Assembly: GCA_040218535.1 (NCBI GenBank) | Contig: JAVJRG010000012.1 | Span: forward strand, 1,550,001-1,614,000 | Length of the DNA: 64,000 nucleotides | Reading direction: 5' to 3' | Origin: Lacipirellulaceae bacterium | Lineage (GTDB): Bacteria > Planctomycetota > Planctomycetia > Pirellulales > Lacipirellulaceae | Shown here: positions 1 to 64,000 of the stretch, piece by piece | Layout: each line of letters opens with the position of its first letter | Numbering within the stretch: the stretch's first letter is position 1 | Made by a program: the position numbers and the translations under genes | Notes under the pieces: model-generated | The model's database searches: none | What the model was told of the DNA's origin: nothing | What the model saw: the letters and a program-made list of their open reading frames with translations, nothing else

Positions 1-1
1 G

Positions 2-229
2 ATCCTGGTAAGCAATTTCATTGGTCAGCTGAAAGGTGGTTCGGGGCATGACGCGAATCAAAAGCTCGGTCGCAAAGTTATTCAGTGGCAGGCAGGCTAC
101 GGGGTAGTGAGTTTTGGCAAGCGTGATTTGCCTTGGGTGATCAAGTATATTCGCAACCAGCGCGAACATCATCGCGTGGGTAGTATTCATCAGCGGTTGG
201 AAACAATTGAGCAGCGAGAAGACCCGTAA
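2..229 (+). CDS. REP-associated tyrosine transposase (RAYT/IS200-like), C-terminal part
   Basis: The window opens inside an open frame of 75 codons ending in TAA at 227-229. The peptide carries the C-terminal signature of Y1/IS200-like REP-associated transposases: a WQAGYGVVSFGK segment (cf. the family's WQxGYGxFSVS), then a VIKYIRNQREHHR helix. These proteins are single-domain HUH nucleases that act on REP-like palindromes and normally do not move as classical IS elements. The catalytic HUH motif and Tyr would lie upstream of the window. A perfect GC-rich palindrome sits 33 bp downstream. The truncation is due to the window edge. Confidence 0.8.
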   Translation: MLVSNFIGQLKGGSGHDANQKLGRKVIQWQAGYGVVSFGKRDLPWVIKYIRNQREHHRVGSIHQRLETIEQREDP

Positions 230-261
230 ACGGGCCTATTTGGTGCCGCTATCGAACTGGA

Positions 262-281
262 CCCCGGCATAAATGCCGGGG
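262..281. repeat. REP-like palindrome next to the RAYT gene
   Basis: Two perfect 9-bp arms, CCCCGGCAT (262-270) and ATGCCGGGG (273-281), surround AA. The block is followed by GCTAATAA. A second copy of the core CCGGCATAAATGCCGG lies at 54691-54706, again followed within a few bases by GCTAAT. Position directly behind a RAYT gene and recurrence elsewhere are what is known for REP/BIME sequences. Function as a substrate is inferred. Confidence 0.65.
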
Positions 282-331
282 CTAATAACATTTCAAATTT
301 TAGGCCAGTCTTTTCTCGCAGGAGCCTCCCC

Positions 332-790
332 ATGTCCCAATTCGGCCACCTCATCCTCACCGACGAGCCCACCGTCCGCGAGGTTTGCTCAACCTGGACG
401 CCCTCTCTGCCTGAGCCCAAGGAGGTGGAGATGAAGAACCCGTTCACGGGCGAGTTGATGAAGATCAAGACGCACTTCGCGCCGCCAGAGGGACGCAAGG
501 CACCCGACGAGCAAGCGTCGACTGAGAGCGTCGTTGAAGCGTTTCGCGAGCAGGCGGCTCTGTGCATCGATTTCCAAGTGCATAGCCTAATGCGCAAAGA
601 TTTCATGGACGAAAAGAAACCACTGTTCATGGGCGACCGAGATGAAGAGGGCATCACGGTCGACCTGATCCCCACGGAGTTCGAGGAGAAACTGGTCCCC
701 TACTTCACCGAGGAACTCGGCGAGTACGCTGACCAGGCCGTGCGTCGCGAACGCGGGCTATCGTTTTTCGTGCTGATCGACGACTTCTGA
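332..790 (+). CDS. Conserved-looking hypothetical protein, 152 aa
   Basis: I do not recognise the family. The start is supported by AGGAG at 320-324, seven bases before ATG. The protein is soluble and acidic, with no signal peptide or membrane segment. It contains a PFTGELMKIKTHFAPPEGRK stretch and a long negatively charged C-terminal half ending FFVLIDDF. It stands alone between the transposase remnant and a repeat-bearing spacer. Codon pattern and ribosome site argue that it is a real gene; no role can be assigned from sequence. Confidence 0.6.
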   Translation: MSQFGHLILTDEPTVREVCSTWTPSLPEPKEVEMKNPFTGELMKIKTHFAPPEGRKAPDEQASTESVVEAFREQAALCIDFQVHSLMRKDFMDEKKPLFMGDRDEEGITVDLIPTEFEEKLVPYFTEELGEYADQAVRRERGLSFFVLIDDF

Positions 791-839
791 TTGCCGCTGC
801 TGTCTCTGCGCGAAACTGATGTGGCCCACAACTTTTTTA

Positions 840-929
840 GCCACAGATATTACGGATGACACGGATCATATTGGCGGGCAAGTCTGACTCCGCTCTCAAA
901 AAATCCGTGTCATCCGTGCAATCCGTGGC
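840..929. repeat. Imperfect inverted repeat of the ATCCGTG intergenic family
   Basis: The arms 840-866 and 903-929 are 27-nt reverse complements with a few mismatches, built of repeated ATCCGTG/CACGGAT units. A related copy occurs at 10471-10490, between a lipoprotein gene and aspS. Such ATCCGTG-rich spacers are widespread in planctomycete and other genomes. The block could form a long hairpin and act as a terminator after the gene ending at 790. The role is inferred. Confidence 0.55.
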
Positions 930-1016
930 CCAAATTACGGATTGCCTCTCCAAACTGAGAGAAACCCGATACAATGCGAGCAGGACATCTAACTGATTGC
1001 GATCGAGGAGAGGGAT

Positions 1017-1391
1017 ATGCTTAAAGGACTTGGAAATCTCGCCAACTTGCCGGGGATGCTCAAACAGGCCCAAGAGATGGGCGGCAAGATGCAGGAGATG
1101 GGTGAACAGCTCAAAACCAAGCGGGTGACTGGCAACTCCGGCGGGGGGATGATCGAAGTCGAGGCCAACGGCGTGGGGGAAGTGCTTGCCGTGCGGATCG
1201 ACCCTTCGCTGATCGAGAAACAGGACAAGGAATTGATCGAAGACCTCATCCCGGCGGCCATCAATGCGGCCCAACAGAAGGCAAAGCAGCTTCACGCGGA
1301 GATGATGCAGGAGCTGACCGGCGGGATGAACATCCCCGGCTTGGGGGACGCCCTGGGCTCTCTCGGCGGTGAGGACCCGCAACAGAGCTAA
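1017..1391 (+). CDS. ybaB: YbaB/EbfC family nucleoid-associated protein
   Basis: 124 residues, slightly longer than the usual 100-110. The Gly/Met/Gln-rich N-terminus (MLKGLGNLANLPGMLKQAQ) leads into the helix used for dimerisation. The central GNSGGGMIEVEANGVGEVLAVRIDP region is the diagnostic YbaB core, and the C-terminal helix bears AAINAAQQKAKQLHAEMMQE. Known members are small dimeric DNA-binding proteins that coat the nucleoid. The start is supported by GAGGAGAGG just upstream. In many bacteria ybaB sits between dnaX and recR; here neither is adjacent and the next gene is rpoN. Confidence 0.92.
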   Translation: MLKGLGNLANLPGMLKQAQEMGGKMQEMGEQLKTKRVTGNSGGGMIEVEANGVGEVLAVRIDPSLIEKQDKELIEDLIPAAINAAQQKAKQLHAEMMQELTGGMNIPGLGDALGSLGGEDPQQS

Positions 1392-1728
1392 GTCTCTCTG
1401 AGCTAAGCCCCGAAAAAGCTCTTCTCGGCAGAAAAATGCTTAGGTGTGAGACTAGGTAAAATCCCTTCTCGCCATAAAGATAGCTGTTTCATGGCCCGGT
1501 TTTTCTAGGCTTAAACCTGCTTTTCGGGGTAGAATTCGATTGGGGCTGATAGGAAAAACAAGGGGCTTCTGCGCGACAACCCTGTCGCGGCAAGTAGCAA
1601 GCGAGCCTGTTTGATCTTCGACAGGCGGCCTCGTTATGTTAATGATCCGCTCCAACGGCGAACCAAGCGGTTTGCTCCAACGTTAACACTCAAACAATAC
1701 AAGCCAGCTCAAACGGAACTGATTTCGG

Positions 1729-3249
1729 ATGCGACTCTCCCTCGGCCAAAGCATGCAGATGTCTCAGAAGCAGGTGCTTGCACCGCGGATGATTCAATCG
1801 ATGGAGATTCTGCAACTGCCGATCCTTGCTCTGCAAGAACGCATCGAGCAGGAGATGGAAGACAACCCCGTGCTCGATCAGATCGAGCCCACGGGCGATG
1901 AGTACGACACGGACGAAAAGGTCAGCCCCGATGCGCCGGCTGATGGCGAGAAGGAACTGGTCGTCGACGAAGACCATAACAACCAGGACGACTTCGAGCG
2001 TCTGGAAAACATGGTCGAGAACATGCCGGACGTTTACGAAGAACGGACCGGCCCTTCGCGCGGGGAGATTGAAGCTGAGGGAGACCGGCGCCACGACCAA
2101 ATGGCGAACATGGTCGCGCGACCCGAATCGCTGCACGATTACCTTGAGCACCAACTCAGTTGGTACGATCTCGACGAAGAACATACCCGCTTCTGCGAAC
2201 GGATCATCTACAACCTCGATTCCAACGGCTACCTAAAGTCGCCGCTGGAAGACTTGCTGCCTCCCGCGCCAAGCGAGCTCAACGGTGCGGCCGAGAAATG
2301 GCGCGAGGAACAGCTCAAGCTTGCCGAGGAGGCACTCGCCACAGTGCAGCGACTCGACCCGCCGGGCGTGGGCGCACGGAGCTTGAAAGAGTGCTTACTG
2401 CTGCAACTCACGCCTGGGTTGTTATTCTTCGAAGAGCTGCAGGTACTCATTGAGAATCACTTGGAAGACCTCGAGAATAACCGCCTGCCGTTGATTCAAA
2501 AGAAGACCGGCTTCGACCTGGAAACGATCAACGAAGCGTGGGAAGACCTCAAGACTCTCAAGCCGAAGCCTGGGGCGGAGTTCAATTCTTCAACCGTGGC
2601 CGCGGTCACCCCGGATGTATTCATCGATCGTAAAGAAGGGGGCGGATACACGGTACGGCTGGAAGATGGCGAGCTTCCCTCGCTCTACATCAGCCCGACA
2701 CACCGACGAATGCTCCAACAGGCAATTGCCGCCAAGGACAAGCAAACGGTCGATTACATCAAAAAGAAAATCATGTCGGCGCAGTGGATCATCGAAGCGA
2801 TCGAGCAACGCCGCAGCACGCTGACGAAAGTCTCGCAGGCGATCGTCGATCACCAACAACGGTTCCTCGACGACGGTCCCGAATACATCGAGCCGCTGAA
2901 GATGCAGCAGATCGCCGACAAGGTCGGCGTGCACGTCACCACGGTTAGTCGCGCGGTCGATGACAAGTGGATGCAAACGCATCGCGGTATCTTCCCGCTG
3001 AAGCGTTTCTTCGTTGGTGGCACCACCGGCGCCGATGGCGAAGAAGTCGCCTGGGATCGCGTGAGACAACAGTTGCAAGAGATTGTCGATAACGAAGATA
3101 AGAGCAAACCACTCAGTGACGATGCCTTGGTGAAAGAGCTCGCCAAAGAAGGCATCACCGTCGCCCGCCGTACCGTGACGAAGTACCGGAAGGCGATGGA
3201 CATCCCTAGTAGTCGTCAGCGGAAAGATTGGTCGAAGGCTGGGAAGTAG
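1729..3249 (+). CDS. rpoN: RNA polymerase sigma-54 factor
   Basis: 506 residues with the classic sigma-54 order: a Gln/Leu-rich region I (SLGQSMQMSQKQVLAPRMIQSMEILQL, described here by residues 4-30), an acidic linker (about 50-110), a core-binding domain, a helix-turn-helix near 390-415 (MQQIADKVGVHVTTVSRAV), and the RpoN box ARRTVTKYRK at 479-488 that contacts the -24 element. Sigma-54 directs core RNA polymerase to -24/-12 promoters and needs AAA+ activators, none of which is encoded in this window. A 337-bp spacer separates it from ybaB. A small conserved gene follows after 15 bp and may be co-transcribed. Confidence 0.97.
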   Translation: MRLSLGQSMQMSQKQVLAPRMIQSMEILQLPILALQERIEQEMEDNPVLDQIEPTGDEYDTDEKVSPDAPADGEKELVVDEDHNNQDDFERLENMVENMPDVYEERTGPSRGEIEAEGDRRHDQMANMVARPESLHDYLEHQLSWYDLDEEHTRFCERIIYNLDSNGYLKSPLEDLLPPAPSELNGAAEKWREEQLKLAEEALATVQRLDPPGVGARSLKECLLLQLTPGLLFFEELQVLIENHLEDLENNRLPLIQKKTGFDLETINEAWEDLKTLKPKPGAEFNSSTVAAVTPDVFIDRKEGGGYTVRLEDGELPSLYISPTHRRMLQQAIAAKDKQTVDYIKKKIMSAQWIIEAIEQRRSTLTKVSQAIVDHQQRFLDDGPEYIEPLKMQQIADKVGVHVTTVSRAVDDKWMQTHRGIFPLKRFFVGGTTGADGEEVAWDRVRQQLQEIVDNEDKSKPLSDDALVKELAKEGITVARRTVTKYRKAMDIPSSRQRKDWSKAGK

Positions 3250-3264
3250 CGTACAATAGATAGC

Positions 3265-3507
3265 ATGGTCACTGAACAAGTACGCAATCTGCACAATGCT
3301 CGCCCCTTCAAACCCTTCACGCTTCACGTAGCGGATGGTGATCGGCTTCGCGTGAAGAGTCCCGAGTTCATGTGGATGACACCCGGGGGCCGTACGCTCT
3401 ACGTGAGCCAAGGCGACGAGCAAGTAGCGATTCTCGATATGCTGCTCGTAACGCAGGTGACTATCGACAATGGGATGGAGATGCCTAGTCGAAGTCAAGA
3501 GAACTGA
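3265..3507 (+). CDS. Small conserved hypothetical protein, 80 aa
   Basis: A compact beta-rich peptide: VRNLHNARPFKPFTLHVADG, then RLRVKSPEFMWMTPGGRTLYV, then a hydrophobic strand LLVTQVTI. Small proteins of this pattern (PFxPFxLHxADGxxLRVxxPEF) are common in planctomycetes and verrucomicrobia and have no assigned function as far as I know. It begins 15 bp after rpoN in the same direction and ends 4 bp before a convergent gene. No signal peptide or cysteine is present. Confidence 0.75.
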   Translation: MVTEQVRNLHNARPFKPFTLHVADGDRLRVKSPEFMWMTPGGRTLYVSQGDEQVAILDMLLVTQVTIDNGMEMPSRSQEN

Positions 3508-3511
3508 GCGA

Positions 3512-4138
3512 TTACACCGCCTCGACATGCAATCCGCGCTTGCGTCGTTCTTGCCGTCGGACCTCGTCGATCATCGTGGCGACGTTGCGCACGTCTTCGA
3601 TGCCGATTAGCTCGAACTCCGGCGTCGTCTTGTCACTCGAAGTAATCAGGACGCTTCCTACGCCCATCGCACGTTCGACGGGGCCTTGGCGGAAGGTGAC
3701 GTCGTCGATGTCGATCGCTTCGATGCGGTCGATCTCTCGCCAGAGGAGGCCAGACTCATGCAAGAACCGCTGATTGGTGAGGTAGTAGTGGATGCTCATC
3801 TGGCGATAGAGCAACGTAAGCAGCGAGCCCAACCAGGCCAGGAGAATTATTCCCCCGACAACAAGCCAACCTGTGCCAGAGAGTTTCATCACCGCTGCGA
3901 GGATCAGCAACGCTACACTGAAGACCCCGGCAGTAGCCCAGGTGCCGAACATCGCCCGCTTTGAGTAACGCCCCTGCCAAAGGATTTCTTCCGGTTCGTC
4001 ATCGTCGCCCCCCGACAAGGCCGCGGCGAATCGCTGCTTCGCATTCATGTCGGTGGCGATCTCACCGACAGGTCTGCCGCATTGAGGGCAGAAGATGGCG
4101 TCTTCGGGCGCATTGGCTTTGCACTGAGAGCATTTCAT
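3512..4138 (-). CDS. Membrane protein with N-terminal zinc ribbon and bacterial PH domain
   Basis: Starting from the ATG at 4138 the protein has 208 residues and opens with MKCSQCKANAPEDAIFCPQC, a rubredoxin-like zinc ribbon with two CxxC pairs. Two hydrophobic stretches follow (AMFGTWATAGVFSVALLILA and WLVVGGIILLAWLGSLLTLL), then a bPH-type beta domain starting with the family pattern YYLTNQRFLHESGLLWREID and ending in an Arg-rich tail. Upstream in-frame codons exist but would place 45 unlikely residues before the ribbon. Members of the PH family are thought to be membrane-associated; the exact role is unknown. Confidence 0.8.
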   Translation of the reverse strand: MKCSQCKANAPEDAIFCPQCGRPVGEIATDMNAKQRFAAALSGGDDDEPEEILWQGRYSKRAMFGTWATAGVFSVALLILAAVMKLSGTGWLVVGGIILLAWLGSLLTLLYRQMSIHYYLTNQRFLHESGLLWREIDRIEAIDIDDVTFRQGPVERAMGVGSVLITSSDKTTPEFELIGIEDVRNVATMIDEVRRQERRKRGLHVEAV

Positions 4139-4312
4139 GATGCTAGCTTCTTCTTGGAAATGTGAGATTAGGTAACTTCGGGGCCAGCGAAAACTCGGAA
4201 ATGAGCTTCTGCCTGTATGTATTCGCTTGAGGCGCTCCGATCTTAGAATCTGTTTTCCGCTGTAAGGTTGCAAGTGGTTTACTGCTTGGACGTGTCAGGT
4301 ATCATACGTGGC

Positions 4313-4783
4313 ATGAAATGTCCCTTCTGTCGCGTTGATAACGACCGTGTGATCGATTCGCGGGCCTGCCAAGATGGCTTCGCGATTCGCCGTCGGCGGA
4401 AGTGCAACTCTTGCAAACGGCGCTACACGACTTACGAGCGCATCGAAGAATCGACGATCAAAGTCGTTAAGAAAGATGGCTCGCGGGTTCCTTTCTTGCG
4501 GGAAAACATCCAACGCGGTTTGGAGCGCGCCTGTTGGAAACGTCCCATCAGCGACCGCGATGTCGAGCGGACCGTGTCGGCAATCGAAAACGACGTCTAC
4601 AGCTCGTTCGAAGAGGAAATCGATAGCCGCCAGTTGGGCGAGCTCGTCATGGAGCATCTTCGCGACCTCGACGAAGTGGCCTTTGTCCGTTTCGCGAGCG
4701 TCTACCGTCAGTTTGCTGATGCGGGTGACTTTGTCGATGAGCTAAGACCTTTCCTCTCCGACGGCGGCCGCACACCACGTTAA
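4313..4783 (+). CDS. nrdR: Transcriptional repressor NrdR
   Basis: From the ATG at 4313 the protein has 156 residues, the usual NrdR length. A zinc ribbon is formed by C3, C6, C31 and C34 (CPFC and CNSC) with the conserved DSR motif at 15-17 and the RRRRKCNSCKRRYTTYERIE signature. An ATP-cone domain follows from about residue 49. NrdR represses ribonucleotide reductase operons by binding NrdR boxes in response to dATP/ATP. No nrd gene is visible in this window. An upstream in-frame start would add 15 residues before the ribbon and is rejected. Confidence 0.95.
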   Translation: MKCPFCRVDNDRVIDSRACQDGFAIRRRRKCNSCKRRYTTYERIEESTIKVVKKDGSRVPFLRENIQRGLERACWKRPISDRDVERTVSAIENDVYSSFEEEIDSRQLGELVMEHLRDLDEVAFVRFASVYRQFADAGDFVDELRPFLSDGGRTPR

Positions 4784-4801
4784 GCGTCTTTCGTCTCACC
4801 C

Positions 4802-4887
4802 TAGCCCCCGGCGCAAGCCGCGGGGTTTGATCCTTCAGAGCGTTGCGCGACTGACGCTGCAAAGTGTGAGGCTTGCGCCACGGGCTA
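4802..4887. repeat. Long imperfect inverted repeat in the nrdR-mutS spacer
   Basis: Left arm TAGCCC..GGCGCAAGCC (4802-4819) is the reverse complement of right arm GGCTTGCGCC..GGGCTA (4870-4887), with a 2-bp mismatch block inside each arm. The loop is 50 bp. It lies directly behind nrdR and could act as its terminator, though no T tract follows. It resembles the GC-rich intergenic repeats scattered through planctomycete genomes. Confidence 0.55.
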
Positions 4888-4952
4888 CATTCTGAGTCAC
4901 GCTCTGTTAGAATGCTTGCTTCTCAACTAGTCGTAGCGAGCAGAACAAAAGT

Positions 4953-7607
4953 ATGTCGAAGCCGGCCCTCACGCCGATGATGCAACAGTATTACGACGCC
5001 AAGCAGACCGCTGGCGATGCGCTGCTCTTGTTTCGGATGGGGGATTTTTACGAACTGTTTCACGAAGATGCAAAGAAGGCGGCTGGACTGCTGGGCCTCT
5101 CGCTCACGAGTCGTGACAAGGGCGATCCCAAGGCTGGCAAAGAGCCGATCCCGATGGCGGGTTTTCCGCACCATCAGCTCGATCAGTATCTCGCCAAGAT
5201 CATTGCCGCGGGAATGCGGGCAGCGGTTTGCGAACAGGTTGAAGACCCCAAGCAGGCCAAGGGAATCGTCAAACGCGACGTGACGCGCATCGTCAGCCGC
5301 GGGACGGTCACCGACGATTCGCTGCTTGCGCCAGAAGAAAGTAATTTCCTTCTGGCGATTGCCCACGGCGAAACCGCAAGCGATGCCGCTTGTGGCTTAG
5401 CCTGGATTGACGTTTCCACAGGTCGCTTCGAAGCCGCCAGTGTTGAGCCTTCTCGACTCGGTGACGAACTCGCTCGCATCGGCCCGGTGGAAATCCTCGT
5501 TGGTGAAGACCGCCCTGCCCTGCCCGCGGAGTGGACCGAAGGCCGCGTCATTACGAAGCGTCCGCCGTGGGCGTTTGGCCAGCAGGCCGCTCAGGCGTCG
5601 CTTGCCAAACACTTTGGCCCGCACGCTTTGGAAGGTTTTGGGTTCAACGATAAGGATGGCCCGGGGCTCGCCGCGGCGGGAGCGGTGCTGGATTACTTGA
5701 ACGAAACTCAGCGGACGTCGCTCTCGCATATCGACGCACTGATTCCGCATCGCGTAGGGACGACACTCGAAATCGACGAGTCAACTCGACGTAGCTTGGA
5801 ACTCACCCGGACGATTCGAGAAGGAACGCGCGAGGGTTCGCTCTGGGGCGTGTTGGACCGCACGGTCACCTCGATGGGAGCCCGACTGCTGGGCGACTGG
5901 CTGGCTAATCCGTTGACAGACGTCACGGCTATCACCGCACGGCATGATGCTGTCGAAGAACTCCTGAAAAACGCCTCGCTGACGACCACGCTGCGAGAAT
6001 CGCTCCGCTCGATCTACGACATGCAGCGACTGCTCGCCCGCGTAACCACTGGTCGAGCGACGCCACGCGATTTATCGTTTGTGACTCGCACGCTCGCTTG
6101 CCTGCCCAAGGTGAAAGCCAAACTTGCCGATCGCGACTCTTCGCGCCTCGCTCAGCTTCATGATCGCATTGATCTCTGCGGCGAAGTTCATCAGCAGCTT
6201 AAAACGGCCCTCGAAGAAGAATGCCCCCTGACGGCTAAAGAGGGTGGCTTCATTCGCGCGGGTTTCAATGCCGAACTCGACGAGCAACGCGAACTCGCCA
6301 AGGGCGGCAAGCAGTGGATCGCTAAGTACCAGGCCGAGGCGATTGAACGGACCGGCATCCCCACGATGAAGGTCGGCTTCAATCGCGTGTTTGGCTATTA
6401 CCTGGAAGTCACGCACGTCCACAAAGACAAAATCCCCGACGATTTCATTCGCAAGCAAACGCTCAAGAACGCTGAGCGCTACGTCACGCCCGAACTCAAG
6501 GAATACGAAGAGAAGGTCCTCGCCGCCGAAGAACGCTCGCAAACCTTAGAGTACGACTTGTTCGTCGAGCTTCGCGAAACAGTTGCCAACGCTGCGAAGC
6601 GTTTGCAAGCGACGGCTGCCGCTCTGGCGGAAATTGATTGCCTAGCGAGCCTCGCCGAGTTGGCCCGTTCTCGGAATTATGTTCGCCCCGAAATGGTTGC
6701 CGAAGCAAAACTCGAGATTCTTGGCGGTCGGCACCCGGTGCTGGATGTCACGGAGCCCGAGGGGACGTTCGTCCCTAACGATGTCAGTTGCGCGGGACTA
6801 GACGAGAACGCGCCCCTCACCTCAAGCCCCTCATTCCTCCTCATCACCGGCCCCAACATGGCAGGTAAAAGTACGTACATTCGCCAAGTGGCGCTCCTCA
6901 CGTTGATGGCTCAGGTCGGCAGCTTTGTCCCTGCGGAGAAGGCGACCGTCGGCGTGGCGGATCGGATTTTCGCCCGCGTGGGGGCCAGCGACGACTTGGC
7001 CCGCGGGCGCAGTACGTTCATGGTCGAAATGACCGAGACGGCGCGAATTCTCAACACAGCGACCGAACGCAGCCTAGTCATCCTCGACGAAATTGGTCGC
7101 GGCACCAGTACCTACGACGGCCTCTCGCTCGCCTGGGCAGTGGTCGAACACCTGCACGACAAAATCGGTTGCCGCACGCTCTTCGCTACGCACTATCACG
7201 AGCTGACCGACCTAGCCGAGCAGCTTGTCGGCCTTGCCAACTACAACGTCGCCGTGCAGGAACACGAAGGAAAAGTCGTCTTCCTCCATCGCATCGTCCA
7301 CGGCCCCGCGGACAAAAGCTACGGCATCCACGTCGCTCAACTTGCCGGGGTGCCAAGTGCCGTGAATACACGAGCGGCAGAAATCCTCGAGCAGCTCGAA
7401 GATGGTGGCTCAAATAACCACACGCCCGCTCTGAGTAATGGTAGAGCGAGCCAAAACGGTTCTCTACAGATGACACTCTTCGAGCTAGCCGACCATCCCC
7501 TGCTCGATGAAATCCGCGAACTCGATCTCGATTCAATGACGCCGCTGGAGGCGTTTGGGAAGCTCGCCGCGTGGCGCGAGCAGTTGGGCGCGTTGCAGGA
7601 GAGTTGA
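4953..7607 (+). CDS. mutS: DNA mismatch repair protein MutS
   Basis: 884 residues, full-length MutS1. The N-terminal mismatch-binding domain holds GDFYELF near residue 30, containing the F-x-E wedge. The connector, lever and clamp domains follow. The ATPase has Walker A GPNMAGKST (about 633-641), the RSTFMVEM segment, Walker B LVILDEIGRGTSTYDG, and the THYHEL switch. The C-terminal end keeps a LFELADHPLLDEIRELD beta-clamp/MutL-type helix region. MutS recognises mispairs and recruits MutL; mutL is not in the window. The gene stands alone behind a repeat spacer. Confidence 0.98.
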   Translation: MSKPALTPMMQQYYDAKQTAGDALLLFRMGDFYELFHEDAKKAAGLLGLSLTSRDKGDPKAGKEPIPMAGFPHHQLDQYLAKIIAAGMRAAVCEQVEDPKQAKGIVKRDVTRIVSRGTVTDDSLLAPEESNFLLAIAHGETASDAACGLAWIDVSTGRFEAASVEPSRLGDELARIGPVEILVGEDRPALPAEWTEGRVITKRPPWAFGQQAAQASLAKHFGPHALEGFGFNDKDGPGLAAAGAVLDYLNETQRTSLSHIDALIPHRVGTTLEIDESTRRSLELTRTIREGTREGSLWGVLDRTVTSMGARLLGDWLANPLTDVTAITARHDAVEELLKNASLTTTLRESLRSIYDMQRLLARVTTGRATPRDLSFVTRTLACLPKVKAKLADRDSSRLAQLHDRIDLCGEVHQQLKTALEEECPLTAKEGGFIRAGFNAELDEQRELAKGGKQWIAKYQAEAIERTGIPTMKVGFNRVFGYYLEVTHVHKDKIPDDFIRKQTLKNAERYVTPELKEYEEKVLAAEERSQTLEYDLFVELRETVANAAKRLQATAAALAEIDCLASLAELARSRNYVRPEMVAEAKLEILGGRHPVLDVTEPEGTFVPNDVSCAGLDENAPLTSSPSFLLITGPNMAGKSTYIRQVALLTLMAQVGSFVPAEKATVGVADRIFARVGASDDLARGRSTFMVEMTETARILNTATERSLVILDEIGRGTSTYDGLSLAWAVVEHLHDKIGCRTLFATHYHELTDLAEQLVGLANYNVAVQEHEGKVVFLHRIVHGPADKSYGIHVAQLAGVPSAVNTRAAEILEQLEDGGSNNHTPALSNGRASQNGSLQMTLFELADHPLLDEIRELDLDSMTPLEAFGKLAAWREQLGALQES

Positions 7608-7651
7608 ATAGCAGTAGGTCAGCCGCTTCCGATAACTATTGGGATTTCGCT

Positions 7652-8122
7652 ATGGGTAGCGATTGGATTGACGAACAGCGCAAGGCGATTGAAAAGAAAC
7701 AGGATGAACTGAGTGAATTCAGATCTCAAGTAACAAAGGAAAGGCCCCAAGTTTTGCCAGAAGACAAAGACGACGATTCCAAGGCCTCAGTGCGACAAAC
7801 ACGTAAGAATATCAAGCCTTATATCTACGTTTTTCTAGTCGTCGCGAATTTTTCGAATCTGCTCCGCGGTGCTGAGCAACTCTATAGGTCGCCCGAGAGA
7901 GTAACTTTGTCGTTTGAATCAGACCTAGTCAAGGTAGGCTTAGATGAGCAAGAGAATAAGCACTACTTTGTTGACGTACCGTTGCGAGAGTTCCCTTACG
8001 AGATTCAACTGAATCAGCACAATCGCACAGACTTGGTATTCTTGGCTTCAGTCAATTTGATCCTGCTTGGAACACTCTACTACTTCCATCGACGTGATCG
8101 ACGAGAGATTCAAGAAGAATAG
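7652..8122 (+). CDS. Hypothetical membrane protein, 156 aa
   Basis: I do not recognise this protein. The ATG at 7652 (MGSDWIDEQRKAIEKKQDEL) is preferred over upstream in-frame codons that overlap mutS. The N-terminal third is a charged coiled-coil-like stretch. Two hydrophobic segments follow (PYIYVFLVVANFSNLL and LVFLASVNLILLGTLYYF), flanking a polar roughly 75-residue domain. A short basic tail ends the protein. It lies 44 bp behind mutS and converges on a peroxidase gene 46 bp away. Confidence 0.6.
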   Translation: MGSDWIDEQRKAIEKKQDELSEFRSQVTKERPQVLPEDKDDDSKASVRQTRKNIKPYIYVFLVVANFSNLLRGAEQLYRSPERVTLSFESDLVKVGLDEQENKHYFVDVPLREFPYEIQLNQHNRTDLVFLASVNLILLGTLYYFHRRDRREIQEE

Positions 8123-8168
8123 TTAGTAGGCCGCAGTTCGCTGGCGATCACTCCAGCACATGACTTGG

Positions 8169-9515
8169 CTACGAATCAGGCAGCCGCCGCCTCCACAACG
8201 TTGCCCACAAACCTGCGATCAACAACGCCACCGAGTTCGGCTCCGGCACTGCCCCCGACGCGGCTAGTGACGAAGGTCGTAGGTCGAGCCAGCTTGCCCC
8301 CAGATTCTGTTGCCACTCAAGGAAGCTACCCGTCGTGGTAGTGGCACCGAAGCCGGTGCCCCATTCGGCGAGGTCATCCCCGTCAACGATGCCGTCATCG
8401 TTGTAGTCGCCGGTGAGTTCGACGAACGGGTCAGAAAACAGTTCGCTATTGAGGAACGTGTCGTCGGTCAGTGTCTTCAAGAACGCCACCAGTGCTGCTT
8501 CCTCTGCCGCGGTGAATCCGAAGCCGCCGACGGGCAGGCCGGGTGAGAGGAACGGGTTGTTTTGGATACCGGAGCTGTAGTGCTCGACCACTTCTTCTAG
8601 CGTCGTAAACCGCCCATCGTGCATGTAGCCGTCTTGTGCTTCAACGTTGCGAAGGGAACTGGTTTTGAACCGCCCGCGTCCGGCCCCTTGGTCAGCCAGA
8701 TTGTTGGCATCCAGTCCAATATTGAACAGATTGTCGCCCGACTGAGTGTTGGTCGCATGGCAGGTGCTGCAGCGTCCTGAACCGTGAAAAATTTCCGCCC
8801 CCAGTTGTTCCTGCTCGGTGAAGACGGCCTCAAAGTCTGGCGTCGTGGGATTCGCGGGAGTGAAGGCCGTGTCGAACTTCGATTGGTAAGAGTTCATCGA
8901 ACGGACGAACTGAGCGAGCGCTTTGGAGATGCGGTCGTTGGTGATCTGGCTGTCGCCAAACGCTTCTTGGAAGAGTACCGGATAGAACGCGGTGGCCGCG
9001 AGTTCGCCCCGCAACACATCGAGATCGCCCCCCATTTCGACCGAGTTTTCAATGGGCTGTAACACTTGAATCTCTAGCGTGGCAGCGCGTTCGTCCCAGA
9101 AGAAAGCTTCGCGGCCATAAAAGGTGGAGTTCGCAAGCCCCATTGAATGACGATCGGTCTGCCCATCGACACCCGTGCTAAACTGATCGGGATCAGAAAA
9201 GTTGTTGGACTGCTGATGGCACGACGCGCAGCTAATCCCCTGGCTGTGAGAAAGTCGTTCGTCGTAGAACAGCACACGCCCCAAAGCAGCCCCTGCGTTG
9301 GTAATCGGGTTATCAACCGGCGTGTTGTTCTCCGCGGCCGTTGGCCCCGTCGTGAAATGCGTCGGTAGGCTGGTTACCGCGTAGTCAACATAGTCATCTG
9401 GCGTCGTAGGGATTGCTGGTACGCCGACGGTCTGTGCGTGGAGAGAAGTGCTGGTGAGGAGCGATAGAATCCCCACCATCGCGGCCGCAACCGCGATCCT
9501 TAGATGCCCATTCAT
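8169..9515 (-). CDS. Secreted di-haem cytochrome c peroxidase family protein with PEP-CTERM tail
   Basis: 448 residues with a signal peptide (1-28). Two haem c sites, CASCH (96-100) and CSTCH (249-253), match the two-domain MauG/CcpA family, which reduces hydrogen peroxide or oxidises protein substrates in the periplasm. The DGYMHDGRFTTLEEVVEHY motif near 296-314 is typical of the family. After the enzyme, residues 369-390 form a dockerin-like Asp-rich calcium repeat (GDYNDDGIVDGDDLAEWG). The tail has PEP at 424-426, a hydrophobic stretch and Arg residues, i.e. a PEP-CTERM sorting signal. The fusion of enzyme, dockerin-like repeat and anchor is typical of planctomycete secreted proteins. Confidence 0.9.
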   Translation of the reverse strand: MNGHLRIAVAAAMVGILSLLTSTSLHAQTVGVPAIPTTPDDYVDYAVTSLPTHFTTGPTAAENNTPVDNPITNAGAALGRVLFYDERLSHSQGISCASCHQQSNNFSDPDQFSTGVDGQTDRHSMGLANSTFYGREAFFWDERAATLEIQVLQPIENSVEMGGDLDVLRGELAATAFYPVLFQEAFGDSQITNDRISKALAQFVRSMNSYQSKFDTAFTPANPTTPDFEAVFTEQEQLGAEIFHGSGRCSTCHATNTQSGDNLFNIGLDANNLADQGAGRGRFKTSSLRNVEAQDGYMHDGRFTTLEEVVEHYSSGIQNNPFLSPGLPVGGFGFTAAEEAALVAFLKTLTDDTFLNSELFSDPFVELTGDYNDDGIVDGDDLAEWGTGFGATTTTGSFLEWQQNLGASWLDLRPSSLAASGAVPEPNSVALLIAGLWATLWRRRLPDS

Positions 9516-9656
9516 GGTGCTTGCGCTGCTTTCAGATTTTGGGATGAGTTTCTTCTCGGTTCCGTCAACTGCCTCTCTCCCCTAAGCAGGCAGTTGGCTC
9601 CATTATGTACTAAAACCCACTGTAGCGAAAAGAGTTTCGCGAAAACTGAAAAACGC

Positions 9657-10442
9657 TTATGGAAGTGTTTCCAGGACCGCGAGCGTTCGGTTCAGTTCGC
9701 GACGAGTCGCCTCACTGTACTCAACGTCGAACCACGCGATGACGCCCTTTCGATCAAGAACATAAATCCGCGGGAGCAAGCCAGACCCCACTTTGCTGAT
9801 CGATAATCCTTCTTCGTCCTGTAGCTGCAGCAGCTCGTCAGAAGCTTCCGAGTCGGCTGCTGGACCCAACGCAATTGAAATCACGCGAACTCTCTCTTGG
9901 CCGGTCACATCTCGCTGGATATCAGCCAGCGCCGCGCGCGACATCCAGCGGTCTGGGGTCCAAATCAAGACCACGGTTGCCGTTTCGCCGTACTTCGAGG
10001 AGAGCTCGATTGTGTCCCTTTCCATAGTCGGCAGTTCCAACTCAGGAAACTTGTCGCCAACGTCGACCAAACACTGTTGGCGGTGCGTCTCCGAGAGCAG
10101 CACCGGCGGAACCGCTGCGGAGTAAGAACTGGTGACGGGCTTCGCAGCCTTACGGATATGTGGTGTCGGTGTCACTTCTGCAGAACCCGATCGTCCTTCC
10201 CTTGGCACTTCCTTGCTGGAGGTTTCAGCGACCTTATCGAGGCTTTCGGTCTCGGGAACGATCGCCTCAGAGATTGCCGGGGCCTCTTTAATCACAGAGT
10301 CTTCCGGCGAAGTGATCGCCGCTGTGTCAGAGTCTTGTTGCGACTGCGAGCAGCCAAGCATAAGGATTAGGGCCAACAGCCAACTGAATCGATAGAATTC
10401 CGATTCATGACAACAGTATGACGAGGTTCGTCTAAGAGGCAT
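9657..10442 (-). CDS. Thioredoxin-fold (AhpC/TSA-like) lipoprotein
   Basis: 261 residues. A hydrophobic segment ends in a lipobox (LALILMLGC), so the mature protein is probably membrane-anchored through the Cys. About 90 low-complexity Ser/Glu/Pro-rich residues follow. The C-terminal 150 residues have the peroxiredoxin/TlpA fold pattern: GDKFPELELPTMERDTIELS, then TATVVLIWTPDRW, and IYVLDRKGVIAWFDVEYS near the end. The usual CxxC or peroxidatic Cys after the first strand is absent (TPDRWMSR), so thiol redox chemistry is doubtful. It lies downstream of aspS on the same strand, separated by a repeat. Confidence 0.7.
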   Translation of the reverse strand: MPLRRTSSYCCHESEFYRFSWLLALILMLGCSQSQQDSDTAAITSPEDSVIKEAPAISEAIVPETESLDKVAETSSKEVPREGRSGSAEVTPTPHIRKAAKPVTSSYSAAVPPVLLSETHRQQCLVDVGDKFPELELPTMERDTIELSSKYGETATVVLIWTPDRWMSRAALADIQRDVTGQERVRVISIALGPAADSEASDELLQLQDEEGLSISKVGSGLLPRIYVLDRKGVIAWFDVEYSEATRRELNRTLAVLETLP

Positions 10443-10470
10443 CGTGCAGGCTCCGAAAAATCATCAGTGA

Positions 10471-10490
10471 AATCCGTGCCATCCGTGGCC
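10471..10490. repeat. Further copy of the ATCCGTG intergenic repeat
   Basis: Two ATCCGTG units in tandem resemble the arm at 903-929. The copy sits in the 69-bp spacer between aspS and the lipoprotein gene downstream. Confidence 0.5.
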
Positions 10491-10511
10491 AAAAATAACG
10501 ACGAAACTCCA

Positions 10512-12296
10512 TTAGAGATCCAGCTTGATTGCCAGCTCCTTAAGCTGCTTAGTGTCAACCGTGCCGGGGGCGTCGGTCATCAAGTCGCTTGCCTTTTGCG
10601 TTTTCGGGAAAGCAATACAGTCGCGAATGTTATCAAGCTTCGCGAACAGCATCACCCAGCGGTCAACACCTAAGGCGATCCCCGCGTGTGGCGGAGCGCC
10701 GTACTGGAGCGCTTCCAGCAGGAATCCAAATCGCTCTGCCGCGGTTTGCTCGTCGATGCCCAAGAGCTCGAACACTTGCGACTGAATCTCCGAATCGTGG
10801 ATACGAACCGTGCCGCCGCCCGCTTCGCTGCCGTTGATCACGAGGTCGTAGGCTTGTGCGCGACATTTGCCGGGGTCGGTCTTCAGTAGGTCGACATGGT
10901 CTTCCAGAGGCGCGGTAAATGGATGGTGCATCGCGTGCCAGCACTGCGTCTCGTCGTCGAACTCAAACATTGGGAACTCAACGACCCACGAGAAGTTCAT
11001 CGCATCCGGCTCGTAGAGATTCATTTCCTTGCCGATTTTCGTTCGCAACGCGTGCAAAATCTTGCAAGTGCCAGCAAACTGATCAGCGGAGAACAAGATC
11101 AGATCGCCCGGCCCGGTGCCGAGGCGTTCTTTGAATTCTTCCAGCAGTTCCTCGGAGAAGAACTTCGCAATCGCCCCGCCCAGTTTGCCATCCTCCTCAA
11201 CGCGGAACCATGCTAGGCCCTTTGCCCCGAGTCCTTGGACGAACTCGGTGAGCCCATCGATGCCCCGTCGGCTGTACTGGCTGGTGCCGTTCTTGACGTT
11301 GATCGCCCGCACGCGTCCGCCCGCTTCGACGACGCTCTTGAACACGCCGAAATCGCTCTTGGGTGCTAGGTCCGAGCAGTCGATCAGTTCCATGCCAAAA
11401 CGCAGGTCAGGCGCATCATGCCCGAAGCGCTCCATCGCTTCGTCGTAAGTCATTCGTGGCAAAGGCGTGGGCACATCGAGACCAAGGTGCTCTTTGGCGA
11501 GCTTTGCGACCAGCCCATCAATCACGCCCATCACGTCGTCGCCGTCGACGAACGACATTTCGAGATCGAGTTGTGTAAATTCCGGTTGGCGATCGGCCCT
11601 GAGGTCTTCATCGCGGAAACAACGGGCAAGCTGCACGTAGCGGTCGTACCCGGCGATCATCAAAATCTGCTTGTACAACTGCGGCGATTGGGGCAACGCG
11701 TAGAACGTGCCGTGATGCACCCGGCTGGGCACGAGGTAATCGCGTGCGCCCTCGGGCGTGCTGCGTCCTAGGACCGGGGTTTCGATATCGGCAAAGTTGT
11801 GATCGGCGAAGTAGTCCCGCATCCCCTTAATCAGCTTGTCTCGCAACAGCAGCGTGTTCTGAACTTCAGGGCGACGGAGATCCAGGTAACGATGCTTCAG
11901 CCGTAGGTCTTCCCCCGGCAGGTCCTTGCCCGTTGCACTGGGCGAGACGGGCGGATTCTTGCATTTGTTGAGCAGCTTGAAGTCGGTCGTCCGCAGTTCG
12001 ATCGCACCAGTTGCCATGCGTTTGTTGGTCATCCCCTCGGGCCGTGCGGCAACGTTACCGGTAACTTGAATCACGTATTCTGAACGCAGCGTTTTACTTA
12101 GCTCAATCAGTTCTTCGGAGGTATCTGGCGGATTGAAAACGACCTGGGTGAGCCCGTACCGATCACGCAAGTCGACAAACAGCCCGCCGCCGTGGTCACG
12201 GTAGGAATCGACCCAGCCGCAGAGCGTGGCCGTCGAGCCGATGTGAGATTCAGAGAGTTCGCCGCAAGTATGTGTGCGTAGCACCGGAGGCCTCAA
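10512..12296 (-). CDS. aspS: Aspartate-tRNA ligase
   Basis: 594 residues, the length of bacterial-type AspRS including the GAD insertion domain. The N-terminal OB fold (LCGWVDSYRDHGGGLFVDLRD) reads the anticodon. The catalytic domain shows motif 2 (CFRDEDLRADRQPEFTQLD) and motif 3 (GIALGVDRWVML, a slight variant of GIAFGLDRL). Whether it is discriminating or also charges tRNA-Asn cannot be decided here. It heads a unit with a lipoprotein gene downstream. It is separated by 183 bp from the ole genes. Confidence 0.97.
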   Translation of the reverse strand: MRPPVLRTHTCGELSESHIGSTATLCGWVDSYRDHGGGLFVDLRDRYGLTQVVFNPPDTSEELIELSKTLRSEYVIQVTGNVAARPEGMTNKRMATGAIELRTTDFKLLNKCKNPPVSPSATGKDLPGEDLRLKHRYLDLRRPEVQNTLLLRDKLIKGMRDYFADHNFADIETPVLGRSTPEGARDYLVPSRVHHGTFYALPQSPQLYKQILMIAGYDRYVQLARCFRDEDLRADRQPEFTQLDLEMSFVDGDDVMGVIDGLVAKLAKEHLGLDVPTPLPRMTYDEAMERFGHDAPDLRFGMELIDCSDLAPKSDFGVFKSVVEAGGRVRAINVKNGTSQYSRRGIDGLTEFVQGLGAKGLAWFRVEEDGKLGGAIAKFFSEELLEEFKERLGTGPGDLILFSADQFAGTCKILHALRTKIGKEMNLYEPDAMNFSWVVEFPMFEFDDETQCWHAMHHPFTAPLEDHVDLLKTDPGKCRAQAYDLVINGSEAGGGTVRIHDSEIQSQVFELLGIDEQTAAERFGFLLEALQYGAPPHAGIALGVDRWVMLFAKLDNIRDCIAFPKTQKASDLMTDAPGTVDTKQLKELAIKLDL

Positions 12297-12479
12297 AAGT
12301 ACCGGGGATTATTGACTAAAATCGAATCCCTGATTGTAGTTGGGGCGACGCGAAGGGGGAAGGCACGCGATAGCAAAGGCAGCCGCAGCCACACCTGGCT
12401 GCTGGTGTTGAAGGGAATGGCCGCCGTCGAGGATATTCCCAGGCAGGCTGTTAGCCTGCGGCTTCCTTCGTTTCATCAA

Positions 12480-13493
12480 CTATCGCAAGGGAAGCGTCTC
12501 GATCCACGCCCCCAACCGCTCCATCCCCTCAGCCGTCGAAACTCGCGGCCCGTACCCAAAGTCGCGCTTCGCGGCAGAAATGTCGTACCAGTGCGACTTC
12601 GCAAGTTGCGCGGCCACAAACCGGGTCATCGGCGGCTCGCCGCTTAGTCGTAGCGTCTTGAAAATGGTTTCCAGGGCGTGACCGATTCGCCATGCGTTTG
12701 CGAAAGAAATCGATTTGCTCACGGCCGGTAAACCGGCAGAGCCGAGGATCTCGTCGATCCAGTCCCAGCAGTTCACCGGTTCGCCTTGGCTGAGGAAGTA
12801 CGCTTTTCCGGCGACCGGAGAATTGTCTTTCGCCAATACGTCGGCAGCAAGGAGGTGCGCCTCGGCGGCATTCTCGACATAGACCATATCGACGACGTTT
12901 TCTCCGTCCCCAACGCGACGAAGTCGTTCCTTCCGTGCACGGTCGAGCAATCGTGGTATGAGGTGCCCGTCGCGTGGTCCCCAAATCAGGTGGGGACGCA
13001 AGGCGCAGGTCTTCAACTCTGCACGATTCGCGTCTAGGACAAAGAACTCCGCCTGAGCCTTGCTATGTGAGTAATAGCTGCGATGTTTGCGGAGCCACTC
13101 AAGCGCCAGCGGAGCATCCTCATCAATGCCTGCCTGATCTTCACCTGCGAAGACGACGCTTGGGCTGCTCGTGTAAACCAAACGAGGAACGTCGTTCTTA
13201 AGGCAGGCAGTAATCACGTTGTGCGTGCCGTTGAGATTCACTGCGTAGTAGGGCCGCGGTTTCATCGAAACTCCAGGTAACGCCGCCACATGGAACACAC
13301 AATCGACGCCCGCGCATGACCGCTCCACTGCTTCTTCGTCTGCTATGTCGCCTCGGATGACATCGACGCCGAGCTTTTCTAACTCGGGATACTCGCCGCG
13401 GCCAAAGGAGCGAACCCGCTCACCACGGGCGAGAAGTTGCTCAACGATGTAGCGACCGAGAAAACCGCCGCCGCCGGTGACGAGTGCGTGCAT
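12480..13493 (-). CDS. oleD: NAD(P)-dependent reductase of the OleD / 3-beta-HSD family
   Basis: 337 residues of extended short-chain dehydrogenase fold. The nucleotide-binding motif TGGGGFLG is at 6-13 and the catalytic YxxxK is Y141/K145 with upstream Ser. Internal segments such as DCVFHVAALPG, LRPHLIWGPRDGHLIPRLL and DMVYVENAAEAHLLAAD match OleD. OleD reduces the beta-keto acid made by OleA during long-chain olefin synthesis. The OleC-like gene ends 12 bp upstream, so the two are probably co-transcribed. OleA and OleB are not adjacent here, so a general 3-beta-HSD-like role remains possible. Confidence 0.8.
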   Translation of the reverse strand: MHALVTGGGGFLGRYIVEQLLARGERVRSFGRGEYPELEKLGVDVIRGDIADEEAVERSCAGVDCVFHVAALPGVSMKPRPYYAVNLNGTHNVITACLKNDVPRLVYTSSPSVVFAGEDQAGIDEDAPLALEWLRKHRSYYSHSKAQAEFFVLDANRAELKTCALRPHLIWGPRDGHLIPRLLDRARKERLRRVGDGENVVDMVYVENAAEAHLLAADVLAKDNSPVAGKAYFLSQGEPVNCWDWIDEILGSAGLPAVSKSISFANAWRIGHALETIFKTLRLSGEPPMTRFVAAQLAKSHWYDISAAKRDFGYGPRVSTAEGMERLGAWIETLPLR

Positions 13494-13505
13494 GAAGAGC
13501 CTTTG

Positions 13506-15221
13506 CTACTGTTCTGCTAGAAGTTCACGCCGAATCTTCGCGTTGTGCCTAGCATCAACTGGTAACGATTCGTCGAATACGATTTCCATCTGTTCGCGAA
13601 GCAGCTCAGCCGCGTCTGGAAACACCCCGGGGCTCTCTTCTAATTCGCCTATAAGTCCGCGAATCTCGTCCGCGAGAGCAGCATAAGCTTCATCGTCTGG
13701 AGATTTGTCTTGCCAAGCGTTGGTCGGCTCAACAAATAGAGTTGGTTGACTTCGCCCGCTTGTCTGACAATTGACCAAAGCAGTTCGGAATATATCGGGG
13801 TGAGTATTGAAGACGGACTCGAAGCAAATTGGGAAGAAAACTCCTTGAAGTGTCTCGATGCGATGTGACTTCCGCCCGCAGTACCAGAAACGCTGGTGCT
13901 CATCGAAATAGCCAACATCACCGATGCGGTGCCAGACGGTTTCGCCATCGGCGATTTTCGAGATGGCGTTATGATCTTCCCCTTCGCCGAGAGATAGAGG
14001 GACATACATTGGTGAAACCTGCGAGCCGCGAACAATCAACTCGCCGATTTCGCCTTGGAGGAGTTCCTCCGTGTCTTCGATCTTGAGGGTTGGGTCATCG
14101 TTAATCCGAATCACTCGCCAGTCAATCGTCGCGAACTTTCTACCGACGCAGACGCCCGCTCCGTGAGCCGTTTTCTCGGCGGTTTCGCCGAGTACTTCCC
14201 TGGCTTCGATCGTAGCCACTGGCAAGCTCTCGGTAGCGCCGTAAGGAGTGTGCATTTCGGCGTCGGGGGCAACCATTTTGAGCGTTCGCTGGAGGACTTT
14301 AGTGGGAACGGGGGCACCGCAGGAAAAAACTTTGCGGAGCGTCGGGATCATCTCGCCGGTTCGCTCACAGTGCTGGCTGAGCTTGTCCCAGACTGTCGGC
14401 GAAGCGAATGCCTGAGTTACCTGCCAATCAGAAGCAGCGCGGAGCAACGCTTGCGGTTTCGCCGTCGCCGGCCGAGAAAAATCCAATTCTGGAAAGACCG
14501 TCGTCACGCCCATCGCCGAGTTGAATAGCCCAAACAACGCAAAACAAGCCATGTCCGCCCCGCCGGGTTGGATGTCGTAAGCCTGTTGGATTTCCGACGC
14601 CTGCGTGTCGAACATACGGTGTGTGTAGAGAACCCCCTTTGGCGGACCCGTGCTGCCGCTGGTGAAGATGATCGCCGCGGTGTCATCCGCGTGGGTTGCC
14701 GGTAGGCTGGTGTCGCTTTTGTAGCCTGCTTCTAAGAGTCGCTTGTAGGTTGCCCCGCCCCAGAACCAGCGTCGCCCAACGGTCACGTTATGCTTCGCTT
14801 TGGGAAATCGTCGCTTCAACACCGTTCGCAGCGCCTGAGCAGCACTGACGGCAACAAAGCCTCGGGGTTCCATCGACGCTAAGCAATCGATGACGTGCTT
14901 GCGACCCATTCCAGGATCGATCAAGACCGTCGTCGCACCACTGCGCAGCAAAGCGAACACCAACTTCACGAACTCAATGCCAGGCTTGACTAACAGTGCG
15001 AGCCGCATCCCTGGCGTGACCCCTAAGTCGATCAGGCCACGTGCCAGCGCATCGGCATCGCGATCTAATTCGCGGAAAGTGCACGTCGCGTAGGAGTTCC
15101 GCCCGGCGACATCACCGTGTCCCGGGCAAGCGACCGCCACCGCATCAGGTAGCTTTTGTGCAACGGTGCGCAGGCGATCGCCGACGTTAACAACGCTCGG
15201 ATCGTGGCTAGTGAGGGACAT
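13506..15221 (-). CDS. oleC: AMP-forming ligase of the OleC family (beta-lactone synthetase-like)
   Basis: 571 residues of the acyl-adenylate superfamily. The phosphate loop FTSGSTGPPKGV lies at 186-197. The A5-like YGATE motif, GDVGYFDE and the hinge region FWYCGRKSHRIET are present. Sequence pattern and pairing with the OleD-like gene fit OleC, which converts beta-hydroxy acids into beta-lactones that OleB turns into olefins. The usual acyl-CoA synthetases of this superfamily are the alternative. Its stop is 12 bp before oleD. Ole genes are known in several planctomycetes from genome surveys. Confidence 0.8.
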   Translation of the reverse strand: MSLTSHDPSVVNVGDRLRTVAQKLPDAVAVACPGHGDVAGRNSYATCTFRELDRDADALARGLIDLGVTPGMRLALLVKPGIEFVKLVFALLRSGATTVLIDPGMGRKHVIDCLASMEPRGFVAVSAAQALRTVLKRRFPKAKHNVTVGRRWFWGGATYKRLLEAGYKSDTSLPATHADDTAAIIFTSGSTGPPKGVLYTHRMFDTQASEIQQAYDIQPGGADMACFALFGLFNSAMGVTTVFPELDFSRPATAKPQALLRAASDWQVTQAFASPTVWDKLSQHCERTGEMIPTLRKVFSCGAPVPTKVLQRTLKMVAPDAEMHTPYGATESLPVATIEAREVLGETAEKTAHGAGVCVGRKFATIDWRVIRINDDPTLKIEDTEELLQGEIGELIVRGSQVSPMYVPLSLGEGEDHNAISKIADGETVWHRIGDVGYFDEHQRFWYCGRKSHRIETLQGVFFPICFESVFNTHPDIFRTALVNCQTSGRSQPTLFVEPTNAWQDKSPDDEAYAALADEIRGLIGELEESPGVFPDAAELLREQMEIVFDESLPVDARHNAKIRRELLAEQ

Positions 15222-15282
15222 CGCCTTATTCTACGAAGCGATGCGAGCGTGAGAACCGTCGGCCCAACTTCAGGCGAGCCGA

Positions 15283-15335
15283 GACCTAACAGGTCGCCGG
15301 AGCCAGCCAGATGACTTCCGGCGACCTGTTAGGTC
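15283..15335. repeat. Perfect 19-bp inverted repeat overlapping a stop codon
   Basis: Arms 15283-15301 and 15317-15335 are exact reverse complements with a 15-bp loop. The right arm contains the TAA stop (15329-15331) of the ATP-grasp gene, so the element forms the end of that reading frame. It lies between two minus-strand genes and could end transcription of the mch operon. The core AACAGGTCGCCGGA looks like a dispersed repeat. No T tract follows. Confidence 0.65.
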
Positions 15336-16207
15336 GCGGCTACTTTACTTTCCACATATTCCAGAACCCGCTTGGCGATATCGACGTCCGTGACGCGTTT
15401 CAAGGCTCGCCACCCTGGGACCGCGTTCACTTCCAAGACGTAAAGCTCGCCGTCGGGGCCTGGCAATAAATCAACACCGGCGATTTCGGCACCAACCGCT
15501 TCGACTGCTTTTTTGGCTAAGCCGGCAAGCGGCGGCGTGACTTCCAGCGGTTCGCCTTTGGCTCCTAATGCGACGTTCGTTCGCCAGTCATCAGCGTTGG
15601 TGCGTTTCATGCCGAGGACTTGATCACCAATCACCAACAGACGCAGGTCGTGCCCTTGGTGTGGAATGAACTTCTGCAGGTAAAGTACACTGCCAAGCTG
15701 CGCCAGAGTCTTCATCACCCGCAGAGCAATCGCCGGGTCGTTGACTCGCGTGATCCCGCGACCCTCGCCGCCGAATAGTGGTTTTACGACCACGTCCCCG
15801 CCGAGCTGCTCAAACGCCTCGATCCCTTGTTCCCACGTTTGGCAAACAAAGGTGTCGGGAACCTTTAGGCCTGCGGCTTGCAACTTCGCCGTCGTGAGAT
15901 ACTTATCGATGGCCGTCTCGCAAGCCTTCGGCGAGTTCACGACCTTTACGCCGGACGTTTCGAGCCGCGCGAGCGCATCCATCCGAAAGACAACCTGCTC
16001 CAAACTCCCCGGCGGCATGGAGCGGACTAGCAGGGCGTCCATACTGTTGAGGTCGACTTCGCCGGAACTCACGCCGAGTGCGTCCGACGTCACCGACGAG
16101 GCTAGTTGACTGTAAGTGACCGGCGTCACCTCGTGCCGACCAGCGGCAGCGCGCGTAAGATCACCCACGTACCAACTGGAGGCGGCACCGAGAATGGCGA
16201 GTTTCAT
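15329..16207 (-). CDS. ATP-grasp ligase (RimK/MptN-like) linked to mch
   Basis: 292 residues of ATP-grasp fold. Visible are the ATP-binding strand VVKPLFGGEGRGITRV, the LYLQKFIPHQGHDLRLLVIGD region, and the metal site ELYVLEVNAVPGWRALK near the C-terminus. RimK-like enzymes attach glutamate to a carboxylate; MptN adds glutamate to tetrahydromethanopterin. The start ATG overlaps the mch stop by 4 nt, so translation is coupled. Close RimK-like neighbours of mch are known from C1-metabolism gene clusters. Cofactor glutamylation is therefore the best inference, not proven. Confidence 0.75.
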   Translation of the reverse strand: MKLAILGAASSWYVGDLTRAAAGRHEVTPVTYSQLASSVTSDALGVSSGEVDLNSMDALLVRSMPPGSLEQVVFRMDALARLETSGVKVVNSPKACETAIDKYLTTAKLQAAGLKVPDTFVCQTWEQGIEAFEQLGGDVVVKPLFGGEGRGITRVNDPAIALRVMKTLAQLGSVLYLQKFIPHQGHDLRLLVIGDQVLGMKRTNADDWRTNVALGAKGEPLEVTPPLAGLAKKAVEAVGAEIAGVDLLPGPDGELYVLEVNAVPGWRALKRVTDVDIAKRVLEYVESKVAAT

Positions 16208-17148
16208 GATGACTCGCCAAACGATTCGGCAAGCACTTCATCGTTGAGCGTTCCGTAGCGGAAGGTCTTGCCCGACTTCAAATTGACGAACGTCACCAAC
16301 GCGGGGCTGAATAGCAGCGGATCGACCTTGTAGAAGTCGTACTCGTAGCCGGCCAGAATTTCGCCGAATGGGCGGCCATAGTCCTTCGATGCGTTGCTGG
16401 GAGTTTGCGGACCGATGCTGGTGATCGCCTCGTCCTCGCAACGGACATGCAAGACAACATGACCACCATAGAGGATCGCGTCGTTCGTTCTACCAATCGA
16501 CTTTAGATCGTCCTTGGCCGGCGGCGAAAGCGGTGCTGCCCCCCAGCCGTTTTCGACGCAGTCGAGGTCGAATTCAAGCTCGTGCAACTTGTGAAGCGCC
16601 GTCTCGACGCTGCGAGCCACCACCTGCACGTTCCCTGCGAGGCTCTTCGTTGGGGCGAGTAGTAGGATGAGCTTGTCGGCGGTCAGGCCGCACTTTTGGG
16701 CGATATCTTGGCAAACGGAGTCATCAGGAAACTGTCCGGTCTCCAAGATGCCGACAGCTCGCTCGGGCTGTTCCTTAAAGTTTAAGTCTTCGAACAACGG
16801 CTCGCGAGCAGCGGACGAGCGCATGGGGCCCGAACCCATGGCGAAGTACTTTTCGCCTTTTACCTCCCAACCGGCATACTGCGAAGCCATGCAGGCCAGC
16901 TTGGGGTGGTCGGTAGAAACCTGAACGGTGGGTCTGGGTAAGGGACCTTCAGGGGCAATCGTGACTTCGGCGAGGTCGGCCAAGCACACGCGGGCGAGCA
17001 TCACCCCCGCGGCTAAGCCGCCAGCGGCGTTGATGCCGCAGTCGATGAGCGTGGTGCCGCCGTCGAGGGTTTGTGATCTTGTGCGCAGGCGATCAGCGTC
17101 GGCGAGAATTCGATCGCAAAGTGCGGCAGCTCGGTCGTTCAAGTTCAC
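16204..17148 (-). CDS. mch: Methenyltetrahydromethanopterin cyclohydrolase
   Basis: 314 residues, the usual Mch length. The N-terminal half carries TTLIDCGINAAGGLAAGVML and later KYFAMGSGPMRS; the middle contains CVENGWGAAPLSPPAKDD, ending with NDAILYGGHVVLHV and PFGEIL. All are characteristic of Mch, which interconverts methenyl- and formyl-H4MPT. Planctomycetes are among the few bacteria known to hold H4MPT-linked C1 genes, probably for formaldehyde handling. The gene overlaps the ATP-grasp gene by 4 nt. The other pathway genes (fae, mtd, fhc) are not in this window. Confidence 0.93.
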   Translation of the reverse strand: MNLNDRAAALCDRILADADRLRTRSQTLDGGTTLIDCGINAAGGLAAGVMLARVCLADLAEVTIAPEGPLPRPTVQVSTDHPKLACMASQYAGWEVKGEKYFAMGSGPMRSSAAREPLFEDLNFKEQPERAVGILETGQFPDDSVCQDIAQKCGLTADKLILLLAPTKSLAGNVQVVARSVETALHKLHELEFDLDCVENGWGAAPLSPPAKDDLKSIGRTNDAILYGGHVVLHVRCEDEAITSIGPQTPSNASKDYGRPFGEILAGYEYDFYKVDPLLFSPALVTFVNLKSGKTFRYGTLNDEVLAESFGESS

Positions 17149-17170
17149 GTTTCAGCAACCAACAAGAAGG

Positions 17171-17195
17171 AGCCGCGAGGCGTGAGCCCGCGGGT
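17171..17195. repeat. Dispersed 25-bp repeat, copy 1
   Basis: The block starting AGCCGCGAGGCGT recurs as the reverse complement at 22120-22144 with 24 of 25 bases identical. It lies in the 165-bp spacer upstream of mch. Its GC-rich partial palindrome (CCGCG...CGCGG) and intergenic location fit a REP-like family. This spacer also holds a small GGCC-TTAC-GGCC palindrome near 17284. Confidence 0.6.
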
Positions 17196-17313
17196 GGTAT
17201 TCTCAAACGTATCAGAGTACTAACCGAAACTGGCAGCGCCTACGATCTTGCTCGGAGGCGATACGTTTCGAAGCTTCAACCCGAGGCCTTACGGCCTACG
17301 GCTCAGGGGTTGC

Positions 17314-19086
17314 CTAGCGTTTCAGATTCCCAAAGGGTAGCTTCCCGATCTGCGGGAGCGACAACTTTTGCTGACCACCCCCGCCGCCGGTGAGAGCGTT
17401 GAGCCCAGCGAGCAGTTCTTGATTCTTGCCAAGTTTAGCCGTCAATTGTTGCTGAGCTGCTTCCTGTTTCTCGGTGAGCTTGGCCATCTGTTTGTCGATT
17501 TTTTCTCGGACACCTGCCATCAGTTTCTCGGTGCGAGCTTCAAGATAGCCACTCATCGCCGACTTCAGCCCAACTGCCAACTGCGGCCCGAGGTCACTTT
17601 GCAACTTCCAAGCAGGTTTCTCGAGCGTGCCGGAGAGCTCGACCGTTGCTTCGACTTTTTCGAGCGAGTTGAGCGATTCTTGCAGAGCAAGTTGCAACTG
17701 TTGGTCTTTAATCTTGCCCACCGAGGCCCCCAGTTGCACGTCGCTTTGATTCCACAAGATTTGCCCCGAGAGCTGTTCACCCTTGAGGATGACGTTGCCC
17801 TCAAGTTTCGCCGGACCTCCGGCAACGGAAACGGCCAGCTTTTCTGGCCTGCCGAGTGTCCGGCTAGGAATCGCCAGTTGCGGACAGTCGAACGTAAGGG
17901 TGTCGATCGCTTGTACTCCGCGACGATCAACGACGACCTTCATGTTGCAGGCAACGGCACCGCTTCCTGTGAGGTTGAGCTGCATTGGATCCGCAAACAA
18001 TCGTGGATGAGAGCTTGCCCCGGTCAGCGACCCCACGAGCAGCAACGGCTCACCGCCGATCGAGGCCTCGCCTGAGAGGCTGACCTTTTCGATCAGCCAC
18101 TGCGGACGCGGCCGGTCGATATAGGCAACGTCGACTCCGCGGAAGCGTTTGACCTCAGGCTTGTCAGGCGTTAGCTCACGAGCCTTCTTGATCCAATTGA
18201 CGGCAGTGGCCAGGTAACCGCTGCTTTCCTCTTCGAGCAAGTAGCTGCTGAGCTGATCGCCATCGAGGTCGTCAAGCTTTAGCATCTTGCGAATTGTGGC
18301 CTCGTCTTTCTTCCGAGCGGCATCGACGAGTTGCTGATCGGCTTTAATCTGTTGCGGGAGCCCCTGAATCTTCGCCGTCAGGCTCTTCACTTCCTTCTCG
18401 GTCGTGCGAAGGTCGGATTCGAGCTGCTGCAGACGCTCCAGATTTCGCAGCGGGTTCGCCTTCACTTCTTTGAAACCTTTCTCGATCTCTTTGCCGCGAA
18501 CTTGAAGCTCCTTCACGCGGGCTTCGAGCTGCTTATACTCCGCCGGCCAGCGCTCTTCGAGTTCACGTGCCACGCGAGGAGACTCCAACGTCGATTCAAG
18601 GTCGGCTTCCAGCTTCTTGCTGAGATTGTCCACCCAAACGTTGCCGTATTCGCTGGCGGCTGCAAATGCTGGGTCGAGAACCGAGGGTCCTGCTTCCTCT
18701 TCAAGCGTCTCCTCAGGTTCTTCCAAGGCACCCTCGGTTTCGCGGGGCGTGTCAAACTTCAGCCCCGTGATGCTGCCGTCGGTGATAACCAGCCGCTTGT
18801 GAAGCAGCGAAGCCATGTCGATCTCAAAGTTGGCTTCCTCAGCTTCGGCTAGGTTATTGAAAGTTTTGCTTGGATTCGCGCCGGCTAAGCCGCGCAGGGT
18901 TAGGCGGCCTTGGCGGAGTTCGGTCTCTAGCTCAGCGATTTCTACTTTAGCTCCGAGCGCAGACTCGCCGCTGGTGATGATCGCCCAACGCAGTACGCCG
19001 TCCAGACAGAAACGCACCGTGAGTACCACGATCAACAGAATCGCCAGTCGTGGCAACACATACTTCCAACGGAGTATTTTCTTCAT
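17314..19086 (-). CDS. TIGR03545-family envelope protein
   Basis: 590 residues. An N-terminal membrane segment (LPRLAILLIVVLTVRFCLDGVL) is followed by an AsmA-like beta region (SALGAKVEIAELETELRQGRLTLRGL) and a long charged coiled coil (about 150-260). A second beta region follows (FRGVDVAYIDRPRPQWLIEKVSLSGE) and another coiled coil near the end. This order and its pairing with the next gene match TIGR03545, an uncharacterised family that travels with TIGR03546. A periplasmic role is inferred from the topology. The gene starts 69 bp after its partner. Confidence 0.75.
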   Translation of the reverse strand: MKKILRWKYVLPRLAILLIVVLTVRFCLDGVLRWAIITSGESALGAKVEIAELETELRQGRLTLRGLAGANPSKTFNNLAEAEEANFEIDMASLLHKRLVITDGSITGLKFDTPRETEGALEEPEETLEEEAGPSVLDPAFAAASEYGNVWVDNLSKKLEADLESTLESPRVARELEERWPAEYKQLEARVKELQVRGKEIEKGFKEVKANPLRNLERLQQLESDLRTTEKEVKSLTAKIQGLPQQIKADQQLVDAARKKDEATIRKMLKLDDLDGDQLSSYLLEEESSGYLATAVNWIKKARELTPDKPEVKRFRGVDVAYIDRPRPQWLIEKVSLSGEASIGGEPLLLVGSLTGASSHPRLFADPMQLNLTGSGAVACNMKVVVDRRGVQAIDTLTFDCPQLAIPSRTLGRPEKLAVSVAGGPAKLEGNVILKGEQLSGQILWNQSDVQLGASVGKIKDQQLQLALQESLNSLEKVEATVELSGTLEKPAWKLQSDLGPQLAVGLKSAMSGYLEARTEKLMAGVREKIDKQMAKLTEKQEAAQQQLTAKLGKNQELLAGLNALTGGGGGQQKLSLPQIGKLPFGNLKR

Positions 19087-19155
19087 GTCACTTCGCTTCC
19101 AAAGTAGAAACGCAAGAACTGAAAACTGAAAACTGAAAACTTCAAACTGGAAACT

Positions 19156-19668
19156 CTATTGCATCCCCCACGACGCACCGATCTCAGCACCACGCAACCA
19201 GCGAATGATGCGGTAGCCCATCAGCCATCGACTCACCTTCGGTTGGACCTTCTCACCGAGGAACCAGCCCACGCGGTAAGCCGGATACGCTAGATAGATG
19301 CCAATCAATAGCTGACCCATGACCACCGTGTTGTTGAAGCCGATCCACGGACCGAGTGGTTGCTGATAGAGCCACGCAAAGCTACGTCGTAACGGTTCGG
19401 CCAGCAGGACGATTTCACCAATGCGATGCGCTAGCGGATCGCAGAGTGGGGCTAGTAGCGTAAACACACCGACGGCCATCATGCCTGCTGAAAGGTTCAC
19501 CCTTAGCGAACAAAGCAGGACCCCCAGGCTCAAAGCAATCAAGTTGCCCTTTGGCGTAAGCCCAATAATGACACCGAGCACGATCGCCCACGCGACTTGG
19601 CGTGGAGAATCATTCGATGTGAGCGCCTGAGCCAATTGGCGCACCGGTTTGAGGAGGAATCCAAGCAT
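19156..19668 (-). CDS. TIGR03546 / DUF2062-like membrane protein
   Basis: About 170 residues with several hydrophobic helices. The segment SPRQVAWAIVLGVIIGLTPKGN followed by LIALSLGVLLCSLRVNLSAG is the DUF2062-like signature (xGxxxGxxPxGN). The next helix pair surrounds FTLLAPLCDPLAHRIGE. I take the ATG at 19668; a TTG five codons upstream (19683) is possible. It precedes the TIGR03545 gene, its known partner, in the same operon. The function of the pair is unknown. Confidence 0.75.
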   Translation of the reverse strand: MLGFLLKPVRQLAQALTSNDSPRQVAWAIVLGVIIGLTPKGNLIALSLGVLLCSLRVNLSAGMMAVGVFTLLAPLCDPLAHRIGEIVLLAEPLRRSFAWLYQQPLGPWIGFNNTVVMGQLLIGIYLAYPAYRVGWFLGEKVQPKVSRWLMGYRIIRWLRGAEIGASWGMQ

Positions 19669-19819
19669 ATTGCTACGATCCAAATAGACATTTCGAAATG
19701 CAGAGAAAAGTTTGCGGTTGGGAAAAGTATCGGACGCTCAGCCTCCGGGTCTACACCAGAAGCACCTCGGCTGCTAGCAGGCGATGTCCAGTACCTATGT
19801 CGGATGCTAGAATTGGGTA

Positions 19820-22132
19820 ATGACTAATGAGACTGGCGAAAACAGGGAGGAAGAGACTGCTAGCAACCGGCGGCCTCTCATCATTCTTGCGCTGATTGCC
19901 ACAGCAATGCTTGGTTATCTGTTCCTAGATTGGCAAACGGCCCTGCCGCCTGAGGCCGTGAAGCAAGCCACGTTTGTCGGTCGCCAATCCTGCGTGAAGT
20001 GTCATCAAGAAGAAGCGCGGGCTTATCACGGATCGCACCACGACCGGGCCATGGAGCTTGCCAACGAGGAGACGATCCTCGGCGACTTCGACGATGCCGA
20101 ATTCACATGGCTGGGCGTCACGACAAAAATGTTCCGTCGCGACGGCAAGTACTTCATGAATGCTGAAGGCCCTGATGGCGAGATGCACGACTATGAAATC
20201 GAGTGGACCTTCGGCATCGATCCGCTCCAGCAGTATATGACCGAGTTCCCCGATGGCCGTGTGCAAGTTTTGCCAGCAAGTTGGGACGTCCATCGTAAAG
20301 AGTGGTTCGCCGTCACTCCGCCTGACGTACCTGATACACGTATCGAACACGACGATCCGTTGCACTGGACCGGCATCGCGCAGAACTGGAACACCATGTG
20401 CGCTGATTGCCACTCGACGAATCTGCAAAAGAACTACGATCTGGCGACAGATACTTATAGTACGGACTACTCCGAAATCGACGTCAGTTGCGAAGCCTGC
20501 CACGGCCCTGGCAGCGTGCATGTTGAACTAGCTGAATCGAGCAGCGTTTTCTGGGATCGTAGGCACGGTTACGGGCTCTCGAACGAACTGAAGAAGGTCA
20601 GCAACACGAAGCAAGTGGAAACCTGCGCGCCCTGTCATTCTCGTCGAGCGGCTATTCATCCGAACTACCACGCAGGCAAGGATTGGTTCGACCACTATCA
20701 ACCTTCCATGTTGGACGAAGGCCTTTACCACGCCAACGGCCACATCCAGGACGAAGTCTACGTCTATGGATCGTTCATCCAGAGCAAGATGTATCACAAG
20801 GACGTCCGCTGCACGGACTGCCACAATCCGCATTCGTTGGAACTGAAGTACGAGGGCAATCAGCTCTGCAACCAGTGCCACCAGCCAGGCAAGTACGATG
20901 TCCTCTCGCATCATCACCATCCTGAAGGCCCGGCGACTGAGGGGGGCGGAACCCAGTGCATCAGTTGTCACATGTCCGTGCGGACCTACATGAACATCGA
21001 TGACCGGCACGACCATAGTTTCCGCGTGCCGCGACCTGATCTGACGGTGGAACTCGGCACCCCCAACGCGTGCAACGACTGTCACACAAAGCCGGACGAA
21101 GATGCTGCGTGGGCCGCTGATTGGGTAAAGAAATGGTTCGGCGACGAGCGGCCACCACAGATGGCTGGCAATGAACTAGCAAGCCGGGCTATTTATGCGG
21201 GACGTAAGCTGAAGCCTGAGGGAGAAGAACTCCTTCTGGAAGTTGCTGACGACAAGCAAACCTCCGACATTACTCGCGCGACGGCGTTGCAACTCTTGTC
21301 AGGTTATCCCACGGAGAAGAGCCGCGAGGTGCGCAAACAGGCCCTTTACGATCGGAGTGAGCTCATTCGCATTGCCGCGACAAGGGCTACGGATCAAACG
21401 GATCCGCAAACGCTGCTAAACTCTCTCCGGCGTCAGCTTGAAGATCCTGCGAAGTCCGTGCGAATCGAAGCAGCCAATCGACTGGTTGGATTCCTAGGTA
21501 GCCCGGACGATCAGTCCTTGCGTGAGAATCTCGAACAAGCGATTCAAGAGTTTCGCGACAGCCAGAAGTTCAACCTCGATCGTGTTGAAGGGCACCTCAG
21601 TCTCGGTCAGCTTGAAGCTCGATTGGGCAACCTGAAGAAGGCCATCAAACATCTACGCGATGCGGTGCGAGTCGCGCCCTACCGGTCGACTTCGCGTAGC
21701 ATGCTCGTGCAGCTCTTGGAGGCTGCCGACGGAAATGCGGAAGAGATCCGAAGCTTACGCGAGGAAGAAGCTGAACTGCTCTTACGAGACCAGTCACTCT
21801 TGCCTGAGGCAGATCATCCCCACTACCGTCGTGGGATGTTGCTCTATCAGCTTGGCCGGATCGATGAGGCGAGTGAAGAACTCGCCGAAGCCGCAAAGCT
21901 TGGCCCTGACAACTACCAGAATTGGCTCGCCTTGACGCTCTTGTACGAGAAACAAGAGCGGTGGCGAGAAGCGCTGAAGGCACTACAGCAAATGCAGCGA
22001 CTCAGACCGAACTCACCGGACGTGAAAAGCCTCTATATCAAGTTCAGCCAACAGATCGAAGGCATCGAAGAGAGGCAAGGTAGCGGGGAGTCACCCGAGC
22101 CTGATTCTGCAAACGCCAAACCCGCGGGCTGA
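19820..22132 (+). CDS. Membrane-anchored octahaem cytochrome c with HEAT-like and TPR repeats
   Basis: 770 residues. One membrane segment (about 18-36) anchors a periplasmic protein. Eight CxxCH sites are visible in order: CVKCH (58-62), CADCH, CEACH, CAPCH, CTDCH, CNQCH, CISCH and CNDCH. The haem part resembles the cytochrome c554/doubled-CxxCH family. After about residue 440 come alpha-helical repeats, first HEAT-like (TREVRKQALYDRSELIRIAATRA-type units), then at least three TPRs. Such fusions are common in planctomycetes and are presumed to be electron-transfer scaffolds; partner and electron acceptor are unknown. The stop lies inside a dispersed repeat. Confidence 0.88.
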   Translation: MTNETGENREEETASNRRPLIILALIATAMLGYLFLDWQTALPPEAVKQATFVGRQSCVKCHQEEARAYHGSHHDRAMELANEETILGDFDDAEFTWLGVTTKMFRRDGKYFMNAEGPDGEMHDYEIEWTFGIDPLQQYMTEFPDGRVQVLPASWDVHRKEWFAVTPPDVPDTRIEHDDPLHWTGIAQNWNTMCADCHSTNLQKNYDLATDTYSTDYSEIDVSCEACHGPGSVHVELAESSSVFWDRRHGYGLSNELKKVSNTKQVETCAPCHSRRAAIHPNYHAGKDWFDHYQPSMLDEGLYHANGHIQDEVYVYGSFIQSKMYHKDVRCTDCHNPHSLELKYEGNQLCNQCHQPGKYDVLSHHHHPEGPATEGGGTQCISCHMSVRTYMNIDDRHDHSFRVPRPDLTVELGTPNACNDCHTKPDEDAAWAADWVKKWFGDERPPQMAGNELASRAIYAGRKLKPEGEELLLEVADDKQTSDITRATALQLLSGYPTEKSREVRKQALYDRSELIRIAATRATDQTDPQTLLNSLRRQLEDPAKSVRIEAANRLVGFLGSPDDQSLRENLEQAIQEFRDSQKFNLDRVEGHLSLGQLEARLGNLKKAIKHLRDAVRVAPYRSTSRSMLVQLLEAADGNAEEIRSLREEEAELLLRDQSLLPEADHPHYRRGMLLYQLGRIDEASEELAEAAKLGPDNYQNWLALTLLYEKQERWREALKALQQMQRLRPNSPDVKSLYIKFSQQIEGIEERQGSGESPEPDSANAKPAG

Positions 22133-22144
22133 CGCCTCGCGGCT
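22120..22144. repeat. Dispersed 25-bp repeat, copy 2
   Basis: Reverse complement of 17171-17195 with one mismatch. The cytochrome gene's TGA stop (22130-22132) lies within it, so this copy has been absorbed into a reading frame end. Confidence 0.6.
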
Positions 22145-22238
22145 CGGAAGGATTCAGCACCTGACAAGGCTGTTTCGCTTTCCTTGGCTCCCCTTTGCCC
22201 CCATGAGCAGAGCAGCTAAAATATGGAATTCGCACCTT

Positions 22239-22312
22239 GGCGGTGTAGCTCAGCTGGTTAGAGCAGCGGAATCATAATCCGCGTGTCGGGGGTTCGAGTC
22301 CCTCCACCGCTA
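22239..22312 (+). tRNA. tRNA with anticodon CAT (Met elongator or Ile2)
   Basis: A 74-nt cloverleaf without encoded CCA. The acceptor stem GGCGGTG pairs with CACCGCT (one terminal G-U). The D arm is GCTC-AGCTGGTTA-GAGC. The anticodon stem GCGGA/TCCGC holds the loop ATCATAA, giving CAT. The T arm has TTCGAGT. Its 3' half is the attachment site of a 19-kb island and is duplicated at 41268-41334. Met versus lysidine-modified Ile2 identity cannot be fixed by eye. Confidence 0.95.
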
Positions 22313-23721
22313 CTTGTGTCTGTGGACGCATCTTCTCGCATATCATCGCGTAACGTCGCACTGTGACTAGGTTTGTGCGAACTCTCTGACGCTATCTTCT
22401 GATCGTTTTCGTCGCATCGTTTCGCACTGCTTCGCACGCTAACGCGTCCTAACTGCTGCGCCATGTGCTGCGCCTCTTCTTCATCTCCGACGCGCAGATC
22501 GTCGGTACCCGTCGCTTGAAGTTGAGTAGGCGACACAGGATTGAAGATCTCTCCAAGGCGAGAGACGGCTTCCGCTTCCTGCCCAGGGAAGAGGTGTCCG
22601 TAGGTGTCCATCGTCAAAGTAATGGTCGAATGCCGCATCACGGTTTGCACCGTTTTGATGTGAACGCCCTGCATGGCCAGCCAGGCACCACAAGTATGTC
22701 GAAGACAGTGAAAGTCGAAAGTTTGACCGTCGCTGTTCTCTGCCGCTAAGAAGTCGCTCTGCTCTCGCTTCAGCCTTTCGTTAGGGTCCTTACTCACCGC
22801 CTTGATCCATTGCTTTCTTGCAGCTACAAGGTCTTCCCTGAGCATGCGTGCTAGGTAAGTCTCATGCGGGAATGAAAAGACAGGTGCCTTAAGAGTCTTC
22901 GTTGCGATTAGGTCCTTCAACTCTGCCGCTAATTCGCTCTGAATGTACTGTCTAGCATTCTTGCGATTCTTCGTTGAGCCAGCGACACAGGTGACATAAG
23001 GCTGCTCCAGGTCAAGGAACAGATTGCCACGAGTTAGACTACGCAGCTCATTGGAACGTAAGCCCGTTTGAATCGCCGTACGATAAAGGACCAGTCGTTC
23101 CTTGGCTCTCATTCCATATCGCTCAGGCCCTGCGGCAGTGGCTGTCTCAAGCCAGCCCCACTCCTCAGGCAATAGCATTCGTCGTTCGGTTCTTCGATCC
23201 CCCTTGGGATTGGGCTTCTTCACGGAAAGCAACGGATCGCGTGGGAGCTTGTGATGGGATGCGAGCCACTTAGTGAAGGCAGTAATAGCATTCAGATGAG
23301 CGCCAATTGTCCTCGCCGATCGTGATTTGTCACGGAGATGAGCCGCATAGCGATTGACTCCATCTGCCGTGATGTCTGATGCAACTTCAAATCCAGCAAA
23401 CTCAGCGATCCAGAGGATGAATTTGAGCGTGCTCTCAATATGCTTGTCAGTGCGGTTTGCGGCGCGAAGCTTGTTCTCATAATCCTCTAAATGAGCCTTG
23501 ATGGAACGACTTGCCTGCTGGCTGATTTCATCCAGTGCCGAGTCGACAACACCTTCGCGACGCAAAGCCACCTCTGCCTCCAGCTTCCTCGCGATCCGCT
23601 CAGCAACCGCCTTGTCGGTAGTCCGAGTCGATTTGCTCCGGCGTTTCCCGGTGTGGTCGTACCATTGCACGTGGTAGGGTCCCTTGGCTTTGGGGCCGCC
23701 ACGCTTAAAAACTGTTGCCAT
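22258..23721 (-). CDS. Tyrosine recombinase/integrase whose end lies in the tRNA
   Basis: 487 residues. An Arm/SAM-like N-terminal DNA-binding domain (to about 165) precedes the catalytic domain with R222, H338, R341, H364 and Y374 (TGLRSNEL, HCLRHT, MDTYGHLFPG). A roughly 105-residue hydrophilic tail follows. The last 23 codons lie in the attachment repeat, where tRNA antisense encodes SGGGTRTPDTRIMIPLL; the TAA stop is in the D arm of the tRNA. The frame would continue into 41091-41279 if the island were circular (see findings). It directs site-specific integration and excision. An HTH gene ends 3 bp upstream. Confidence 0.95.
   Translation of the reverse strand: MATVFKRGGPKAKGPYHVQWYDHTGKRRSKSTRTTDKAVAERIARKLEAEVALRREGVVDSALDEISQQASRSIKAHLEDYENKLRAANRTDKHIESTLKFILWIAEFAGFEVASDITADGVNRYAAHLRDKSRSARTIGAHLNAITAFTKWLASHHKLPRDPLLSVKKPNPKGDRRTERRMLLPEEWGWLETATAAGPERYGMRAKERLVLYRTAIQTGLRSNELRSLTRGNLFLDLEQPYVTCVAGSTKNRKNARQYIQSELAAELKDLIATKTLKAPVFSFPHETYLARMLREDLVAARKQWIKAVSKDPNERLKREQSDFLAAENSDGQTFDFHCLRHTCGAWLAMQGVHIKTVQTVMRHSTITLTMDTYGHLFPGQEAEAVSRLGEIFNPVSPTQLQATGTDDLRVGDEEEAQHMAQQLGRVSVRSSAKRCDENDQKIASESSHKPSHSATLRDDMREDASTDTSSGGGTRTPDTRIMIPLL
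22264..22330. repeat. attL: 67-bp direct repeat at the tRNA 3' end
   Basis: Identical to 41268-41334 except for one base (T at 22317, C at 41321). It covers the anticodon arm, T arm, acceptor 3' strand and 18 bp beyond the tRNA. Flanking bases differ on both sides (G/T at 22263/41267 and T/A at 22331/41335), which fixes the limits. The repeat is the expected product of tyrosine-recombinase integration into a tRNA. Confidence 0.95.
22451..22473. repeat. 23-bp exact repeat, left copy (possible recombinase arm site)
   Basis: Exactly the same 23 bases occur at 41202-41224 in the same orientation. The left copy lies inside the integrase gene, where it encodes AQHMAQQ. In a circular form the two copies would flank the 67-bp core, the arrangement of arm-type recombinase sites. 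Function is inferred. Confidence 0.5.
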
Positions 23722-23724
23722 GTT

Positions 23725-23943
23725 CTACCTTTCCTTCTTGCTTCGCAGCTCTAATTGAAAGTATTTGGCCAGCTTATCAGCCATATCAAGGCGCAAGCTC
23801 CCTTCACCTCTCGCAAATCTCATCAACGACTGTCGCTTCACTCCGGTCTCACGTTCTAATTCCTTGAACGATGCTGGGGAGTCATTGATTTTCCTGCGTA
23901 GGACATCGCTCAGTGTGTCGAAGGATCGTTGATTCTTAGGCAT
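23725..23943 (-). CDS. Small HTH regulator, likely for integrase/excision
   Basis: With the ATG at 23943 the protein has 72 residues (MPKNQRSFDTLSDVLRRKI...). An XRE-like helix-turn-helix is formed by SFKELERETGVKRQSLMRFARG and a following LRLDMADKLAKYFQLEL helix pair. It ends 3 bp before the integrase start, so it is surely co-transcribed. Control of integrase expression or directionality is the likely role. A slightly longer form from an upstream in-frame codon would overlap the previous gene. A TTGACA box lies just upstream on the minus strand (near 23979). Confidence 0.75.
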   Translation of the reverse strand: MPKNQRSFDTLSDVLRRKINDSPASFKELERETGVKRQSLMRFARGEGSLRLDMADKLAKYFQLELRSKKER

Positions 23944-23965
23944 GCAATAGTTTTTACATGCCATG

Positions 23966-24205
23966 CTAGTCAATGTCAAATCGTATTAGTTCCTTGTCAT
24001 CATTTGGGCGGTATCCAATGAATGCTCCACATCGACGACATGTGGTTCGGATCCAGCCTGGGCGTTCGGGAGCAGGCTCATCTTTCCAGTGAGAGCTGTC
24101 GACATGAGACGGGCACCGAGTTTGGTTTTTTACGACGGTAGGATTTGGAGGTTTTTGGTTCCAAGCCGCTTGCAACTCAGCAAGTACATTAGGAGGAGTA
24201 TACAT
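23966..24205 (-). CDS. Small putative zinc-binding protein, 79 aa
   Basis: I do not know a named family. The peptide holds CPSHVDSSHW and CRRCGAFIGYRP, giving two Cys/His clusters that could bind one zinc ion, with PERPGWIRTTCRRCG between them. The start ATG at 24205 follows an AGGAGGAG-free but purine-poor region on the minus strand, so the start is less certain. It is the first gene behind the repeat-rich spacer 24206-24363 and probably opens the operon leading to the integrase. Confidence 0.65.
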   Translation of the reverse strand: MYTPPNVLAELQAAWNQKPPNPTVVKNQTRCPSHVDSSHWKDEPAPERPGWIRTTCRRCGAFIGYRPNDDKELIRFDID

Positions 24206-24229
24206 ACCAGTAACATGTTTCTTGTTTAG

Positions 24230-24267
24230 GGATCCGCTGTCCGCGTAGCGGACGCAAAAGCGGATCC
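24230..24267. repeat. Nested hairpin upstream of the regulator-integrase operon
   Basis: Outer arms GGATCCGCT (24230-24238) and AGCGGATCC (24259-24267) are perfect complements. Inside them GTCCGC (24239-24244) pairs with GCGGAC (24248-24253). The structure could be a cruciform, a terminator for the replication operon, or part of an origin. No T tract follows on either strand. Confidence 0.6.
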
Positions 24268-24288
24268 TTATGGTCCCTTATGGGAAAT

Positions 24289-24359
24289 AGGAACTAATAG
24301 GTTCCTCAGTAAACGCACCGTAAGTTCCGCAGTGCTTACGAACACATTGGTTCCGCAGT
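24289..24359. repeat. Iteron-like direct repeats and palindrome
   Basis: The decamer GTTCC(G/T)CAGT occurs three times, at 24301-24310, 24324-24333 and 24350-24359, spaced 23 and 26 bp. The first copy also forms a palindrome with AGGAAC (24289-24294). Spacing near two helical turns next to replication genes recalls plasmid iterons or operator arrays. The role is inferred. Confidence 0.55.
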
Positions 24360-24363
24360 CAAC

Positions 24364-24765
24364 TTATGTGTCGGGTAATGGCAGAACGCTATAGCGGGAC
24401 GATCCCCGGTTCAAGCCGCCTTGATAGACCACCCTCAACAAGCCTCGTTTCTCTAGGCGTTTAATCGCCTTGGCAGCGCCGCGTACCGAGAGGCCGCCAC
24501 GTCGGGCAATATCAGCTTGTGAAGTGCGAGCCGTACCGTTGCGAGTATCGCGGTAGAGAATCATCCACACAGCAATATCACCCCGGCAGAGCGTCGCTAG
24601 CGTTTCGTCGATGAACTGATTGAGCGTAGCGAAACGGTTGGCGGCTCGCTTGCGGGTTGTCTTAGGCTTGATCTCTGGTTCCCGGCAACTTGTTAGGTTG
24701 CGTGTGTCGGTCGATTCCAAGGGGGGCAGCACTTCGCAGCCGTCGAGTTTAGGGGCTTCGCTCAT
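24364..24765 (-). CDS. Winged-helix DNA-binding protein of the replication cassette
   Basis: 133 residues. A basic, disordered-looking N-terminus leads to a winged helix: WMILYRDTRNGTARTSQADIARR, then GLSVRGAAKAIKRLEKRGLLRVVYQGG, a MarR/HTH_36-like pattern with a wing. Its start overlaps the stop of the upstream ATPase gene by 4 nt. Its stop sits beside the iteron-like repeats. It may bind them as an initiator or as a repressor. No nuclease or ATPase motif is present. Confidence 0.7.
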   Translation of the reverse strand: MSEAPKLDGCEVLPPLESTDTRNLTSCREPEIKPKTTRKRAANRFATLNQFIDETLATLCRGDIAVWMILYRDTRNGTARTSQADIARRGGLSVRGAAKAIKRLEKRGLLRVVYQGGLNRGSSRYSVLPLPDT

Positions 24766-25718
24766 TGCTCGACCCCACTGTTATCGCCGTCGCTGGCCGC
24801 TTCGGTCTGATTCCAGAGATTCGCCAGCGCCGCTGTCAACTTACCGTCGGGCTTGGTTGTTGGCGTTGCGGTTGCGGGCGTGAACGATTGCCGCTGGCGG
24901 TCGAAATGCAACAGCAGGTCGCGGGGCTCGGTGTGGCGTGCTTTTAAGTGCCGCAGGTGAACTGTCTCCGCATCCTTGGCGTCGGGCGTGAGAATGAACG
25001 CATCATCCGCCCCGAACTCCAGCTCGCTACTCTCTCGGAAGCTGGCCAGCGACAACGAATCCCCCGCATAGCTACTGCGGCCTTGCCGATCCTTCTGACG
25101 ACTGACCGCCGCGACGACGATCACGGCCAGCCCCGCGTCGGCAAACTGCCGCAGATAGTTCATCGTGGCATCGACACTGCCGCGGCGGTCGTTGTGCTGC
25201 CCCGGTGGTGTAATGCGTTGGATGTAGTCGAGCGTCAATACGTCCGCCCCGAACGCATCACACGCGGCAGCAATGTTGGCCAGGTCGAACGGCGGACGCA
25301 CGAAACAAAGTCGGTCGGCTATCGCTTCGAGCGTGTTCAACGCTTGGTCGAGCCGATCTGCATGTTGGCCGTCGAGCTTGCGATAGCGAATCGATTCCGC
25401 ATCGATCCCCGAAAGCCTTGCCAGTTGCCGGTCGAGTAGCACGCTAGGCGGCATCTCGATGTTGCACACGCACCAGCGTAATTCGGGATTCAATCGCAGC
25501 CCGTCAATCACGCATTGCATCGTGAACGCGGTTTTCCCTGCCCCCGGTGCTCCGCCGAATAGCGTCACCAGTTTGGGCCCTAGTTCGATGCGAGCCAGTT
25601 CCGCGTCGCCCACTGGATACAGCGTGGGCGGTTGCCCGGTCAGCACGTCGTCACGCCAGGTTGAAAACACGTCGGACGCGCTTTGCCACTTTCCACTGTT
25701 TTGGTCGATGCTGTTCAT
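24762..25718 (-). CDS. DnaB/RepA-like replicative helicase ATPase
   Basis: 318 residues of RecA fold. Walker A is GAPGAGKT (56-63) and Walker B is VLTLDYIQRI near 170. The NIEMPPSVLLDRQLARLSGI segment after strand 2 and a late SSYAGDSLSLASFRESSELEFGAD-type segment are typical of DnaB C-terminal helicases. The DnaB N-terminal domain is missing, as in plasmid RepA-type helicases. It overlaps its neighbours by 4 nt on both sides. It probably unwinds the island after excision. Confidence 0.8.
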   Translation of the reverse strand: MNSIDQNSGKWQSASDVFSTWRDDVLTGQPPTLYPVGDAELARIELGPKLVTLFGGAPGAGKTAFTMQCVIDGLRLNPELRWCVCNIEMPPSVLLDRQLARLSGIDAESIRYRKLDGQHADRLDQALNTLEAIADRLCFVRPPFDLANIAAACDAFGADVLTLDYIQRITPPGQHNDRRGSVDATMNYLRQFADAGLAVIVVAAVSRQKDRQGRSSYAGDSLSLASFRESSELEFGADDAFILTPDAKDAETVHLRHLKARHTEPRDLLLHFDRQRQSFTPATATPTTKPDGKLTAALANLWNQTEAASDGDNSGVEQ

Positions 25719-26710
25719 GGCGTTCCCCCTTCGACTATGACGCGATTCAATCCGCAGTCGATCTGTCGTCGCACTTCACTAGGTGAAAGCCCCGAATCGA
25801 GTGCCGATTCCGTCAGCAACGCATGGGCTAACGCACCAGGGCAACGGAACTCCGCCAGGTTTGCCGCCGCACTGAACAGCAAGCGGTGCCGGTCGCCTAC
25901 GGTCGCCCCGTTGCGTAAGAATTCCAACGTCGCACGGTTGAGCGTCGCATCGCTGGCACCGCTGGCGAGTGCTTGTTGACGTTGCCGCATCGCTTCCCGT
26001 TCGTTTGCGACTTGGTGGGCGGCTTGCTGCCAGTCGCTCATAGCGGTTTGATTCTTGGCGACTAAATTTGTCGGCAGCTCGAACGGTTCGGGCGTCTCGG
26101 CATACTGTGCGATGCGCCCCGTTGCCAAGTGCAACAGTTCCTCGAACTGGAAACGCCGCTTGTGCAGCCCTGTTTTCGGGTGGCGGCTATTGGGGGCTCG
26201 GAAGGCGCGCACGCAATCGTAAACGCCGCTGTCGATCTCGATTCCTGCCAAAGTCGCAACGTGCTCGGCAAACTGTCGGGCGATACGATGAAACAACGCG
26301 GACCCGTCAGGAGTGAACAACGCCGTTGGTAGTCCGACGTGAAACCCCTTGGAGCCGCTGAAGAAAATCAGCAGGGCATCGTCGTCGAGCCGGTAGCGTT
26401 CGATCAGTACCGCGCAGAGCGACTTAGCAGCTTTGTGGGCGTGTTCCAGATCGTCGGCGGCATCAATATCGAACCAGAGCCAGGGCGTCCAGCACGGCCC
26501 GCTATAGCCCTTGGTAGTTCCGGTGGTCGTCAAGTGTTCGCGGAACGCCTCGCCAAACGTGAACGCAGACAAGTACGCTTCTCGCCCCACTTCGGCGCGT
26601 GCGTCGCATTGGCAATAGGCCGAGAAAGCGGCTGGCCAATCGACCAGCCGCCGCTCGCTGCGACAATCTCCAAGAATGCGAAAACCATAGTGGTGAGTTT
26701 CGTTGCTCAT
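25715..26710 (-). CDS. Archaeo-eukaryotic-type (AEP) primase
   Basis: 331 residues. Motif I WFDID (79-83) supplies two metal-binding Asp residues. Motif II is FSGSKGFHVGL with H124. A third acidic residue fits YDCVRAFRAPNSRH near 163-176. These are the three motifs of the AEP/Prim-Pol fold. The C-terminal 120 residues are helical and look like an accessory domain. Together with the helicase and the SSB-like gene it forms a self-contained replication set with 4-nt overlaps. Confidence 0.82.
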   Translation of the reverse strand: MSNETHHYGFRILGDCRSERRLVDWPAAFSAYCQCDARAEVGREAYLSAFTFGEAFREHLTTTGTTKGYSGPCWTPWLWFDIDAADDLEHAHKAAKSLCAVLIERYRLDDDALLIFFSGSKGFHVGLPTALFTPDGSALFHRIARQFAEHVATLAGIEIDSGVYDCVRAFRAPNSRHPKTGLHKRRFQFEELLHLATGRIAQYAETPEPFELPTNLVAKNQTAMSDWQQAAHQVANEREAMRQRQQALASGASDATLNRATLEFLRNGATVGDRHRLLFSAAANLAEFRCPGALAHALLTESALDSGLSPSEVRRQIDCGLNRVIVEGGTP

Positions 26711-27258
26711 TGGTCGCCCCCTTCAGCTTGCAGTTTCGCTGCGCCGAAATTGAACGACGTATCCGCGTCGTCGCCTTGGTCGTCGCTACAGTCGTCCGCC
26801 GGTGCGAACGGGTCCACTTCCGGCGGATCAATTCCTAGAACCTCGAATAGGGTGACGCGATTGAATTCGCTACCGTCGTCGCCCTTACGCAACGCCAGTT
26901 TCACTCGACAACGAATTCCCAACGGCAAGGGTTTTTCGAGCTGTTCTAGAGAAGTAACGCCTAGCTTGTTGAGGTCTCGCTTCGTCATCGGCATGGCTGG
27001 TGCTGTTAACCAAAGTTCGTGCCAAAACAAGCGCCCAAAGAACTCCTTGTTATTCTCCTTGCAATCGATGACTCGGAAAGTGAGTCGATATCCCGGAGTG
27101 TCGTTGCTTCGGCTGTTGATCAACTCACCGCTGGTAATGTGGGCGACGTACTCACCGCTCGGGATCGCAGCGGTTTCACCTGCTGCTTCCGTAGAATCCC
27201 AGGCATTCTTGATTGAATCCAAGCTAGATTGCTGTAAAATATTAGTTAGTTTTCCCAT
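26707..27258 (-). CDS. DUF669-like single-strand-binding protein candidate
   Basis: 183 residues. The N-terminal KNAWDSTEAAGETAAIPSGEYVAHITSGE-type region and PGYRLTFRVIDCKENNKEFFGRLFWHELWL strands fit DUF669, a phage family placed beside helicases and primases. The C-terminal 35 residues are very acidic (DDCSDDQGDDADTSFNFG), like the tails of SSB proteins that recruit partners. It is the first gene of the four-gene replication operon and overlaps the primase by 4 nt. Confidence 0.7.
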   Translation of the reverse strand: MGKLTNILQQSSLDSIKNAWDSTEAAGETAAIPSGEYVAHITSGELINSRSNDTPGYRLTFRVIDCKENNKEFFGRLFWHELWLTAPAMPMTKRDLNKLGVTSLEQLEKPLPLGIRCRVKLALRKGDDGSEFNRVTLFEVLGIDPPEVDPFAPADDCSDDQGDDADTSFNFGAAKLQAEGGDQ

Positions 27259-27303
27259 GATTCGTCTCTCCTAAAGGGTCAATTATTGGGTGAATGTGTG
27301 TTG

Positions 27304-27335
27304 AAGGCCTCGGGCGTAGCACCGCCCGGGGCTTT
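27304..27335. terminator. GC-rich hairpin between the AlpA-like gene and the replication operon
   Basis: Stem 27304-27316 pairs with 27323-27335 (13 bp with two G-U pairs, six-base loop). On the minus strand it follows the AlpA-like gene and precedes the DUF669 start by about 45 bp. It lacks a strong T tract, so attenuation of the replication operon is as likely as termination. Confidence 0.5.
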
Positions 27336-27353
27336 ACTCGTGCGGCTCTAGTT

Positions 27354-27557
27354 TTAGTGCTTTCCTCCCTGCAGTTTGGAATAGATGTAGCGACGAAGGT
27401 CCTCAACTGGGTACCGGACTGAACGTCCGATTCTGACGTGAGGGATCTCGCCGCTATTGGTCATCGACCAGAGTTTTCGCTGTGATATCTCAAGCGATTC
27501 CGCTGCCTGAGCAGGCTTTAGCAGTATCCGTGTTTGCTGAGAATTTTTCGATTTCAT
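27354..27557 (-). CDS. AlpA/excisionase-like MerR-type HTH protein
   Basis: 67 residues. RILLKPAQAAESLEISQRKLWSMTNSGEIPHVRIGRSVRYPVEDLRRYI is the HTH_17/AlpA pattern (here residues 11-60): helix-turn-helix, short wing and basic RIGRSVRY strand. Such proteins act as excisionases or activators in mobile elements. It lies upstream of the replication operon, from which it is separated by a hairpin and 95 bp. Confidence 0.82.
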   Translation of the reverse strand: MKSKNSQQTRILLKPAQAAESLEISQRKLWSMTNSGEIPHVRIGRSVRYPVEDLRRYIYSKLQGGKH

Positions 27558-27628
27558 GGGTTTCTCCCGCTTCGAAGAAAAACAACGCTACAGAGCGTGT
27601 TCTACGGGAGAATGACCTTGTCCTAAAG

Positions 27629-27670
27629 CTGAGATTCCTGGAATCTCAGTCGTCTGACAAATGTCAGGCG
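27629..27670. repeat. Two adjacent palindromes upstream of the AlpA-like gene
   Basis: CTGAGATTCC (27629-27638) and GGAATCTCAG (27640-27649) form a perfect inverted repeat around one base. CGTCTGACA (27651-27659) and TGTCAGGCG (27662-27670) form a second. The second is nearly the same as the terminator palindrome at 27715-27736. The pair lies within the AlpA-like gene's upstream region, so operator use is possible. Confidence 0.55.
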
Positions 27671-27703
27671 GCAAGGACAAGCACGGCAAGGCACAAAGTC
27701 GCA

Positions 27704-27736
27704 GAAAAAAATTTCCGTCTGACAAATGTCAGACGG
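27704..27736 (-). terminator. Rho-independent terminator of the restriction/orphan unit
   Basis: On the minus strand CCGTCTGACA pairs with TGTCAGACGG (27727-27736 and 27715-27724) and is followed by AAATTTTTTT. The TGA stop of the 283-residue orphan gene lies within the stem. Stem length, position and T tract make this a convincing terminator. Confidence 0.8.
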
Positions 27737-28580
27737 CTTTGTCTTTCTTATACGCTTCAGCCCATTTCTTGATCATTGGGCAGGTTAAGTCGTAGAGGTA
27801 CTGCGACTCGTTCTGTTTGCGGAATTCGACCTCTTTCCACGACCCATCGGGCAACTTTTCGCGACGCCGTGACATCATTTTCTCGAAAGCTGACTTTCTC
27901 GATTCAATGACTCCCAGTTCTTTCATCAAGTTCTGAAGGTTTACGAATCGAGGTGGGGCGTCTGTCCCAGCAGTTGAGGAACCTGTTTGTCCAGCTATGA
28001 CTTCCTTGGCTTCTGCAGAACTTTGCAAGAGCGTCTGAACGTAGTTTACGGCTTCGGTAGAATAAAGAATTGGATTCGGAAGATAGATCTCACTCTCCGC
28101 GTGCCGCTGTTCTCCCTCGCCGCTCCAAATCTTAGCTCCGAGTCTTTGAAAGAGCAGGGCGTACCACCAAGCGGCAGCGTTAGAGTTGAAATCTGGGACA
28201 TAGTGTTTGAGCTGAGCCTTTAGCTCGATAGGAAGTTTAGCTCCAGCAACCTTTGCACACTCCTTGAAGCGAACTCCCAGTGGGCTTTGTGCGATGGCCC
28301 TCGGAATCAACAGTACTTCCCAGCCAAGAGTATATTCGGCACTGCCAGCTGTCAGTGGTAAGGCAAGTGTTGTAAGCACTGTCCATTGCTTGAGGTCGAA
28401 CGATTCAAAGTCTGGATCCAGCCATTCAATGATTTCGCCATCCCCGGAAGCCAGCGAGCCACGTATTCGACATCCAGCAGGAGTAACCCATTTCAGTTCA
28501 AAGTATCTCCCATCTTGCTCCACTAGAAGTTGCTCAAAGTCGTGCAGCAACGCATCGTAAGTATCGGCTTTGTCAGGCAT
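27729..28580 (-). CDS. Orphan protein at the end of the restriction locus, 283 aa
   Basis: I do not recognise the family. The protein is soluble, without signal peptide or membrane segment. A beta-rich first half (GRYFELKWVTPAGCRIRGSLASGDGEIIEWLDPDFESFD, described by residues 25-63) is followed by a helical half with FVNLQNLMKELGVIESRKSAFEKM and a Lys-rich C-terminus. It starts 40 bp after the hsdR stop and ends in a strong terminator, so it is probably the last gene of the hsdR unit. A role tied to restriction or to the island is possible but not supported by motifs. Confidence 0.6.
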   Translation of the reverse strand: MPDKADTYDALLHDFEQLLVEQDGRYFELKWVTPAGCRIRGSLASGDGEIIEWLDPDFESFDLKQWTVLTTLALPLTAGSAEYTLGWEVLLIPRAIAQSPLGVRFKECAKVAGAKLPIELKAQLKHYVPDFNSNAAAWWYALLFQRLGAKIWSGEGEQRHAESEIYLPNPILYSTEAVNYVQTLLQSSAEAKEVIAGQTGSSTAGTDAPPRFVNLQNLMKELGVIESRKSAFEKMMSRRREKLPDGSWKEVEFRKQNESQYLYDLTCPMIKKWAEAYKKDKAV

Positions 28581-28620
28581 ATCTGGATGGTCGGTGCGGT
28601 TAGGAGAACCAAATCAACGC

Positions 28621-31600
28621 CTAAGCCGATGCTGAATACACTGGCGAAGGAACTCGCGGGTAGGCCCGCACGACGTGCCGGAAAACTTCATCAGCTCGCA
28701 TGCGCACCTCGGTCTCCTCGTAGGCATCAACTGGCAATCCGGTATCGTCGCTGTAAAGGAAGTCGTGAATGGCCAGGCTTACAGCATCTCTAGTCGCTTC
28801 CTTTTCTGTCCATTGGTCCACGCGCAGCTTCTCTGCTTTGAGAGTTTCGAGTAACTCCACAGCGACTTGCTTAATGCGTTTAATATCGACGGCAGTCAGG
28901 TCATCCTTCTTGAGCAAATCAAAGATTGCCAATGACTCTTCATCCAACCCTTCGCTGACCGCTCGCTGGGCTTCCTCGTCAAGTTCCTGTACTAATTGAA
29001 GCAGCGCTTCAAACGTCCGCTCAATAGTGACCTGGTCCTTGTCGCTGTTGTACTCTGCTACCACTTCCTCGTAATGCAGTTGCAAATCAGTGCGCAGTGG
29101 ATTCTGCTGCAATAACATCGCGAGCCGTTGCTCGACTGCTTGCCTAAGGTTCTGAACCGTTGTTTGCCTTGCTGGTGTACGTGCGAATTCCTGCTTGAGG
29201 CGTTCAAAGTCGATTCGGCTAATATCGTACGGCTGCGATACGTCGTCTCGTGCGGAAGGGGTCGTCTCGATCGCTTCGTCGACAACTTTGTGAAGCTGGC
29301 GAATGATGTCGCTGATGTCCGCCTGTTCACGATCCTTCATCAATGACTTGTAGACGGCATTGATTGCATCTCGGTCCTCGCGGTAAGCATTGATTCCCTC
29401 CACATTGAGGCATGCCTTGAACTTCTTAAACACCACACGGCACATGATTTCGAATCGCTTACGCGACTCGTCATTCTCATTCGCAGCTTCCTTGCAAGCG
29501 ACGATCGCAGCGGTGATAGCGTATCCGCTACTCTTGATAACTTTCTCTAACGGAGCGTTGCGATCACTGAGATAGGTTTGGACATAGTTGATAGCCTCAG
29601 CTAGCTCAGCCAAGAGTTCTTCGTCGGGTCGGGCTGGTTCAATTTCGCCATCATCCTCACCGGTACCCGCACCTGCGAAAGTCGCCAGTGCTTTGCGAAG
29701 GTGTCTCAGAATCCCACAGTAATCGACGATCAGACCGTTGTTCTTGTCTTCGTGAATGCGGTTGGCCCTAGCAATCGCCTGCATAAGCGTGTGGGCCTTC
29801 AGCGGCTTATCGAGATAGAGCGTTGATAGACTAGGCACGTCGAACCCGGTCAACCACATCGCACAAACAATCGCAACTCGGAACGGATGTTTCTCCTCCT
29901 TGAAAGCTTCGTCCAAGTCCATCCGCTGCATTTCACGAAACTCAGGCCTCTCACGCATCGCATCGGGCAGCTCAATGCCTTCTTTCACTAGCCGCCGATG
30001 TGGCGTGATATCGAGGCCCCACTTCCTGAAATTATCGACTTCGCCCTGATCTTCGCTGACCACCACCGCTGACCGAGTTTCTTGCATCCAGCTAATCTGC
30101 CTTTTCAAGTAAGCCAGTTCTTGCTCATCCGCTGTCTGAGAAAGGCTCTTTTCAAGGGCTGAGATGCGAGCATTCCAGTGCTTCTCAATTAGGGCGTGCA
30201 TGCGGACGCATGTAACCTTGTCGATGCATACCAACATCGCCTTGCCGGTTTCCCACGCTGTGGAGTAGTGCTGCACAAAGTCCTGAGCAATCTGATCAAG
30301 TCGCTTTTCAGCAGTGATCACGTGGTAGTCACGTTTTAGCTCTTGCTCTAGCCGTTGCTGCACGTCGATGTCTTCGGTCTCTAATTCCTCCAACTTCGCC
30401 GCGACGCGCTCGTTCAGATCGCCGATAGCCACTCCCAGGTCATCGCCGCGGGCATCATAGTACAGTGGAACCGTCGCGTTATCATCCACTGCCCGCTGGA
30501 AATCGTAGGTCGATACATAGCTGCCAAACACTCGTCGGGTAATCTCGTCATCGCCAAACAAAGGAGTGCCGGTAAAGCCCATATAGCTGGCATTCGGCAG
30601 GGCGTTACGCATGTTCAGAGCCAAGGTGCCGTACTGCGTCCGATGGGCTTCGTCCGTGATGACAATGATATCGTCTCGCTGGGTGTACCCTTGCTCGGGA
30701 GCGACATCCTGATTGAATTTCTGAATCAGAGAAAAGACATAAGCCTTGTGCTGACTCAGCAACTGTCTCAGGCGCGTCCCGCTATCGGCACGGCAGGGGT
30801 CGCTATCGTTGTCCACGACACCGCAGCCCGCGAATGTTTTATAGATTTGGTTGTCGAGATCAGTCCGATCCGTCAGCACCACGAAGGTAAAGTTGCCGCC
30901 AAGCTTACGACGCACTTTGCGGGTAAACATGACCATCGAGTAGCTCTTTCCGGCTCCCTGCGTGTGCCAGAAAACCCCGAGCTTGCCTTCGCGATCCTCT
31001 CGCTCACGGACTGCTTGGACGGCCTGATTGACGCCGAGAAACTGATGGTTGCGAGCCAGGATTTTGATCGTCTTCCCCGGCGAATTGTCGAAAAGGATGA
31101 AGTTCTCAACTAGATCGAGAAAGTTTCGCTTCTGACAGACGCCACGCAGCACGGTCTCCATATCGACAACGCCAGGCTCTTGCTCTTCCAGACGCTTCCA
31201 GTCGTTGAAGTGCTCCCACTGACTAGTCAGCGAGCCAACCTTTGCCTTCTCTCCGTTTCCGAACATGACCACCGCGTTGTGGTGGAATATATGCGGAATC
31301 GTATCCTTGTAGTCTGAAAAGTTCTCTTCAAAGGCTGCTCGCAGATTGCGATGCACTCCTTTGCACTCGATGAACAGCAGTGGGATTCCATTAACGAAGC
31401 CGATAATATCCGCCCTCCGGCGGTAGAGGTCTCCACGGACCCACAATTCCCTGACGCACAGAAAGTCATTCTGCTCCGGATCGTCGAAGTCAAACACGCG
31501 AAGTCGTCTTTGGACTCGCTCGCCCTTGTCGTCTCGATAGCGAACCTTGACGCCATCGACGAGCAATTCATACTTCTCTCGATTCGCCAAAACGAGGCTT

Positions 31601-31854
31601 TGTGCTGCCTCAACTTCCACAAGCTGGCGAACGGCATCGTCGTAAGCTTCTTCAGGCAAACGAGGATTCAGATCACGGAGCTTGCCGCGCAACACTCGTT
31701 TTAGGACCACTTCCCGATCGGAGTCTCGCCCCAACAGGCCGTCGCTGCCGAAGGTTTCCTGGTTGTACGCATAGACCGATCGCCAGCCGAGCTGATGCTC
31801 GAAACACTCCGCGGTCGTCCGCTGTACCAGGTTGTCTTCATCATACCGAGGCAT
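28621..31854 (-). CDS. hsdR: Type I restriction enzyme, motor/nuclease subunit HsdR
   Basis: 1077 residues, usual HsdR length. The N-terminal PD-(D/E)XK nuclease shows DIIGFVNGIPLLFIECKG with its E-x-K (ECK). The SF2 translocase has motif I GAGKSYSMVMF, motif II DEAH (ITDEAHRTQYG), motif III GFTGTPLF, and ARANRIHEDKNNGLIVDYCG near motif VI. A helical C-terminal domain for HsdM/S contact follows. HsdR pulls DNA toward the bound complex and cuts at a distance. It lies 27 bp behind the DUF262 gene, not directly behind hsdS. Confidence 0.96.
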   Translation of the reverse strand: MPRYDEDNLVQRTTAECFEHQLGWRSVYAYNQETFGSDGLLGRDSDREVVLKRVLRGKLRDLNPRLPEEAYDDAVRQLVEVEAAQSLVLANREKYELLVDGVKVRYRDDKGERVQRRLRVFDFDDPEQNDFLCVRELWVRGDLYRRRADIIGFVNGIPLLFIECKGVHRNLRAAFEENFSDYKDTIPHIFHHNAVVMFGNGEKAKVGSLTSQWEHFNDWKRLEEQEPGVVDMETVLRGVCQKRNFLDLVENFILFDNSPGKTIKILARNHQFLGVNQAVQAVREREDREGKLGVFWHTQGAGKSYSMVMFTRKVRRKLGGNFTFVVLTDRTDLDNQIYKTFAGCGVVDNDSDPCRADSGTRLRQLLSQHKAYVFSLIQKFNQDVAPEQGYTQRDDIIVITDEAHRTQYGTLALNMRNALPNASYMGFTGTPLFGDDEITRRVFGSYVSTYDFQRAVDDNATVPLYYDARGDDLGVAIGDLNERVAAKLEELETEDIDVQQRLEQELKRDYHVITAEKRLDQIAQDFVQHYSTAWETGKAMLVCIDKVTCVRMHALIEKHWNARISALEKSLSQTADEQELAYLKRQISWMQETRSAVVVSEDQGEVDNFRKWGLDITPHRRLVKEGIELPDAMRERPEFREMQRMDLDEAFKEEKHPFRVAIVCAMWLTGFDVPSLSTLYLDKPLKAHTLMQAIARANRIHEDKNNGLIVDYCGILRHLRKALATFAGAGTGEDDGEIEPARPDEELLAELAEAINYVQTYLSDRNAPLEKVIKSSGYAITAAIVACKEAANENDESRKRFEIMCRVVFKKFKACLNVEGINAYREDRDAINAVYKSLMKDREQADISDIIRQLHKVVDEAIETTPSARDDVSQPYDISRIDFERLKQEFARTPARQTTVQNLRQAVEQRLAMLLQQNPLRTDLQLHYEEVVAEYNSDKDQVTIERTFEALLQLVQELDEEAQRAVSEGLDEESLAIFDLLKKDDLTAVDIKRIKQVAVELLETLKAEKLRVDQWTEKEATRDAVSLAIHDFLYSDDTGLPVDAYEETEVRMRADEVFRHVVRAYPRVPSPVYSASA

Positions 31855-31881
31855 ACTTTTCTACTCTAATCAGCGGCTCGG

Positions 31882-33981
31882 CTAGTCGCCGTTGTTCTCC
31901 AGTTGTTTTTCCAGGGCTTGCCGAATCAGTCCCAAGGCGTAGGGAATCTCATCTTCGGTGCTCAGGAACACGTGAACATCGCCATTGCCCCACCTCTTCT
32001 TACCTTTGAGGTCCACAGCAATACCCTTGGAGTCCTCGATTTCGTGGAACTTCATGTTTAAGGACAGACGCAAGCGTTTTCTCCGCACCACGACATCGAC
32101 GAAGTTCGTTTCTGCTTTGTATGCCACGTAGTACTTCAAGAATTCCTCGTTGACGCAATCGTCTAGCGACAGAATCTCCTGTCGCAGCTTATCGAACAGC
32201 GGGCGCATCACCGAGCCGTCAGAGAGTCCTTTTTGGTCCTCGATCGTGTAGTGGCTCTTTGTGACCCTCTTCTTGGGGCGATAAGCGTCGAGTGTCTCTT
32301 CAGGTAATTTCGGCGAAATCCAAACCTGCTGAGCAATCTTTGCTAAGCGGTCCGCTCGCTCACGAATCGTCGATTCATTCCAATCGTCAAGCACGCCCAG
32401 CCCTTCGTTGACTTTGAGTGGGCTCTGCTTAAAGCCTCCCTTCATATCTCGCTTTTCCGCGAACGACTTCGCTCCGTACTCTGAGTTGTATCCTGTCAGG
32501 GTGAGGTTTCCCAAAGTATGCAAGTATTCTTCTTGGATACGCTCCCACTCAGGTCCCAGCGACTCGCACCATTGGGGTGTCAATTGATCCTTCTGTGGCA
32601 TGATGTGCTCGATGGTGTAGTCTGCGACGTGCACTTGCTCTTTACGCTCGAAGTTTTCCAGGCGACGCAGCCAGAAGCTACGGCTGCGAAAGTTGTAGAG
32701 GTCTCTCACCTGAATTTCTCGTCGGAACTCTTCATCGCGTGGAAAGCGACGGTAAGAAGGCAACAGCAAGAACTGTGCGAGAATGCTCTCCAGATAGTTG
32801 GTTTTATCGAGCGACCGATGGAACGTGCCGAAGGTTTTATTCATTGAGTTGGTTGGAATATTGCAGACTGCCCGTCGGAATGCGTAGCTTTCCACAAGCC
32901 GCACGACCTTCTCCATCTCATCTTCTGAGAGCAGCCCCTCCTTGAAGTCATGATAGACCTCAAGAAGGAAAGGATAGGCAACGTCGACCTTCAAAGCACG
33001 TAGGTCACTCAGCGCTTTTCCAACCTTGGTTTTTCCTTCAGGTCGCAGCACCATCTCGCAGTAGTAGTCAGCAAAAGTGTGAATGTCGGCGACCATCGCT
33101 TCCACGCCCGCCTCGACAACTTCTCTACGATTCGCATGGAGACGGAATGCTTCGTAGACGTTCTTTAGCTTTGGGATTTCCCCCGTCTTCACGGTGAGAT
33201 AGTTGCGCATGAACGCGTCGAAAAACTCGCCGTACGCCTCTTGGCCGAAGGCCACTTCCATCGGTCGCCAGTGGTCGTTGTAAAGTTCAGTTTGCTGCTG
33301 CGGTGGGAGCCCCATCAGAACATAGTTGCGGATCAAGTCCGCCTGGCTTAGTTCCTTGCCAGTTGAGTTCATGCTCTCAAAAATGAGCTGCGGATTGTCA
33401 AGCTTTCGATCGAGAGCGACGTCGACGACCACCAGCTTAGCCAAGCCCTGCCAGAGGTCAGTAACATCGCCTAGCTTATCGATCTTATCCAAAAACAACT
33501 CGAAGTTTTCTTGAACTCGCACTGAGTGTTTCGTTGGGGGTGGCTTTTGATCGACTAGTGCCAACAGCGTGGACTTGTCATTCTGAGTAAGGATCAGCTT
33601 GTAGCCGAGTTCACCGTCTTCTTCCGGATTGAGCAGATAGTAGTTTCTCAGTTTCTTTGCGGAGAAGCCCGCTAGTCGGTCCTCGCTCGAAATGTGCCTT
33701 GCTAGCGCTTCTAGTATTAGGGTTACGGTAGTGAGCCGCTGCTGGCCATCGATGACCAACAATTGGGATTGGGTTGTTACCGTATAGAGGCCTTGTTCGA
33801 TGTAAACGATCGATCCTACGAAGTGCGCGGGCACATGGTCATTGCGACCCGTTCGCAGAATATCTTCCCACAACTGCTCGCATTGTGATTCGGTCCAGGA
33901 GTACGTCCGCTGGTAAATGGGAATAATGAACTGCGGTGACTTCTTAAGGAAATCGAGTAGTTTTGTCGCAGTGGCTTTCAT
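31882..33981 (-). CDS. GmrSD-like DUF262-DUF1524 protein with C-terminal DUF5655-like domain
   Basis: 699 residues. DUF262 shows IYQRTYSW (22-29) and IDGQQRLTT (77-85), the nucleotide-dependent ParB/Srx-like GmrS part. The DUF1524 HNH part shows TIEHIMPQKDQ and LGNLTLTGYNSEYGAKSF. Beyond these a third domain carries RLRLSLNMKFHEIEDSKG and KKRWGNGDVHVFLS, matching DUF5655. GmrSD proteins restrict DNA with modified cytosine; many DUF262 proteins sit in defence islands. It lies between the fic-side inverted repeats and hsdR and may be a second restriction layer. Confidence 0.88.
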   Translation of the reverse strand: MKATATKLLDFLKKSPQFIIPIYQRTYSWTESQCEQLWEDILRTGRNDHVPAHFVGSIVYIEQGLYTVTTQSQLLVIDGQQRLTTVTLILEALARHISSEDRLAGFSAKKLRNYYLLNPEEDGELGYKLILTQNDKSTLLALVDQKPPPTKHSVRVQENFELFLDKIDKLGDVTDLWQGLAKLVVVDVALDRKLDNPQLIFESMNSTGKELSQADLIRNYVLMGLPPQQQTELYNDHWRPMEVAFGQEAYGEFFDAFMRNYLTVKTGEIPKLKNVYEAFRLHANRREVVEAGVEAMVADIHTFADYYCEMVLRPEGKTKVGKALSDLRALKVDVAYPFLLEVYHDFKEGLLSEDEMEKVVRLVESYAFRRAVCNIPTNSMNKTFGTFHRSLDKTNYLESILAQFLLLPSYRRFPRDEEFRREIQVRDLYNFRSRSFWLRRLENFERKEQVHVADYTIEHIMPQKDQLTPQWCESLGPEWERIQEEYLHTLGNLTLTGYNSEYGAKSFAEKRDMKGGFKQSPLKVNEGLGVLDDWNESTIRERADRLAKIAQQVWISPKLPEETLDAYRPKKRVTKSHYTIEDQKGLSDGSVMRPLFDKLRQEILSLDDCVNEEFLKYYVAYKAETNFVDVVVRRKRLRLSLNMKFHEIEDSKGIAVDLKGKKRWGNGDVHVFLSTEDEIPYALGLIRQALEKQLENNGD

Positions 33982-34177
33982 GCTTCTCTCTTTGGATTCA
34001 TCCCTTTAATGCTCAATGCAAGACTTGAAAATGCCATCTACGACTTTGTCACTGGTTGTGAGGGAGTGATCGACGCAGGTGTCTGTGAGTTTGAAAACCA
34101 ATGCTCTCTAGCAGCCAAGGGGGGCGAAAATTGCGTATAACCGTCATTTTTTCTCATCTCACGAGGGACTTCTATGT

Positions 34178-34245
34178 TTGTGTACGGGCTGAGTGTCGAA
34201 AGGCATCTTGTGTACGGCAGAACGCATTTTGTCGTACACAAGATG
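34178..34245. promoter_or_regulatory. Operator-like repeats between the Fic and DUF262 genes
   Basis: TTGTGTACGG occurs at 34178-34187 and 34208-34217. The second copy lies in a perfect 13-bp inverted repeat, CATCTTGTGTACG (34204-34216) with CGTACACAAGATG (34233-34245). The 302-bp spacer holds no gene. The block could control the DUF262-hsdR unit or terminate the hsdM-fic unit. Repetition on both strands favours a protein-binding site. Confidence 0.6.
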
Positions 34246-34283
34246 TTTTGTCGCCATTACATTAGGCGCTATGTGTCCGCAGC

Positions 34284-35396
34284 TCAGAGAACTTTCTTCC
34301 CTTCCGCAATGTTGATCAGGTCAGCAAAGGCGTAAATCGCCGGTCGCCTCCCAGACCCCTGGCGGAGAACTCGAATGACGCCCTGATCGGTCAACGCCCT
34401 AAGTAAATTGTTCGCCGTGCCACGATTCTCGATGCCACTCAGTTTGGAGAAGTCGCCACTGTTCAGCACCGGACGATTGAAAAAGGCATCGAGTACAGCC
34501 GAGGCATACTGCGAATGAGTGGCTTCTACGACCTGGCTCTTCATCGAATCGTAGAGGTCGTGAATTTGCTTCGCTTTGTCGTTGTTGCGAACTGCCTGCA
34601 CTTCAATCGCTTTTAGGAAAAACTCGATCCAACCCTGCCAGTCCCCGTTATCGGTGATTACTTTCAGTCGATCGCGATACTCTTGGTCGGCTTCGGCCAA
34701 GTACTCGCTGAGGTAGAACATGGGCCGTTGCAAGACTTGTTTCTGGTAGAGCAGCAGTGGAATCAGCATTCGTCCCAAACGGCCGTTGCCGTCATTGAAG
34801 GGATGGATAATCTCAAACTGGCCATGGACGACCGCCAGTTGCACCAGCGGGTCAGTATCGTCAAGGGCGATGTATTGCTCAAAGTTCTCCAGCGCGTCGA
34901 GCATCTTCGCTGGCGAGGGGGGCACAAAGCGGGCCTGGTCGATGGTCTGGCCGGACTTGCCAATCCAGTTTTGCGTGGTGCGAAAGGCACCTGGCGTGCA
35001 ATCACCGCCCCGCACATTGTCCATGAGTAACTGGTGCAATTCGCGCATCAACGCCAGCGACAGCGGTCGATGCTCAAGCGCCCCTTCTCCGACGAGTAGT
35101 GCCTTTCGATAATTGAGCACCTCGTGAATGTCGTCCTGCTTCTCTGGATCGTACTGCTCGCCCGCCTCGTGTTGTAGCACTTCGGTAAGCGACGCCTGCG
35201 TGCCCTCAATCCGGGATGAGAGCACCGCTTCCTGGCTAGTCATTGGCGAGAGCAATACCGCCGGATTGATCATGCTGGTGAGCGTGCCATCGTATCGGGC
35301 TAGTGGCAACATTGCTCGGCTGCTGAACCGAGCTAGCCGCTCCCAGTTCAATCCGCTCAGGGGCAACAAATCAGGTAGGCAAGGTGACTTACTCAT
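34284..35396 (-). CDS. Fic-domain protein (class II, probable AMPylase) in the hsd operon
   Basis: 370 residues. The active motif HPFNDGNGRLGR is complete at 198-209, so catalysis is expected. An N-terminal inhibitory helix motif SSRIEGT lies at 60-66, the class II arrangement in which a Glu blocks ATP. A C-terminal winged helix follows (SGIENRGTANNLLRALTDQG). Fic proteins transfer AMP to hydroxyl groups of target proteins. The start overlaps the hsdS stop by 4 nt, so it is translationally coupled. Regulation of the restriction complex is an inference. Confidence 0.92.
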   Translation of the reverse strand: MSKSPCLPDLLPLSGLNWERLARFSSRAMLPLARYDGTLTSMINPAVLLSPMTSQEAVLSSRIEGTQASLTEVLQHEAGEQYDPEKQDDIHEVLNYRKALLVGEGALEHRPLSLALMRELHQLLMDNVRGGDCTPGAFRTTQNWIGKSGQTIDQARFVPPSPAKMLDALENFEQYIALDDTDPLVQLAVVHGQFEIIHPFNDGNGRLGRMLIPLLLYQKQVLQRPMFYLSEYLAEADQEYRDRLKVITDNGDWQGWIEFFLKAIEVQAVRNNDKAKQIHDLYDSMKSQVVEATHSQYASAVLDAFFNRPVLNSGDFSKLSGIENRGTANNLLRALTDQGVIRVLRQGSGRRPAIYAFADLINIAEGKKVL

Positions 35397-36517
35397 ACGG
35401 CAATCTCCCCGCTCATTAGCCGCGGCAGCAACAAGTCGCGGGCGACACTGAGGAATTCTGAATGCTTTGTAAGCTGATCGATCTGCTTTTGCACCGCGGC
35501 GACAGCTCTTTCGAATAGATCGAGTAGAGTGCTGTTTGGAACCACTACTTTACGACTATGCGCATAGTCGCGATTGAGGCCTGGAACTGCCACATCTGTA
35601 TTGATGAACTTCGTGTTCAACAAGGCGTAATAGAGGTAGTGACTACAATCTTCAGGCTCGATGAAGTACACGGTATCGATCGGATGAAAATCACTGCTAC
35701 TCCAAAACACACTCCCTACATTGCCTTTCCGACCAACGATAATTCCTGGTCCCTTGACTAGTGCCTTGGTGTGAGTGCCAACAATTCCGCTAGACCCAAA
35801 GACAGGAAACTCGCCGGGGATACGGCTTTCCTTTTTCAATGCCTTACCATAGTGAAACGGGGCAATATCCTTCAGCGGCTTCCGCTCCCACCCCTCCGGC
35901 ACACCGTCTTTGATCTTCACGTGCTCATGCCCGGGGAAGCGGAGGTGGACGAACCACTCCTTGTACAGCAGCCGCGCCGACTGCTCCAACAACGCAATCC
36001 GCCGCCGGTTGTTCTCGATGAGATTGTCGTAGGCGGAGAGGATGTCCGCGATGCGCGATTGAACAGCAATATTTGGGATCGGGAACTTTAGGGAGAGCAA
36101 CTTTGACTGGCTCAGGTTATCCTGCGCGGCACCCTGCGTGAACTGTTTGAAACGCTTCTGAAGTAATGCGTCAAAGAGGTACTTGATAAAACGGCCGTCT
36201 GCTTCTTTGTCATTGGGTTGAAAACCTATAACACTGTCCGGAAAGCACGCGTCAATACCTAGAATCGCTGTGTCGGCGATGTTCGCCGCAATCGTGATGC
36301 AAAGTGTGCCGGCTGGCCATAGCCGACTCTGTGCCAGTCCCGCCTCGCTGTAGGTTTGCGAATAGCGGGAGAGAGTTAGACCAGCATGCTTTATGTCGCC
36401 AGTTTGTACAAACGGGTAAGGGCCCCCGTACAGATGTGCAGCATCGCGGGGCCGATGACGTGAACGTCCCCTGCTGACGTATCCTAATTCGTCGAGACTC
36501 CTTGATGCCCAATTCAT
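35393..36517 (-). CDS. hsdS: Type I restriction specificity subunit HsdS
   Basis: 374 residues with two target-recognition domains. The first spans about 1-150 (LDELGYVSRGRSRHRP..., QDNLSQSKLLSLKFPIP), the second about 195-340 (GWERKPLKDIAPFHYGKAL..., GLNRDYAHSRKVVVP). Each is followed by a conserved helix (QSRIADILSAYDNLIENNRR and ERAVAAVQKQIDQLTKHSE) that sets the spacing of the bipartite site. It reads the DNA sequence for HsdM and HsdR. It overlaps both neighbours by 4 nt. Confidence 0.95.
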   Translation of the reverse strand: MNWASRSLDELGYVSRGRSRHRPRDAAHLYGGPYPFVQTGDIKHAGLTLSRYSQTYSEAGLAQSRLWPAGTLCITIAANIADTAILGIDACFPDSVIGFQPNDKEADGRFIKYLFDALLQKRFKQFTQGAAQDNLSQSKLLSLKFPIPNIAVQSRIADILSAYDNLIENNRRRIALLEQSARLLYKEWFVHLRFPGHEHVKIKDGVPEGWERKPLKDIAPFHYGKALKKESRIPGEFPVFGSSGIVGTHTKALVKGPGIIVGRKGNVGSVFWSSSDFHPIDTVYFIEPEDCSHYLYYALLNTKFINTDVAVPGLNRDYAHSRKVVVPNSTLLDLFERAVAAVQKQIDQLTKHSEFLSVARDLLLPRLMSGEIAV

Positions 36518-36981
36518 AGCTGCGAAACCTCAACACAGCCACCATTGGCGTACCAGGTGTAACTAACACCTTCTGCTCTGAGATTCAAATACACTCCAAG
36601 CTTGAATCGGAAATCTCCTTGATCGGTAGTGGCCCCCTTTAGTTTTCTGTCGTCGTCATCATTAGCCAACACTGGCTGATTCTTCTTCAGTTCAACAATT
36701 AGGAGATTGTGATCGTTGCTTTGCCTTCTATGAACGATAATGTCAGGACGCTTCCCTTCCTCTTCGGGGACTAAGCGTTTCACCTCATTCATGTTTTTAT
36801 TGTATTCAATGTCTACGTGGTAACTGTGCTTGCAGCGGTGACCCATCCCTTCAGCGATGTAGCTAGCTAAGTGATGAGAAATAGCGACTTCGTGCACGCC
36901 TCTTTCAATCAGAGAGTCATCGTTCTTATACAATTGATCCACGGCATCGCGTACCAATCCCATTAGCTCTTGCTGATTCAT
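36514..36981 (-). CDS. PD-(D/E)XK-like protein inserted between hsdM and hsdS
   Basis: 155 residues. The candidate nuclease core is RPDIIVHRR with D80, followed by LLIVELKK with E97 and K99, the D-x(16)-ExK spacing of the PD-(D/E)XK fold. The N-terminal helix carries VHEVAISHHLASYIAEG. This resembles small restriction-associated or Holliday-resolvase-like proteins. It overlaps hsdM and hsdS by 4 nt on each side, so it is translated as part of the restriction operon. Whether it cuts DNA is unproven; I do not know a named family for it. Confidence 0.7.
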   Translation of the reverse strand: MNQQELMGLVRDAVDQLYKNDDSLIERGVHEVAISHHLASYIAEGMGHRCKHSYHVDIEYNKNMNEVKRLVPEEEGKRPDIIVHRRQSNDHNLLIVELKKNQPVLANDDDDRKLKGATTDQGDFRFKLGVYLNLRAEGVSYTWYANGGCVEVSQL

Positions 36982-39092
36982 ACCCCCAACTCCTCGAAGT
37001 TCTTTTTGATCCTCGCCGCCAATTCGACGGCTTCGGAGTTCAGATCGTTCAGCTCAACGTGAATCTCCCGTAGGGCGTCTTCAAAATCAAAGTCCTCGTC
37101 CACTTCCTCGGGGGCGACGCCCACGTAGCGTCCGGGGGTGAGGCTCCAGTCGTTGGCTTCGAGTTCCGACTTGTCGACTAACTTCACGAGACCTTCCACA
37201 TCGCAGAGCTTGGCGTCGGGGAAGCGTTCGACCAGCCAGTGGGCCTGTCGCCAGAAGTAGCGGACTTGCTTGAGCGACTCGACGGCAAGCTGCCGAGTGG
37301 CGTCCGCCTGTTTGCGGGCCGTGTTGATTTCGCTTCGCGGCCAAAGGTCGTTTGCCTTGGCGTCGCAATCGCCTTCGCAAGTTTCGATCAGCCGAGCAGA
37401 AAGCTTGTACAGCAAGTCCGCCTGCTTCACCAGCCCGCGGCTCGACTCGGCGAGCGGCTCCGACTTTTCGGTGAGCTTCTTGAGCGCCGCCGCACTGTCG
37501 GGGGCCTGCTCCCACTGCTTCGCTAGTTTCTCAAGATCATCGTGGAACGCGGTTGAGTCGCTTGCGAATAGCTTTTGCTCTTTCTCCAGTTCTTTGAGCG
37601 TCTCCGCATGGGGGCCTTCCTTGGAGAGCGTCTCCAAGAACGGCTGCATCAGACTGTGAAGCTCAGCAAGGGCACGCTCGAAATCGGGCAACGGGTGTAG
37701 TGGGTCCTCGTCGTCCGGCTCCCATTGGAAGCAGCCAAAGCCCTCCTCGATCATCCGACCCAGGTATCCCGACCACAACTCCAGGAAACGCGATTGCTCA
37801 TCGCGGTACAGCCACACAATCGCCAGCAAGTTCTGCTCTTGCTCAGGGCTGAAGTCGTAAATCTTCCGCGTGACTTTGCGATACACATTGCGGGCGTCAA
37901 TCATCAGCACCTTGTCTTGGTGCTTGGCGGGCTTGTCGCGGTTGAGGAACCACAGCTCGCAGGGGACACTCCGCGTGTAGAAGAAGTTGCTGCGGATGGC
38001 GATCATCAGATCGACATCGCCCGTTTCCACGAGCTTCTGCCGCACCTTCGCCTCATCCCGCCCGGCACTACTCGCCTGGGAAGACATGACAAACCCGGCC
38101 CGCCCCCGCTCGCTCAGGTAGGAATAAAAGTAGCTGATCCAGACGTAGTTGCCGTTAGAGACTCGCTTCTCTTTGTTCACGCCGGGTAGGCCAAAGGGCA
38201 GCCGCGGGTCGGCCTTGATCTTCTCCGCATCGATCTCGTCGACATTGAACGGCGGGTTGGCCATCACATAGTCCGCCTTGCCCACCAGCTCGTGCGGCGC
38301 TTCGTAGTAGGTGATCGCCTTCTGAATGTCACCTTCCAGGCCGTGGACCGCCAGGTTCATCTTGGCGAGCCGGATGGTCGTACCGTTTTTTTCCAGCCCG
38401 CGAAAGGTGAGCCGCTCGGTCGGGTTTTCGCCTTGCTCTTCGACGATGCGAGCACTTTGCACAAACATCCCGCCACTGCCACAGGCCGGATCGAGCACGG
38501 TCCCACCGGTCGGTTCGAGAACGTGGGCAATCAGGGAGACGATCGAAATAGGCGTGAAGAACTCACCCCCATCATGTGCCTTCTGGTCAGCGAACTGTGT
38601 GAGGAAATACTCGTAGATGCGACCGAAAACATCACCGGAGACTTTCTTCAGCTCATCAGGATTGAGCGTCCGCAAGAGTCGCCCGAGGACCTCGTTGTCC
38701 AGTTCTTGGTAGTCCTGCTTCGGGAGGCTGCCGCGCAGGCTGGTGTAGTCCTGTTCGATCGAGTCCATCGCCTCGATAATGGCCCGGGCCCGATCTGCGT
38801 CGTCGGGCAACCCCACCAAGTAATCGAATTGAGCTTTCGGGCTCAAAAAGATCGCACTCTTTTGGGAAAAGTCGCCCTTTTCGAGTTCCCGCTTTTTCCC
38901 TCCGCGCGAAGGCAAGTTGGCCTCGATCTCGTCTTTGACTTTCAAGAAACGGCTGTAGGCATGCCGGAGAAAGACGAGCCCCATCACGGGGAAGAAGTAT
39001 TCGTTGCTAGCGTAGTTGGAGTTGGAGCGGAGCTGATCAGCAGCGGACCAAAGGCGTTTCTCGATCGCTTCAATGTGTTCAAGTTGGGGCAT
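36978..39092 (-). CDS. hsdM: Type I restriction-modification methyltransferase subunit HsdM
   Basis: 704 residues, longer than the typical 500. An HsdM N-terminal helical domain (SNEYFFPVMGLVFLRHAYSRF) is followed by the SAM site DPACGSGGMF (201-210) and the catalytic NPPF (279-282), the N6-adenine pattern. The extra roughly 200 C-terminal residues are a charged helical region with a long coiled coil (about 470-640). It starts the operon hsdM, PD-(D/E)XK, hsdS, fic. The extension may be an enlarged HsdS-contact region. Confidence 0.95.
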   Translation of the reverse strand: MPQLEHIEAIEKRLWSAADQLRSNSNYASNEYFFPVMGLVFLRHAYSRFLKVKDEIEANLPSRGGKKRELEKGDFSQKSAIFLSPKAQFDYLVGLPDDADRARAIIEAMDSIEQDYTSLRGSLPKQDYQELDNEVLGRLLRTLNPDELKKVSGDVFGRIYEYFLTQFADQKAHDGGEFFTPISIVSLIAHVLEPTGGTVLDPACGSGGMFVQSARIVEEQGENPTERLTFRGLEKNGTTIRLAKMNLAVHGLEGDIQKAITYYEAPHELVGKADYVMANPPFNVDEIDAEKIKADPRLPFGLPGVNKEKRVSNGNYVWISYFYSYLSERGRAGFVMSSQASSAGRDEAKVRQKLVETGDVDLMIAIRSNFFYTRSVPCELWFLNRDKPAKHQDKVLMIDARNVYRKVTRKIYDFSPEQEQNLLAIVWLYRDEQSRFLELWSGYLGRMIEEGFGCFQWEPDDEDPLHPLPDFERALAELHSLMQPFLETLSKEGPHAETLKELEKEQKLFASDSTAFHDDLEKLAKQWEQAPDSAAALKKLTEKSEPLAESSRGLVKQADLLYKLSARLIETCEGDCDAKANDLWPRSEINTARKQADATRQLAVESLKQVRYFWRQAHWLVERFPDAKLCDVEGLVKLVDKSELEANDWSLTPGRYVGVAPEEVDEDFDFEDALREIHVELNDLNSEAVELAARIKKNFEELGV

Positions 39093-40125
39093 AGCTGCTC
39101 GTCAGAAGAGTCGTGCGTTTCGATTCCGTAAGCTGCCGCTACTTGCATGACTGTGCGGCCAGATGCCCCAGTGTACCGAACGGCACCAAGTCGAGAAAGC
39201 AATCCTCAGGCGATCTTAGTGCAATCACCCCAGGGTCCCTGACATCGGTGTTCGCTAGAATACGACAAACCGATTCAGTCTTCCACGTTTGCCTTTCACC
39301 CTCTCGAATGCTCGCGACGGTTCTCTTTTCGAGCTGAGGGAACCTGAACTTTTCAGTTACACGTGCTGAAATTTCTCTTTCGACACGTCTCAGCTTCGTG
39401 CGACGGGAAAAACGGCTACAAAATTTTTTCACCGCGTGCATGTCGGGGGCTATCTAGAGCATGATTTTGGGCCGCATTGTCGCGCAATCCGCTGCCGTTT
39501 ATGTGTCCTTTTGAATCGGAAATCCGACTAAACAATTCACTCTGTAAAGTACACAAAAGCGTCCCGCTCTTGAGATACTTGGGGGCTATTAGGTATGAAA
39601 AGACCCCGAAAAGCGGTCACAACCAGGTCTTGATGATGCCCATTTGTAAATCGAAATGTGCACATAAACGTACTTGAATGCGATGCGGCTGAAATCGACG
39701 TTTCAAACAGTTTTGGTCCCAATCTGCATCGTCAAGAACTAGGGGGCAAAAAATTGGGAGCTGCGATTGAGAAGTCGCTTCGCGCAATTATGAGCCGGGA
39801 GATAGCTGCCTATCTTACCAAAGAAATTCGGCTCCGTATGCCAAGCCGAGATAGCTAGGGACCCACAGTGAGCACCGGGTGGGGCGGTAAACTTTCTGGA
39901 AAGCGTGGGGCCCCTCGGAAGATAATTTTGACGACTCGCCCTCATGCCTTGGTTAAGACAGGCATTGCGTTGAGGTCCCACACGATAATATGGTACTGAA
40001 CGGCAGTCCGTCGGTCCCGCTGCAATCGGCCTGATACGGACAAACATCCCTCGTAAGGCACACCTGGAGAGTTGCGCTGGTTTAAGACAAGCCGGATAGC
40101 ACCACCGAAACAGGCCTACCGGCGT
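39093..40125. other. Gene-poor stretch upstream of hsdM
   Basis: About 1.0 kb without a convincing gene. Short open frames exist (for example 39658-39858 on the plus strand, 66 codons) but lack a ribosome site and recognisable sequence. The stretch probably holds the hsdM promoter and decayed DNA. Base composition is visibly more AT-rich than the core genes around the island. Confidence 0.5.
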
Positions 40126-40962
40126 CTACGACGTCTCGCAGAGTGCCTCGCCAATGAGTGGTCCCATCGATTTGCAGTACTGATCGAGAAACCGCTTACC
40201 AGCATTGCGAGCGCCGCATGGATAGGCAGGTGCTGGCTTTCTATGCCTGCGAAGCTGTTCGCGGAGGCCGTCCACGCATGCAGTTTCTTGACGAATTTCT
40301 TCGTCGCCTTTAATAGCGGCATTGCTAGGAAAAAATAGCTGAGTATCGCTCCCTACACACTCTTCTAATACACGAACAATTCGAGGTTCGTCCAAATCGG
40401 GCTTGTAGCTATCTCCCCAGCCGAATACTACAAATCGAAGGCGCTCTTTGCCGCGGGGGAGGTGGGGGACATCGTCAGTGTCCTTTTTCGATTTAACGAG
40501 TTCTCTCCACATTCCTAAGGCACAGCCTGCGTTCAGAGCGTCCCTAATGTACGCAAGGTTCAGAATCTGGATATAGGCATGCTTCTTTAGTTCATTTTCT
40601 ACCGCTTTGCTTTTAGCATGCACTACCCCCAAGGCGTGGTCGAGCACCTTTTCCAAGTGTGGGAGTAGCCTCTCATCGTTGTATGTAAGAGCACCCCAGG
40701 GCGCACTCTTACTTCTCTCCTCTATTGGCTTAGCGGTACCTGGATTGATCAAGAAGAAGGCTCCGACACAGTGACCAAACTCTTCGTCGATGTTTACGCT
40801 TTGTTGGTCAAAATACATTCTCGTATCCGAGCGTCGCTCGAAGCTAATGCTCATTTTTTCGGTTTGAAAGGCACCAAAGACACGAGCCATCTGCAAACTC
40901 TCCAATGAACCATCGGTGTGTAGCGCGCCTGCATTGGCAGTCTGCGGGGCGAAGACGAGCAT
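40126..40962 (-). CDS. Orphan protein near the right end of the island, 278 aa
   Basis: I do not recognise the family. The protein is soluble with no signal peptide or membrane segment. It has an N-terminal beta region (SISFERRSDTRMYFDQQSVNID), a helical middle (AVENELKKHAYIQILNLAYIRDALNAG) and a strand LRFVVFGWGDSYKPDLDEP. The C-terminal 60 residues are basic. It is the rightmost full-length gene of the island, first in transcription order, and separated from hsdM by 1 kb. A defence role is possible by position only. Confidence 0.6.
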   Translation of the reverse strand: MLVFAPQTANAGALHTDGSLESLQMARVFGAFQTEKMSISFERRSDTRMYFDQQSVNIDEEFGHCVGAFFLINPGTAKPIEERSKSAPWGALTYNDERLLPHLEKVLDHALGVVHAKSKAVENELKKHAYIQILNLAYIRDALNAGCALGMWRELVKSKKDTDDVPHLPRGKERLRFVVFGWGDSYKPDLDEPRIVRVLEECVGSDTQLFFPSNAAIKGDEEIRQETACVDGLREQLRRHRKPAPAYPCGARNAGKRFLDQYCKSMGPLIGEALCETS

Positions 40963-41090
40963 GTATTGTAGCAGTGCAATAAGCAGTTTCCTCAGTTCTG
41001 CTTACGAGTTCTAGCGGCCCGCAGATCTAGGCGTCACGACAGGGAGCACTTTCAAGCGATTTGAGAATAATGAGAACGCTTCCCGCCTTT

Positions 41091-41279
41091 TCACGTCGAT
41101 CGCACCATCGCCATGATCCCGGCTTTGACAGCATTAGGCAGGTCCGACCACTTCTCGATGACACTCTGCAACTCGGGGTCTATGGGGGCAATTTCTCGTA
41201 CAACTGCTGCGCCATGTGCTGCGCTTGCCTCAAAATCTTCGTCTTTCCCCTGGTTTAAGCCACTATTCAGCGGAATCAT
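41091..41279 (-). pseudogene. Detached C-terminal tail of the integrase reading frame
   Basis: The frame from the repeat (41268-41279, encoding MIPL) runs open to a stop at 41091-41093. It is in the same frame as the integrase in the left repeat copy: both ATG codons are 19,004 bp apart. In the excised circle the integrase would lose its final Leu and stop and gain 58 residues ending SVIEKWSDLPNAVKAG plus IMAMVRST. The WxxLPxxxKAxIxAMV ending is, from memory, typical of full-length planctomycete integrases. In the integrated state it has no obvious start of its own. Confidence 0.7.
41202..41224. repeat. 23-bp exact repeat, right copy
   Basis: Identical to 22451-22473 and in the same orientation, 44 bp from the attR core. 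Here it lies in a different reading frame from the left copy (AAHGAAV rather than AQHMAQQ), so conservation of the DNA, not of the peptide, is suggested. Confidence 0.5.
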
Positions 41280-41334
41280 AATCCGCGTGTCGGGGGTTCG
41301 AGTCCCTCCACCGCTACTTGCGTCTGTGGACGCA
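41268..41334. repeat. attR: second copy of the 67-bp tRNA-derived repeat
   Basis: Matches 22264-22330 at 66 of 67 bases. Only the 3' part of the tRNA is present, so no functional tRNA is encoded here. Confidence 0.95.
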
Positions 41335-41341
41335 ATTTCTT
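41318..41341 (+). terminator. Probable original tRNA terminator, now behind attR
   Basis: TTGCGTC (41318-41324) and GACGCAA (41329-41335) form a perfect 7-bp stem with TGTG loop, followed by TTTCTT. The left repeat copy has the same hairpin with one G-U pair and no T run. This suggests that the right copy is the chromosomal one and the left copy came with the element. Confidence 0.65.
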
Positions 41342-41547
41342 GGCGTTGTCTCTCACGCTCCGGCAGTGATTTGTGCGCTTCAACGCTGTTCTCTGCTGCC
41401 TGGGCTTCTTTCTAGCAGCGCAGTTTCCCATTGGAAGTGATGGATTGAATCGATTGTATGGATTGCGTGAACTGCAAGTAGATTGCAAGGTCGTGGAGGC
41501 AAGCTACCTTTTCAGAGCTAGCCCGCAAGCAACCTGAAGATGCCCCC

Positions 41548-42768
41548 ATGAAGACTCGGCTCCGACCTCTATCGCACGATTCGTCTCCGCAGCCGATCGA
41601 TGCTGCGCGCTCAGCCGAAGAGTCTTTGCTTGCCTTGGAAGCCGGTTTGAGAGAAGTGACGTCCCCAAATGTGGAGCAAGCCTCAGAGGCGAAGCAGGTT
41701 AACATTGCCCATGTGCCCTCAAAGCGTCCCGTTGCGCGAATTGTCATTGCGTCAATTTTGGCGATGGGCTTGCTCGCTGCCGGATACGTGGTTTGGTCGT
41801 GCTTCTTTCGGTTCAGCGCTCACGGAGTCGTGGTGGCTCACTCTGCTGAACTGACTGCACCATGGGCGGGTTGGATCACAGAAGTTCACATCAGATCAGG
41901 CCAGTCTGTGCAGCAGGGCGATCTCCTAGCTACCGTCGTGAACCCCGATCTTGATGCATCTGCAGAAGCGCTGGAAGACCAGCTTCGCATGGCTCAGGCA
42001 GAATTGAATGGGGAAGAAGCTCGTTTGAGGGCAAGCTTTCTCGCTCGACAAGACCAATATCTGCAACTGAGATCACAGTATCTTGAGCTGCAAGGAAGGC
42101 TGGGAACGGAGACGGCAAAGAGCGAAGAATTTCTTGCAAACCGAAGTCGATTAGAGCCGCTTCTTGATTCTTCGATCGTAAGCGAACAACGAATCGAATC
42201 CTTGCGCTCTCGCCACGAGGGGAGTCGCTCACGCGCCGCTGCTTTGCAGAGCATGATCTCCACGCTGGAGAAACGCCTGGAACAGGCTCCGTCACAGGAA
42301 TACGACGCTGCTTTGCTCGGCCCCATAGAAGCTAAGGTCGATCAACTCACAGCGCAACTAGAACGGCTTAGACTGAAACGCGAGCGGGGAGCGATCCGCG
42401 CTCCTTTTGCAGGAAAGGTAGTGAGAGTCCACGGACATGTAGGCGAGCCTTGTAGCTTCGAGCGACCGATCATCCAGTTACTTGACACCGGCTCTTTTGA
42501 GATCCAAGTCAATGTCGAGGCGGATCGCTTAGTGCAATTTGCCGTCGGAGAGCAAATTGAAGCTTTGGTAGGCAGAGCGCAGTCCGCTGTCACTTGTGAT
42601 ATTGAGGCTGTCGGCCCAAAGTACGAAGAGATCGCGCCGCTCGGGACTAATAGTACTGCGAGGCAAAAACTTATTCCTGTCTACCTAAAACTTCCTCAAG
42701 ATTTGCCAGAGGGTTTGATCTTGCGTGACGGCGAGATCGTTCACATCCCGACCGTGTGGGGGATTTGA
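41548..42768 (+). CDS. HlyD-type periplasmic adaptor (membrane fusion) protein
   Basis: 406 residues. One membrane segment (about 62-86) anchors a periplasmic adaptor. A split lipoyl/biotinyl-like domain follows (SAELTAPWAGWITEVHIRSGQSVQQGDLLA...), with a long coiled-coil hairpin (about 135-270) and the second lipoyl half (RGAIRAPFAGKVVRVHGHVGEPC). No transporter is adjacent. The stop is one base before the next gene. Beside a PilZ protein and a GT2 synthase it recalls the HlyD-like half of Alg44 in alginate synthesis. Confidence 0.85.
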   Translation: MKTRLRPLSHDSSPQPIDAARSAEESLLALEAGLREVTSPNVEQASEAKQVNIAHVPSKRPVARIVIASILAMGLLAAGYVVWSCFFRFSAHGVVVAHSAELTAPWAGWITEVHIRSGQSVQQGDLLATVVNPDLDASAEALEDQLRMAQAELNGEEARLRASFLARQDQYLQLRSQYLELQGRLGTETAKSEEFLANRSRLEPLLDSSIVSEQRIESLRSRHEGSRSRAAALQSMISTLEKRLEQAPSQEYDAALLGPIEAKVDQLTAQLERLRLKRERGAIRAPFAGKVVRVHGHVGEPCSFERPIIQLLDTGSFEIQVNVEADRLVQFAVGEQIEALVGRAQSAVTCDIEAVGPKYEEIAPLGTNSTARQKLIPVYLKLPQDLPEGLILRDGEIVHIPTVWGI

Positions 42769-42769
42769 G

Positions 42770-44044
42770 ATGAATCTAGAATCAAACCTGCTAGAGGGAC
42801 GCGTCGAGAACTCAGGAAGTGTCGCCACCAATAGTGGAAGTCTGAAGCCTTGGCATTTACTGCTCGTTGAAGGCGACGTTGTCGATGCAATGAAGACGAA
42901 ACTTGCCCTGCACGAGCGTTTGCCCGTTGACTCGACACTTCACCACGTCACAGCATTTAGTTCTGCCCTGAGCCATCTAGAAGGCCACGCTGCAGATGCG
43001 ATTCTCGTAGGATATTCCTTTGTAGAATCGCAAACCGATGCCCCCTTGCAGGAACTTATTCAGAATCCCAGTGGCGTTCCCGTTGTGATCCTCTCAGGCG
43101 AGAGTCACACGGATGCGGTGATGCGAGCGGGACGTCTCGGAGCGAGGGACTTTCTCTCGAAAGATCGAGTTACTGGCGAAGCAATTGTTGGGGCACTTCG
43201 GCCGATTGTTCTTGGTAGTGAAGGTAAAGCGGAAGGCAACCCTGATGAAAGACGCATGGCGGCACGTCATGATTCAGTGGCTGCCGCGGTCGTGCTACCG
43301 ATCGATGCTGCCGGCAAGCCAGGCAGCGAGATTCCTGCAAGCGTTGTGAACATCAGCCGGCTAGGTATTGGCGTCCTCGTTGAGCGCGACCCGCAAGACA
43401 TTCCTGATCTCTGCGTCATCGGAGTGGAGGACCGTAGCGGCAGCTATCACTACGCTTCTGTTGAGTGGCGTAACCGACGGCTTGCCCTCCCAGCAGTGCA
43501 CTTGGGAGGAAAGTTCCTCACCGGCGAAGACGATCCGCTAGATGCACGTCAACTCACGCCGCAGTTCGATGCGAAACGCTTGCGGTACTCGGCACCCATG
43601 GATGCTGAAGTCATACGTGAGTGGAGGTCTGTCGGCGTTCTTCGTTCGTCCGTTGTCGATCGGGTTAAGAGTTGTTCAAAGTGTTATTCACTTCTTAGTT
43701 ATCGGGATGGTTGTCCCGACTGTGGTTCGTTCGATACGGAGCCTACTCCCCTCATCCACCACTTTGCGTGTGCTCACGTCGCTGCTGCAGAAGAGTTTGG
43801 TCTTGGCCAGATTGCTTGCCCAAAGTGCCGTTCCGGCAACCTAGTAGTCGGTGCTGATTACGAGTATCTCGCCGGACCGCGACGGTGCCGCGAGTGTTCG
43901 TGGAGCGACTCGGAACTGGTACTCATTGCCGAATGCATGGGCTGTGGCAAGCGCAGTAATTCCCGCGAAACAGTAGAGAAGGACGTTGTGGCCTACTATG
44001 TTAATCGACTGGATCCACTGGATTTCATCCCGGACACTCACTGA
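42770..44044 (+). CDS. Degenerate receiver-PilZ protein with TackOD1-like zinc-ribbon domain
   Basis: 424 residues. A receiver-like domain occupies about 27-150, but the strand-3 phospho-acceptor position reads DAILVGYSF, with Gly in place of Asp; the late Lys (FLSKD) remains. A PilZ-like domain follows with RMAAR and NISRLG, matching the c-di-GMP motifs RxxxR and (D/N)xSxxG. The C-terminal 130 residues hold several Cys pairs (CSKC, CPDC, CPKC, CREC, CMGC), which fit the TackOD1 output domain. It probably senses c-di-GMP and controls the adjacent synthase. The end overlaps the GT2 gene. Confidence 0.75.
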   Translation: MNLESNLLEGRVENSGSVATNSGSLKPWHLLLVEGDVVDAMKTKLALHERLPVDSTLHHVTAFSSALSHLEGHAADAILVGYSFVESQTDAPLQELIQNPSGVPVVILSGESHTDAVMRAGRLGARDFLSKDRVTGEAIVGALRPIVLGSEGKAEGNPDERRMAARHDSVAAAVVLPIDAAGKPGSEIPASVVNISRLGIGVLVERDPQDIPDLCVIGVEDRSGSYHYASVEWRNRRLALPAVHLGGKFLTGEDDPLDARQLTPQFDAKRLRYSAPMDAEVIREWRSVGVLRSSVVDRVKSCSKCYSLLSYRDGCPDCGSFDTEPTPLIHHFACAHVAAAEEFGLGQIACPKCRSGNLVVGADYEYLAGPRRCRECSWSDSELVLIAECMGCGKRSNSRETVEKDVVAYYVNRLDPLDFIPDTH

Positions 44045-45278
44045 GTTACTGTTCGTCACGTGGCCTCTGCTGTGCATCGATGGACTGCGCTATGGCCTTT
44101 CGACCGTGCTGATGTGTCTCATTGACGCGGTGCGCGACGGCTTGCGCTGGTTGAGCGGAGCTGCGGAGCCGGTGTGCGATTTTCGGCCAGAGATCTGTGT
44201 GGTGCTCGCTGGACTAAACGAAGCCGACACGATCGGAGAAACTCTTGCCTCGGTATGGGGTAGCTATTCTCCCATGGAGATTATTGTCGTCGACGATGGT
44301 TCGACTGACGGCATGGCTGATGTAGCACAAAAGTTTGCTGAGAGTCACAGAGGGGTTCTTGTTATTCGCAAGCAGACCAGGGGGGGGAAGTCCTCGGCAC
44401 TGAACTGTGCCCTGCCCTTCGCGAAAGCTCCAATCATCGTTTGCGTCGATACGGACTCGCACCTCGAGCCGGGGGCTATCGCACGTATTGTTCAGCCTTT
44501 CCGCGACTCTCAAGTTGGGGCCGTCTCGGGTGCGGTCGTGGCACGCAACGCGAATACTAGCTTGCTCACGCGATTACAGTCCGCGGAATATCTTCGCTCG
44601 GTTTTTATTGGTCGGCTACTCAGTTCACGATTGGGAATGCTGAGCATTGTGTCTGGTGCCTTCGGAGCCTATCGTCGGACAGCTTTGGAGCGCACCGGGG
44701 GCTGGGATGTCGGTCCGGGTGAAGACGGTGACTTGGTGCTTAGACTTCGTAAGAGTGGGTGGAAGGTAAAGCATGCACCCTACGCACAATGTTTGACAAA
44801 CCTCCCGACCGCTTGGCGAACCCTATTCAAGCAGCGTCGCCGTTGGGAATGGGCAGCCGTGACATTCGAGTGCAGAAAACACATTGATTTGGCCAACATT
44901 AGAAGCCCGGGGTTTCGTCCGTCCAATTTGGCCATCTTGGCGGAGACTTGGTTCTTTCGCATCTTTCTCACCTATACAGCGGCAGCGACGACCCTGGTCA
45001 TGATGGTAGTTAACCCACAGATGCTGTGTTACGTGTTGCTCACGAACTACGTGGTGTACGTTATCTTGGAAATCGCCCAATGGTTGGTCGTGATGTACTA
45101 CTCACCGAAGCCCGAACGCGACTTCTGGTCCGTGCTCTGCGCGCCGCTACAGCCTGTCTATTTCTTGTTTCTCAAAGCGGCTTCCCTCGTCGCTTACACA
45201 GAAGAATTCCTCTGGCGTCGCTCCTATCGCGACACGTTCGTTCCAACTCATGTGAGTCAGAAGACTTGGCAATGGTGA
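43998..45278 (+). CDS. Processive family 2 glycosyltransferase (polysaccharide synthase)
   Basis: About 426 residues from the ATG at 43998; a TTG at 43986 is possible. It overlaps the PilZ gene by 47 nt. An N-terminal membrane segment precedes the GT-A domain with VVDDGSTDG, a D-x-D (CVDTDS), GEDGDLVLRLRKSGW and the processive QRRRWEW motif. At least three C-terminal membrane helices follow. The motifs match BcsA/Alg8/IcaA-like synthases that polymerise and export a beta-linked glycan. The sugar cannot be predicted. Confidence 0.88.
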   Translation: MLIDWIHWISSRTLTELLFVTWPLLCIDGLRYGLSTVLMCLIDAVRDGLRWLSGAAEPVCDFRPEICVVLAGLNEADTIGETLASVWGSYSPMEIIVVDDGSTDGMADVAQKFAESHRGVLVIRKQTRGGKSSALNCALPFAKAPIIVCVDTDSHLEPGAIARIVQPFRDSQVGAVSGAVVARNANTSLLTRLQSAEYLRSVFIGRLLSSRLGMLSIVSGAFGAYRRTALERTGGWDVGPGEDGDLVLRLRKSGWKVKHAPYAQCLTNLPTAWRTLFKQRRRWEWAAVTFECRKHIDLANIRSPGFRPSNLAILAETWFFRIFLTYTAAATTLVMMVVNPQMLCYVLLTNYVVYVILEIAQWLVVMYYSPKPERDFWSVLCAPLQPVYFLFLKAASLVAYTEEFLWRRSYRDTFVPTHVSQKTWQW

Positions 45279-45600
45279 GTGACGCGCCTTTTTGATCCCT
45301 CGATGGATTGTCGCAAGCCAACCCTTAAGATCGTTATCTGTGGTTACACTAGTCGTGGCAAGTCACTCGACCGGAATCTTGAGCAGATCGTTGGTGGATC
45401 ATCGATGATATTCCTGCTTGGGCGAGCTGAGCTTTGAGTTTCCCATACTCGGTCTGCAGTCAAAGGTACTGAATACGAAGGGTATCTGCGTTTTTCTTGG
45501 GAAGTGCACTCCCTTGGTTGGCGGCGTGCCATTCTGTATCGTAGGGTTCCCTATAGCGTGTCTCTCACGCAGATAACTAGCCCGAAGCAGCCTTGTCACT
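45279..45600. other. Spacer between the GT2 and GT4 genes
   Basis: 322 bp without a supported gene. A 44-codon open frame from 45304 contains GYTSRGKS, which fits a Walker A pattern by chance or as a fragment, but it has no further match to a GTPase. No hairpin terminator is evident. The GT4 promoter may lie here. Confidence 0.4.
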
Positions 45601-46824
45601 ATGCGGATTACTCTTCTCAATCAGTACTATACTCCCGATCTCGCTCCGACGGCTCACCTGTCAGCTTCTTTGGCAGAGCATCGCGCTGCTTTGGGCGACG
45701 AAGTCCGTGTTCTGACTAGTCGTGGCGGGTATGTCGATGCGTCGGATGTGGCGGCTTCAGAGTCTTCGGGCAATCTGAAAGTCTCCAGGCTTTGGACTCC
45801 TCGCTTTGGAAAAAAGTATGCCTTGCTGCGGATCATGGATTACGCGGCGTTCTACCTCCAGACGCTGCTGCGAATGATCTTCATGAAGCGGCAGGATGTG
45901 ATCATTACGCTCACGACGCCCCCGTTGATTGGGCTGACGGCGGTCGCTCATCGAATCCTCCATCCGAGCACGAAGATCATTCTTTGGAACATGGACTGTT
46001 ATCCCGATGTGCTTGAGCAAGTCGACATGGTGAAATCGGGCGGCATCGCAAGTCGCTTGTTGCGTTTCCTCGTGCGGCTTCAGTTTCGTTGGGTTGATCA
46101 TTTGGTTACCCTCGACGAAGCAATGAGCGATCTGCTGCTTCGGCAATACGAACCTTCAAAGCGTAAGCTACCGACGACCGTTATTCCCAATTGGGAACGC
46201 AGCAGCCTGTTTCCCAAGGACGAACAGTATTCCCCTTGGACGCCGAATGACTCGGAAGCGTTTCGCGATAAATTCGTCGTTCTCTATTTGGGTAATACCG
46301 GGTATGGGCATGAGTTTGAAACCGTAGTGCAAGCGGCGGAACAATTACGTGGGGATGCTCTCGTCTTCCTGTTTGTTGGTGGAGGCAAGCGGTGGCAGAT
46401 GCTGGAGGAAGCCAAACGAGAGAAGAACCTCGACAATTTCATTCTGCATGGTTACGTTCCTAAAGAGGAAACTCCTCAGGTGATGAATTCGTCGGATTGT
46501 GCGTTGATTACGCTCTCCGATTCCAGTTTGGGGATTATGAGTCCCAGCAAGATGCACTCAAATCTAGCCTGCGGACTTCCCATTCTTTATTTGGGGCCGC
46601 AAGGTAGCAATGTGGATGAAGCCATTGAAACCTTTGATTGCGGCGAAAGCGTGCGGCATGGCGAGGTCGATCAAGTGGTTGCTTTTTTGCGTCGTTGCGT
46701 TTCTGATGACGAGTATCGGATGCAGCTCAAGTCTAATGCTCGAAAAGCTTTCGATAGTCGATACTGCGATGACAAGACCCTGCCAATGTTCGATGCGATC
46801 ATTGAAGAATTGGTCCAGCAGTAG
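45601..46824 (+). CDS. Family 4 glycosyltransferase (WcaI-like)
   Basis: 407 residues of GT-B fold. The N-terminal Rossmann half begins MRITLLNQYYTPDLAPTAHL, as in WcaI-like colanic-acid transferases. The C-terminal half contains VVLYLGNTGYGHEFETVVQAA and the nucleotide-sugar site with SPSKMHSNLACGLPILYLG, including the E/S-P-S-K-x-x pattern. It is probably a cytoplasmic enzyme adding a sugar to a lipid-linked exopolysaccharide unit. It may belong to the same surface-polymer pathway as the GT2 upstream. Confidence 0.88.
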   Translation: MRITLLNQYYTPDLAPTAHLSASLAEHRAALGDEVRVLTSRGGYVDASDVAASESSGNLKVSRLWTPRFGKKYALLRIMDYAAFYLQTLLRMIFMKRQDVIITLTTPPLIGLTAVAHRILHPSTKIILWNMDCYPDVLEQVDMVKSGGIASRLLRFLVRLQFRWVDHLVTLDEAMSDLLLRQYEPSKRKLPTTVIPNWERSSLFPKDEQYSPWTPNDSEAFRDKFVVLYLGNTGYGHEFETVVQAAEQLRGDALVFLFVGGGKRWQMLEEAKREKNLDNFILHGYVPKEETPQVMNSSDCALITLSDSSLGIMSPSKMHSNLACGLPILYLGPQGSNVDEAIETFDCGESVRHGEVDQVVAFLRRCVSDDEYRMQLKSNARKAFDSRYCDDKTLPMFDAIIEELVQQ

Positions 46825-46861
46825 TCCGTTGCGTTAAGTTTTCTCCCCGAGGTCGATTTTC

Positions 46862-47506
46862 ATGTGCGCTAAAAGATTTTCACTTGCGTCACTCTTGGTT
46901 CTGTTCTGTTGCGATTCGATCAGTTACGCCGCTGAGGCAACGGCGACGAAGGAAGCTAAGACCAAGAAGCCTGTTGTGCTCAAGGTGGGTGACGCGGCTC
47001 CGAAGTTTGCAGGCGTGACAGATCGGGGGAAGAAGTGGAAGTCTGAGGACCATGTTGGTAAGAAAATCTTAGTCGTCTATTTCTATCCGGCTGATATGAC
47101 GGGCGGATGTACGAAACAGGCTTGTAGTTATCGCGATCTCATCAAAACGATGGTGCAGGAGGGAAGTCAGGATGAGCTTCCTATCGAAGTCATCGGAGTC
47201 AGTGGTGATTCGGTCGAGAATCACAAGCACTTTCGCGAGGAATACAAGCTGAATTTCACGTTACTGGCCGATCCCAAGGGCGAGATCGCCAAGGCTTTCG
47301 GGGTAAGAATGGGTAAGGGAGGAACCGTCAACTGGCAACTCGACGGCATGCCCATCGAGCTCGTCCGCGGCGTTACTACGGGCCGTTGGACGTTTGTTAT
47401 CGGGCCAGATAAAAGAATCGCTTACAAAAACGAGAAAGTGAAACCGGCAAAGGACGCTGCCCAAGTGATGAAGGTTGTCGCAGGGTTGAAATCGAAGAAG
47501 TCGTGA
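46862..47506 (+). CDS. Secreted peroxiredoxin (BCP/AhpC-TSA type)
   Basis: 214 residues. A signal peptide (1-23, cleavage after SYAAEA region) directs it out of the cytoplasm. The thioredoxin fold carries VVYFYPADMTGGCTKQACSYRD with peroxidatic C83 and a second Cys C88, the CxxxxC of atypical 2-Cys BCP proteins. The FVIGPDKRIAYKNEKVKPA strand follows near the end. It reduces peroxides. It starts 37 bp after the GT4 gene and converges with the isomerase gene across a hairpin. Confidence 0.9.
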   Translation: MCAKRFSLASLLVLFCCDSISYAAEATATKEAKTKKPVVLKVGDAAPKFAGVTDRGKKWKSEDHVGKKILVVYFYPADMTGGCTKQACSYRDLIKTMVQEGSQDELPIEVIGVSGDSVENHKHFREEYKLNFTLLADPKGEIAKAFGVRMGKGGTVNWQLDGMPIELVRGVTTGRWTFVIGPDKRIAYKNEKVKPAKDAAQVMKVVAGLKSKKS

Positions 47507-47523
47507 AAAGTAAAAGTATTGAA

Positions 47524-47609
47524 CCACAGAGAGCACGGAGGACACGGAGTTTTGAGCTAGGTTGATCGTGTCTCAGCACCTCCCTCCGTGAACTCCGTGC
47601 TCTCTGTGG
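47524..47609. terminator. Long inverted repeat between convergent genes
   Basis: Arms 47524-47549 and 47584-47609 are 26-nt reverse complements with two mismatches (CCACAGAGAGCACGGAG unit). The arms are built of the CACGGAG/CTCCGTG units seen in many bacterial intergenic repeats. On the plus strand it is followed by TAAAAA, on the minus strand by TTC. It probably ends transcription from both sides. Confidence 0.65.
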
Positions 47610-47615
47610 TAAAAA

Positions 47616-48563
47616 CTAGAAGTCATCCGCTTTGACATACGCCTCTACCAGAGCCTTTTCCCCCTCGGCACCCGGTTTTGAATTACCGTGTTCCATGCCC
47701 ATCACGCCTTCAAAACCTTTCTTGTGAATGTGGCGGAAGACGTTGCGGTAGTTGATTTCGCCGGTGCCAGGTTCTTTCCGGCCCGGGTTGTCGCCGCATT
47801 GGAAGTAGCCGATCTCGCTCCAGGCCATGTCAATGTTGGGGATGAGGTTCCCTTCTTGAATCTGCTGGTGGTAAATGTCGAAGAGGATCTTGCATGAAGG
47901 GCTGTCGACCGCACGGCAGATTTCGTAGGCCTGGGGAATCTTGTTCAGGAACAAGCCCGGATGATTCGCCCACCAGTTTAAGGGCTCGAGGACCATCACC
48001 AGATTGTGCGGCTCGAGGATCTCGCAGCATTGCCTGAGGAGGTCAACGCAGTGGGCCGTTTGGTAGCCCGGCTCAAGGCGGATGTTCACCTTGTCCGTGA
48101 CGACGGTCATCCACTTGGCGTTCACCCGCTTGGCGACTTCGATGCTGTCGCGAATGTCTTTCAGGACTTTCTCCCGCTCACCCTTGTTCGTGCCCGTGAA
48201 CGAAACGGCGTTGAAGTCGCCATGGGCGACGAACACGCCCATCGTCATACCGTTGTCCTGCATGATCTTGGCGGCCTGCTCTTGCACCTCGACCGATCGC
48301 TTCTTCATGCCGTTGTCTTCCCAGGCGGTGAAACCCAAGTCGGCTGCGTAACGAAGCTGGGCGAGGTAATCGTCGCCCGCTGAGTGCTTGAATTGCCCCG
48401 GATGGGGAGCGTACTTTAGATTGAAATTGTTCTTCATGGTGGCTTCAGAACCTGCAGCTTTCGCTGAGGGCTGCTGGGCTTGCAATTGAGAAGTCGTTAG
48501 AGAGGCCAAACCAACACTCGCGGCGGCCAGGCCTGTCGATTTTAAGAGTTCGCGTCGATGCAT
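47616..48563 (-). CDS. Tat-exported TIM-barrel isomerase-like protein (hydroxypyruvate isomerase family)
   Basis: 315 residues. The twin-arginine signal MHRRELLKSTGLAAASVGLA starts the protein. The AP-endonuclease-2-like (xylose isomerase-like) barrel shows FNLKYAPHPGQFKHSAG, VMVLEPLNWWANHPGL, ILFDIYHQQIQEGNL, and VMGMEHGNSKPG near the end, with metal-binding Glu/Asp/His at strand ends. The pattern is that of the hydroxypyruvate-isomerase-like proteins abundant in planctomycetes. The physiological sugar is unknown. Confidence 0.85.
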   Translation of the reverse strand: MHRRELLKSTGLAAASVGLASLTTSQLQAQQPSAKAAGSEATMKNNFNLKYAPHPGQFKHSAGDDYLAQLRYAADLGFTAWEDNGMKKRSVEVQEQAAKIMQDNGMTMGVFVAHGDFNAVSFTGTNKGEREKVLKDIRDSIEVAKRVNAKWMTVVTDKVNIRLEPGYQTAHCVDLLRQCCEILEPHNLVMVLEPLNWWANHPGLFLNKIPQAYEICRAVDSPSCKILFDIYHQQIQEGNLIPNIDMAWSEIGYFQCGDNPGRKEPGTGEINYRNVFRHIHKKGFEGVMGMEHGNSKPGAEGEKALVEAYVKADDF

Positions 48564-48910
48564 GGGAAGAGTTTTCAGTTGTCAGTGTTCAGTTTTCAGT
48601 AAGCGTCTTCAAGCCGGAAGCGTAATTCTCACGGTTCCCTCTCCTGCTTGCGGGAGAGGGCTAGTGTGAGGGTTTTGCACTTTTGCACCAGATCACGATT
48701 CTAACGTGCAAAAGTCTGCCCCGGTGTCTTTGGGGTATCGGGCGGTAAGGATGCAGCAGTCAGGGGTTACGGCATTTTGAGCAAATCGGCCGTCCCGACT
48801 TTTGCTTTGCAGAAGTCGTCCCGGTGTGCAAAAGTCGCAATGTTTCTCGCTCAAACGATTCACCACAGACCATGTGCGGGCCTCAGCTTACCTTAGCGGC
48901 TGGCCTGATT
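48564..48910. other. Spacer with GCAAAAGTC repeats
   Basis: 347 bp without a gene. It contains CGTGCAAAAGTC near 48705, and an inverted pair GACTTTTGC (48797-48805) with GCAAAAGTC (48828-48836). CAGTTTTCAG-type short repeats lie near 48571-48600. The promoter of the isomerase gene should be at the left end. No RNA gene is recognised. Confidence 0.45.
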
Positions 48911-49531
48911 TCAACAAGAATCTCGTGAGAGCAGCGAAGTCCGACGGCGGTTTATCAGCAGGCTTGTAAGGCCTAAGCCGAGAACCAGTAACGCACTCGG
49001 CTCGGGCACGATCGAAAATGCAAAGGGAAACGCTTCAGGACCGGTCGGCCCGGCAACCGTGACAACCCCTTCGAAGACAAATGGCGAAGCACTCGTCCGC
49101 CGTGCGAACTGAAAATTCGTTTGGGGGCCATCATCGGTTGTGTCCATCCATAGTCGGGTCGCACAGGAATCAAACGGACACGTGTCGCGAAAAGTGGTTC
49201 CTGGTGTCGTAATCCACGAGTCAGCAGCCAGAGCCGGAAAGACTTCCAGGAATAGTGGGTTCGGCGGAGCAGTGTCAGATCCAGCTGCGTTATTGTAGAT
49301 GAACTGAGACCCGACAAGTGAGGTAGAACCTGATGCAAGCGAAACGATGTCGGCGTCTGAGGACAAGAAAAAGTCATAGACACGACTCTTCGGTGAAGGT
49401 CCTCCCTCATCGGCGACTTCCTCTGAGGTGACGGGGCGGACCGTTGGGCCAGCGAACGTCACCTCAGCAGCATGCAGGCCGTTGGCTAGGCTTATCGCTA
49501 AGCATGTTGCCATGATGAGGTGTCTGAGCAT
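48911..49531 (-). CDS. PEP-CTERM paralogue 8 (206 aa), last of the array
   Basis: A signal peptide (1-21) is followed by the family pattern: VRPVTSEEVAD, then VYDFFLSSDADIVSL, YNNAAGSDTAPPNPLF, ADSWITTPG, DDGPQTNFQFARRT, GPEAFPF and VPEPSALLVLGLG with a basic tail. This copy diverges: the TATAGGxLGDDN block is replaced by TFRDTCPFDSCATRLW, bringing a CPFDSC pair absent from the other copies. The family is unknown to me. PEP-CTERM proteins are exported and processed by an exosortase, which is not in this window. Confidence 0.8.
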   Translation of the reverse strand: MLRHLIMATCLAISLANGLHAAEVTFAGPTVRPVTSEEVADEGGPSPKSRVYDFFLSSDADIVSLASGSTSLVGSQFIYNNAAGSDTAPPNPLFLEVFPALAADSWITTPGTTFRDTCPFDSCATRLWMDTTDDGPQTNFQFARRTSASPFVFEGVVTVAGPTGPEAFPFAFSIVPEPSALLVLGLGLTSLLINRRRTSLLSRDSC

Positions 49532-49555
49532 CTTTGCTACCTGTGGCCAGGGTCT

Positions 49556-50167
49556 CTACCTAGAAGTGACTCCGTCACGACGACGAACACCCAGCATGCC
49601 GATCACGCCGAACGCTCCCAGAATCAGGCTGGTGGGTTCCGGTCCGAAGTGAAATCCAAAAGGAATCTCTTCAGGCCCATTCGGACCGGCTACGCGGAAA
49701 ACGCCTACGAAAGCTCCGCCCAGCCCGCCGCCGATGGTGAGTCGGGCGAAATGAAAATCGTTCTGCGGCCCGTCATCCGTGACGTCGAACCACGAGACAT
49801 TGTCGTCACCTAATCTTCCACTTGTGATTGCCGTAGAACCGGGAGTTGTGATCCACGAATCGATCTCCAGCAGTTTGAAGACTGGAAAGAATACAGGATT
49901 CGGCGGAGCGATATCTGACCCGAGGGGAGGGGCAACATTGAATATCCCGTAGCTGAGTACACGAGCGTCGTCGATACGCAGGATATCGGCGTCGGACGTG
50001 AGATAAAAATCCCTTACCAGGTAGTGATCTGGCGGCCCATCGGGAGAAGCCACCTCTTCGGGCGTCACACGTCGGACTCGCTCTGAACGATACGTAACCG
50101 TTGCGGCATCAAGGCGCGGCGTGAGTAGGCACACAACGGCAATTAGCATTGGAAAGGGTTTTAGCAT
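49556..50167 (-). CDS. PEP-CTERM paralogue 7 (203 aa)
   Basis: Signal peptide (1-21), then RRVTPEEVASPDGPPDHYLV, DFYLTSDADILRI, PPNPVFFPVF, DSWITTPGS, LGDDNVSWFDVTDDGPQNDFHFARLT, and the tail GPEPTSLILGAFG with RRR. The stretch between DILRI and PPNP departs from the others (RVLSYGIFNVAPPLGSD). It starts 27 bp behind paralogue 6 and is separated by 24 bp from paralogue 8, so the three are co-transcribed. Confidence 0.8.
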   Translation of the reverse strand: MLKPFPMLIAVVCLLTPRLDAATVTYRSERVRRVTPEEVASPDGPPDHYLVRDFYLTSDADILRIDDARVLSYGIFNVAPPLGSDIAPPNPVFFPVFKLLEIDSWITTPGSTAITSGRLGDDNVSWFDVTDDGPQNDFHFARLTIGGGLGGAFVGVFRVAGPNGPEEIPFGFHFGPEPTSLILGAFGVIGMLGVRRRDGVTSR

Positions 50168-50194
50168 CGTCGTCGATCTTTCGAACGGGGGAGG

Positions 50195-50818
50195 TTAGTT
50201 GCCAATTCCACGGCAACGGTTTCCGGCAAAACTTAATAGTCCGATTGCGAACAGTGCCAAACTAGTCGGCTCGGGAAACGGCATGATGGGAGGGCTGAAG
50301 ATGATGTTGAAGGGGAAGCTCTCGGGGCCGTTTGCGCCAGCCACGCTGACGACTCCGCGGAAGGCTCCGACTCCGTCGGCGGTGAGGCGGGCGAAATGGA
50401 AGTTTTGCTGCGGGCCGTCGTCGGAGGTATCGAACCACGAAGCGTTGTCGTCCCCCAAGCTGCCTCCGGCGGTTGCCGTGACGCTGCCGGGCGTTGTGAT
50501 CCAAGAGTCGGCGCCGAGGGCTGGGAAAACCGCGACAAAGGTTGGATTGGGCGGAGCGGTGTTCGAGCCAAGGGGACTGTTGTAGAGCTGGCCGCTCCCA
50601 CTGAAAAGCTCGACGAACACGTTCCCGACCCGCAGAATGTCAGCATCCGAGGAGAGGAAGAAGTCGTAAACGTAGCTGTCAGGTAACGGCCCGTCGCCTT
50701 CAAGTTCTTCAGCCGTAATCTGTCGAGCATTGCCAAAGTGAAAGTTCACCTGGGCAGCCTTCACGTGAGTCGTGAGAACCAATACCAACGTAGCAACGAG
50801 CAGGGCGGGTTTTCGCAT
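50195..50818 (-). CDS. PEP-CTERM paralogue 6 (207 aa)
   Basis: The start ATG at 50818 (MRKPALLVATLVLVLTTHVKA signal) is chosen; longer upstream frames run through paralogue 5. The core has ARQITAEELEGDGPLPDSYV, FFLSSDADILRVGNVF, YNSPLGSNTAPPNPTFVAVF, GADSWITTPGS, TATAGGSLGDDNASWFDTSDDGPQ, and a PFPEPTSLALFAIG tail with weak basic end (NRCRGIGN). Function unknown; secretion and exosortase processing inferred. Confidence 0.82.
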   Translation of the reverse strand: MRKPALLVATLVLVLTTHVKAAQVNFHFGNARQITAEELEGDGPLPDSYVYDFFLSSDADILRVGNVFVELFSGSGQLYNSPLGSNTAPPNPTFVAVFPALGADSWITTPGSVTATAGGSLGDDNASWFDTSDDGPQQNFHFARLTADGVGAFRGVVSVAGANGPESFPFNIIFSPPIMPFPEPTSLALFAIGLLSFAGNRCRGIGN

Positions 50819-50850
50819 GATGAACGCTTCGAATCCTTTCGTGGAAGCTA

Positions 50851-51462
50851 TTAGCGGGGTGTTTCGTGGCGGCGACGGACACCCAGGGTTGCGAGCATCC
50901 CGAGACCGAGCAAGGCCATGCTGGTCGGCTCGGGGCAAAAAACAATGATCGAAAACGGAACGATCTCTGGACCGTTTGCTGCAGATACGCTGACAACTCC
51001 ACGAAAAACAAACGTTGGGCAAGGGCCTGCGACGGTGAGCCGTGCGAAATGAAAATTTTGCTGCGGTCCGTCATCGGTTACGTCGAACCACGAGACATTG
51101 GGCTCGCCCAAGTCACCACCGGCCGTTGCCGTGACAAGGCCTGGTGTGGTGATCCAGGAGTCAGCTGCTAAGGAAGGAAATACCGTAATGAAAGCTGGAT
51201 TTGGCGGTGCCGTATTCGAACCTATGGAGTTGTTGTAGAGCCCTGAACCTTCAATGAAGACATCACCAATTCGCAGGATGTCAGCATTAGTAGTCAGAAA
51301 GAAGTCGTGGACAAGATGGCCATCTGGTGGGCCGTTGGTATCAGCGACCTCTTCTGGAGTGACCTGCCGCGATTGAAGTGAGAAAGAAACCTCGGCAGCG
51401 TTTGCATGTGTGTTGAAAACACAGATAAACGTGGCAGCTAGTAGGGATTGTCTACTCATCAT
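50851..51462 (-). CDS. PEP-CTERM paralogue 5 (203 aa)
   Basis: Signal peptide (1-22), then SRQVTPEEVADTNGPPDGHLV, DFFLTTNADILRIGDVF, YNNSIGSNTAPPNPAF, AADSWITTPGL, TATAGGDLGEPNVSWFDVTDDGPQ, GPEIVPF, CPEPTSMALLGLGM with RRR end. Two extra Cys residues (GPCPTF and VFCPEP) could pair. It lies 25 bp behind paralogue 4. The initial MM offers two adjacent starts. Confidence 0.82.
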   Translation of the reverse strand: MMSRQSLLAATFICVFNTHANAAEVSFSLQSRQVTPEEVADTNGPPDGHLVHDFFLTTNADILRIGDVFIEGSGLYNNSIGSNTAPPNPAFITVFPSLAADSWITTPGLVTATAGGDLGEPNVSWFDVTDDGPQQNFHFARLTVAGPCPTFVFRGVVSVSAANGPEIVPFSIIVFCPEPTSMALLGLGMLATLGVRRRHETPR

Positions 51463-51487
51463 GATCCGTTGGTTCTATGAGAGAAAG

Positions 51488-52105
51488 CTATTGATGGGGC
51501 GTTTCGCGGCGACGACGGATGCCCAAAGCTCCGATCATGCCTAGGCTGAGCAAGGCTAGGCTGGTCGGTTCGGGAATGGAGAACTGATAGGCGAACGGAA
51601 ATGTCTCCGGGCCGGTGTCTCCGGCGACGCTGACGACGCCTCGGAACCAGCCACCTGCGTTAGTGGTGAGGCGTGCGAAGATGAACTGATTCACAGGTCC
51701 ATCATCGCTGACATCAAACCATGAGGTGTTGTCGTCTCCTAGATCGCCGCCGGTAAGCGCCGTGCCGCTGCCCGGGGTGGTGATCCAGGAGTCTGCCGTC
51801 ATGGTGCCGGGTCCAAAGCAGACAAGGCAGGGCTGCGGCGGAGAAGTGTTCGAGCCCAGGGGGTGGTTGTAAAGCGGACTTCCGGCTAAATCGAGGAACA
51901 CATCACCGATCCGCAGAATATCAGCATCGGAGGTCAGCGAGAAATCAAAAACGAAGTTGTCAGCACTAGGACCGTCGGTCTCTGATATCTCGAAGTCAGT
52001 AACCGGCCGGACACGTAACGGATGGAAAGTGACTTCAGCCGCATTGACTTTTGCTGTGCTGGCGAGCAAGGCGAAAGCAACCACGGGGAGTGAGCAAGCT
52101 TTCAT
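51488..52105 (-). CDS. PEP-CTERM paralogue 4 (205 aa)
   Basis: Signal peptide (1-22), then VRPVTDFEISETDGPSADNFV, DFSLTSDADILRIGDVF, YNHPLGSNTSPPQP, ADSWITTPGSGTALTGGDLGDDN (partly quoted), SWFDVSDDGP, GPETFPF, IPEPTSLALLSLGM and RRR. It differs by CLVCFGPGT, a CxxC inserted between the PPQP and ADSW blocks. It sits 27 bp behind paralogue 3. Confidence 0.82.
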   Translation of the reverse strand: MKACSLPVVAFALLASTAKVNAAEVTFHPLRVRPVTDFEISETDGPSADNFVFDFSLTSDADILRIGDVFLDLAGSPLYNHPLGSNTSPPQPCLVCFGPGTMTADSWITTPGSGTALTGGDLGDDNTSWFDVSDDGPVNQFIFARLTTNAGGWFRGVVSVAGDTGPETFPFAYQFSIPEPTSLALLSLGMIGALGIRRRRETPHQ

Positions 52106-52132
52106 GACAAAGTTCCTTTTGTCTGGAGGGAG

Positions 52133-52771
52133 CTACCGGGCGGGACTGGCGAAGTTCAGCGGTTGAACGTTGCGACGACGCACGCCAATCAGGCCGAAGC
52201 CGGCAATGGCGGCCATGACGAGGGTGGTCGGCTCGGGGCACGAGCCGCATAGAGTAAAACGAAACGGAAAAATCTCTGGACCGTTCACTCCAGCTACCGA
52301 GATGACGCCACTGAAGTTGTAATAGGAAAGCATGTCCAAAGTGAGACGGGCGAACTGAAACATCTGTTGGGGGCCGTCATCAGTCGTGTCGAACCACGAA
52401 GAATTGTCGGCGCTAAAACCACCCCCGGCAATCGCCGTGTCGACTCCAGGAGTTGTGATCCAAGAGTCGGCACCTAACGCAGGAAATACGGCAACGAAAG
52501 CAGGATTTGGCGGTGCGGAATCAGAGCCAACAGCGTTGTTATAGAGAGTCTCTGGACCACGCGATGGTCTCAGGGTGACGTTACCGACTCGCAAGATGTC
52601 GGCATCGGTAGTCACGAAAATGTCGTAGACAATGTCCGCGGATCGGGGAACGCCATCCGTCCGCTCCTCGCTTGATACCGGACGAAAACCTCCATGAAAT
52701 GAGACGGTGGCGCTCAGAGCCTGAGCATATGGTACGAAGACGAGACAGATTGCCAAAATGAGCTTGTTCAT
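52133..52771 (-). CDS. PEP-CTERM paralogue 3 (212 aa), first of a six-gene run
   Basis: The ATG at 52771 (MNKLILAICLVFVPYAQALS signal) is taken. The core has FRPVSSEERTDGVPRSADIV, YDIFVTTDADILRVGNV, YNNAVGSDSAPPNPAFVAVF, GADSWITTPGVDTAIAGG, SWFDTTDDGPQQMFQFARLT, GPEIFPF and CPEPTTLVMAAIA. LCGSCPEP gives a CxxC before the anchor. It is preceded by a strong terminator at 52843-52876, so a promoter should lie in the roughly 70 bp between them. Confidence 0.82.
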   Translation of the reverse strand: MNKLILAICLVFVPYAQALSATVSFHGGFRPVSSEERTDGVPRSADIVYDIFVTTDADILRVGNVTLRPSRGPETLYNNAVGSDSAPPNPAFVAVFPALGADSWITTPGVDTAIAGGGFSADNSSWFDTTDDGPQQMFQFARLTLDMLSYYNFSGVISVAGVNGPEIFPFRFTLCGSCPEPTTLVMAAIAGFGLIGVRRRNVQPLNFASPAR

Positions 52772-52842
52772 TACGGTTTCCTGCTTTGAGCTGAGCATTT
52801 CTGAGTTCGTAGAATGTCAACGCCATCAGTGCGCTGCGTATG

Positions 52843-52876
52843 AAAAAAGCCCCTCGGTCGCCAGGGACCGAGGGGC
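52843..52876 (-). terminator. Rho-independent terminator behind PEP-CTERM paralogue 2
   Basis: An 11-bp perfect stem (GCCCCTCGGTC, 52849-52859, with 52866-52876), six-base loop. On the minus strand it is followed by six T (52843-52848). It shares the outer sequence ATGAAAAAAGCCC with the terminator at 54925-54957. Confidence 0.88.
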
Positions 52877-52950
52877 TTTCGAGTTACCCATGCTTGCAAC
52901 TCATGGTGAGTGTGAGCATGTCGTTATTTCCTCTTCGATGCTTATTTGGT

Positions 52951-53556
52951 TTAGCCGTTGCGACGACGAGCACCGACTAGGCCGACCATACCAAGGCCAA
53001 GCAGTACGAAGCTGGTTGGCTCGGGGATACCAAATGAAAGTTCGAAGGGGAAGGTTTCAGGACCGGCCGAACCCGAGACGCTAACAACACCGCGGAGTAC
53101 GTAGGGACCTGAACCTGGAGTCGTGATACGAGCGAACTGGAAGTTATTCTGTGGACCATCGTTAGTGGTATCGAACCATGAAGCGTTATCGTCGCCTAGT
53201 CCACCACCTGCCGTTGCAGTACCGCCGCCTGGAGTGGTAATCCAAGAATCAGCAGCAAGGCTAGGGAAAACTGGGATAAACAGTGGGTTAGGAGGCATGG
53301 TGTCAGAACCAGCCGCGTTGTTGTAGAGGCTGACACCACCTTCGATGAACACATCACCAACACGCAGGACATCAGCATCCGATGTCAAGAAGAAGTCATA
53401 GACTTTGTTGTCAGCCGAAGGGCCATTCGCATCGTTGACTTCCTCAGTCGTCACATCGCGACCAAGTGCATTGTGAGAGAAAGTCACATTAGCAGCCTCA
53501 GCATTAGCGGCCACGAACAAAGCAAATACAGCAGTCAAAGCAAATAGTTTACGCAT
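52951..53556 (-). CDS. PEP-CTERM paralogue 2 (201 aa), own transcription unit
   Basis: The cleanest family member. Signal peptide (1-21), then GRDVTTEEVNDANGPSADNKV, YDFFLTSDADVLRVGDVF, YNNAAGSDTMPPNPLFIPVF, AADSWITTPGG, TATAGGGLGDDNASWFDTTNDGPQ, NNFQFARITT, GPETFPF, and IPEPTSFVLLGLGM with ARRRNG. GGGAG lies eight bases before the ATG. A 1.4-kb leader region without genes lies upstream and a terminator downstream, so it is probably transcribed alone and perhaps strongly. Confidence 0.85.
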   Translation of the reverse strand: MRKLFALTAVFALFVAANAEAANVTFSHNALGRDVTTEEVNDANGPSADNKVYDFFLTSDADVLRVGDVFIEGGVSLYNNAAGSDTMPPNPLFIPVFPSLAADSWITTPGGGTATAGGGLGDDNASWFDTTNDGPQNNFQFARITTPGSGPYVLRGVVSVSGSAGPETFPFELSFGIPEPTSFVLLGLGMVGLVGARRRNG

Positions 53557-54690
53557 GGATAAAACTCCCTAGTAAATGTGTGAGACCATTACTTGGTGGT
53601 CTCGTGGATTGAAAAACTCTTTAAGTTGCAAGCAGACAAGCGGGTGACAACTGGAGTCGGCTTGTCTTGGGTGAGGAACGCTTTGGAGCACCCCTGTGTA
53701 GTGCTTGATCAACGCTTGATCAGGTTCGTTCCTAGTTGGATAAGCACAGGGCCTACGTTCACGAGCAAAACTCCGCAAATGTTAGGTTTTGGGTGTCAGC
53801 TTTGGTGGAACGTCTCCAGCAAATCGACGTCACTATCGAGAGGAGCGAGTGTGACTGGAGGGAAGAGGACTGCTTGCAACAGGGCGTGATAAGCACGCAA
53901 CGAGAACAAGGAGTTTTAGATCTTCAAGAATGACTAACCGAGAGGGGCGAGTCGTGCTCCTAGGTGAGGAGCGATAGAAGATGCTAATTGTCTGCCAACC
54001 AGGACGACACCCATGAGCAAGTCTGCTCTTGAGAGTGAGGACCGAATTGTTGGAAACGCATTAGACAACCAGCTATTGGACTGAAAGTGTACTCTGGCAG
54101 ATAAATCCCCCTGCCGTTTCCCCCATTCTAACAAGGAACCAAAGCCCCGCAAGGAAAAAAACAAAGTTTTTCCATCTTTGTCGAAAGTAACGGTAGGTAC
54201 GGGGTTTAGGGCAAACAGGATGAGGCTGGCAAGAGATCTTTTGTCGAAGCCAATTACATTGCGTGCTTTGCCGCGTCTGGAACCCCGGAAGGTGTTTTAG
54301 TGTGATAAGCACTCCCGGATCGCAGAATTACGGTGGGAGATTCCTCTTGCCCCGCTTCATTTGACAGCGTCGGTTGAAGTGCTTGGGTGTCTGCATCTTC
54401 CTTGGCTAGATGTATTCGAGGGGACCGGGGGCTAGCTCGTGATGTCGTAGGTAAGATCCGTTAAGGGTTACCGATCATCAGTTGCTCGACTGAGAACAGG
54501 TTTTCAGATCAGAGGCGGTTGCAATAATCGTAACCCGAAGTGTCGAGCCACTAGCTCACGAGGAGGAATCAAGTGCTGGTATTCTCAATCAAGCAGTATT
54601 GGACCCGACACTTATTGCGGGTTAGGAGGTCAGTTTCCCTGGGGTAAGCCCAGTTAACGGGGTGTTTGCTCAGAAGGTAATCTCAAGTAC

Positions 54691-54706
54691 CCGGCATAAA
54701 TGCCGG
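54691..54706. repeat. Second REP-like palindrome copy
   Basis: CCGGCAT (54691-54697), AA, ATGCCGG (54700-54706), the same core and central AA as the copy at 262-281. Confidence 0.6.
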
Positions 54707-54732
54707 ACCTGCTAATTCACGGACCGAACGTT

Positions 54733-54810
54733 AGTAGCAGTTGGAGAACTCCCTCACGCTTGGGAATAGCAAACTGATGTCCGAAGCTGCTACTGGGGTT
54801 AATTGAACCC
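54733..54810. other. Possible structured RNA segment
   Basis: AGTAGCAG (54733-54740) pairs with CTGCTACT (54787-54794) around a 46-base interior that contains a TCCC/GGGA hairpin. Directly after it GGGTT-AATTG-AACCC (54796-54810) forms another hairpin. Several stems in a row without coding potential suggest RNA structure, but the stems are short and chance is not excluded. Confidence 0.3.
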
Positions 54811-54924
54811 TAATCGTGGACGAAGCGGTAAGTCTATAGAGAAGAAGCAGCACTACGGCTGAAGGACAGCGACCAGCAGATGAATCACTTGGAACGGCAC
54901 TGATCTAATCCAGTAGCGCGCATG

Positions 54925-54957
54925 AAAAAAGCCCTTCACGCACAGGGCGAGAAGGGC
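54925..54957 (-). terminator. Terminator behind PEP-CTERM paralogue 1
   Basis: GCCCTTC (54931-54937) pairs with GAAGGGC (54951-54957). On the minus strand a run of six T follows (54925-54930). It lies 26 bp after the stop of paralogue 1. Confidence 0.8.
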
Positions 54958-54983
54958 CTTTCGATCATTCAACGTATCAAGTT

Positions 54984-55580
54984 CTAGCTGCGGCGGCGGA
55001 CGCTACCGAGGCCAACTAGACCCAAACCAACCAGCATCATTGAAGTTGGTTCAGGAATACCCAGTGGGAAGCTGAATGGGAATACCTCAGGACCAGCACT
55101 ACCAGCCACGCTGATAACACCGGAGAAGGTACCACCTTCACCTGGGGCTGTTGTAAGGCGAGCGAACAGGAAGTTGTTCTGTGGCCCGTCATTGGACGAG
55201 TCGAAGAACGAGGCACCTTGGTCACTCAAGCCACCACCAGCGGTTGCGGTGTCACCTGGAGTGGTGATGAATGAATCAGCACCGAGGCTAGGAAATACTG
55301 GGAGGAAAAGTGGATTCGGAGGCATCGTGTCCGAACCGGCAGGATTGTTGTAGAGAGCAACGTCGATGTTTAGATCACCGACACGGAGGATGTCGCCATC
55401 AGTTGTTACGAAAAACTCATGGACGATGCTATCGGCTTGCAATCCGCCACTTCCTGGATCATCGACTTCAGATTGCGATGCGGGACGAGAAGCGGGTGTA
55501 ATCGATACGGTGGCAGCTTCGGCTAGCTGAGCGAAGCATAGAGCAGCGATAGCTGCACAGGCTGAGAGACTGAATTTCAT
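54984..55580 (-). CDS. PEP-CTERM paralogue 1 (198 aa), upstream-most
   Basis: ATG at 55580 (MKFSLSACAAIAALCFAQLA signal) is preferred over an upstream in-frame codon that would bury the signal. The core has SRPASQSEVDDPGSGGLQADSIV, HEFFVTTDGDILRVGDLN, YNNPAGSDTMPPNPLFLPVF, GADSFITTPG, TATAGGGLSDQGASFFDSSNDGPQ, GPEVFPF, IPEPTSMMLVGLGLVGLG and RRRS. It has its own terminator and is flanked upstream by another hairpin, so it is an independent unit. Confidence 0.84.
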   Translation of the reverse strand: MKFSLSACAAIAALCFAQLAEAATVSITPASRPASQSEVDDPGSGGLQADSIVHEFFVTTDGDILRVGDLNIDVALYNNPAGSDTMPPNPLFLPVFPSLGADSFITTPGDTATAGGGLSDQGASFFDSSNDGPQNNFLFARLTTAPGEGGTFSGVISVAGSAGPEVFPFSFPLGIPEPTSMMLVGLGLVGLGSVRRRS

Positions 55581-55653
55581 TAATCTGGCCTCGACTAAGG
55601 GAGTTGTGTTTTTAGTATGAAACAAATTTGCCGCTGAGTGTTACCAGGCTTGC

Positions 55654-55685
55654 ACTGGCTGAGAGCTGTTGAACTCTCAGCCAGT
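55654..55685. terminator. Perfect 12-bp hairpin behind the dockerin-like PEP-CTERM gene
   Basis: ACTGGCTGAGAG (55654-55665) and CTCTCAGCCAGT (55674-55685) are exact complements with an eight-base loop. It lies 17 bp after the stop of the gene at 55703-56545. No T tract follows, so an RNA-end stabiliser or weak terminator is possible. Confidence 0.65.
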
Positions 55686-55702
55686 AGCCATGGTAACAAC
55701 AA

Positions 55703-56545
55703 TTAGCTGCGACGACGCAGACCAGCAAGGCCTGCCATGCCGAGAGCGAACAGGCTCAAGCAAGCTGGTTCAGGAACAGCAGCAATGGCTGGACCAGGAG
55801 CTTGCGAGGTGTTGAACGCGAAGAGAACATTGTCGAGATCGTCACCGTTGACAGTGTCGTCATTGGTGGAGTCGCCAAGGTCCCAGGCGTTAGCAGCTGC
55901 AACAGCTTGGTTGAAGCTAAAGAGAACGGTGTCAAGATCGTCACCATCGACGTCGAAGTCGCGGTCGTGGTCGCCGAGGGCTAGACCATCGGTGCCGACG
56001 CTGTCACCACGAGTGCTTGTGGCTGCGATAGCAGCAGCAACAGCTGCATTCGAGCCATCAAATTCATTGGCACCTTCGACAGTTAGGCTTGGGCGTGTGC
56101 CACCGAACTCGCCAGAGGCGATCAGTGCTGAGTTGTCCCAGATCGAATTGGCCAAGTCGTCAGCACCTTGATCGGCAGGACCGCCAACAGTACCAACGCC
56201 AGTGATGAGAGTGCCATCAAGGTCGTCACCAGCAACAACTTCAGCACCGGCACCTTCGGGGCGGAAGCGGAAAACGCTGTCGACGTTATCGAAAGCAGCG
56301 CCAGCTGAGCTGATTGATCCAGTGTCAACAGCGGTGACGCCGGTTGCGTCATCGATTTGAGCGTCGATACCAGCGACACCACCAGCAACGGTCGACTTGA
56401 CCAGAAGCTCCCAAGTACCACCCTCAGCTGGGTTGGCGGGGTCTGTGTACCGCAGGTTGAGCTGAGCACTGACGTCAGCGATAGCTGGGGCAGTCATTGC
56501 AACCACGGCGGCTGCACACAGTGACAAAACTAGTCCACGTTTCAT
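55703..56545 (-). CDS. PEP-CTERM protein with dockerin-like Asp repeats, 280 aa
   Basis: Not related to the adjacent eight-copy family. Signal peptide MKRGLVLSLCAAAVVAMTAPAIA; the ATG at 56545 has GGAG eight bases upstream, better placed than for the ATG two codons earlier. The middle is Ala/Asp/Gly-rich. Two Asp-rich calcium-like loops follow (LGDHDRDFDVDGDDLDTVLF and LGDSTNDDTVNGDDLDNVLF), as in type I dockerin-like planctomycete proteins. The tail is VPEPACLSLFALGMAG with LRRRS. A surface or matrix role is likely; the exact one is unknown. Confidence 0.8.
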   Translation of the reverse strand: MKRGLVLSLCAAAVVAMTAPAIADVSAQLNLRYTDPANPAEGGTWELLVKSTVAGGVAGIDAQIDDATGVTAVDTGSISSAGAAFDNVDSVFRFRPEGAGAEVVAGDDLDGTLITGVGTVGGPADQGADDLANSIWDNSALIASGEFGGTRPSLTVEGANEFDGSNAAVAAAIAATSTRGDSVGTDGLALGDHDRDFDVDGDDLDTVLFSFNQAVAAANAWDLGDSTNDDTVNGDDLDNVLFAFNTSQAPGPAIAAVPEPACLSLFALGMAGLAGLRRRS

Positions 56546-56551
56546 GATCAT

Positions 56552-57415
56552 TTCTCCGATTCCCCGTCTCAGTAGGTTAGATAAAACCGTAGTGAAAAAA
56601 GTCTGCGCTTGATTGGGGGCAATTTAGGTTAAGTGAATTCCTAATTGGTTTAAGTGCTTTGTAGCGACTGGTGTATCTCGTGCAGCGAAAGCAGATTTAG
56701 TGACGAGGGCGAACCCTAGTGCTGAATCTGTTTTGAACTCCGGTGGAGCTCTGAAGCATGCTGCCCACAGTCAAGCACTCCGTCCGTATATTAGATGGAC
56801 CCGAGTGGCGAGACTTTTCTCAGTAGCTGCTCCGGTGTTCCCTAAAAGACAAGGATATCACTGATCAAAATACGTCAGACAACTTGTGTCACTGAAAAAG
56901 CTGACGAATCAGTCTTGCCAATAACACGGCGATGGCGCACTTCCCGCCACCGCTCTCATCACTTTAACAAGCATTGTCGCCCTTGCAACTGTTTTGTGAC
57001 CTGGCACGCGAAAAATTTCACGAGCCCCACTGCGGGCAACCGTTTGTCACAGTTTTTAACGGTTAGGGTGATTGCACTTACGGCGAGAGGAGAGGCGGCT
57101 GGGGAATGCCAAAAAAGCGAAAAAAAGTGGGGTTGCAAGGCCCAAATCAAGGCAGATTTCGACCGGATAATCCGTAATTGTGGACCACTGGCCAATAAGG
57201 GCTAGAGGAGCCATGAAAACCCCGGAAAAAGGCGAACCTGCAAGCCAATCGGTGTTCTGGACTTCGCTCCGTCATCGGACGTAACTTCAACGCTAGAGGA
57301 AGCTTGCAACACGGATAGTGTAATCGTCCGAAGAGCTCTATACTCTGCTTCTTGCGGGCGGTTTCTCGTACGAATCGCCCCGTAGTTTCGTCGAATTGAC
57401 CCCTCAGGATGCGAA
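56552..57415. other. Gene-poor region upstream of thrS
   Basis: 864 bp without a convincing gene. A 23-codon open frame with GAGGAG before its ATG (57213-57284, MKTPEKGEPASQ...) could be a leader peptide but has no Thr run. No T-box or other riboswitch is recognised. The promoters of thrS (plus) and of the dockerin-like gene (minus) must lie here. Confidence 0.4.
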
Positions 57416-59461
57416 ATGCCCAGTCGTGTTGGAACGATTTCAGTAAAACTGCCAGACGGAAGCCAACGGGAGTTAGAAGCAGGCAGCAGTGCTTATGATC
57501 TAGCAGCGGATATCGGCCCCGGTCTCGCGAAGAGCGCCATCGCTGCGGTTGTCGACGGGGAGCTCGTCGATTTACGTACTCCACTGGACGCCCAGGGTCA
57601 GGGACAGGAAGGCGTCGAGCTCCGTCTGCTGACGAAGCGCGACCCTGAAGCCCTCGCCATCATGCGACACAGCTGCGCCCATGTCATGGCCCAGGCGGTG
57701 ATGCGTTTATTTGAGGGCGTCAGCCTGGCATTCGGGCCAGTCACAGGGAATGGCTTCTACTACGACTTTCATCTTGGACACCCGCTTAGCGAAGAAGACT
57801 TTGCCAAAATCGAAGCCGAGATGAAGAAGATCATCAAGGAAGACGAACCGTTCGAGCGGCTAGTTCTCTCCCGCAAGGAAGCGATCGCTACCTGCAAGGA
57901 GATGAATCAGCACTTCAAGGTCGAGCATATCGAGACAGGGCTGGCAGACGAGGAAACACTGTCGTTTTACCGCCAAGGTGAGTTCCTCGATTTGTGTCGC
58001 GGGAAGCACATCCCGAGTACCGGTCACATTGGGAAGGCCTTCAAGCTACAGAGCGTTGCGGGGGCCTATTGGAAGGGGGACAACTCACGCGAGCAGTTGC
58101 AGCGGGTCTACGCGACGGCCTTCTTCGACAAGAAGGAACTGAAGGCCTACCTCGAGCAGCTCGAGGAAGCGAAGAAGCGTGATCATCGGGTGCTGGGCAA
58201 ACAGTTGGAGCTGTTCACGATCAGTCAGACCGTGGGTTCCGGCCTCATTCTGTGGCTGCCAAAGGGGGCGGCAATTCGACAGACGTTGGAGGATTATCTG
58301 AAGGATGAACTGCGCCGGCGAGATTACGAGGCTGTCTATACGCCGAATATCGGGAAGGTCGAGCTGTACCAGATCTCCGGGCATTATCCGTACTACAAGG
58401 AGTCGCAATTCGCTCCGATCGAGATGACTCAGAAGGGCGAGGAGGGTGAAAAGTACCTCCTCAAGCCGATGAATTGCCCGCACCACATCATGATTTATAA
58501 GAGCAAGCCGCGGAGCTATCGCGACTTACCTGTGCGGCTGGCTGAGTTCGGCACCGTATATCGCTACGAGCAGTCGGGCGAACTCTCCGGCATGACTAGG
58601 GTGCGTGGCTTCACGCAGGACGACGCGCATATTTTCTGTACCGAAGATCAGGTGGCTGATGAATTTCGAGGTTGCTTGGAAATGACCCAAGAAGTCTTGC
58701 GCTCCCTGGGGATGACCAACTATCGCGTGAGACTCGGTTTTCGTGACCCCGACAGCAAGAAGTATGTCGGCGGCGAAGCGGTTTGGGACCGGGCGGAGGC
58801 GGCACTCCAGGAAGTCTGCGAATCGATGGACCTCCCTGACATGTCGATTGAACCCGGTGAGGCGGCTTTCTACGGACCAAAGGCTGACTTCGTGGTGACC
58901 GACTGTATCGGTCGCGAGTGGCAGCTCGGCACCGTTCAGCTTGACTACAACTTGCCGAGTCAGGACCGCTTTGGTCTCGAGTACACAGGGGCCGACAACC
59001 AGCCACATCAGCCGGTGATGATTCATCGCGCACCGTTGGGATCAATGGAGCGATTCATCGGCGTCTTGATCGAACATTTCGCAGGTGCGTTCCCGCTGTG
59101 GCTTGCTCCTGAGCAACTTCGCGTTCTCACGGTTAGCGAAAAGAGCGAGGAGTATGGCAAGCAAGTTGAGCAACAGATGAAAGAGGCCGGCTTCCGCGTC
59201 ACGGGAGACTACCGTGGCCAGAAGCTGGGGGCGAAGATCCGCGAAGGCCAGATCGACCTGATTCCCTATATGCTAGTCGTCGGCGAGAAGGATGCTGAAA
59301 ACGGAACCGTCACGGTGCGAGATCGCATCGACGGCGACCTGGGAGCGATGCCGATCGCCGAGGCCGTTGCGAAACTTCAGGCGGAAGTGGCCGATCGGAC
59401 GGTTCGCCAAGTGGCCGAGGCGGCTCCAGCGGTCCCCACGGATGCGGGGGATGGGTATTGA
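57416..59461 (+). CDS. thrS: Threonine-tRNA ligase
   Basis: 681 residues, full length. A TGS domain (1-65) precedes the editing domain with [10 protein letters not shown], an H-x-x-x-H pattern. The class II core has [11 protein letters not shown] (zinc Cys), motif 2 [26 protein letters not shown] (partly quoted) and motif 3 [17 protein letters not shown]. The anticodon-binding domain follows, with a 25-residue Ala/Val-rich extension at the end. It charges tRNA-Thr. infC follows, as in many bacteria, 175 bp downstream. Confidence 0.98.
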
Positions 59462-59622
59462 GTCTCTTCGCTCAGGCTCCTGCAGTGGTACAAGACGCTC
59501 GGGGCTGAGGCGTTCAAATGATAGCTTGACCTAACCCCCATTCATAACCAATACTTGTGGGTCCGCCGCTGCAGTTTAGGCGGCCCGGAGAACTTTTCCA
59601 TTCCGGAACATTGTCACCCTTT

Positions 59623-59639
59623 GGAGGATTTGAGAAATC
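59623..59639 (+). promoter_or_regulatory. Shine-Dalgarno and AUC start of infC
   Basis: GGAGG (59623-59627) lies nine bases before the codon ATC (59637-59639). A stop (TGA, 59631-59633) precedes the start in frame. No ATG or GTG exists between them that would give a normal IF3 N-terminus. IF3 genes are known to use rare AUU/AUC starts so that IF3 limits its own synthesis. Confidence 0.8.
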
Positions 59640-60140
59640 GATCGTAATCAGCAACGGATCAACGAATCGATCCGTGTCTCGCCGCTGCGTGTGATCAGCG
59701 ACGATGGCGAACAACTAGGCGTAATTACTCGGGACGAGGCGTTAGAAAAAGCACGTGAGGCGGGGCTTGATCTTGTTGAGGTCGCGCCAACCGAAAAGCC
59801 CCCCGTCTGCCGCATCATGGACTTTGGTAAGTTCAAGTACCAGCAGAAGAAGCGGCAAAACAAAGGCCACGTCCATCAAAGCAAGAACAAAGAAATCCGC
59901 CTGCGCCCCAAGATCGGCCAACACGATTACGAGACGAAACGCGACCGCGCTCGCAAGTTCCTCGGGGCACGCGATAAAGTGATCTGCTCGGTCATTTTCC
60001 GTGGCCGCGAAAACGCCCACGTTGAAGAAGGCTTCAAGCTCGTTGAGCGACTCGTCGAGGAACTCGAAGACGTCGCTAAGATCGAGCAGCCCGCAAAGAT
60101 GGCCGGACGGCGAATCGTGATGGTGCTAGCGCCGAAGTAG
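59637..60140 (+). CDS. infC: Translation initiation factor IF-3
   Basis: From the AUC at 59637 the protein has 167 residues, the usual length, beginning (f)M-DRNQQRINESIRVSPLRVI. The N domain has SDDGEQLGVITRDEALEKAR and APTEKPPVCRIMDFGKF, and the C domain has KEIRLRPKIGQHDYETKRDR and VEELEDVAKIEQPAKMAGRR. A GTG at 59691 would remove the first 18 residues, which are conserved in IF3. IF3 binds the 30S subunit and checks start codons. The usual rpmI-rplT do not follow; a convergent kinase ends 8 bp away. Confidence 0.95.
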   Translation: MDRNQQRINESIRVSPLRVISDDGEQLGVITRDEALEKAREAGLDLVEVAPTEKPPVCRIMDFGKFKYQQKKRQNKGHVHQSKNKEIRLRPKIGQHDYETKRDRARKFLGARDKVICSVIFRGRENAHVEEGFKLVERLVEELEDVAKIEQPAKMAGRRIVMVLAPK

Positions 60141-60148
60141 GCGTTGCG

Positions 60149-63121
60149 TTATGGATCACGTCGCGGTGCTAGTTGCTTGACGAGTCGTGGGATGTCCTTG
60201 GAGCCTGGAGTGGGGAGTTTCCAGATGCGATCAGTTTTCTCTGTGGTAGTTTTTAGAGTCTTTCCATCAGAGCTAAATGCTAGTTGGGTTATTTTTGCCT
60301 CGTGAAGCATCTCTTCACCCACGGGGACGCCTGTCGAGGCATCCCAGACTCGTACGGCTTTCTCTGCGCCAATTGCTAGTTGAGTCGCGCTAGCGTTCAA
60401 CGCGATGGCTGAGACATTGCCACGAAACCGGATCTCCGTTCCGACAGGCTGCCCGGAGTTGATGTCTCTGAAACGGATTACTTGTTTGTCATCAATGACT
60501 GCCTCGATACATCCGCATTGACTAAATACCTTCTTCGATTTCTCTGGTCCGCTACGCGAGGCTTCTCCTGATCGGTTGTCGGTATCGAGATCTCGATCTC
60601 TTTGCTCGTCAAATGTCATGGAGGTCAAGTTCGCATCGTATTCCGTTGTCACCTTCTGGTGGGCATTGACTCCCATGTCGAGGAGTCGGGCCCTACTGGA
60701 GGCAGCGATGAATTTCTTTCCGGTAGGACACAACGTGACGGACTCTGACAATTTATCGTAGCTTTGCGGTAAACGGATGAGCCGTTTGGCCTTGGCATTC
60801 CAATGATGGAAAACTCCACCAGAGGCCGTCACTACCACCTCTCCATCAGGGCAGAAAGTGAGCAGTTCGATCGGCTCAGGATGCCTCAGAGGATGGATGT
60901 GAACCTGTTCCCCCGTCTCGGTGCTCCACACTTTTGCTGTCTTCTCGGAAGCAGAAGTCAGTCGCGTACTATCGCGGTTAAAGGCGAGCCGGCTCACCTG
61001 CCCCTCATGTGGCAGCGGTCCGCCAATAGGATCGCCACTTTTCGTGTCCCACAACCAGACGGAATCGACGGGAGTGGCGGCAGCCAATTTCGAGCCATCG
61101 GGGCTAAACAGCACGGGAAGCTCACCCGCTCTGAGATTGCTAAGGTCCGTCCCTCGGAGAGCGATCAAGTAAGAAACTGACTCAAGCTGCATCAGGCTGC
61201 CCAACGGCTTGCACGTTTTGGCGTCCCATAACCTGATTCCGTTGAATGATGCGGTAGCCACCTTGGTTGCAGATGCGTCAACTGCCAGTGAAGGGACTAG
61301 CAGATCAACGTCGATGGCTTTTCCCTTATGTTTGATCAGCTGAGCTGACTGGAAGCCTGTGTCGGAGTTCCAGACGTAACTTAACTTGGCTGTGGTCGAG
61401 GCAGCAATGAGATTGCCGTCGCTACTGCTTGCAAACGACAAAACCCGTCTGGGGTGCATCATCGGTTTGCCGACTAGCTGGTGTGTTTCAGAATCCCAGA
61501 GGCGTATCGTATTATCCTCTGCGAGAGTCAGGATTCGAGAACCATCAGAAGTGAATCGAACGGTTTGGATTATGGAGTTACCATGTGGTAGTTCTCCCCG
61601 CCTCTGGCCAGTGTCGGATTGAAACAAGTGGACGGTATCGCCCGTTGCGATTGCCAGATGCTCTCCATTAGGGCTAAAGGCAACCGATGAGTCACCGTTC
61701 GTGTCGGTGAGAATCGCTATTAGCCGCCCGCCCCTGGTTAGCCTGTCAGCTAAAACGCGACCGTAAGCCGGTTTAAGTGGATCGTCTTCAGCGCGTAGAT
61801 TCCATGCTCTCAAGAGCTGTTCCACTCCATTATGGAGTCGATGATTGGCGTATTCGCTAACGCCAAAGTTGAACAGGGCCTTCGACGCTTCTTTGACACG
61901 CTGCATTGCCAGAAATTCCTGCGCTTCCGCCCTAGAGATCTCGGCGTTGATTTGCTCGTTTGCTTTTCTCAGGAGGCCTGACCGATAAGTTGCCACAATA
62001 GCAACGGCAATTGACCCCAGCACCAACGCGCTATAAAGAATCGCCACTTCGTGATTTCTTTTCGCCCATCGCCACGTCTTACCCGCGCGACTGATTGGTC
62101 GGGCCAGTATTGGTTTCCCAGCGAGGAAGCGTTCGAGTTCGCATCCGACCGCTTCGGTTGAGGGGTACCTGCGGTCTGGTTCTTTCTCGAGGCACTTGAG
62201 GGCGATCGTTTCCAGGTCGCGGGGAATGGAGGAGTTGAACTGCCGCAGTCCGGGGGCGTCGTTGTTGATCACCTTGTGCAGTAGCATCCGCGTGGTGCCC
62301 CGGAAGGGCAGCTCGCCGGTGAGCATTTGGAACAGCAGCACGCCCAAGGAGTAAACATCCGTGGTGCGATCAACACGATGCGATTCGCCACGGGCTTGTT
62401 CCGGGGACATGTACGCAGGTGTGCCAAGGACGGCCCCGTCGAGCGTCATCGTCACTTCGCCCGCATCGCGTTTGGCGAGGCCGAAGTCCATGAGATGGGG
62501 TTCGCCCGCGTCGTCGATCATCACGTTCTGGGGTTTGATGTCACGATGGATCACCCCTCGTTCGTGCGCATGGTGCAAGGCGTCAGCCAGCTTAACCCCC
62601 ATCTCGACCACTTCACGCTGCGTAAGTTGCCTGTCGACGATCAATTCCGCGAGCGACACACCACGGATGAAGTCGCTGACAATGTAAATCGTCTCCGCCT
62701 GACGACCGACTTCGTAAACGGAGACGATGTGCGAGTGACTCAGTTGGGCTGCTGAGCGAGCTTCTCGAAAAAACTGCTCCTCCTGCGCGGGCTCGAGTTG
62801 GCCCCGCCGCGGGATCTTGACGGCGACGGTGCGATCGAGTTCCGTATCGTAGGCTTTCCAGACAGTCCCGAAGGCACCCGCTCCGAGACGCTCAACGAGT
62901 TTAAATTGGCCTAGTTCCTTGACACTCAGCGCGTCTCGCGTGGTATTGTCATCGTTGACGAGACTGAAATTACTGCCGCATGAGGGGCAGTCGATGCTGC
63001 TCAGTTCGGCATTGGGAAGCAACTCAATGGGCAGACGGCAGTTGGGGCAGCGGACGTTAAACGCCCGTGTTTCGAAGTCTTCCCCAGAGGCATCGGACAA
63101 GAGTTTGATCCCGGAAGTCAA
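60149..63121 (-). CDS. Ser/Thr protein kinase with zinc ribbon, membrane segment and WD40 repeats
   Basis: 990 residues. A zinc ribbon (C25, C28, C45, C48) opens the protein. The kinase domain (about 73-335) has the Gly loop GAGAFG (80-85), K102, HRD (192-194) and DFG (212-214), so it should be active. A membrane helix (about 360-385, EVAILYSALVLGSIAVAIVA) follows, then a coiled linker and at least seven WD40 units (for example TIRLWDSETHQLVG, RVWDASTGVPVG). The frame has no early ATG; TTG at 63121 is the likely start, with low certainty. Such WD40 kinases are typical of planctomycetes; targets are unknown. Confidence 0.9.
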   Translation of the reverse strand: MTSGIKLLSDASGEDFETRAFNVRCPNCRLPIELLPNAELSSIDCPSCGSNFSLVNDDNTTRDALSVKELGQFKLVERLGAGAFGTVWKAYDTELDRTVAVKIPRRGQLEPAQEEQFFREARSAAQLSHSHIVSVYEVGRQAETIYIVSDFIRGVSLAELIVDRQLTQREVVEMGVKLADALHHAHERGVIHRDIKPQNVMIDDAGEPHLMDFGLAKRDAGEVTMTLDGAVLGTPAYMSPEQARGESHRVDRTTDVYSLGVLLFQMLTGELPFRGTTRMLLHKVINNDAPGLRQFNSSIPRDLETIALKCLEKEPDRRYPSTEAVGCELERFLAGKPILARPISRAGKTWRWAKRNHEVAILYSALVLGSIAVAIVATYRSGLLRKANEQINAEISRAEAQEFLAMQRVKEASKALFNFGVSEYANHRLHNGVEQLLRAWNLRAEDDPLKPAYGRVLADRLTRGGRLIAILTDTNGDSSVAFSPNGEHLAIATGDTVHLFQSDTGQRRGELPHGNSIIQTVRFTSDGSRILTLAEDNTIRLWDSETHQLVGKPMMHPRRVLSFASSSDGNLIAASTTAKLSYVWNSDTGFQSAQLIKHKGKAIDVDLLVPSLAVDASATKVATASFNGIRLWDAKTCKPLGSLMQLESVSYLIALRGTDLSNLRAGELPVLFSPDGSKLAAATPVDSVWLWDTKSGDPIGGPLPHEGQVSRLAFNRDSTRLTSASEKTAKVWSTETGEQVHIHPLRHPEPIELLTFCPDGEVVVTASGGVFHHWNAKAKRLIRLPQSYDKLSESVTLCPTGKKFIAASSRARLLDMGVNAHQKVTTEYDANLTSMTFDEQRDRDLDTDNRSGEASRSGPEKSKKVFSQCGCIEAVIDDKQVIRFRDINSGQPVGTEIRFRGNVSAIALNASATQLAIGAEKAVRVWDASTGVPVGEEMLHEAKITQLAFSSDGKTLKTTTEKTDRIWKLPTPGSKDIPRLVKQLAPRRDP

Positions 63122-63248
63122 GTCAGACGAGAAGCAAGAAGAGCAGCAAACTCAAGCTACAATATGGCTGCAATTGAGAGTTTTCGCAAATCCTGTTGTG
63201 ATTTTCCCGGCGACCAAGTTTGGTCGCGGCAGGCTCGTGATCACTTGT

Positions 63249-64000
63249 CTATTTTGCGAACCGCACGCAATAAACCTGCGGCAGGTGCGTGGTGACGCAC
63301 TCCCATAAGTCGCCACCATTGTCGCTGGTCCACAGCCCGCCGGTAGAGGAGCCCATCGCGAGCCGATTTCCGGTAGCGTCAATGTCGAGCGCGTGGCGGA
63401 AGACGATGTCGTAGCAGTGTTCGCTCGGTAGGCCTTTGTCGAGAATTGCGAACGACTTGCCGCCGTCGCGGGTGCGGTTGACGACCAGCTTGCCGTCGAC
63501 GGGAACGCGACACTCGTCCTTCACGCCGGGGACGAACCAAGCACTCTGCGGGTCGGTTGGATCGACGGCCACAGCAAAGCCGAACGCGGAAGGCTCGGGC
63601 GTTAGTTCTTCCCACTGACGACCGCCGTTGGTTGTGTGGAAGATGCCGTTGTGATGTTGCACCCAGAGGGTTTCCGGGTCGGCTTGGCATTGCACAAGCA
63701 GGTGAGGATCTTGCCCGTTGGGATTATCGGCCTGCTCGGGCGGCATATATTCGGCCCGCATTCCTTTCGTGCGGTGCTCCCAAGTTTCGCCCGCGTCTTC
63801 GGTGACCCAGACACCGCCGCAAGAGATTCCAACTGTAAGGTGATCGCTATTCTGTGGATGAACGGCTACCGAATGAATGCCCGGACTATCTTTGCCACCG
63901 CCAAACCATTGCCAACGATCTTCGCGATCCCAGAGTGAGGTGACCAGTTCCCATGAATCGCCTCGGTCGTTCGACCTGAACAGGCCACCGGGAATCGTGC
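63249..64000 (-). CDS. BNR/sialidase-like beta-propeller protein (cut by the window edge)
   Basis: The frame is open from the window end to a stop at 63249, 250 codons. Repeats with the Asp-box pattern SxDxGxxW/TxDGGxxF are seen: SNDRGDSWE, TEDAGETWE, TTNGGRQWE, TRDGGKSF and TSDNGGDLWE. This is the WD40/YVTN/BNR-like family (sortilin or photosystem-assembly Ycf48-like propellers). The N-terminus lies outside the window. Catalytic sialidase residues cannot be judged; many such proteins are not sialidases. Confidence 0.85.
   Translation of the reverse strand, partial: TIPGGLFRSNDRGDSWELVTSLWDREDRWQWFGGGKDSPGIHSVAVHPQNSDHLTVGISCGGVWVTEDAGETWEHRTKGMRAEYMPPEQADNPNGQDPHLLVQCQADPETLWVQHHNGIFHTTNGGRQWEELTPEPSAFGFAVAVDPTDPQSAWFVPGVKDECRVPVDGKLVVNRTRDGGKSFAILDKGLPSEHCYDIVFRHALDIDATGNRLAMGSSTGGLWTSDNGGDLWECVTTHLPQVYCVRFAK

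Follow-up and report, generated by a model that had tools for sequence, protein, structure and literature searches.

An attachment site lying in frame within the integrase gene of a planctomycetal tRNA-inserted element, and a conserved C-terminal tail predicted to be exchanged upon integration

The element and its attachment site

The window analyzed here, a stretch of 64,000 nucleotides of contig JAVJRG010000012.1 from a Lacipirellulaceae bacterium, contains an element of approximately 19 kb inserted in a tRNA-Met(CAT) gene, with the following features:

22239..22313, + strand: target tRNA-Met (CAT), called by ARAGORN; its 5' part is host DNA and its 3' part the att core
22258..23721, - strand: tyrosine integrase, integrated form, open reading frame of 487 aa (PF00589, E 2.1e-14, residues 212-377)
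22264..22330, no strand: att core, integrase end; identical for 53 bp (22264-22316) and for 66 of 67 bp out to 22330
22451..22473, - strand: arm-like direct repeat of 23 bp, integrase side; reads AQHMAQQ in the integrase frame and is identical to 41202-41224
23725..23979, - strand: small HTH regulator adjoining the integrase (Pfam HTH_3, E 2.6e-5)
24762..27258, - strand: the element's replication genes, encoding a DnaB-like helicase, a primase and, by a weak match (E 0.0013), an SSB-like protein
27354..27557, - strand: HTH_17 protein, candidate excisionase (Pfam HTH_17, E 5.5e-13)
28621..39092, - strand: defence cargo by Pfam, comprising type I restriction-modification (HsdR, HsdS, HsdM), GmrSD-type and Fic proteins
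41091..41279, - strand: tail open reading frame continuing the integrase frame, 58 residues beyond the core, with homologues in relatives
41094..41189, - strand: conserved two-helix end of the tail (APIDPELQSVIEKWSDLPNAVKAGIMAMVRST), from AlphaFold2 and a codon test
41202..41224, - strand: arm-like direct repeat 43 bp beyond the core on the tail side, in another frame (AAHGAAV)
41268..41334, no strand: att core, tail end, a copy of 22264-22330

The exact part of the repeat recurs at 41268-41320, and the single mismatch of the extended repeat lies at 22317. The integrase ends in a TAA codon (22258-22260) one codon beyond the core, within the host part of the tRNA, and the PF00589 region is left whole in this integrated copy, which agrees with the claim of an earlier sequence-only reading that the exchange is limited to a tail beyond the catalytic domain. 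Joining 23721-22264 to 41267-41091 in silico yielded, in frame and exactly on a codon boundary, the 544-residue protein that the same reading had predicted for excision, with 58 residues past the core; its coordinates for the repeat, the integrase end and the tail all hold. PF16795 (Phage_integr_3) was absent from the Pfam matches at E<=0.1 and, in a second search, at E<=0.01. The HTH_17 protein also matches phrog_66, annotated as 'excisionase and transcriptional regulator' (E 1.7e-8).

The arm-like repeat on the integrase side sits 134 bp before the core and was matched by none of 60 shuffles. Examination of this window together with the related integrase/tail pairs described below placed direct repeats at consistent positions in 13 pairs out of 14. 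In 12 of the 14 pairs the repeats exceeded all 60 block shuffles, and in the other two, G005 and G472, they were equalled by one shuffle in 60. The repeats flanking the core on either side fall inside the open frame of the integrase-tail gene, with the copies of the two sides being in different frames in 11/14 pairs, and they are candidate arm-type integrase sites.

The flanking host gene had 38 matches, and the 30 loci examined among them yielded no unoccupied counterpart of the window's tRNA site; tRNA-Met was called in three of these 30 loci, of which G000 and G001, the two whose tRNA positions were compared, are both occupied, the third being L239.

Integrase and tail pairs in related genomes

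Thirteen more integrase/tail pairs were identified in 12 related genomes, each with a common core and an in-frame continuation. The pair from the same genus (G001) has its own integrase, 64% identical to that of the window, in a tRNA-Met next to the same host gene. Counting the window, the frame of the core agrees on the integrase and tail sides in all 14 pairs, both frames being open through the common stretch measured (for G001 this was the arm repeat and not the core), and the core sits 69-108 residues after the PF00589 match. Strand and permuted order fit in 12/12 of the pairs lying on one contig, at spacings of 7.7-57 kb, with seven of these 12 (G033 and six of the second batch) having been chosen partly by position. 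The tails of G000, G001, G009, G010 and G042 were the top tail match of their respective genomes. In seven integrated copies (G000, G001, G041, G005, G042, G009 and G033) the open reading frame includes the catalytic domain and runs without a stop into the tRNA, and two integrated integrases are damaged, one without its N-terminal part (G010) and the other with an internal gap (G016). In G409 and G472, whose cores are among the shortest (19 and 17 bp), the search for a tRNA beside the integrase end gave none. No core in common with the tested integrase was found for five of 11 positional guesses in the second batch or for five of the six G005 tails; partners in the second batch were sought among the PF00589 matches listed, and some may be missed.

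Conservation and distribution of the tail

The tail of the window matched no Pfam, NCBIfam or PHROGs family. Its AlphaFold2 model of 62 residues is helical at 35-42 and 49-61, with pLDDT values of 86-97 over the block, and a W and an L are invariant in the 33-row and in the 35-row alignment. The final residues vary among tails (RST, SEA, TCD, EYR), the window's copy ending in ...MVRST. Codon differences among tails were distributed as 32/20/48% over positions 1/2/3, and the median dN/dS was 0.36, a value biased downward by the collection of the tails through protein similarity.

Tail matches were present in 228 of 397 genomes of the class and in 82 of 294 genomes of the phylum. These counts rest on a tail profile without the core (A2), because the first profile (A1) included the core peptide and many of its matches, at E values of about 0.001-0.003, are probably tRNA genes read backwards. 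A search with the consensus tail against plasmids and phages gave no matches, the fused protein gave a single weak Clostridioides match in a search confined to plasmids, and the search of genome contigs gave one weak and unrelated locus. The tail motif may have other uses beyond tyrosine integrases, since it also ends two kinase open reading frames and one serine-recombinase-like open reading frame.

Unsplit genes in virus contigs

The sequence-only reading had proposed searching for the tail fused to intact integrases elsewhere, and such natural genes were found, in elements other than that of the window. The refuting condition set by that reading, a tail never joined to an integrase, is therefore contradicted, and the tail belongs to integrases. 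One virus contig of 9.2 kb with a 99-bp end overlap (L102) encodes an unsplit integrase-core-tail protein of 539 aa over its joined ends, and a phage contig (L154) carries an uninterrupted gene of the same order, 528 aa long, between its primase/helicase and terminase genes. The repeat at both ends of the element, the in-frame junction and these unsplit genes together bear out the proposal that attP lies inside the integrase gene. Viral scans with profiles A1 and A4 gave no loci and that with A3 gave two, L102 and L103, the tail of the latter being at the contig start; A5 gave 71 loci, and among the four examined (L151-L154) L154 was the only one with an unsplit gene. The integrase of L151, which is the virus contig closest to the window's integrase (59% identical), ends without core or tail and its entire record contained no tail match, nor did L152 and L153, with related integrases, have a tail.

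The model of the L154 integrase comprises N-terminal strands and a helix followed by helical and catalytic domains, a region with pLDDT below 50 at residues 382-492, and helices at 495-506 and 509-521. Its N-terminus is arm-binding-like in this model (three strands and a helix), and Foldseek, run on this model only, matched Brujita and lambda integrases, including lambda Int (1z1b). In these models the conserved block of the tail would thus be separated from the catalytic part by a predicted disordered linker encoded by the attP DNA.

A frame of 58 open codons is weak evidence by itself; the continuation is beyond chance because the tail is conserved in homologues, the core frame agrees in every pair and natural unsplit genes exist, which rules out a chance open frame. 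That the tail might be a relic of an older neighbouring element was likewise ruled out, for the paired cases because core and frame are common to both ends, and further by the unsplit genes of L102 and L154.

Proposed exchange of the tail and alternative explanations

We propose that attP, made of an arm, a core identical to the tRNA and a second arm, is carried whole and in frame in the 3' part of the integrase gene. In the circle, the unbroken gene would encode a lambda-type integrase extended at its C-terminus by a long disordered linker and a two-helix motif, with the attP DNA doubling as the coding sequence of that linker. Recombination with the tRNA would sever the gene at the core, with the host half of the tRNA then providing the stop codon, so as to leave the catalytic domain intact and the tail orphaned at the other end of the element until excision reunites them. 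Presumably the long and the short integrase are both made and active, with the tail acting in the circular state, most likely by favouring integration or by being otherwise required beforehand; the integrated form would hence be biased toward RDF-dependent excision or quiescence. We give a probability of about 0.7 to this explanation as a whole, that is, an in-frame attP gene whose tail is exchanged by integration and serves the circular state. The sequences establish the architecture and its repeated occurrence, the conservation of the tail as coding sequence, and the existence of natural unsplit copies elsewhere; our guess is that the tail works as an add-on to the integrase made from the circle and helps to set direction. 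The extension of this scheme to phages, satellites and islands throughout Planctomycetota, with integration being a switch of recombinase form in which the two-helix module drives integration and its deletion leaves a form suited to excision, is tentative and somewhat doubtful.

By analogy, the tail could instead be an inhibitory or degron-like module, making the circle integrase short-lived or restrained until integration stabilises the protein. BPs-type phages offer a precedent with the same geometry, in which 33 C-terminal residues are lost, the long form is degraded and the short one is active, as described in the sections of PMC4557955 drawn upon here. The tail nonetheless terminates in what is predicted to be a helical hairpin, in which a W and an L are conserved, unlike a short C-terminal tag, and its last residues vary, and we regard this explanation as unlikely.

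That the frame across attP is kept for the sake of the attP DNA (core and arms), with tail residues devoid of function, would account for the strong DNA-level repeats on either side of the core, for the predicted disorder of the linker and for the tailless L151. However, the conserved block is located past the arm on the tail side and shows an excess of third-position differences, with its downward-biased dN/dS, and core and tail share one frame in every pair. In addition, the L022 integrase, whose adjacent tRNA lies outside the gene, still has a related end (E 1.4e-4 in a set of 84 sequences that included 80 shuffles, none of which matched). We consider this explanation very unlikely.

Little credence can be given to the far-end frame being a small gene in its own right, expressed from the integrated element and working in trans, perhaps as a peptide that sets directionality or serves as a partner. 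An in-frame ATG within the core (41277-41279) and the short open frames possessed by orphan tails would fit it, but a dedicated start was not evident on unsystematic inspection, the tail frame often extends upstream into core and host sequence, and the unsplit genes fuse tail to integrase. Least probable of all is a truly suicidal integrase in the SSV sense, with a dead split gene and excision by another intact integrase, which the position of attP and the two damaged copies would allow but which is at odds with the seven copies open into the tRNA and with the candidate excisionase encoded in the window.

Comparison with known systems

The element resembles lambda-type integrases that target tRNA genes in its PF00589 domain and the restoration of the tRNA, and it may further resemble them in an arm-binding-like N-terminus (as modelled for L154) and in its core with flanking repeats as putative arm sites. 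In lambda-type integrases attP usually lies beside the int gene and outside its frame, whereas that of the window's element is within it. We encountered no description of a bacterial integrase gene that contains attP, in a literature coverage light on subscription journals and bioRxiv, which is weak evidence of absence.

In archaeal SSV-type integrases (SSV1, pTN3, pT26-2), splitting yields two inactive parts, and PF16795 is named for this suicidal group, according to the portion of PMC8371274 used here. The parallel with SSV1 drawn by the sequence-only reading is thus apt in part: in both, the integrase gene contains attP, so that integration cuts the gene and excision restores it, but function is lost on splitting in the SSV-type as there described, whereas the window's gene is bacterial, belongs to PF00589 with no match to PF16795, and loses the tail alone, its catalytic part being whole by sequence. 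BPs-type mycobacteriophages carry attP in the repressor gene, and the C-terminus lost bears an ssrA-like tag (PMC4557955, in the sections cited above). The present element appears to be like them in having attP in one of its genes, the integrated protein being C-terminally shorter and so recording the state of integration; it differs from them, as far as those sections go, in that an integrase with a two-helix motif takes the place of a repressor with an ssrA-like tag. In haloarchaeal pleolipovirus-like proviruses, the coding sequence spanning attP is, in the part of PMC7911831 consulted, a separate gene directly downstream of the integrase. Here too one protein would be producible solely from the circle, but the gene that spans attP is the integrase itself.

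An attP within the integrase gene in many bacterial genomes, with the catalytic part unbroken, helps in understanding how such genes evolve, and it raises the testable question of whether loss of a defined 30-residue motif sets the direction of recombination. If the switch reading were true, it would provide a bacterial, non-suicidal counterpart of the SSV integrases, with directionality built into the structure of the gene. The orphan tail, which in the window's copy is a protein motif without a matching family, provides together with the core a means of locating the far ends of such islands. The C-termini of these integrases are antisense tRNA peptides (GGGTRTPDTRIMIPLL and similar), because attP sits inside the integrase gene.

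The integrase gene contains its attachment site

Recomputing the repeat, the integrase end and the in-frame junction from the window confirmed the coordinates proposed in the sequence-only reading. The features concerned are the following.

22239-22313: tRNA-Met(CAT), the sole tRNA of the window
22258-23721, minus strand: integrase, antisense into tRNA-Met(CAT), stop TAA at 22258-22260
22264-22330 and 41268-41334: direct repeat (core), 53 bp exact, 66/67 overall
Between the cores, first group: small HTH regulator, DnaB-like helicase, primase, SSB-like protein (weak match), candidate excisionase
Between the cores, then: HsdR, GmrSD-type protein, Fic protein, HsdS, HsdM

When the two ends were joined, the proposed fusion on a codon boundary was reproduced as one continuous frame: 544 residues in total, of which 486 precede or fall within the core and the last 58 (the tail) lie past it. 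Judged from the sequence, the integrase gene and attP, the joined site of the circle, form one unit from which integration splits off the tail, and the stop codon of the integrated integrase comes from the host tRNA. Integration leaves the catalytic part whole and exchanges only a tail. The element appears to be an integrative island of phage or satellite descent that carries defence genes. The sole match of a 278-aa ORF just inside its tail end (40126-40962) is a weak one to DUF4172 (E 0.016).

The sequence-only reading had asked whether the tail occurs fused to integrases in other genomes, and two virus contigs carry such unsplit genes. In the first, L102 (IMGVR_UViG_3300035133_000029, 9,200 bp), the two ends overlap by 99 bp. 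The overlap takes in the integrase side, the tail side and, between them, half of a tRNA-like sequence that by eye resembles tRNA-His, although L102 has no complete tRNA according to ARAGORN; we therefore read it as an attP-type circle junction rather than a pair of att ends; across the joined ends its integrase has 539 residues with the tail at its end. The second, L154 (IMGVR_UViG_3300036717_000070, 49 kb), encodes a 528-residue integrase unbroken from start to tail, its gene crossing what by eye resembles a tRNA T-arm and lying between primase/helicase on one side and the terminase large subunit on the other. L102 also encodes a major head protein, small terminase and DnaB-like helicase, and is possibly a capsid-encoding satellite. 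In virus contigs L152 and L153 no tail was seen. The integrase of L151 (59% identity to that of the window) ends without core or tail, and the whole record has no tail match; in this region of L151 (9040-9500) an AQHFAHQL-like reading lies downstream of the integrase.

Integrases and separate tails in related genomes

A search with the fused 544-residue protein gave matches in 26 of 43 family genomes, including damaged integrases that lack the N-terminal part (G010) or have an internal gap (G016). In G001, of the same genus, the integrase is 64% identical to the window's, and its tail is separate from it, 57 kb away on the same contig; in G041 the two are on different contigs. Because the G001 integrase lies at a tRNA-Met adjoining the same host gene as the window's, one site holds two diverged elements of like build.

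Pairs of integrase and tail with a common core were examined in two batches. The first comprised the window and 12 combinations, 7 of which had at least 18 bp in common; the 5 without a common core were extra G005 tails set against one G005 integrase. In G000 (the genome of the window, which lies on its contig C12), G001, G009, G010, G042, G005 and G041 the tail ranks first among the matches of its genome; the G033 tail was chosen by position. In the second batch, integrase and tail were tentatively matched by position in 11 cases from mostly complete genomes, and 6 of these had a core. In all 14 resulting pairs the core is in the same frame on both sides, an agreement not built in for the second batch (6/6) because its tail profile was without the core. 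Both frames are open across the common stretch in the 14 pairs, the stretch measured for G001 being the arm repeat, in a different frame. Twelve pairs lie on one contig, on the same strand and in the order of a cut circle, position having helped to choose 7 of these 12. The genes called at the integrase ends were tRNA-Met, Lys, Arg and Ser and tmRNA; in G409 and G472, whose cores are two of the shortest, no tRNA or tmRNA gene was called there.

Direct repeats flanking the core

In the window, a 23-bp sequence at 22451-22473, 134 bp ahead of the core, has an exact second copy at 41202-41224, 43 bp beyond it. In 12 of 14 pairs none of 60 block shuffles reached the best repeat between integrase and tail sides; G005 and G472 each had one shuffle that equalled or beat it. 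The distance to the core was 125-190 bp on the integrase side and 42-70 bp on the tail side in 13 pairs (60 and 182 bp in G472), and distances from the presumed core were 130/55 bp in L102 and 128/32 bp in L154 (no shuffles run). In 11 of the 14 pairs the reading frame differs between the two sides. The constraint acts on the DNA rather than the protein, and the repeats fit putative arm-type integrase sites. There is a hint that L151 keeps arm-like DNA without a tail.

The tail as a protein segment

Across a 27-codon block of 42 tails, a set including tails on kinase and other ORFs, codon positions 1/2/3 take 32/20/48% of the differences. The median dN/dS of the block was 0.36 (463 of 861 pairs, dS <1.5), a value biased towards constraint, the tails having been collected through protein similarity. 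AlphaFold2 predicted two helices at the end of the window tail (block pLDDT 86-97) after 30 residues of pLDDT 52-55. Its L154 model begins with three strands and a helix, followed by helical and catalytic domains, residues 382-492 encoded by attP DNA (pLDDT under 50) and C-terminal helices at 495-506 and 509-521; the best Foldseek matches were the mycobacteriophage Brujita and lambda integrases. The window tail matched no Pfam, NCBIfam or PHROGs family, the tail profile matched no PDB chain, and among 35 tails Pfam returned three families, each from a single tail. In L022, an integrase with the neighbouring tRNA outside the gene, a related end is kept.

At E<=1e-3, a tail-only profile of 31 positions had matches in 228 of the 397 class genomes (201 of 339 at >=90% completeness and <=5% contamination); at E<=1e-4 it matched 82 of 294 genomes of the phylum (>=90% complete). 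Short frames hold most tails among the matches listed. A tyrosine integrase signal lay within 1.2 kb upstream of 7 of the 70 distinct tail loci scanned, a set that leaves out seven further loci without a tail call, and was in the tail's frame in 5 (L064, L084 with an intervening stop, L095, L096 and L124). The other 63 gave no such signal within that distance, L068 having too little sequence; by eye, two of the 63, L120 and L125, seem to be unsplit. Orphan tails can be several per genome (G407:C1:1519250 and 1546592; 6 tail matches in G001), and multiple orphan tails suggest many past integrations.

Two protein kinase-like ORFs, L092 (G390:C274, 498 aa, tail DPDLAKIIEIWAKLPDGIRVGIMAMVNSAAP) and L093 (G368:C30, 488 aa), end in the two-helix tail; either a host gene served as att site or the motif was reused. 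An ORF in L119 (G474:C14:55000-57073) resembles by eye the C-terminal region of a large serine recombinase and continues in frame through a tRNA-like core peptide to the tail.

Proposed role and target choice

We propose that long and short forms of the integrase would both be made, the tail acting in the circle only, where it most likely favours integration; a degron or restraint is the explanation ranked next. The disordered linker may accept any tRNA-derived peptide, so that the element could switch target without harm to the enzyme. PMC8371274 describes self-disrupting recombinases as exclusive to archaea; PMC4557955 and PMC9934374 describe attP within a repressor gene, and PMC7911831 haloarchaeal proviruses in which a separate CDS crosses attP.

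Target switching seems common among these related integrases. Those of L018, L021, L024 and L025, in other genomes, adjoin tmRNA genes and have terminal peptides, for example RRRESNPRP in L021 and L025, that resemble antisense tmRNA ends. In L041 (G037:C85) and L102 the integrases end in peptides similar to APLAQLAEQLTLNQ or GVAQLASASDCG, or run through them; such peptides resemble the 5' half of a tRNA translated in its sense orientation, which would be another orientation of the core within the gene.
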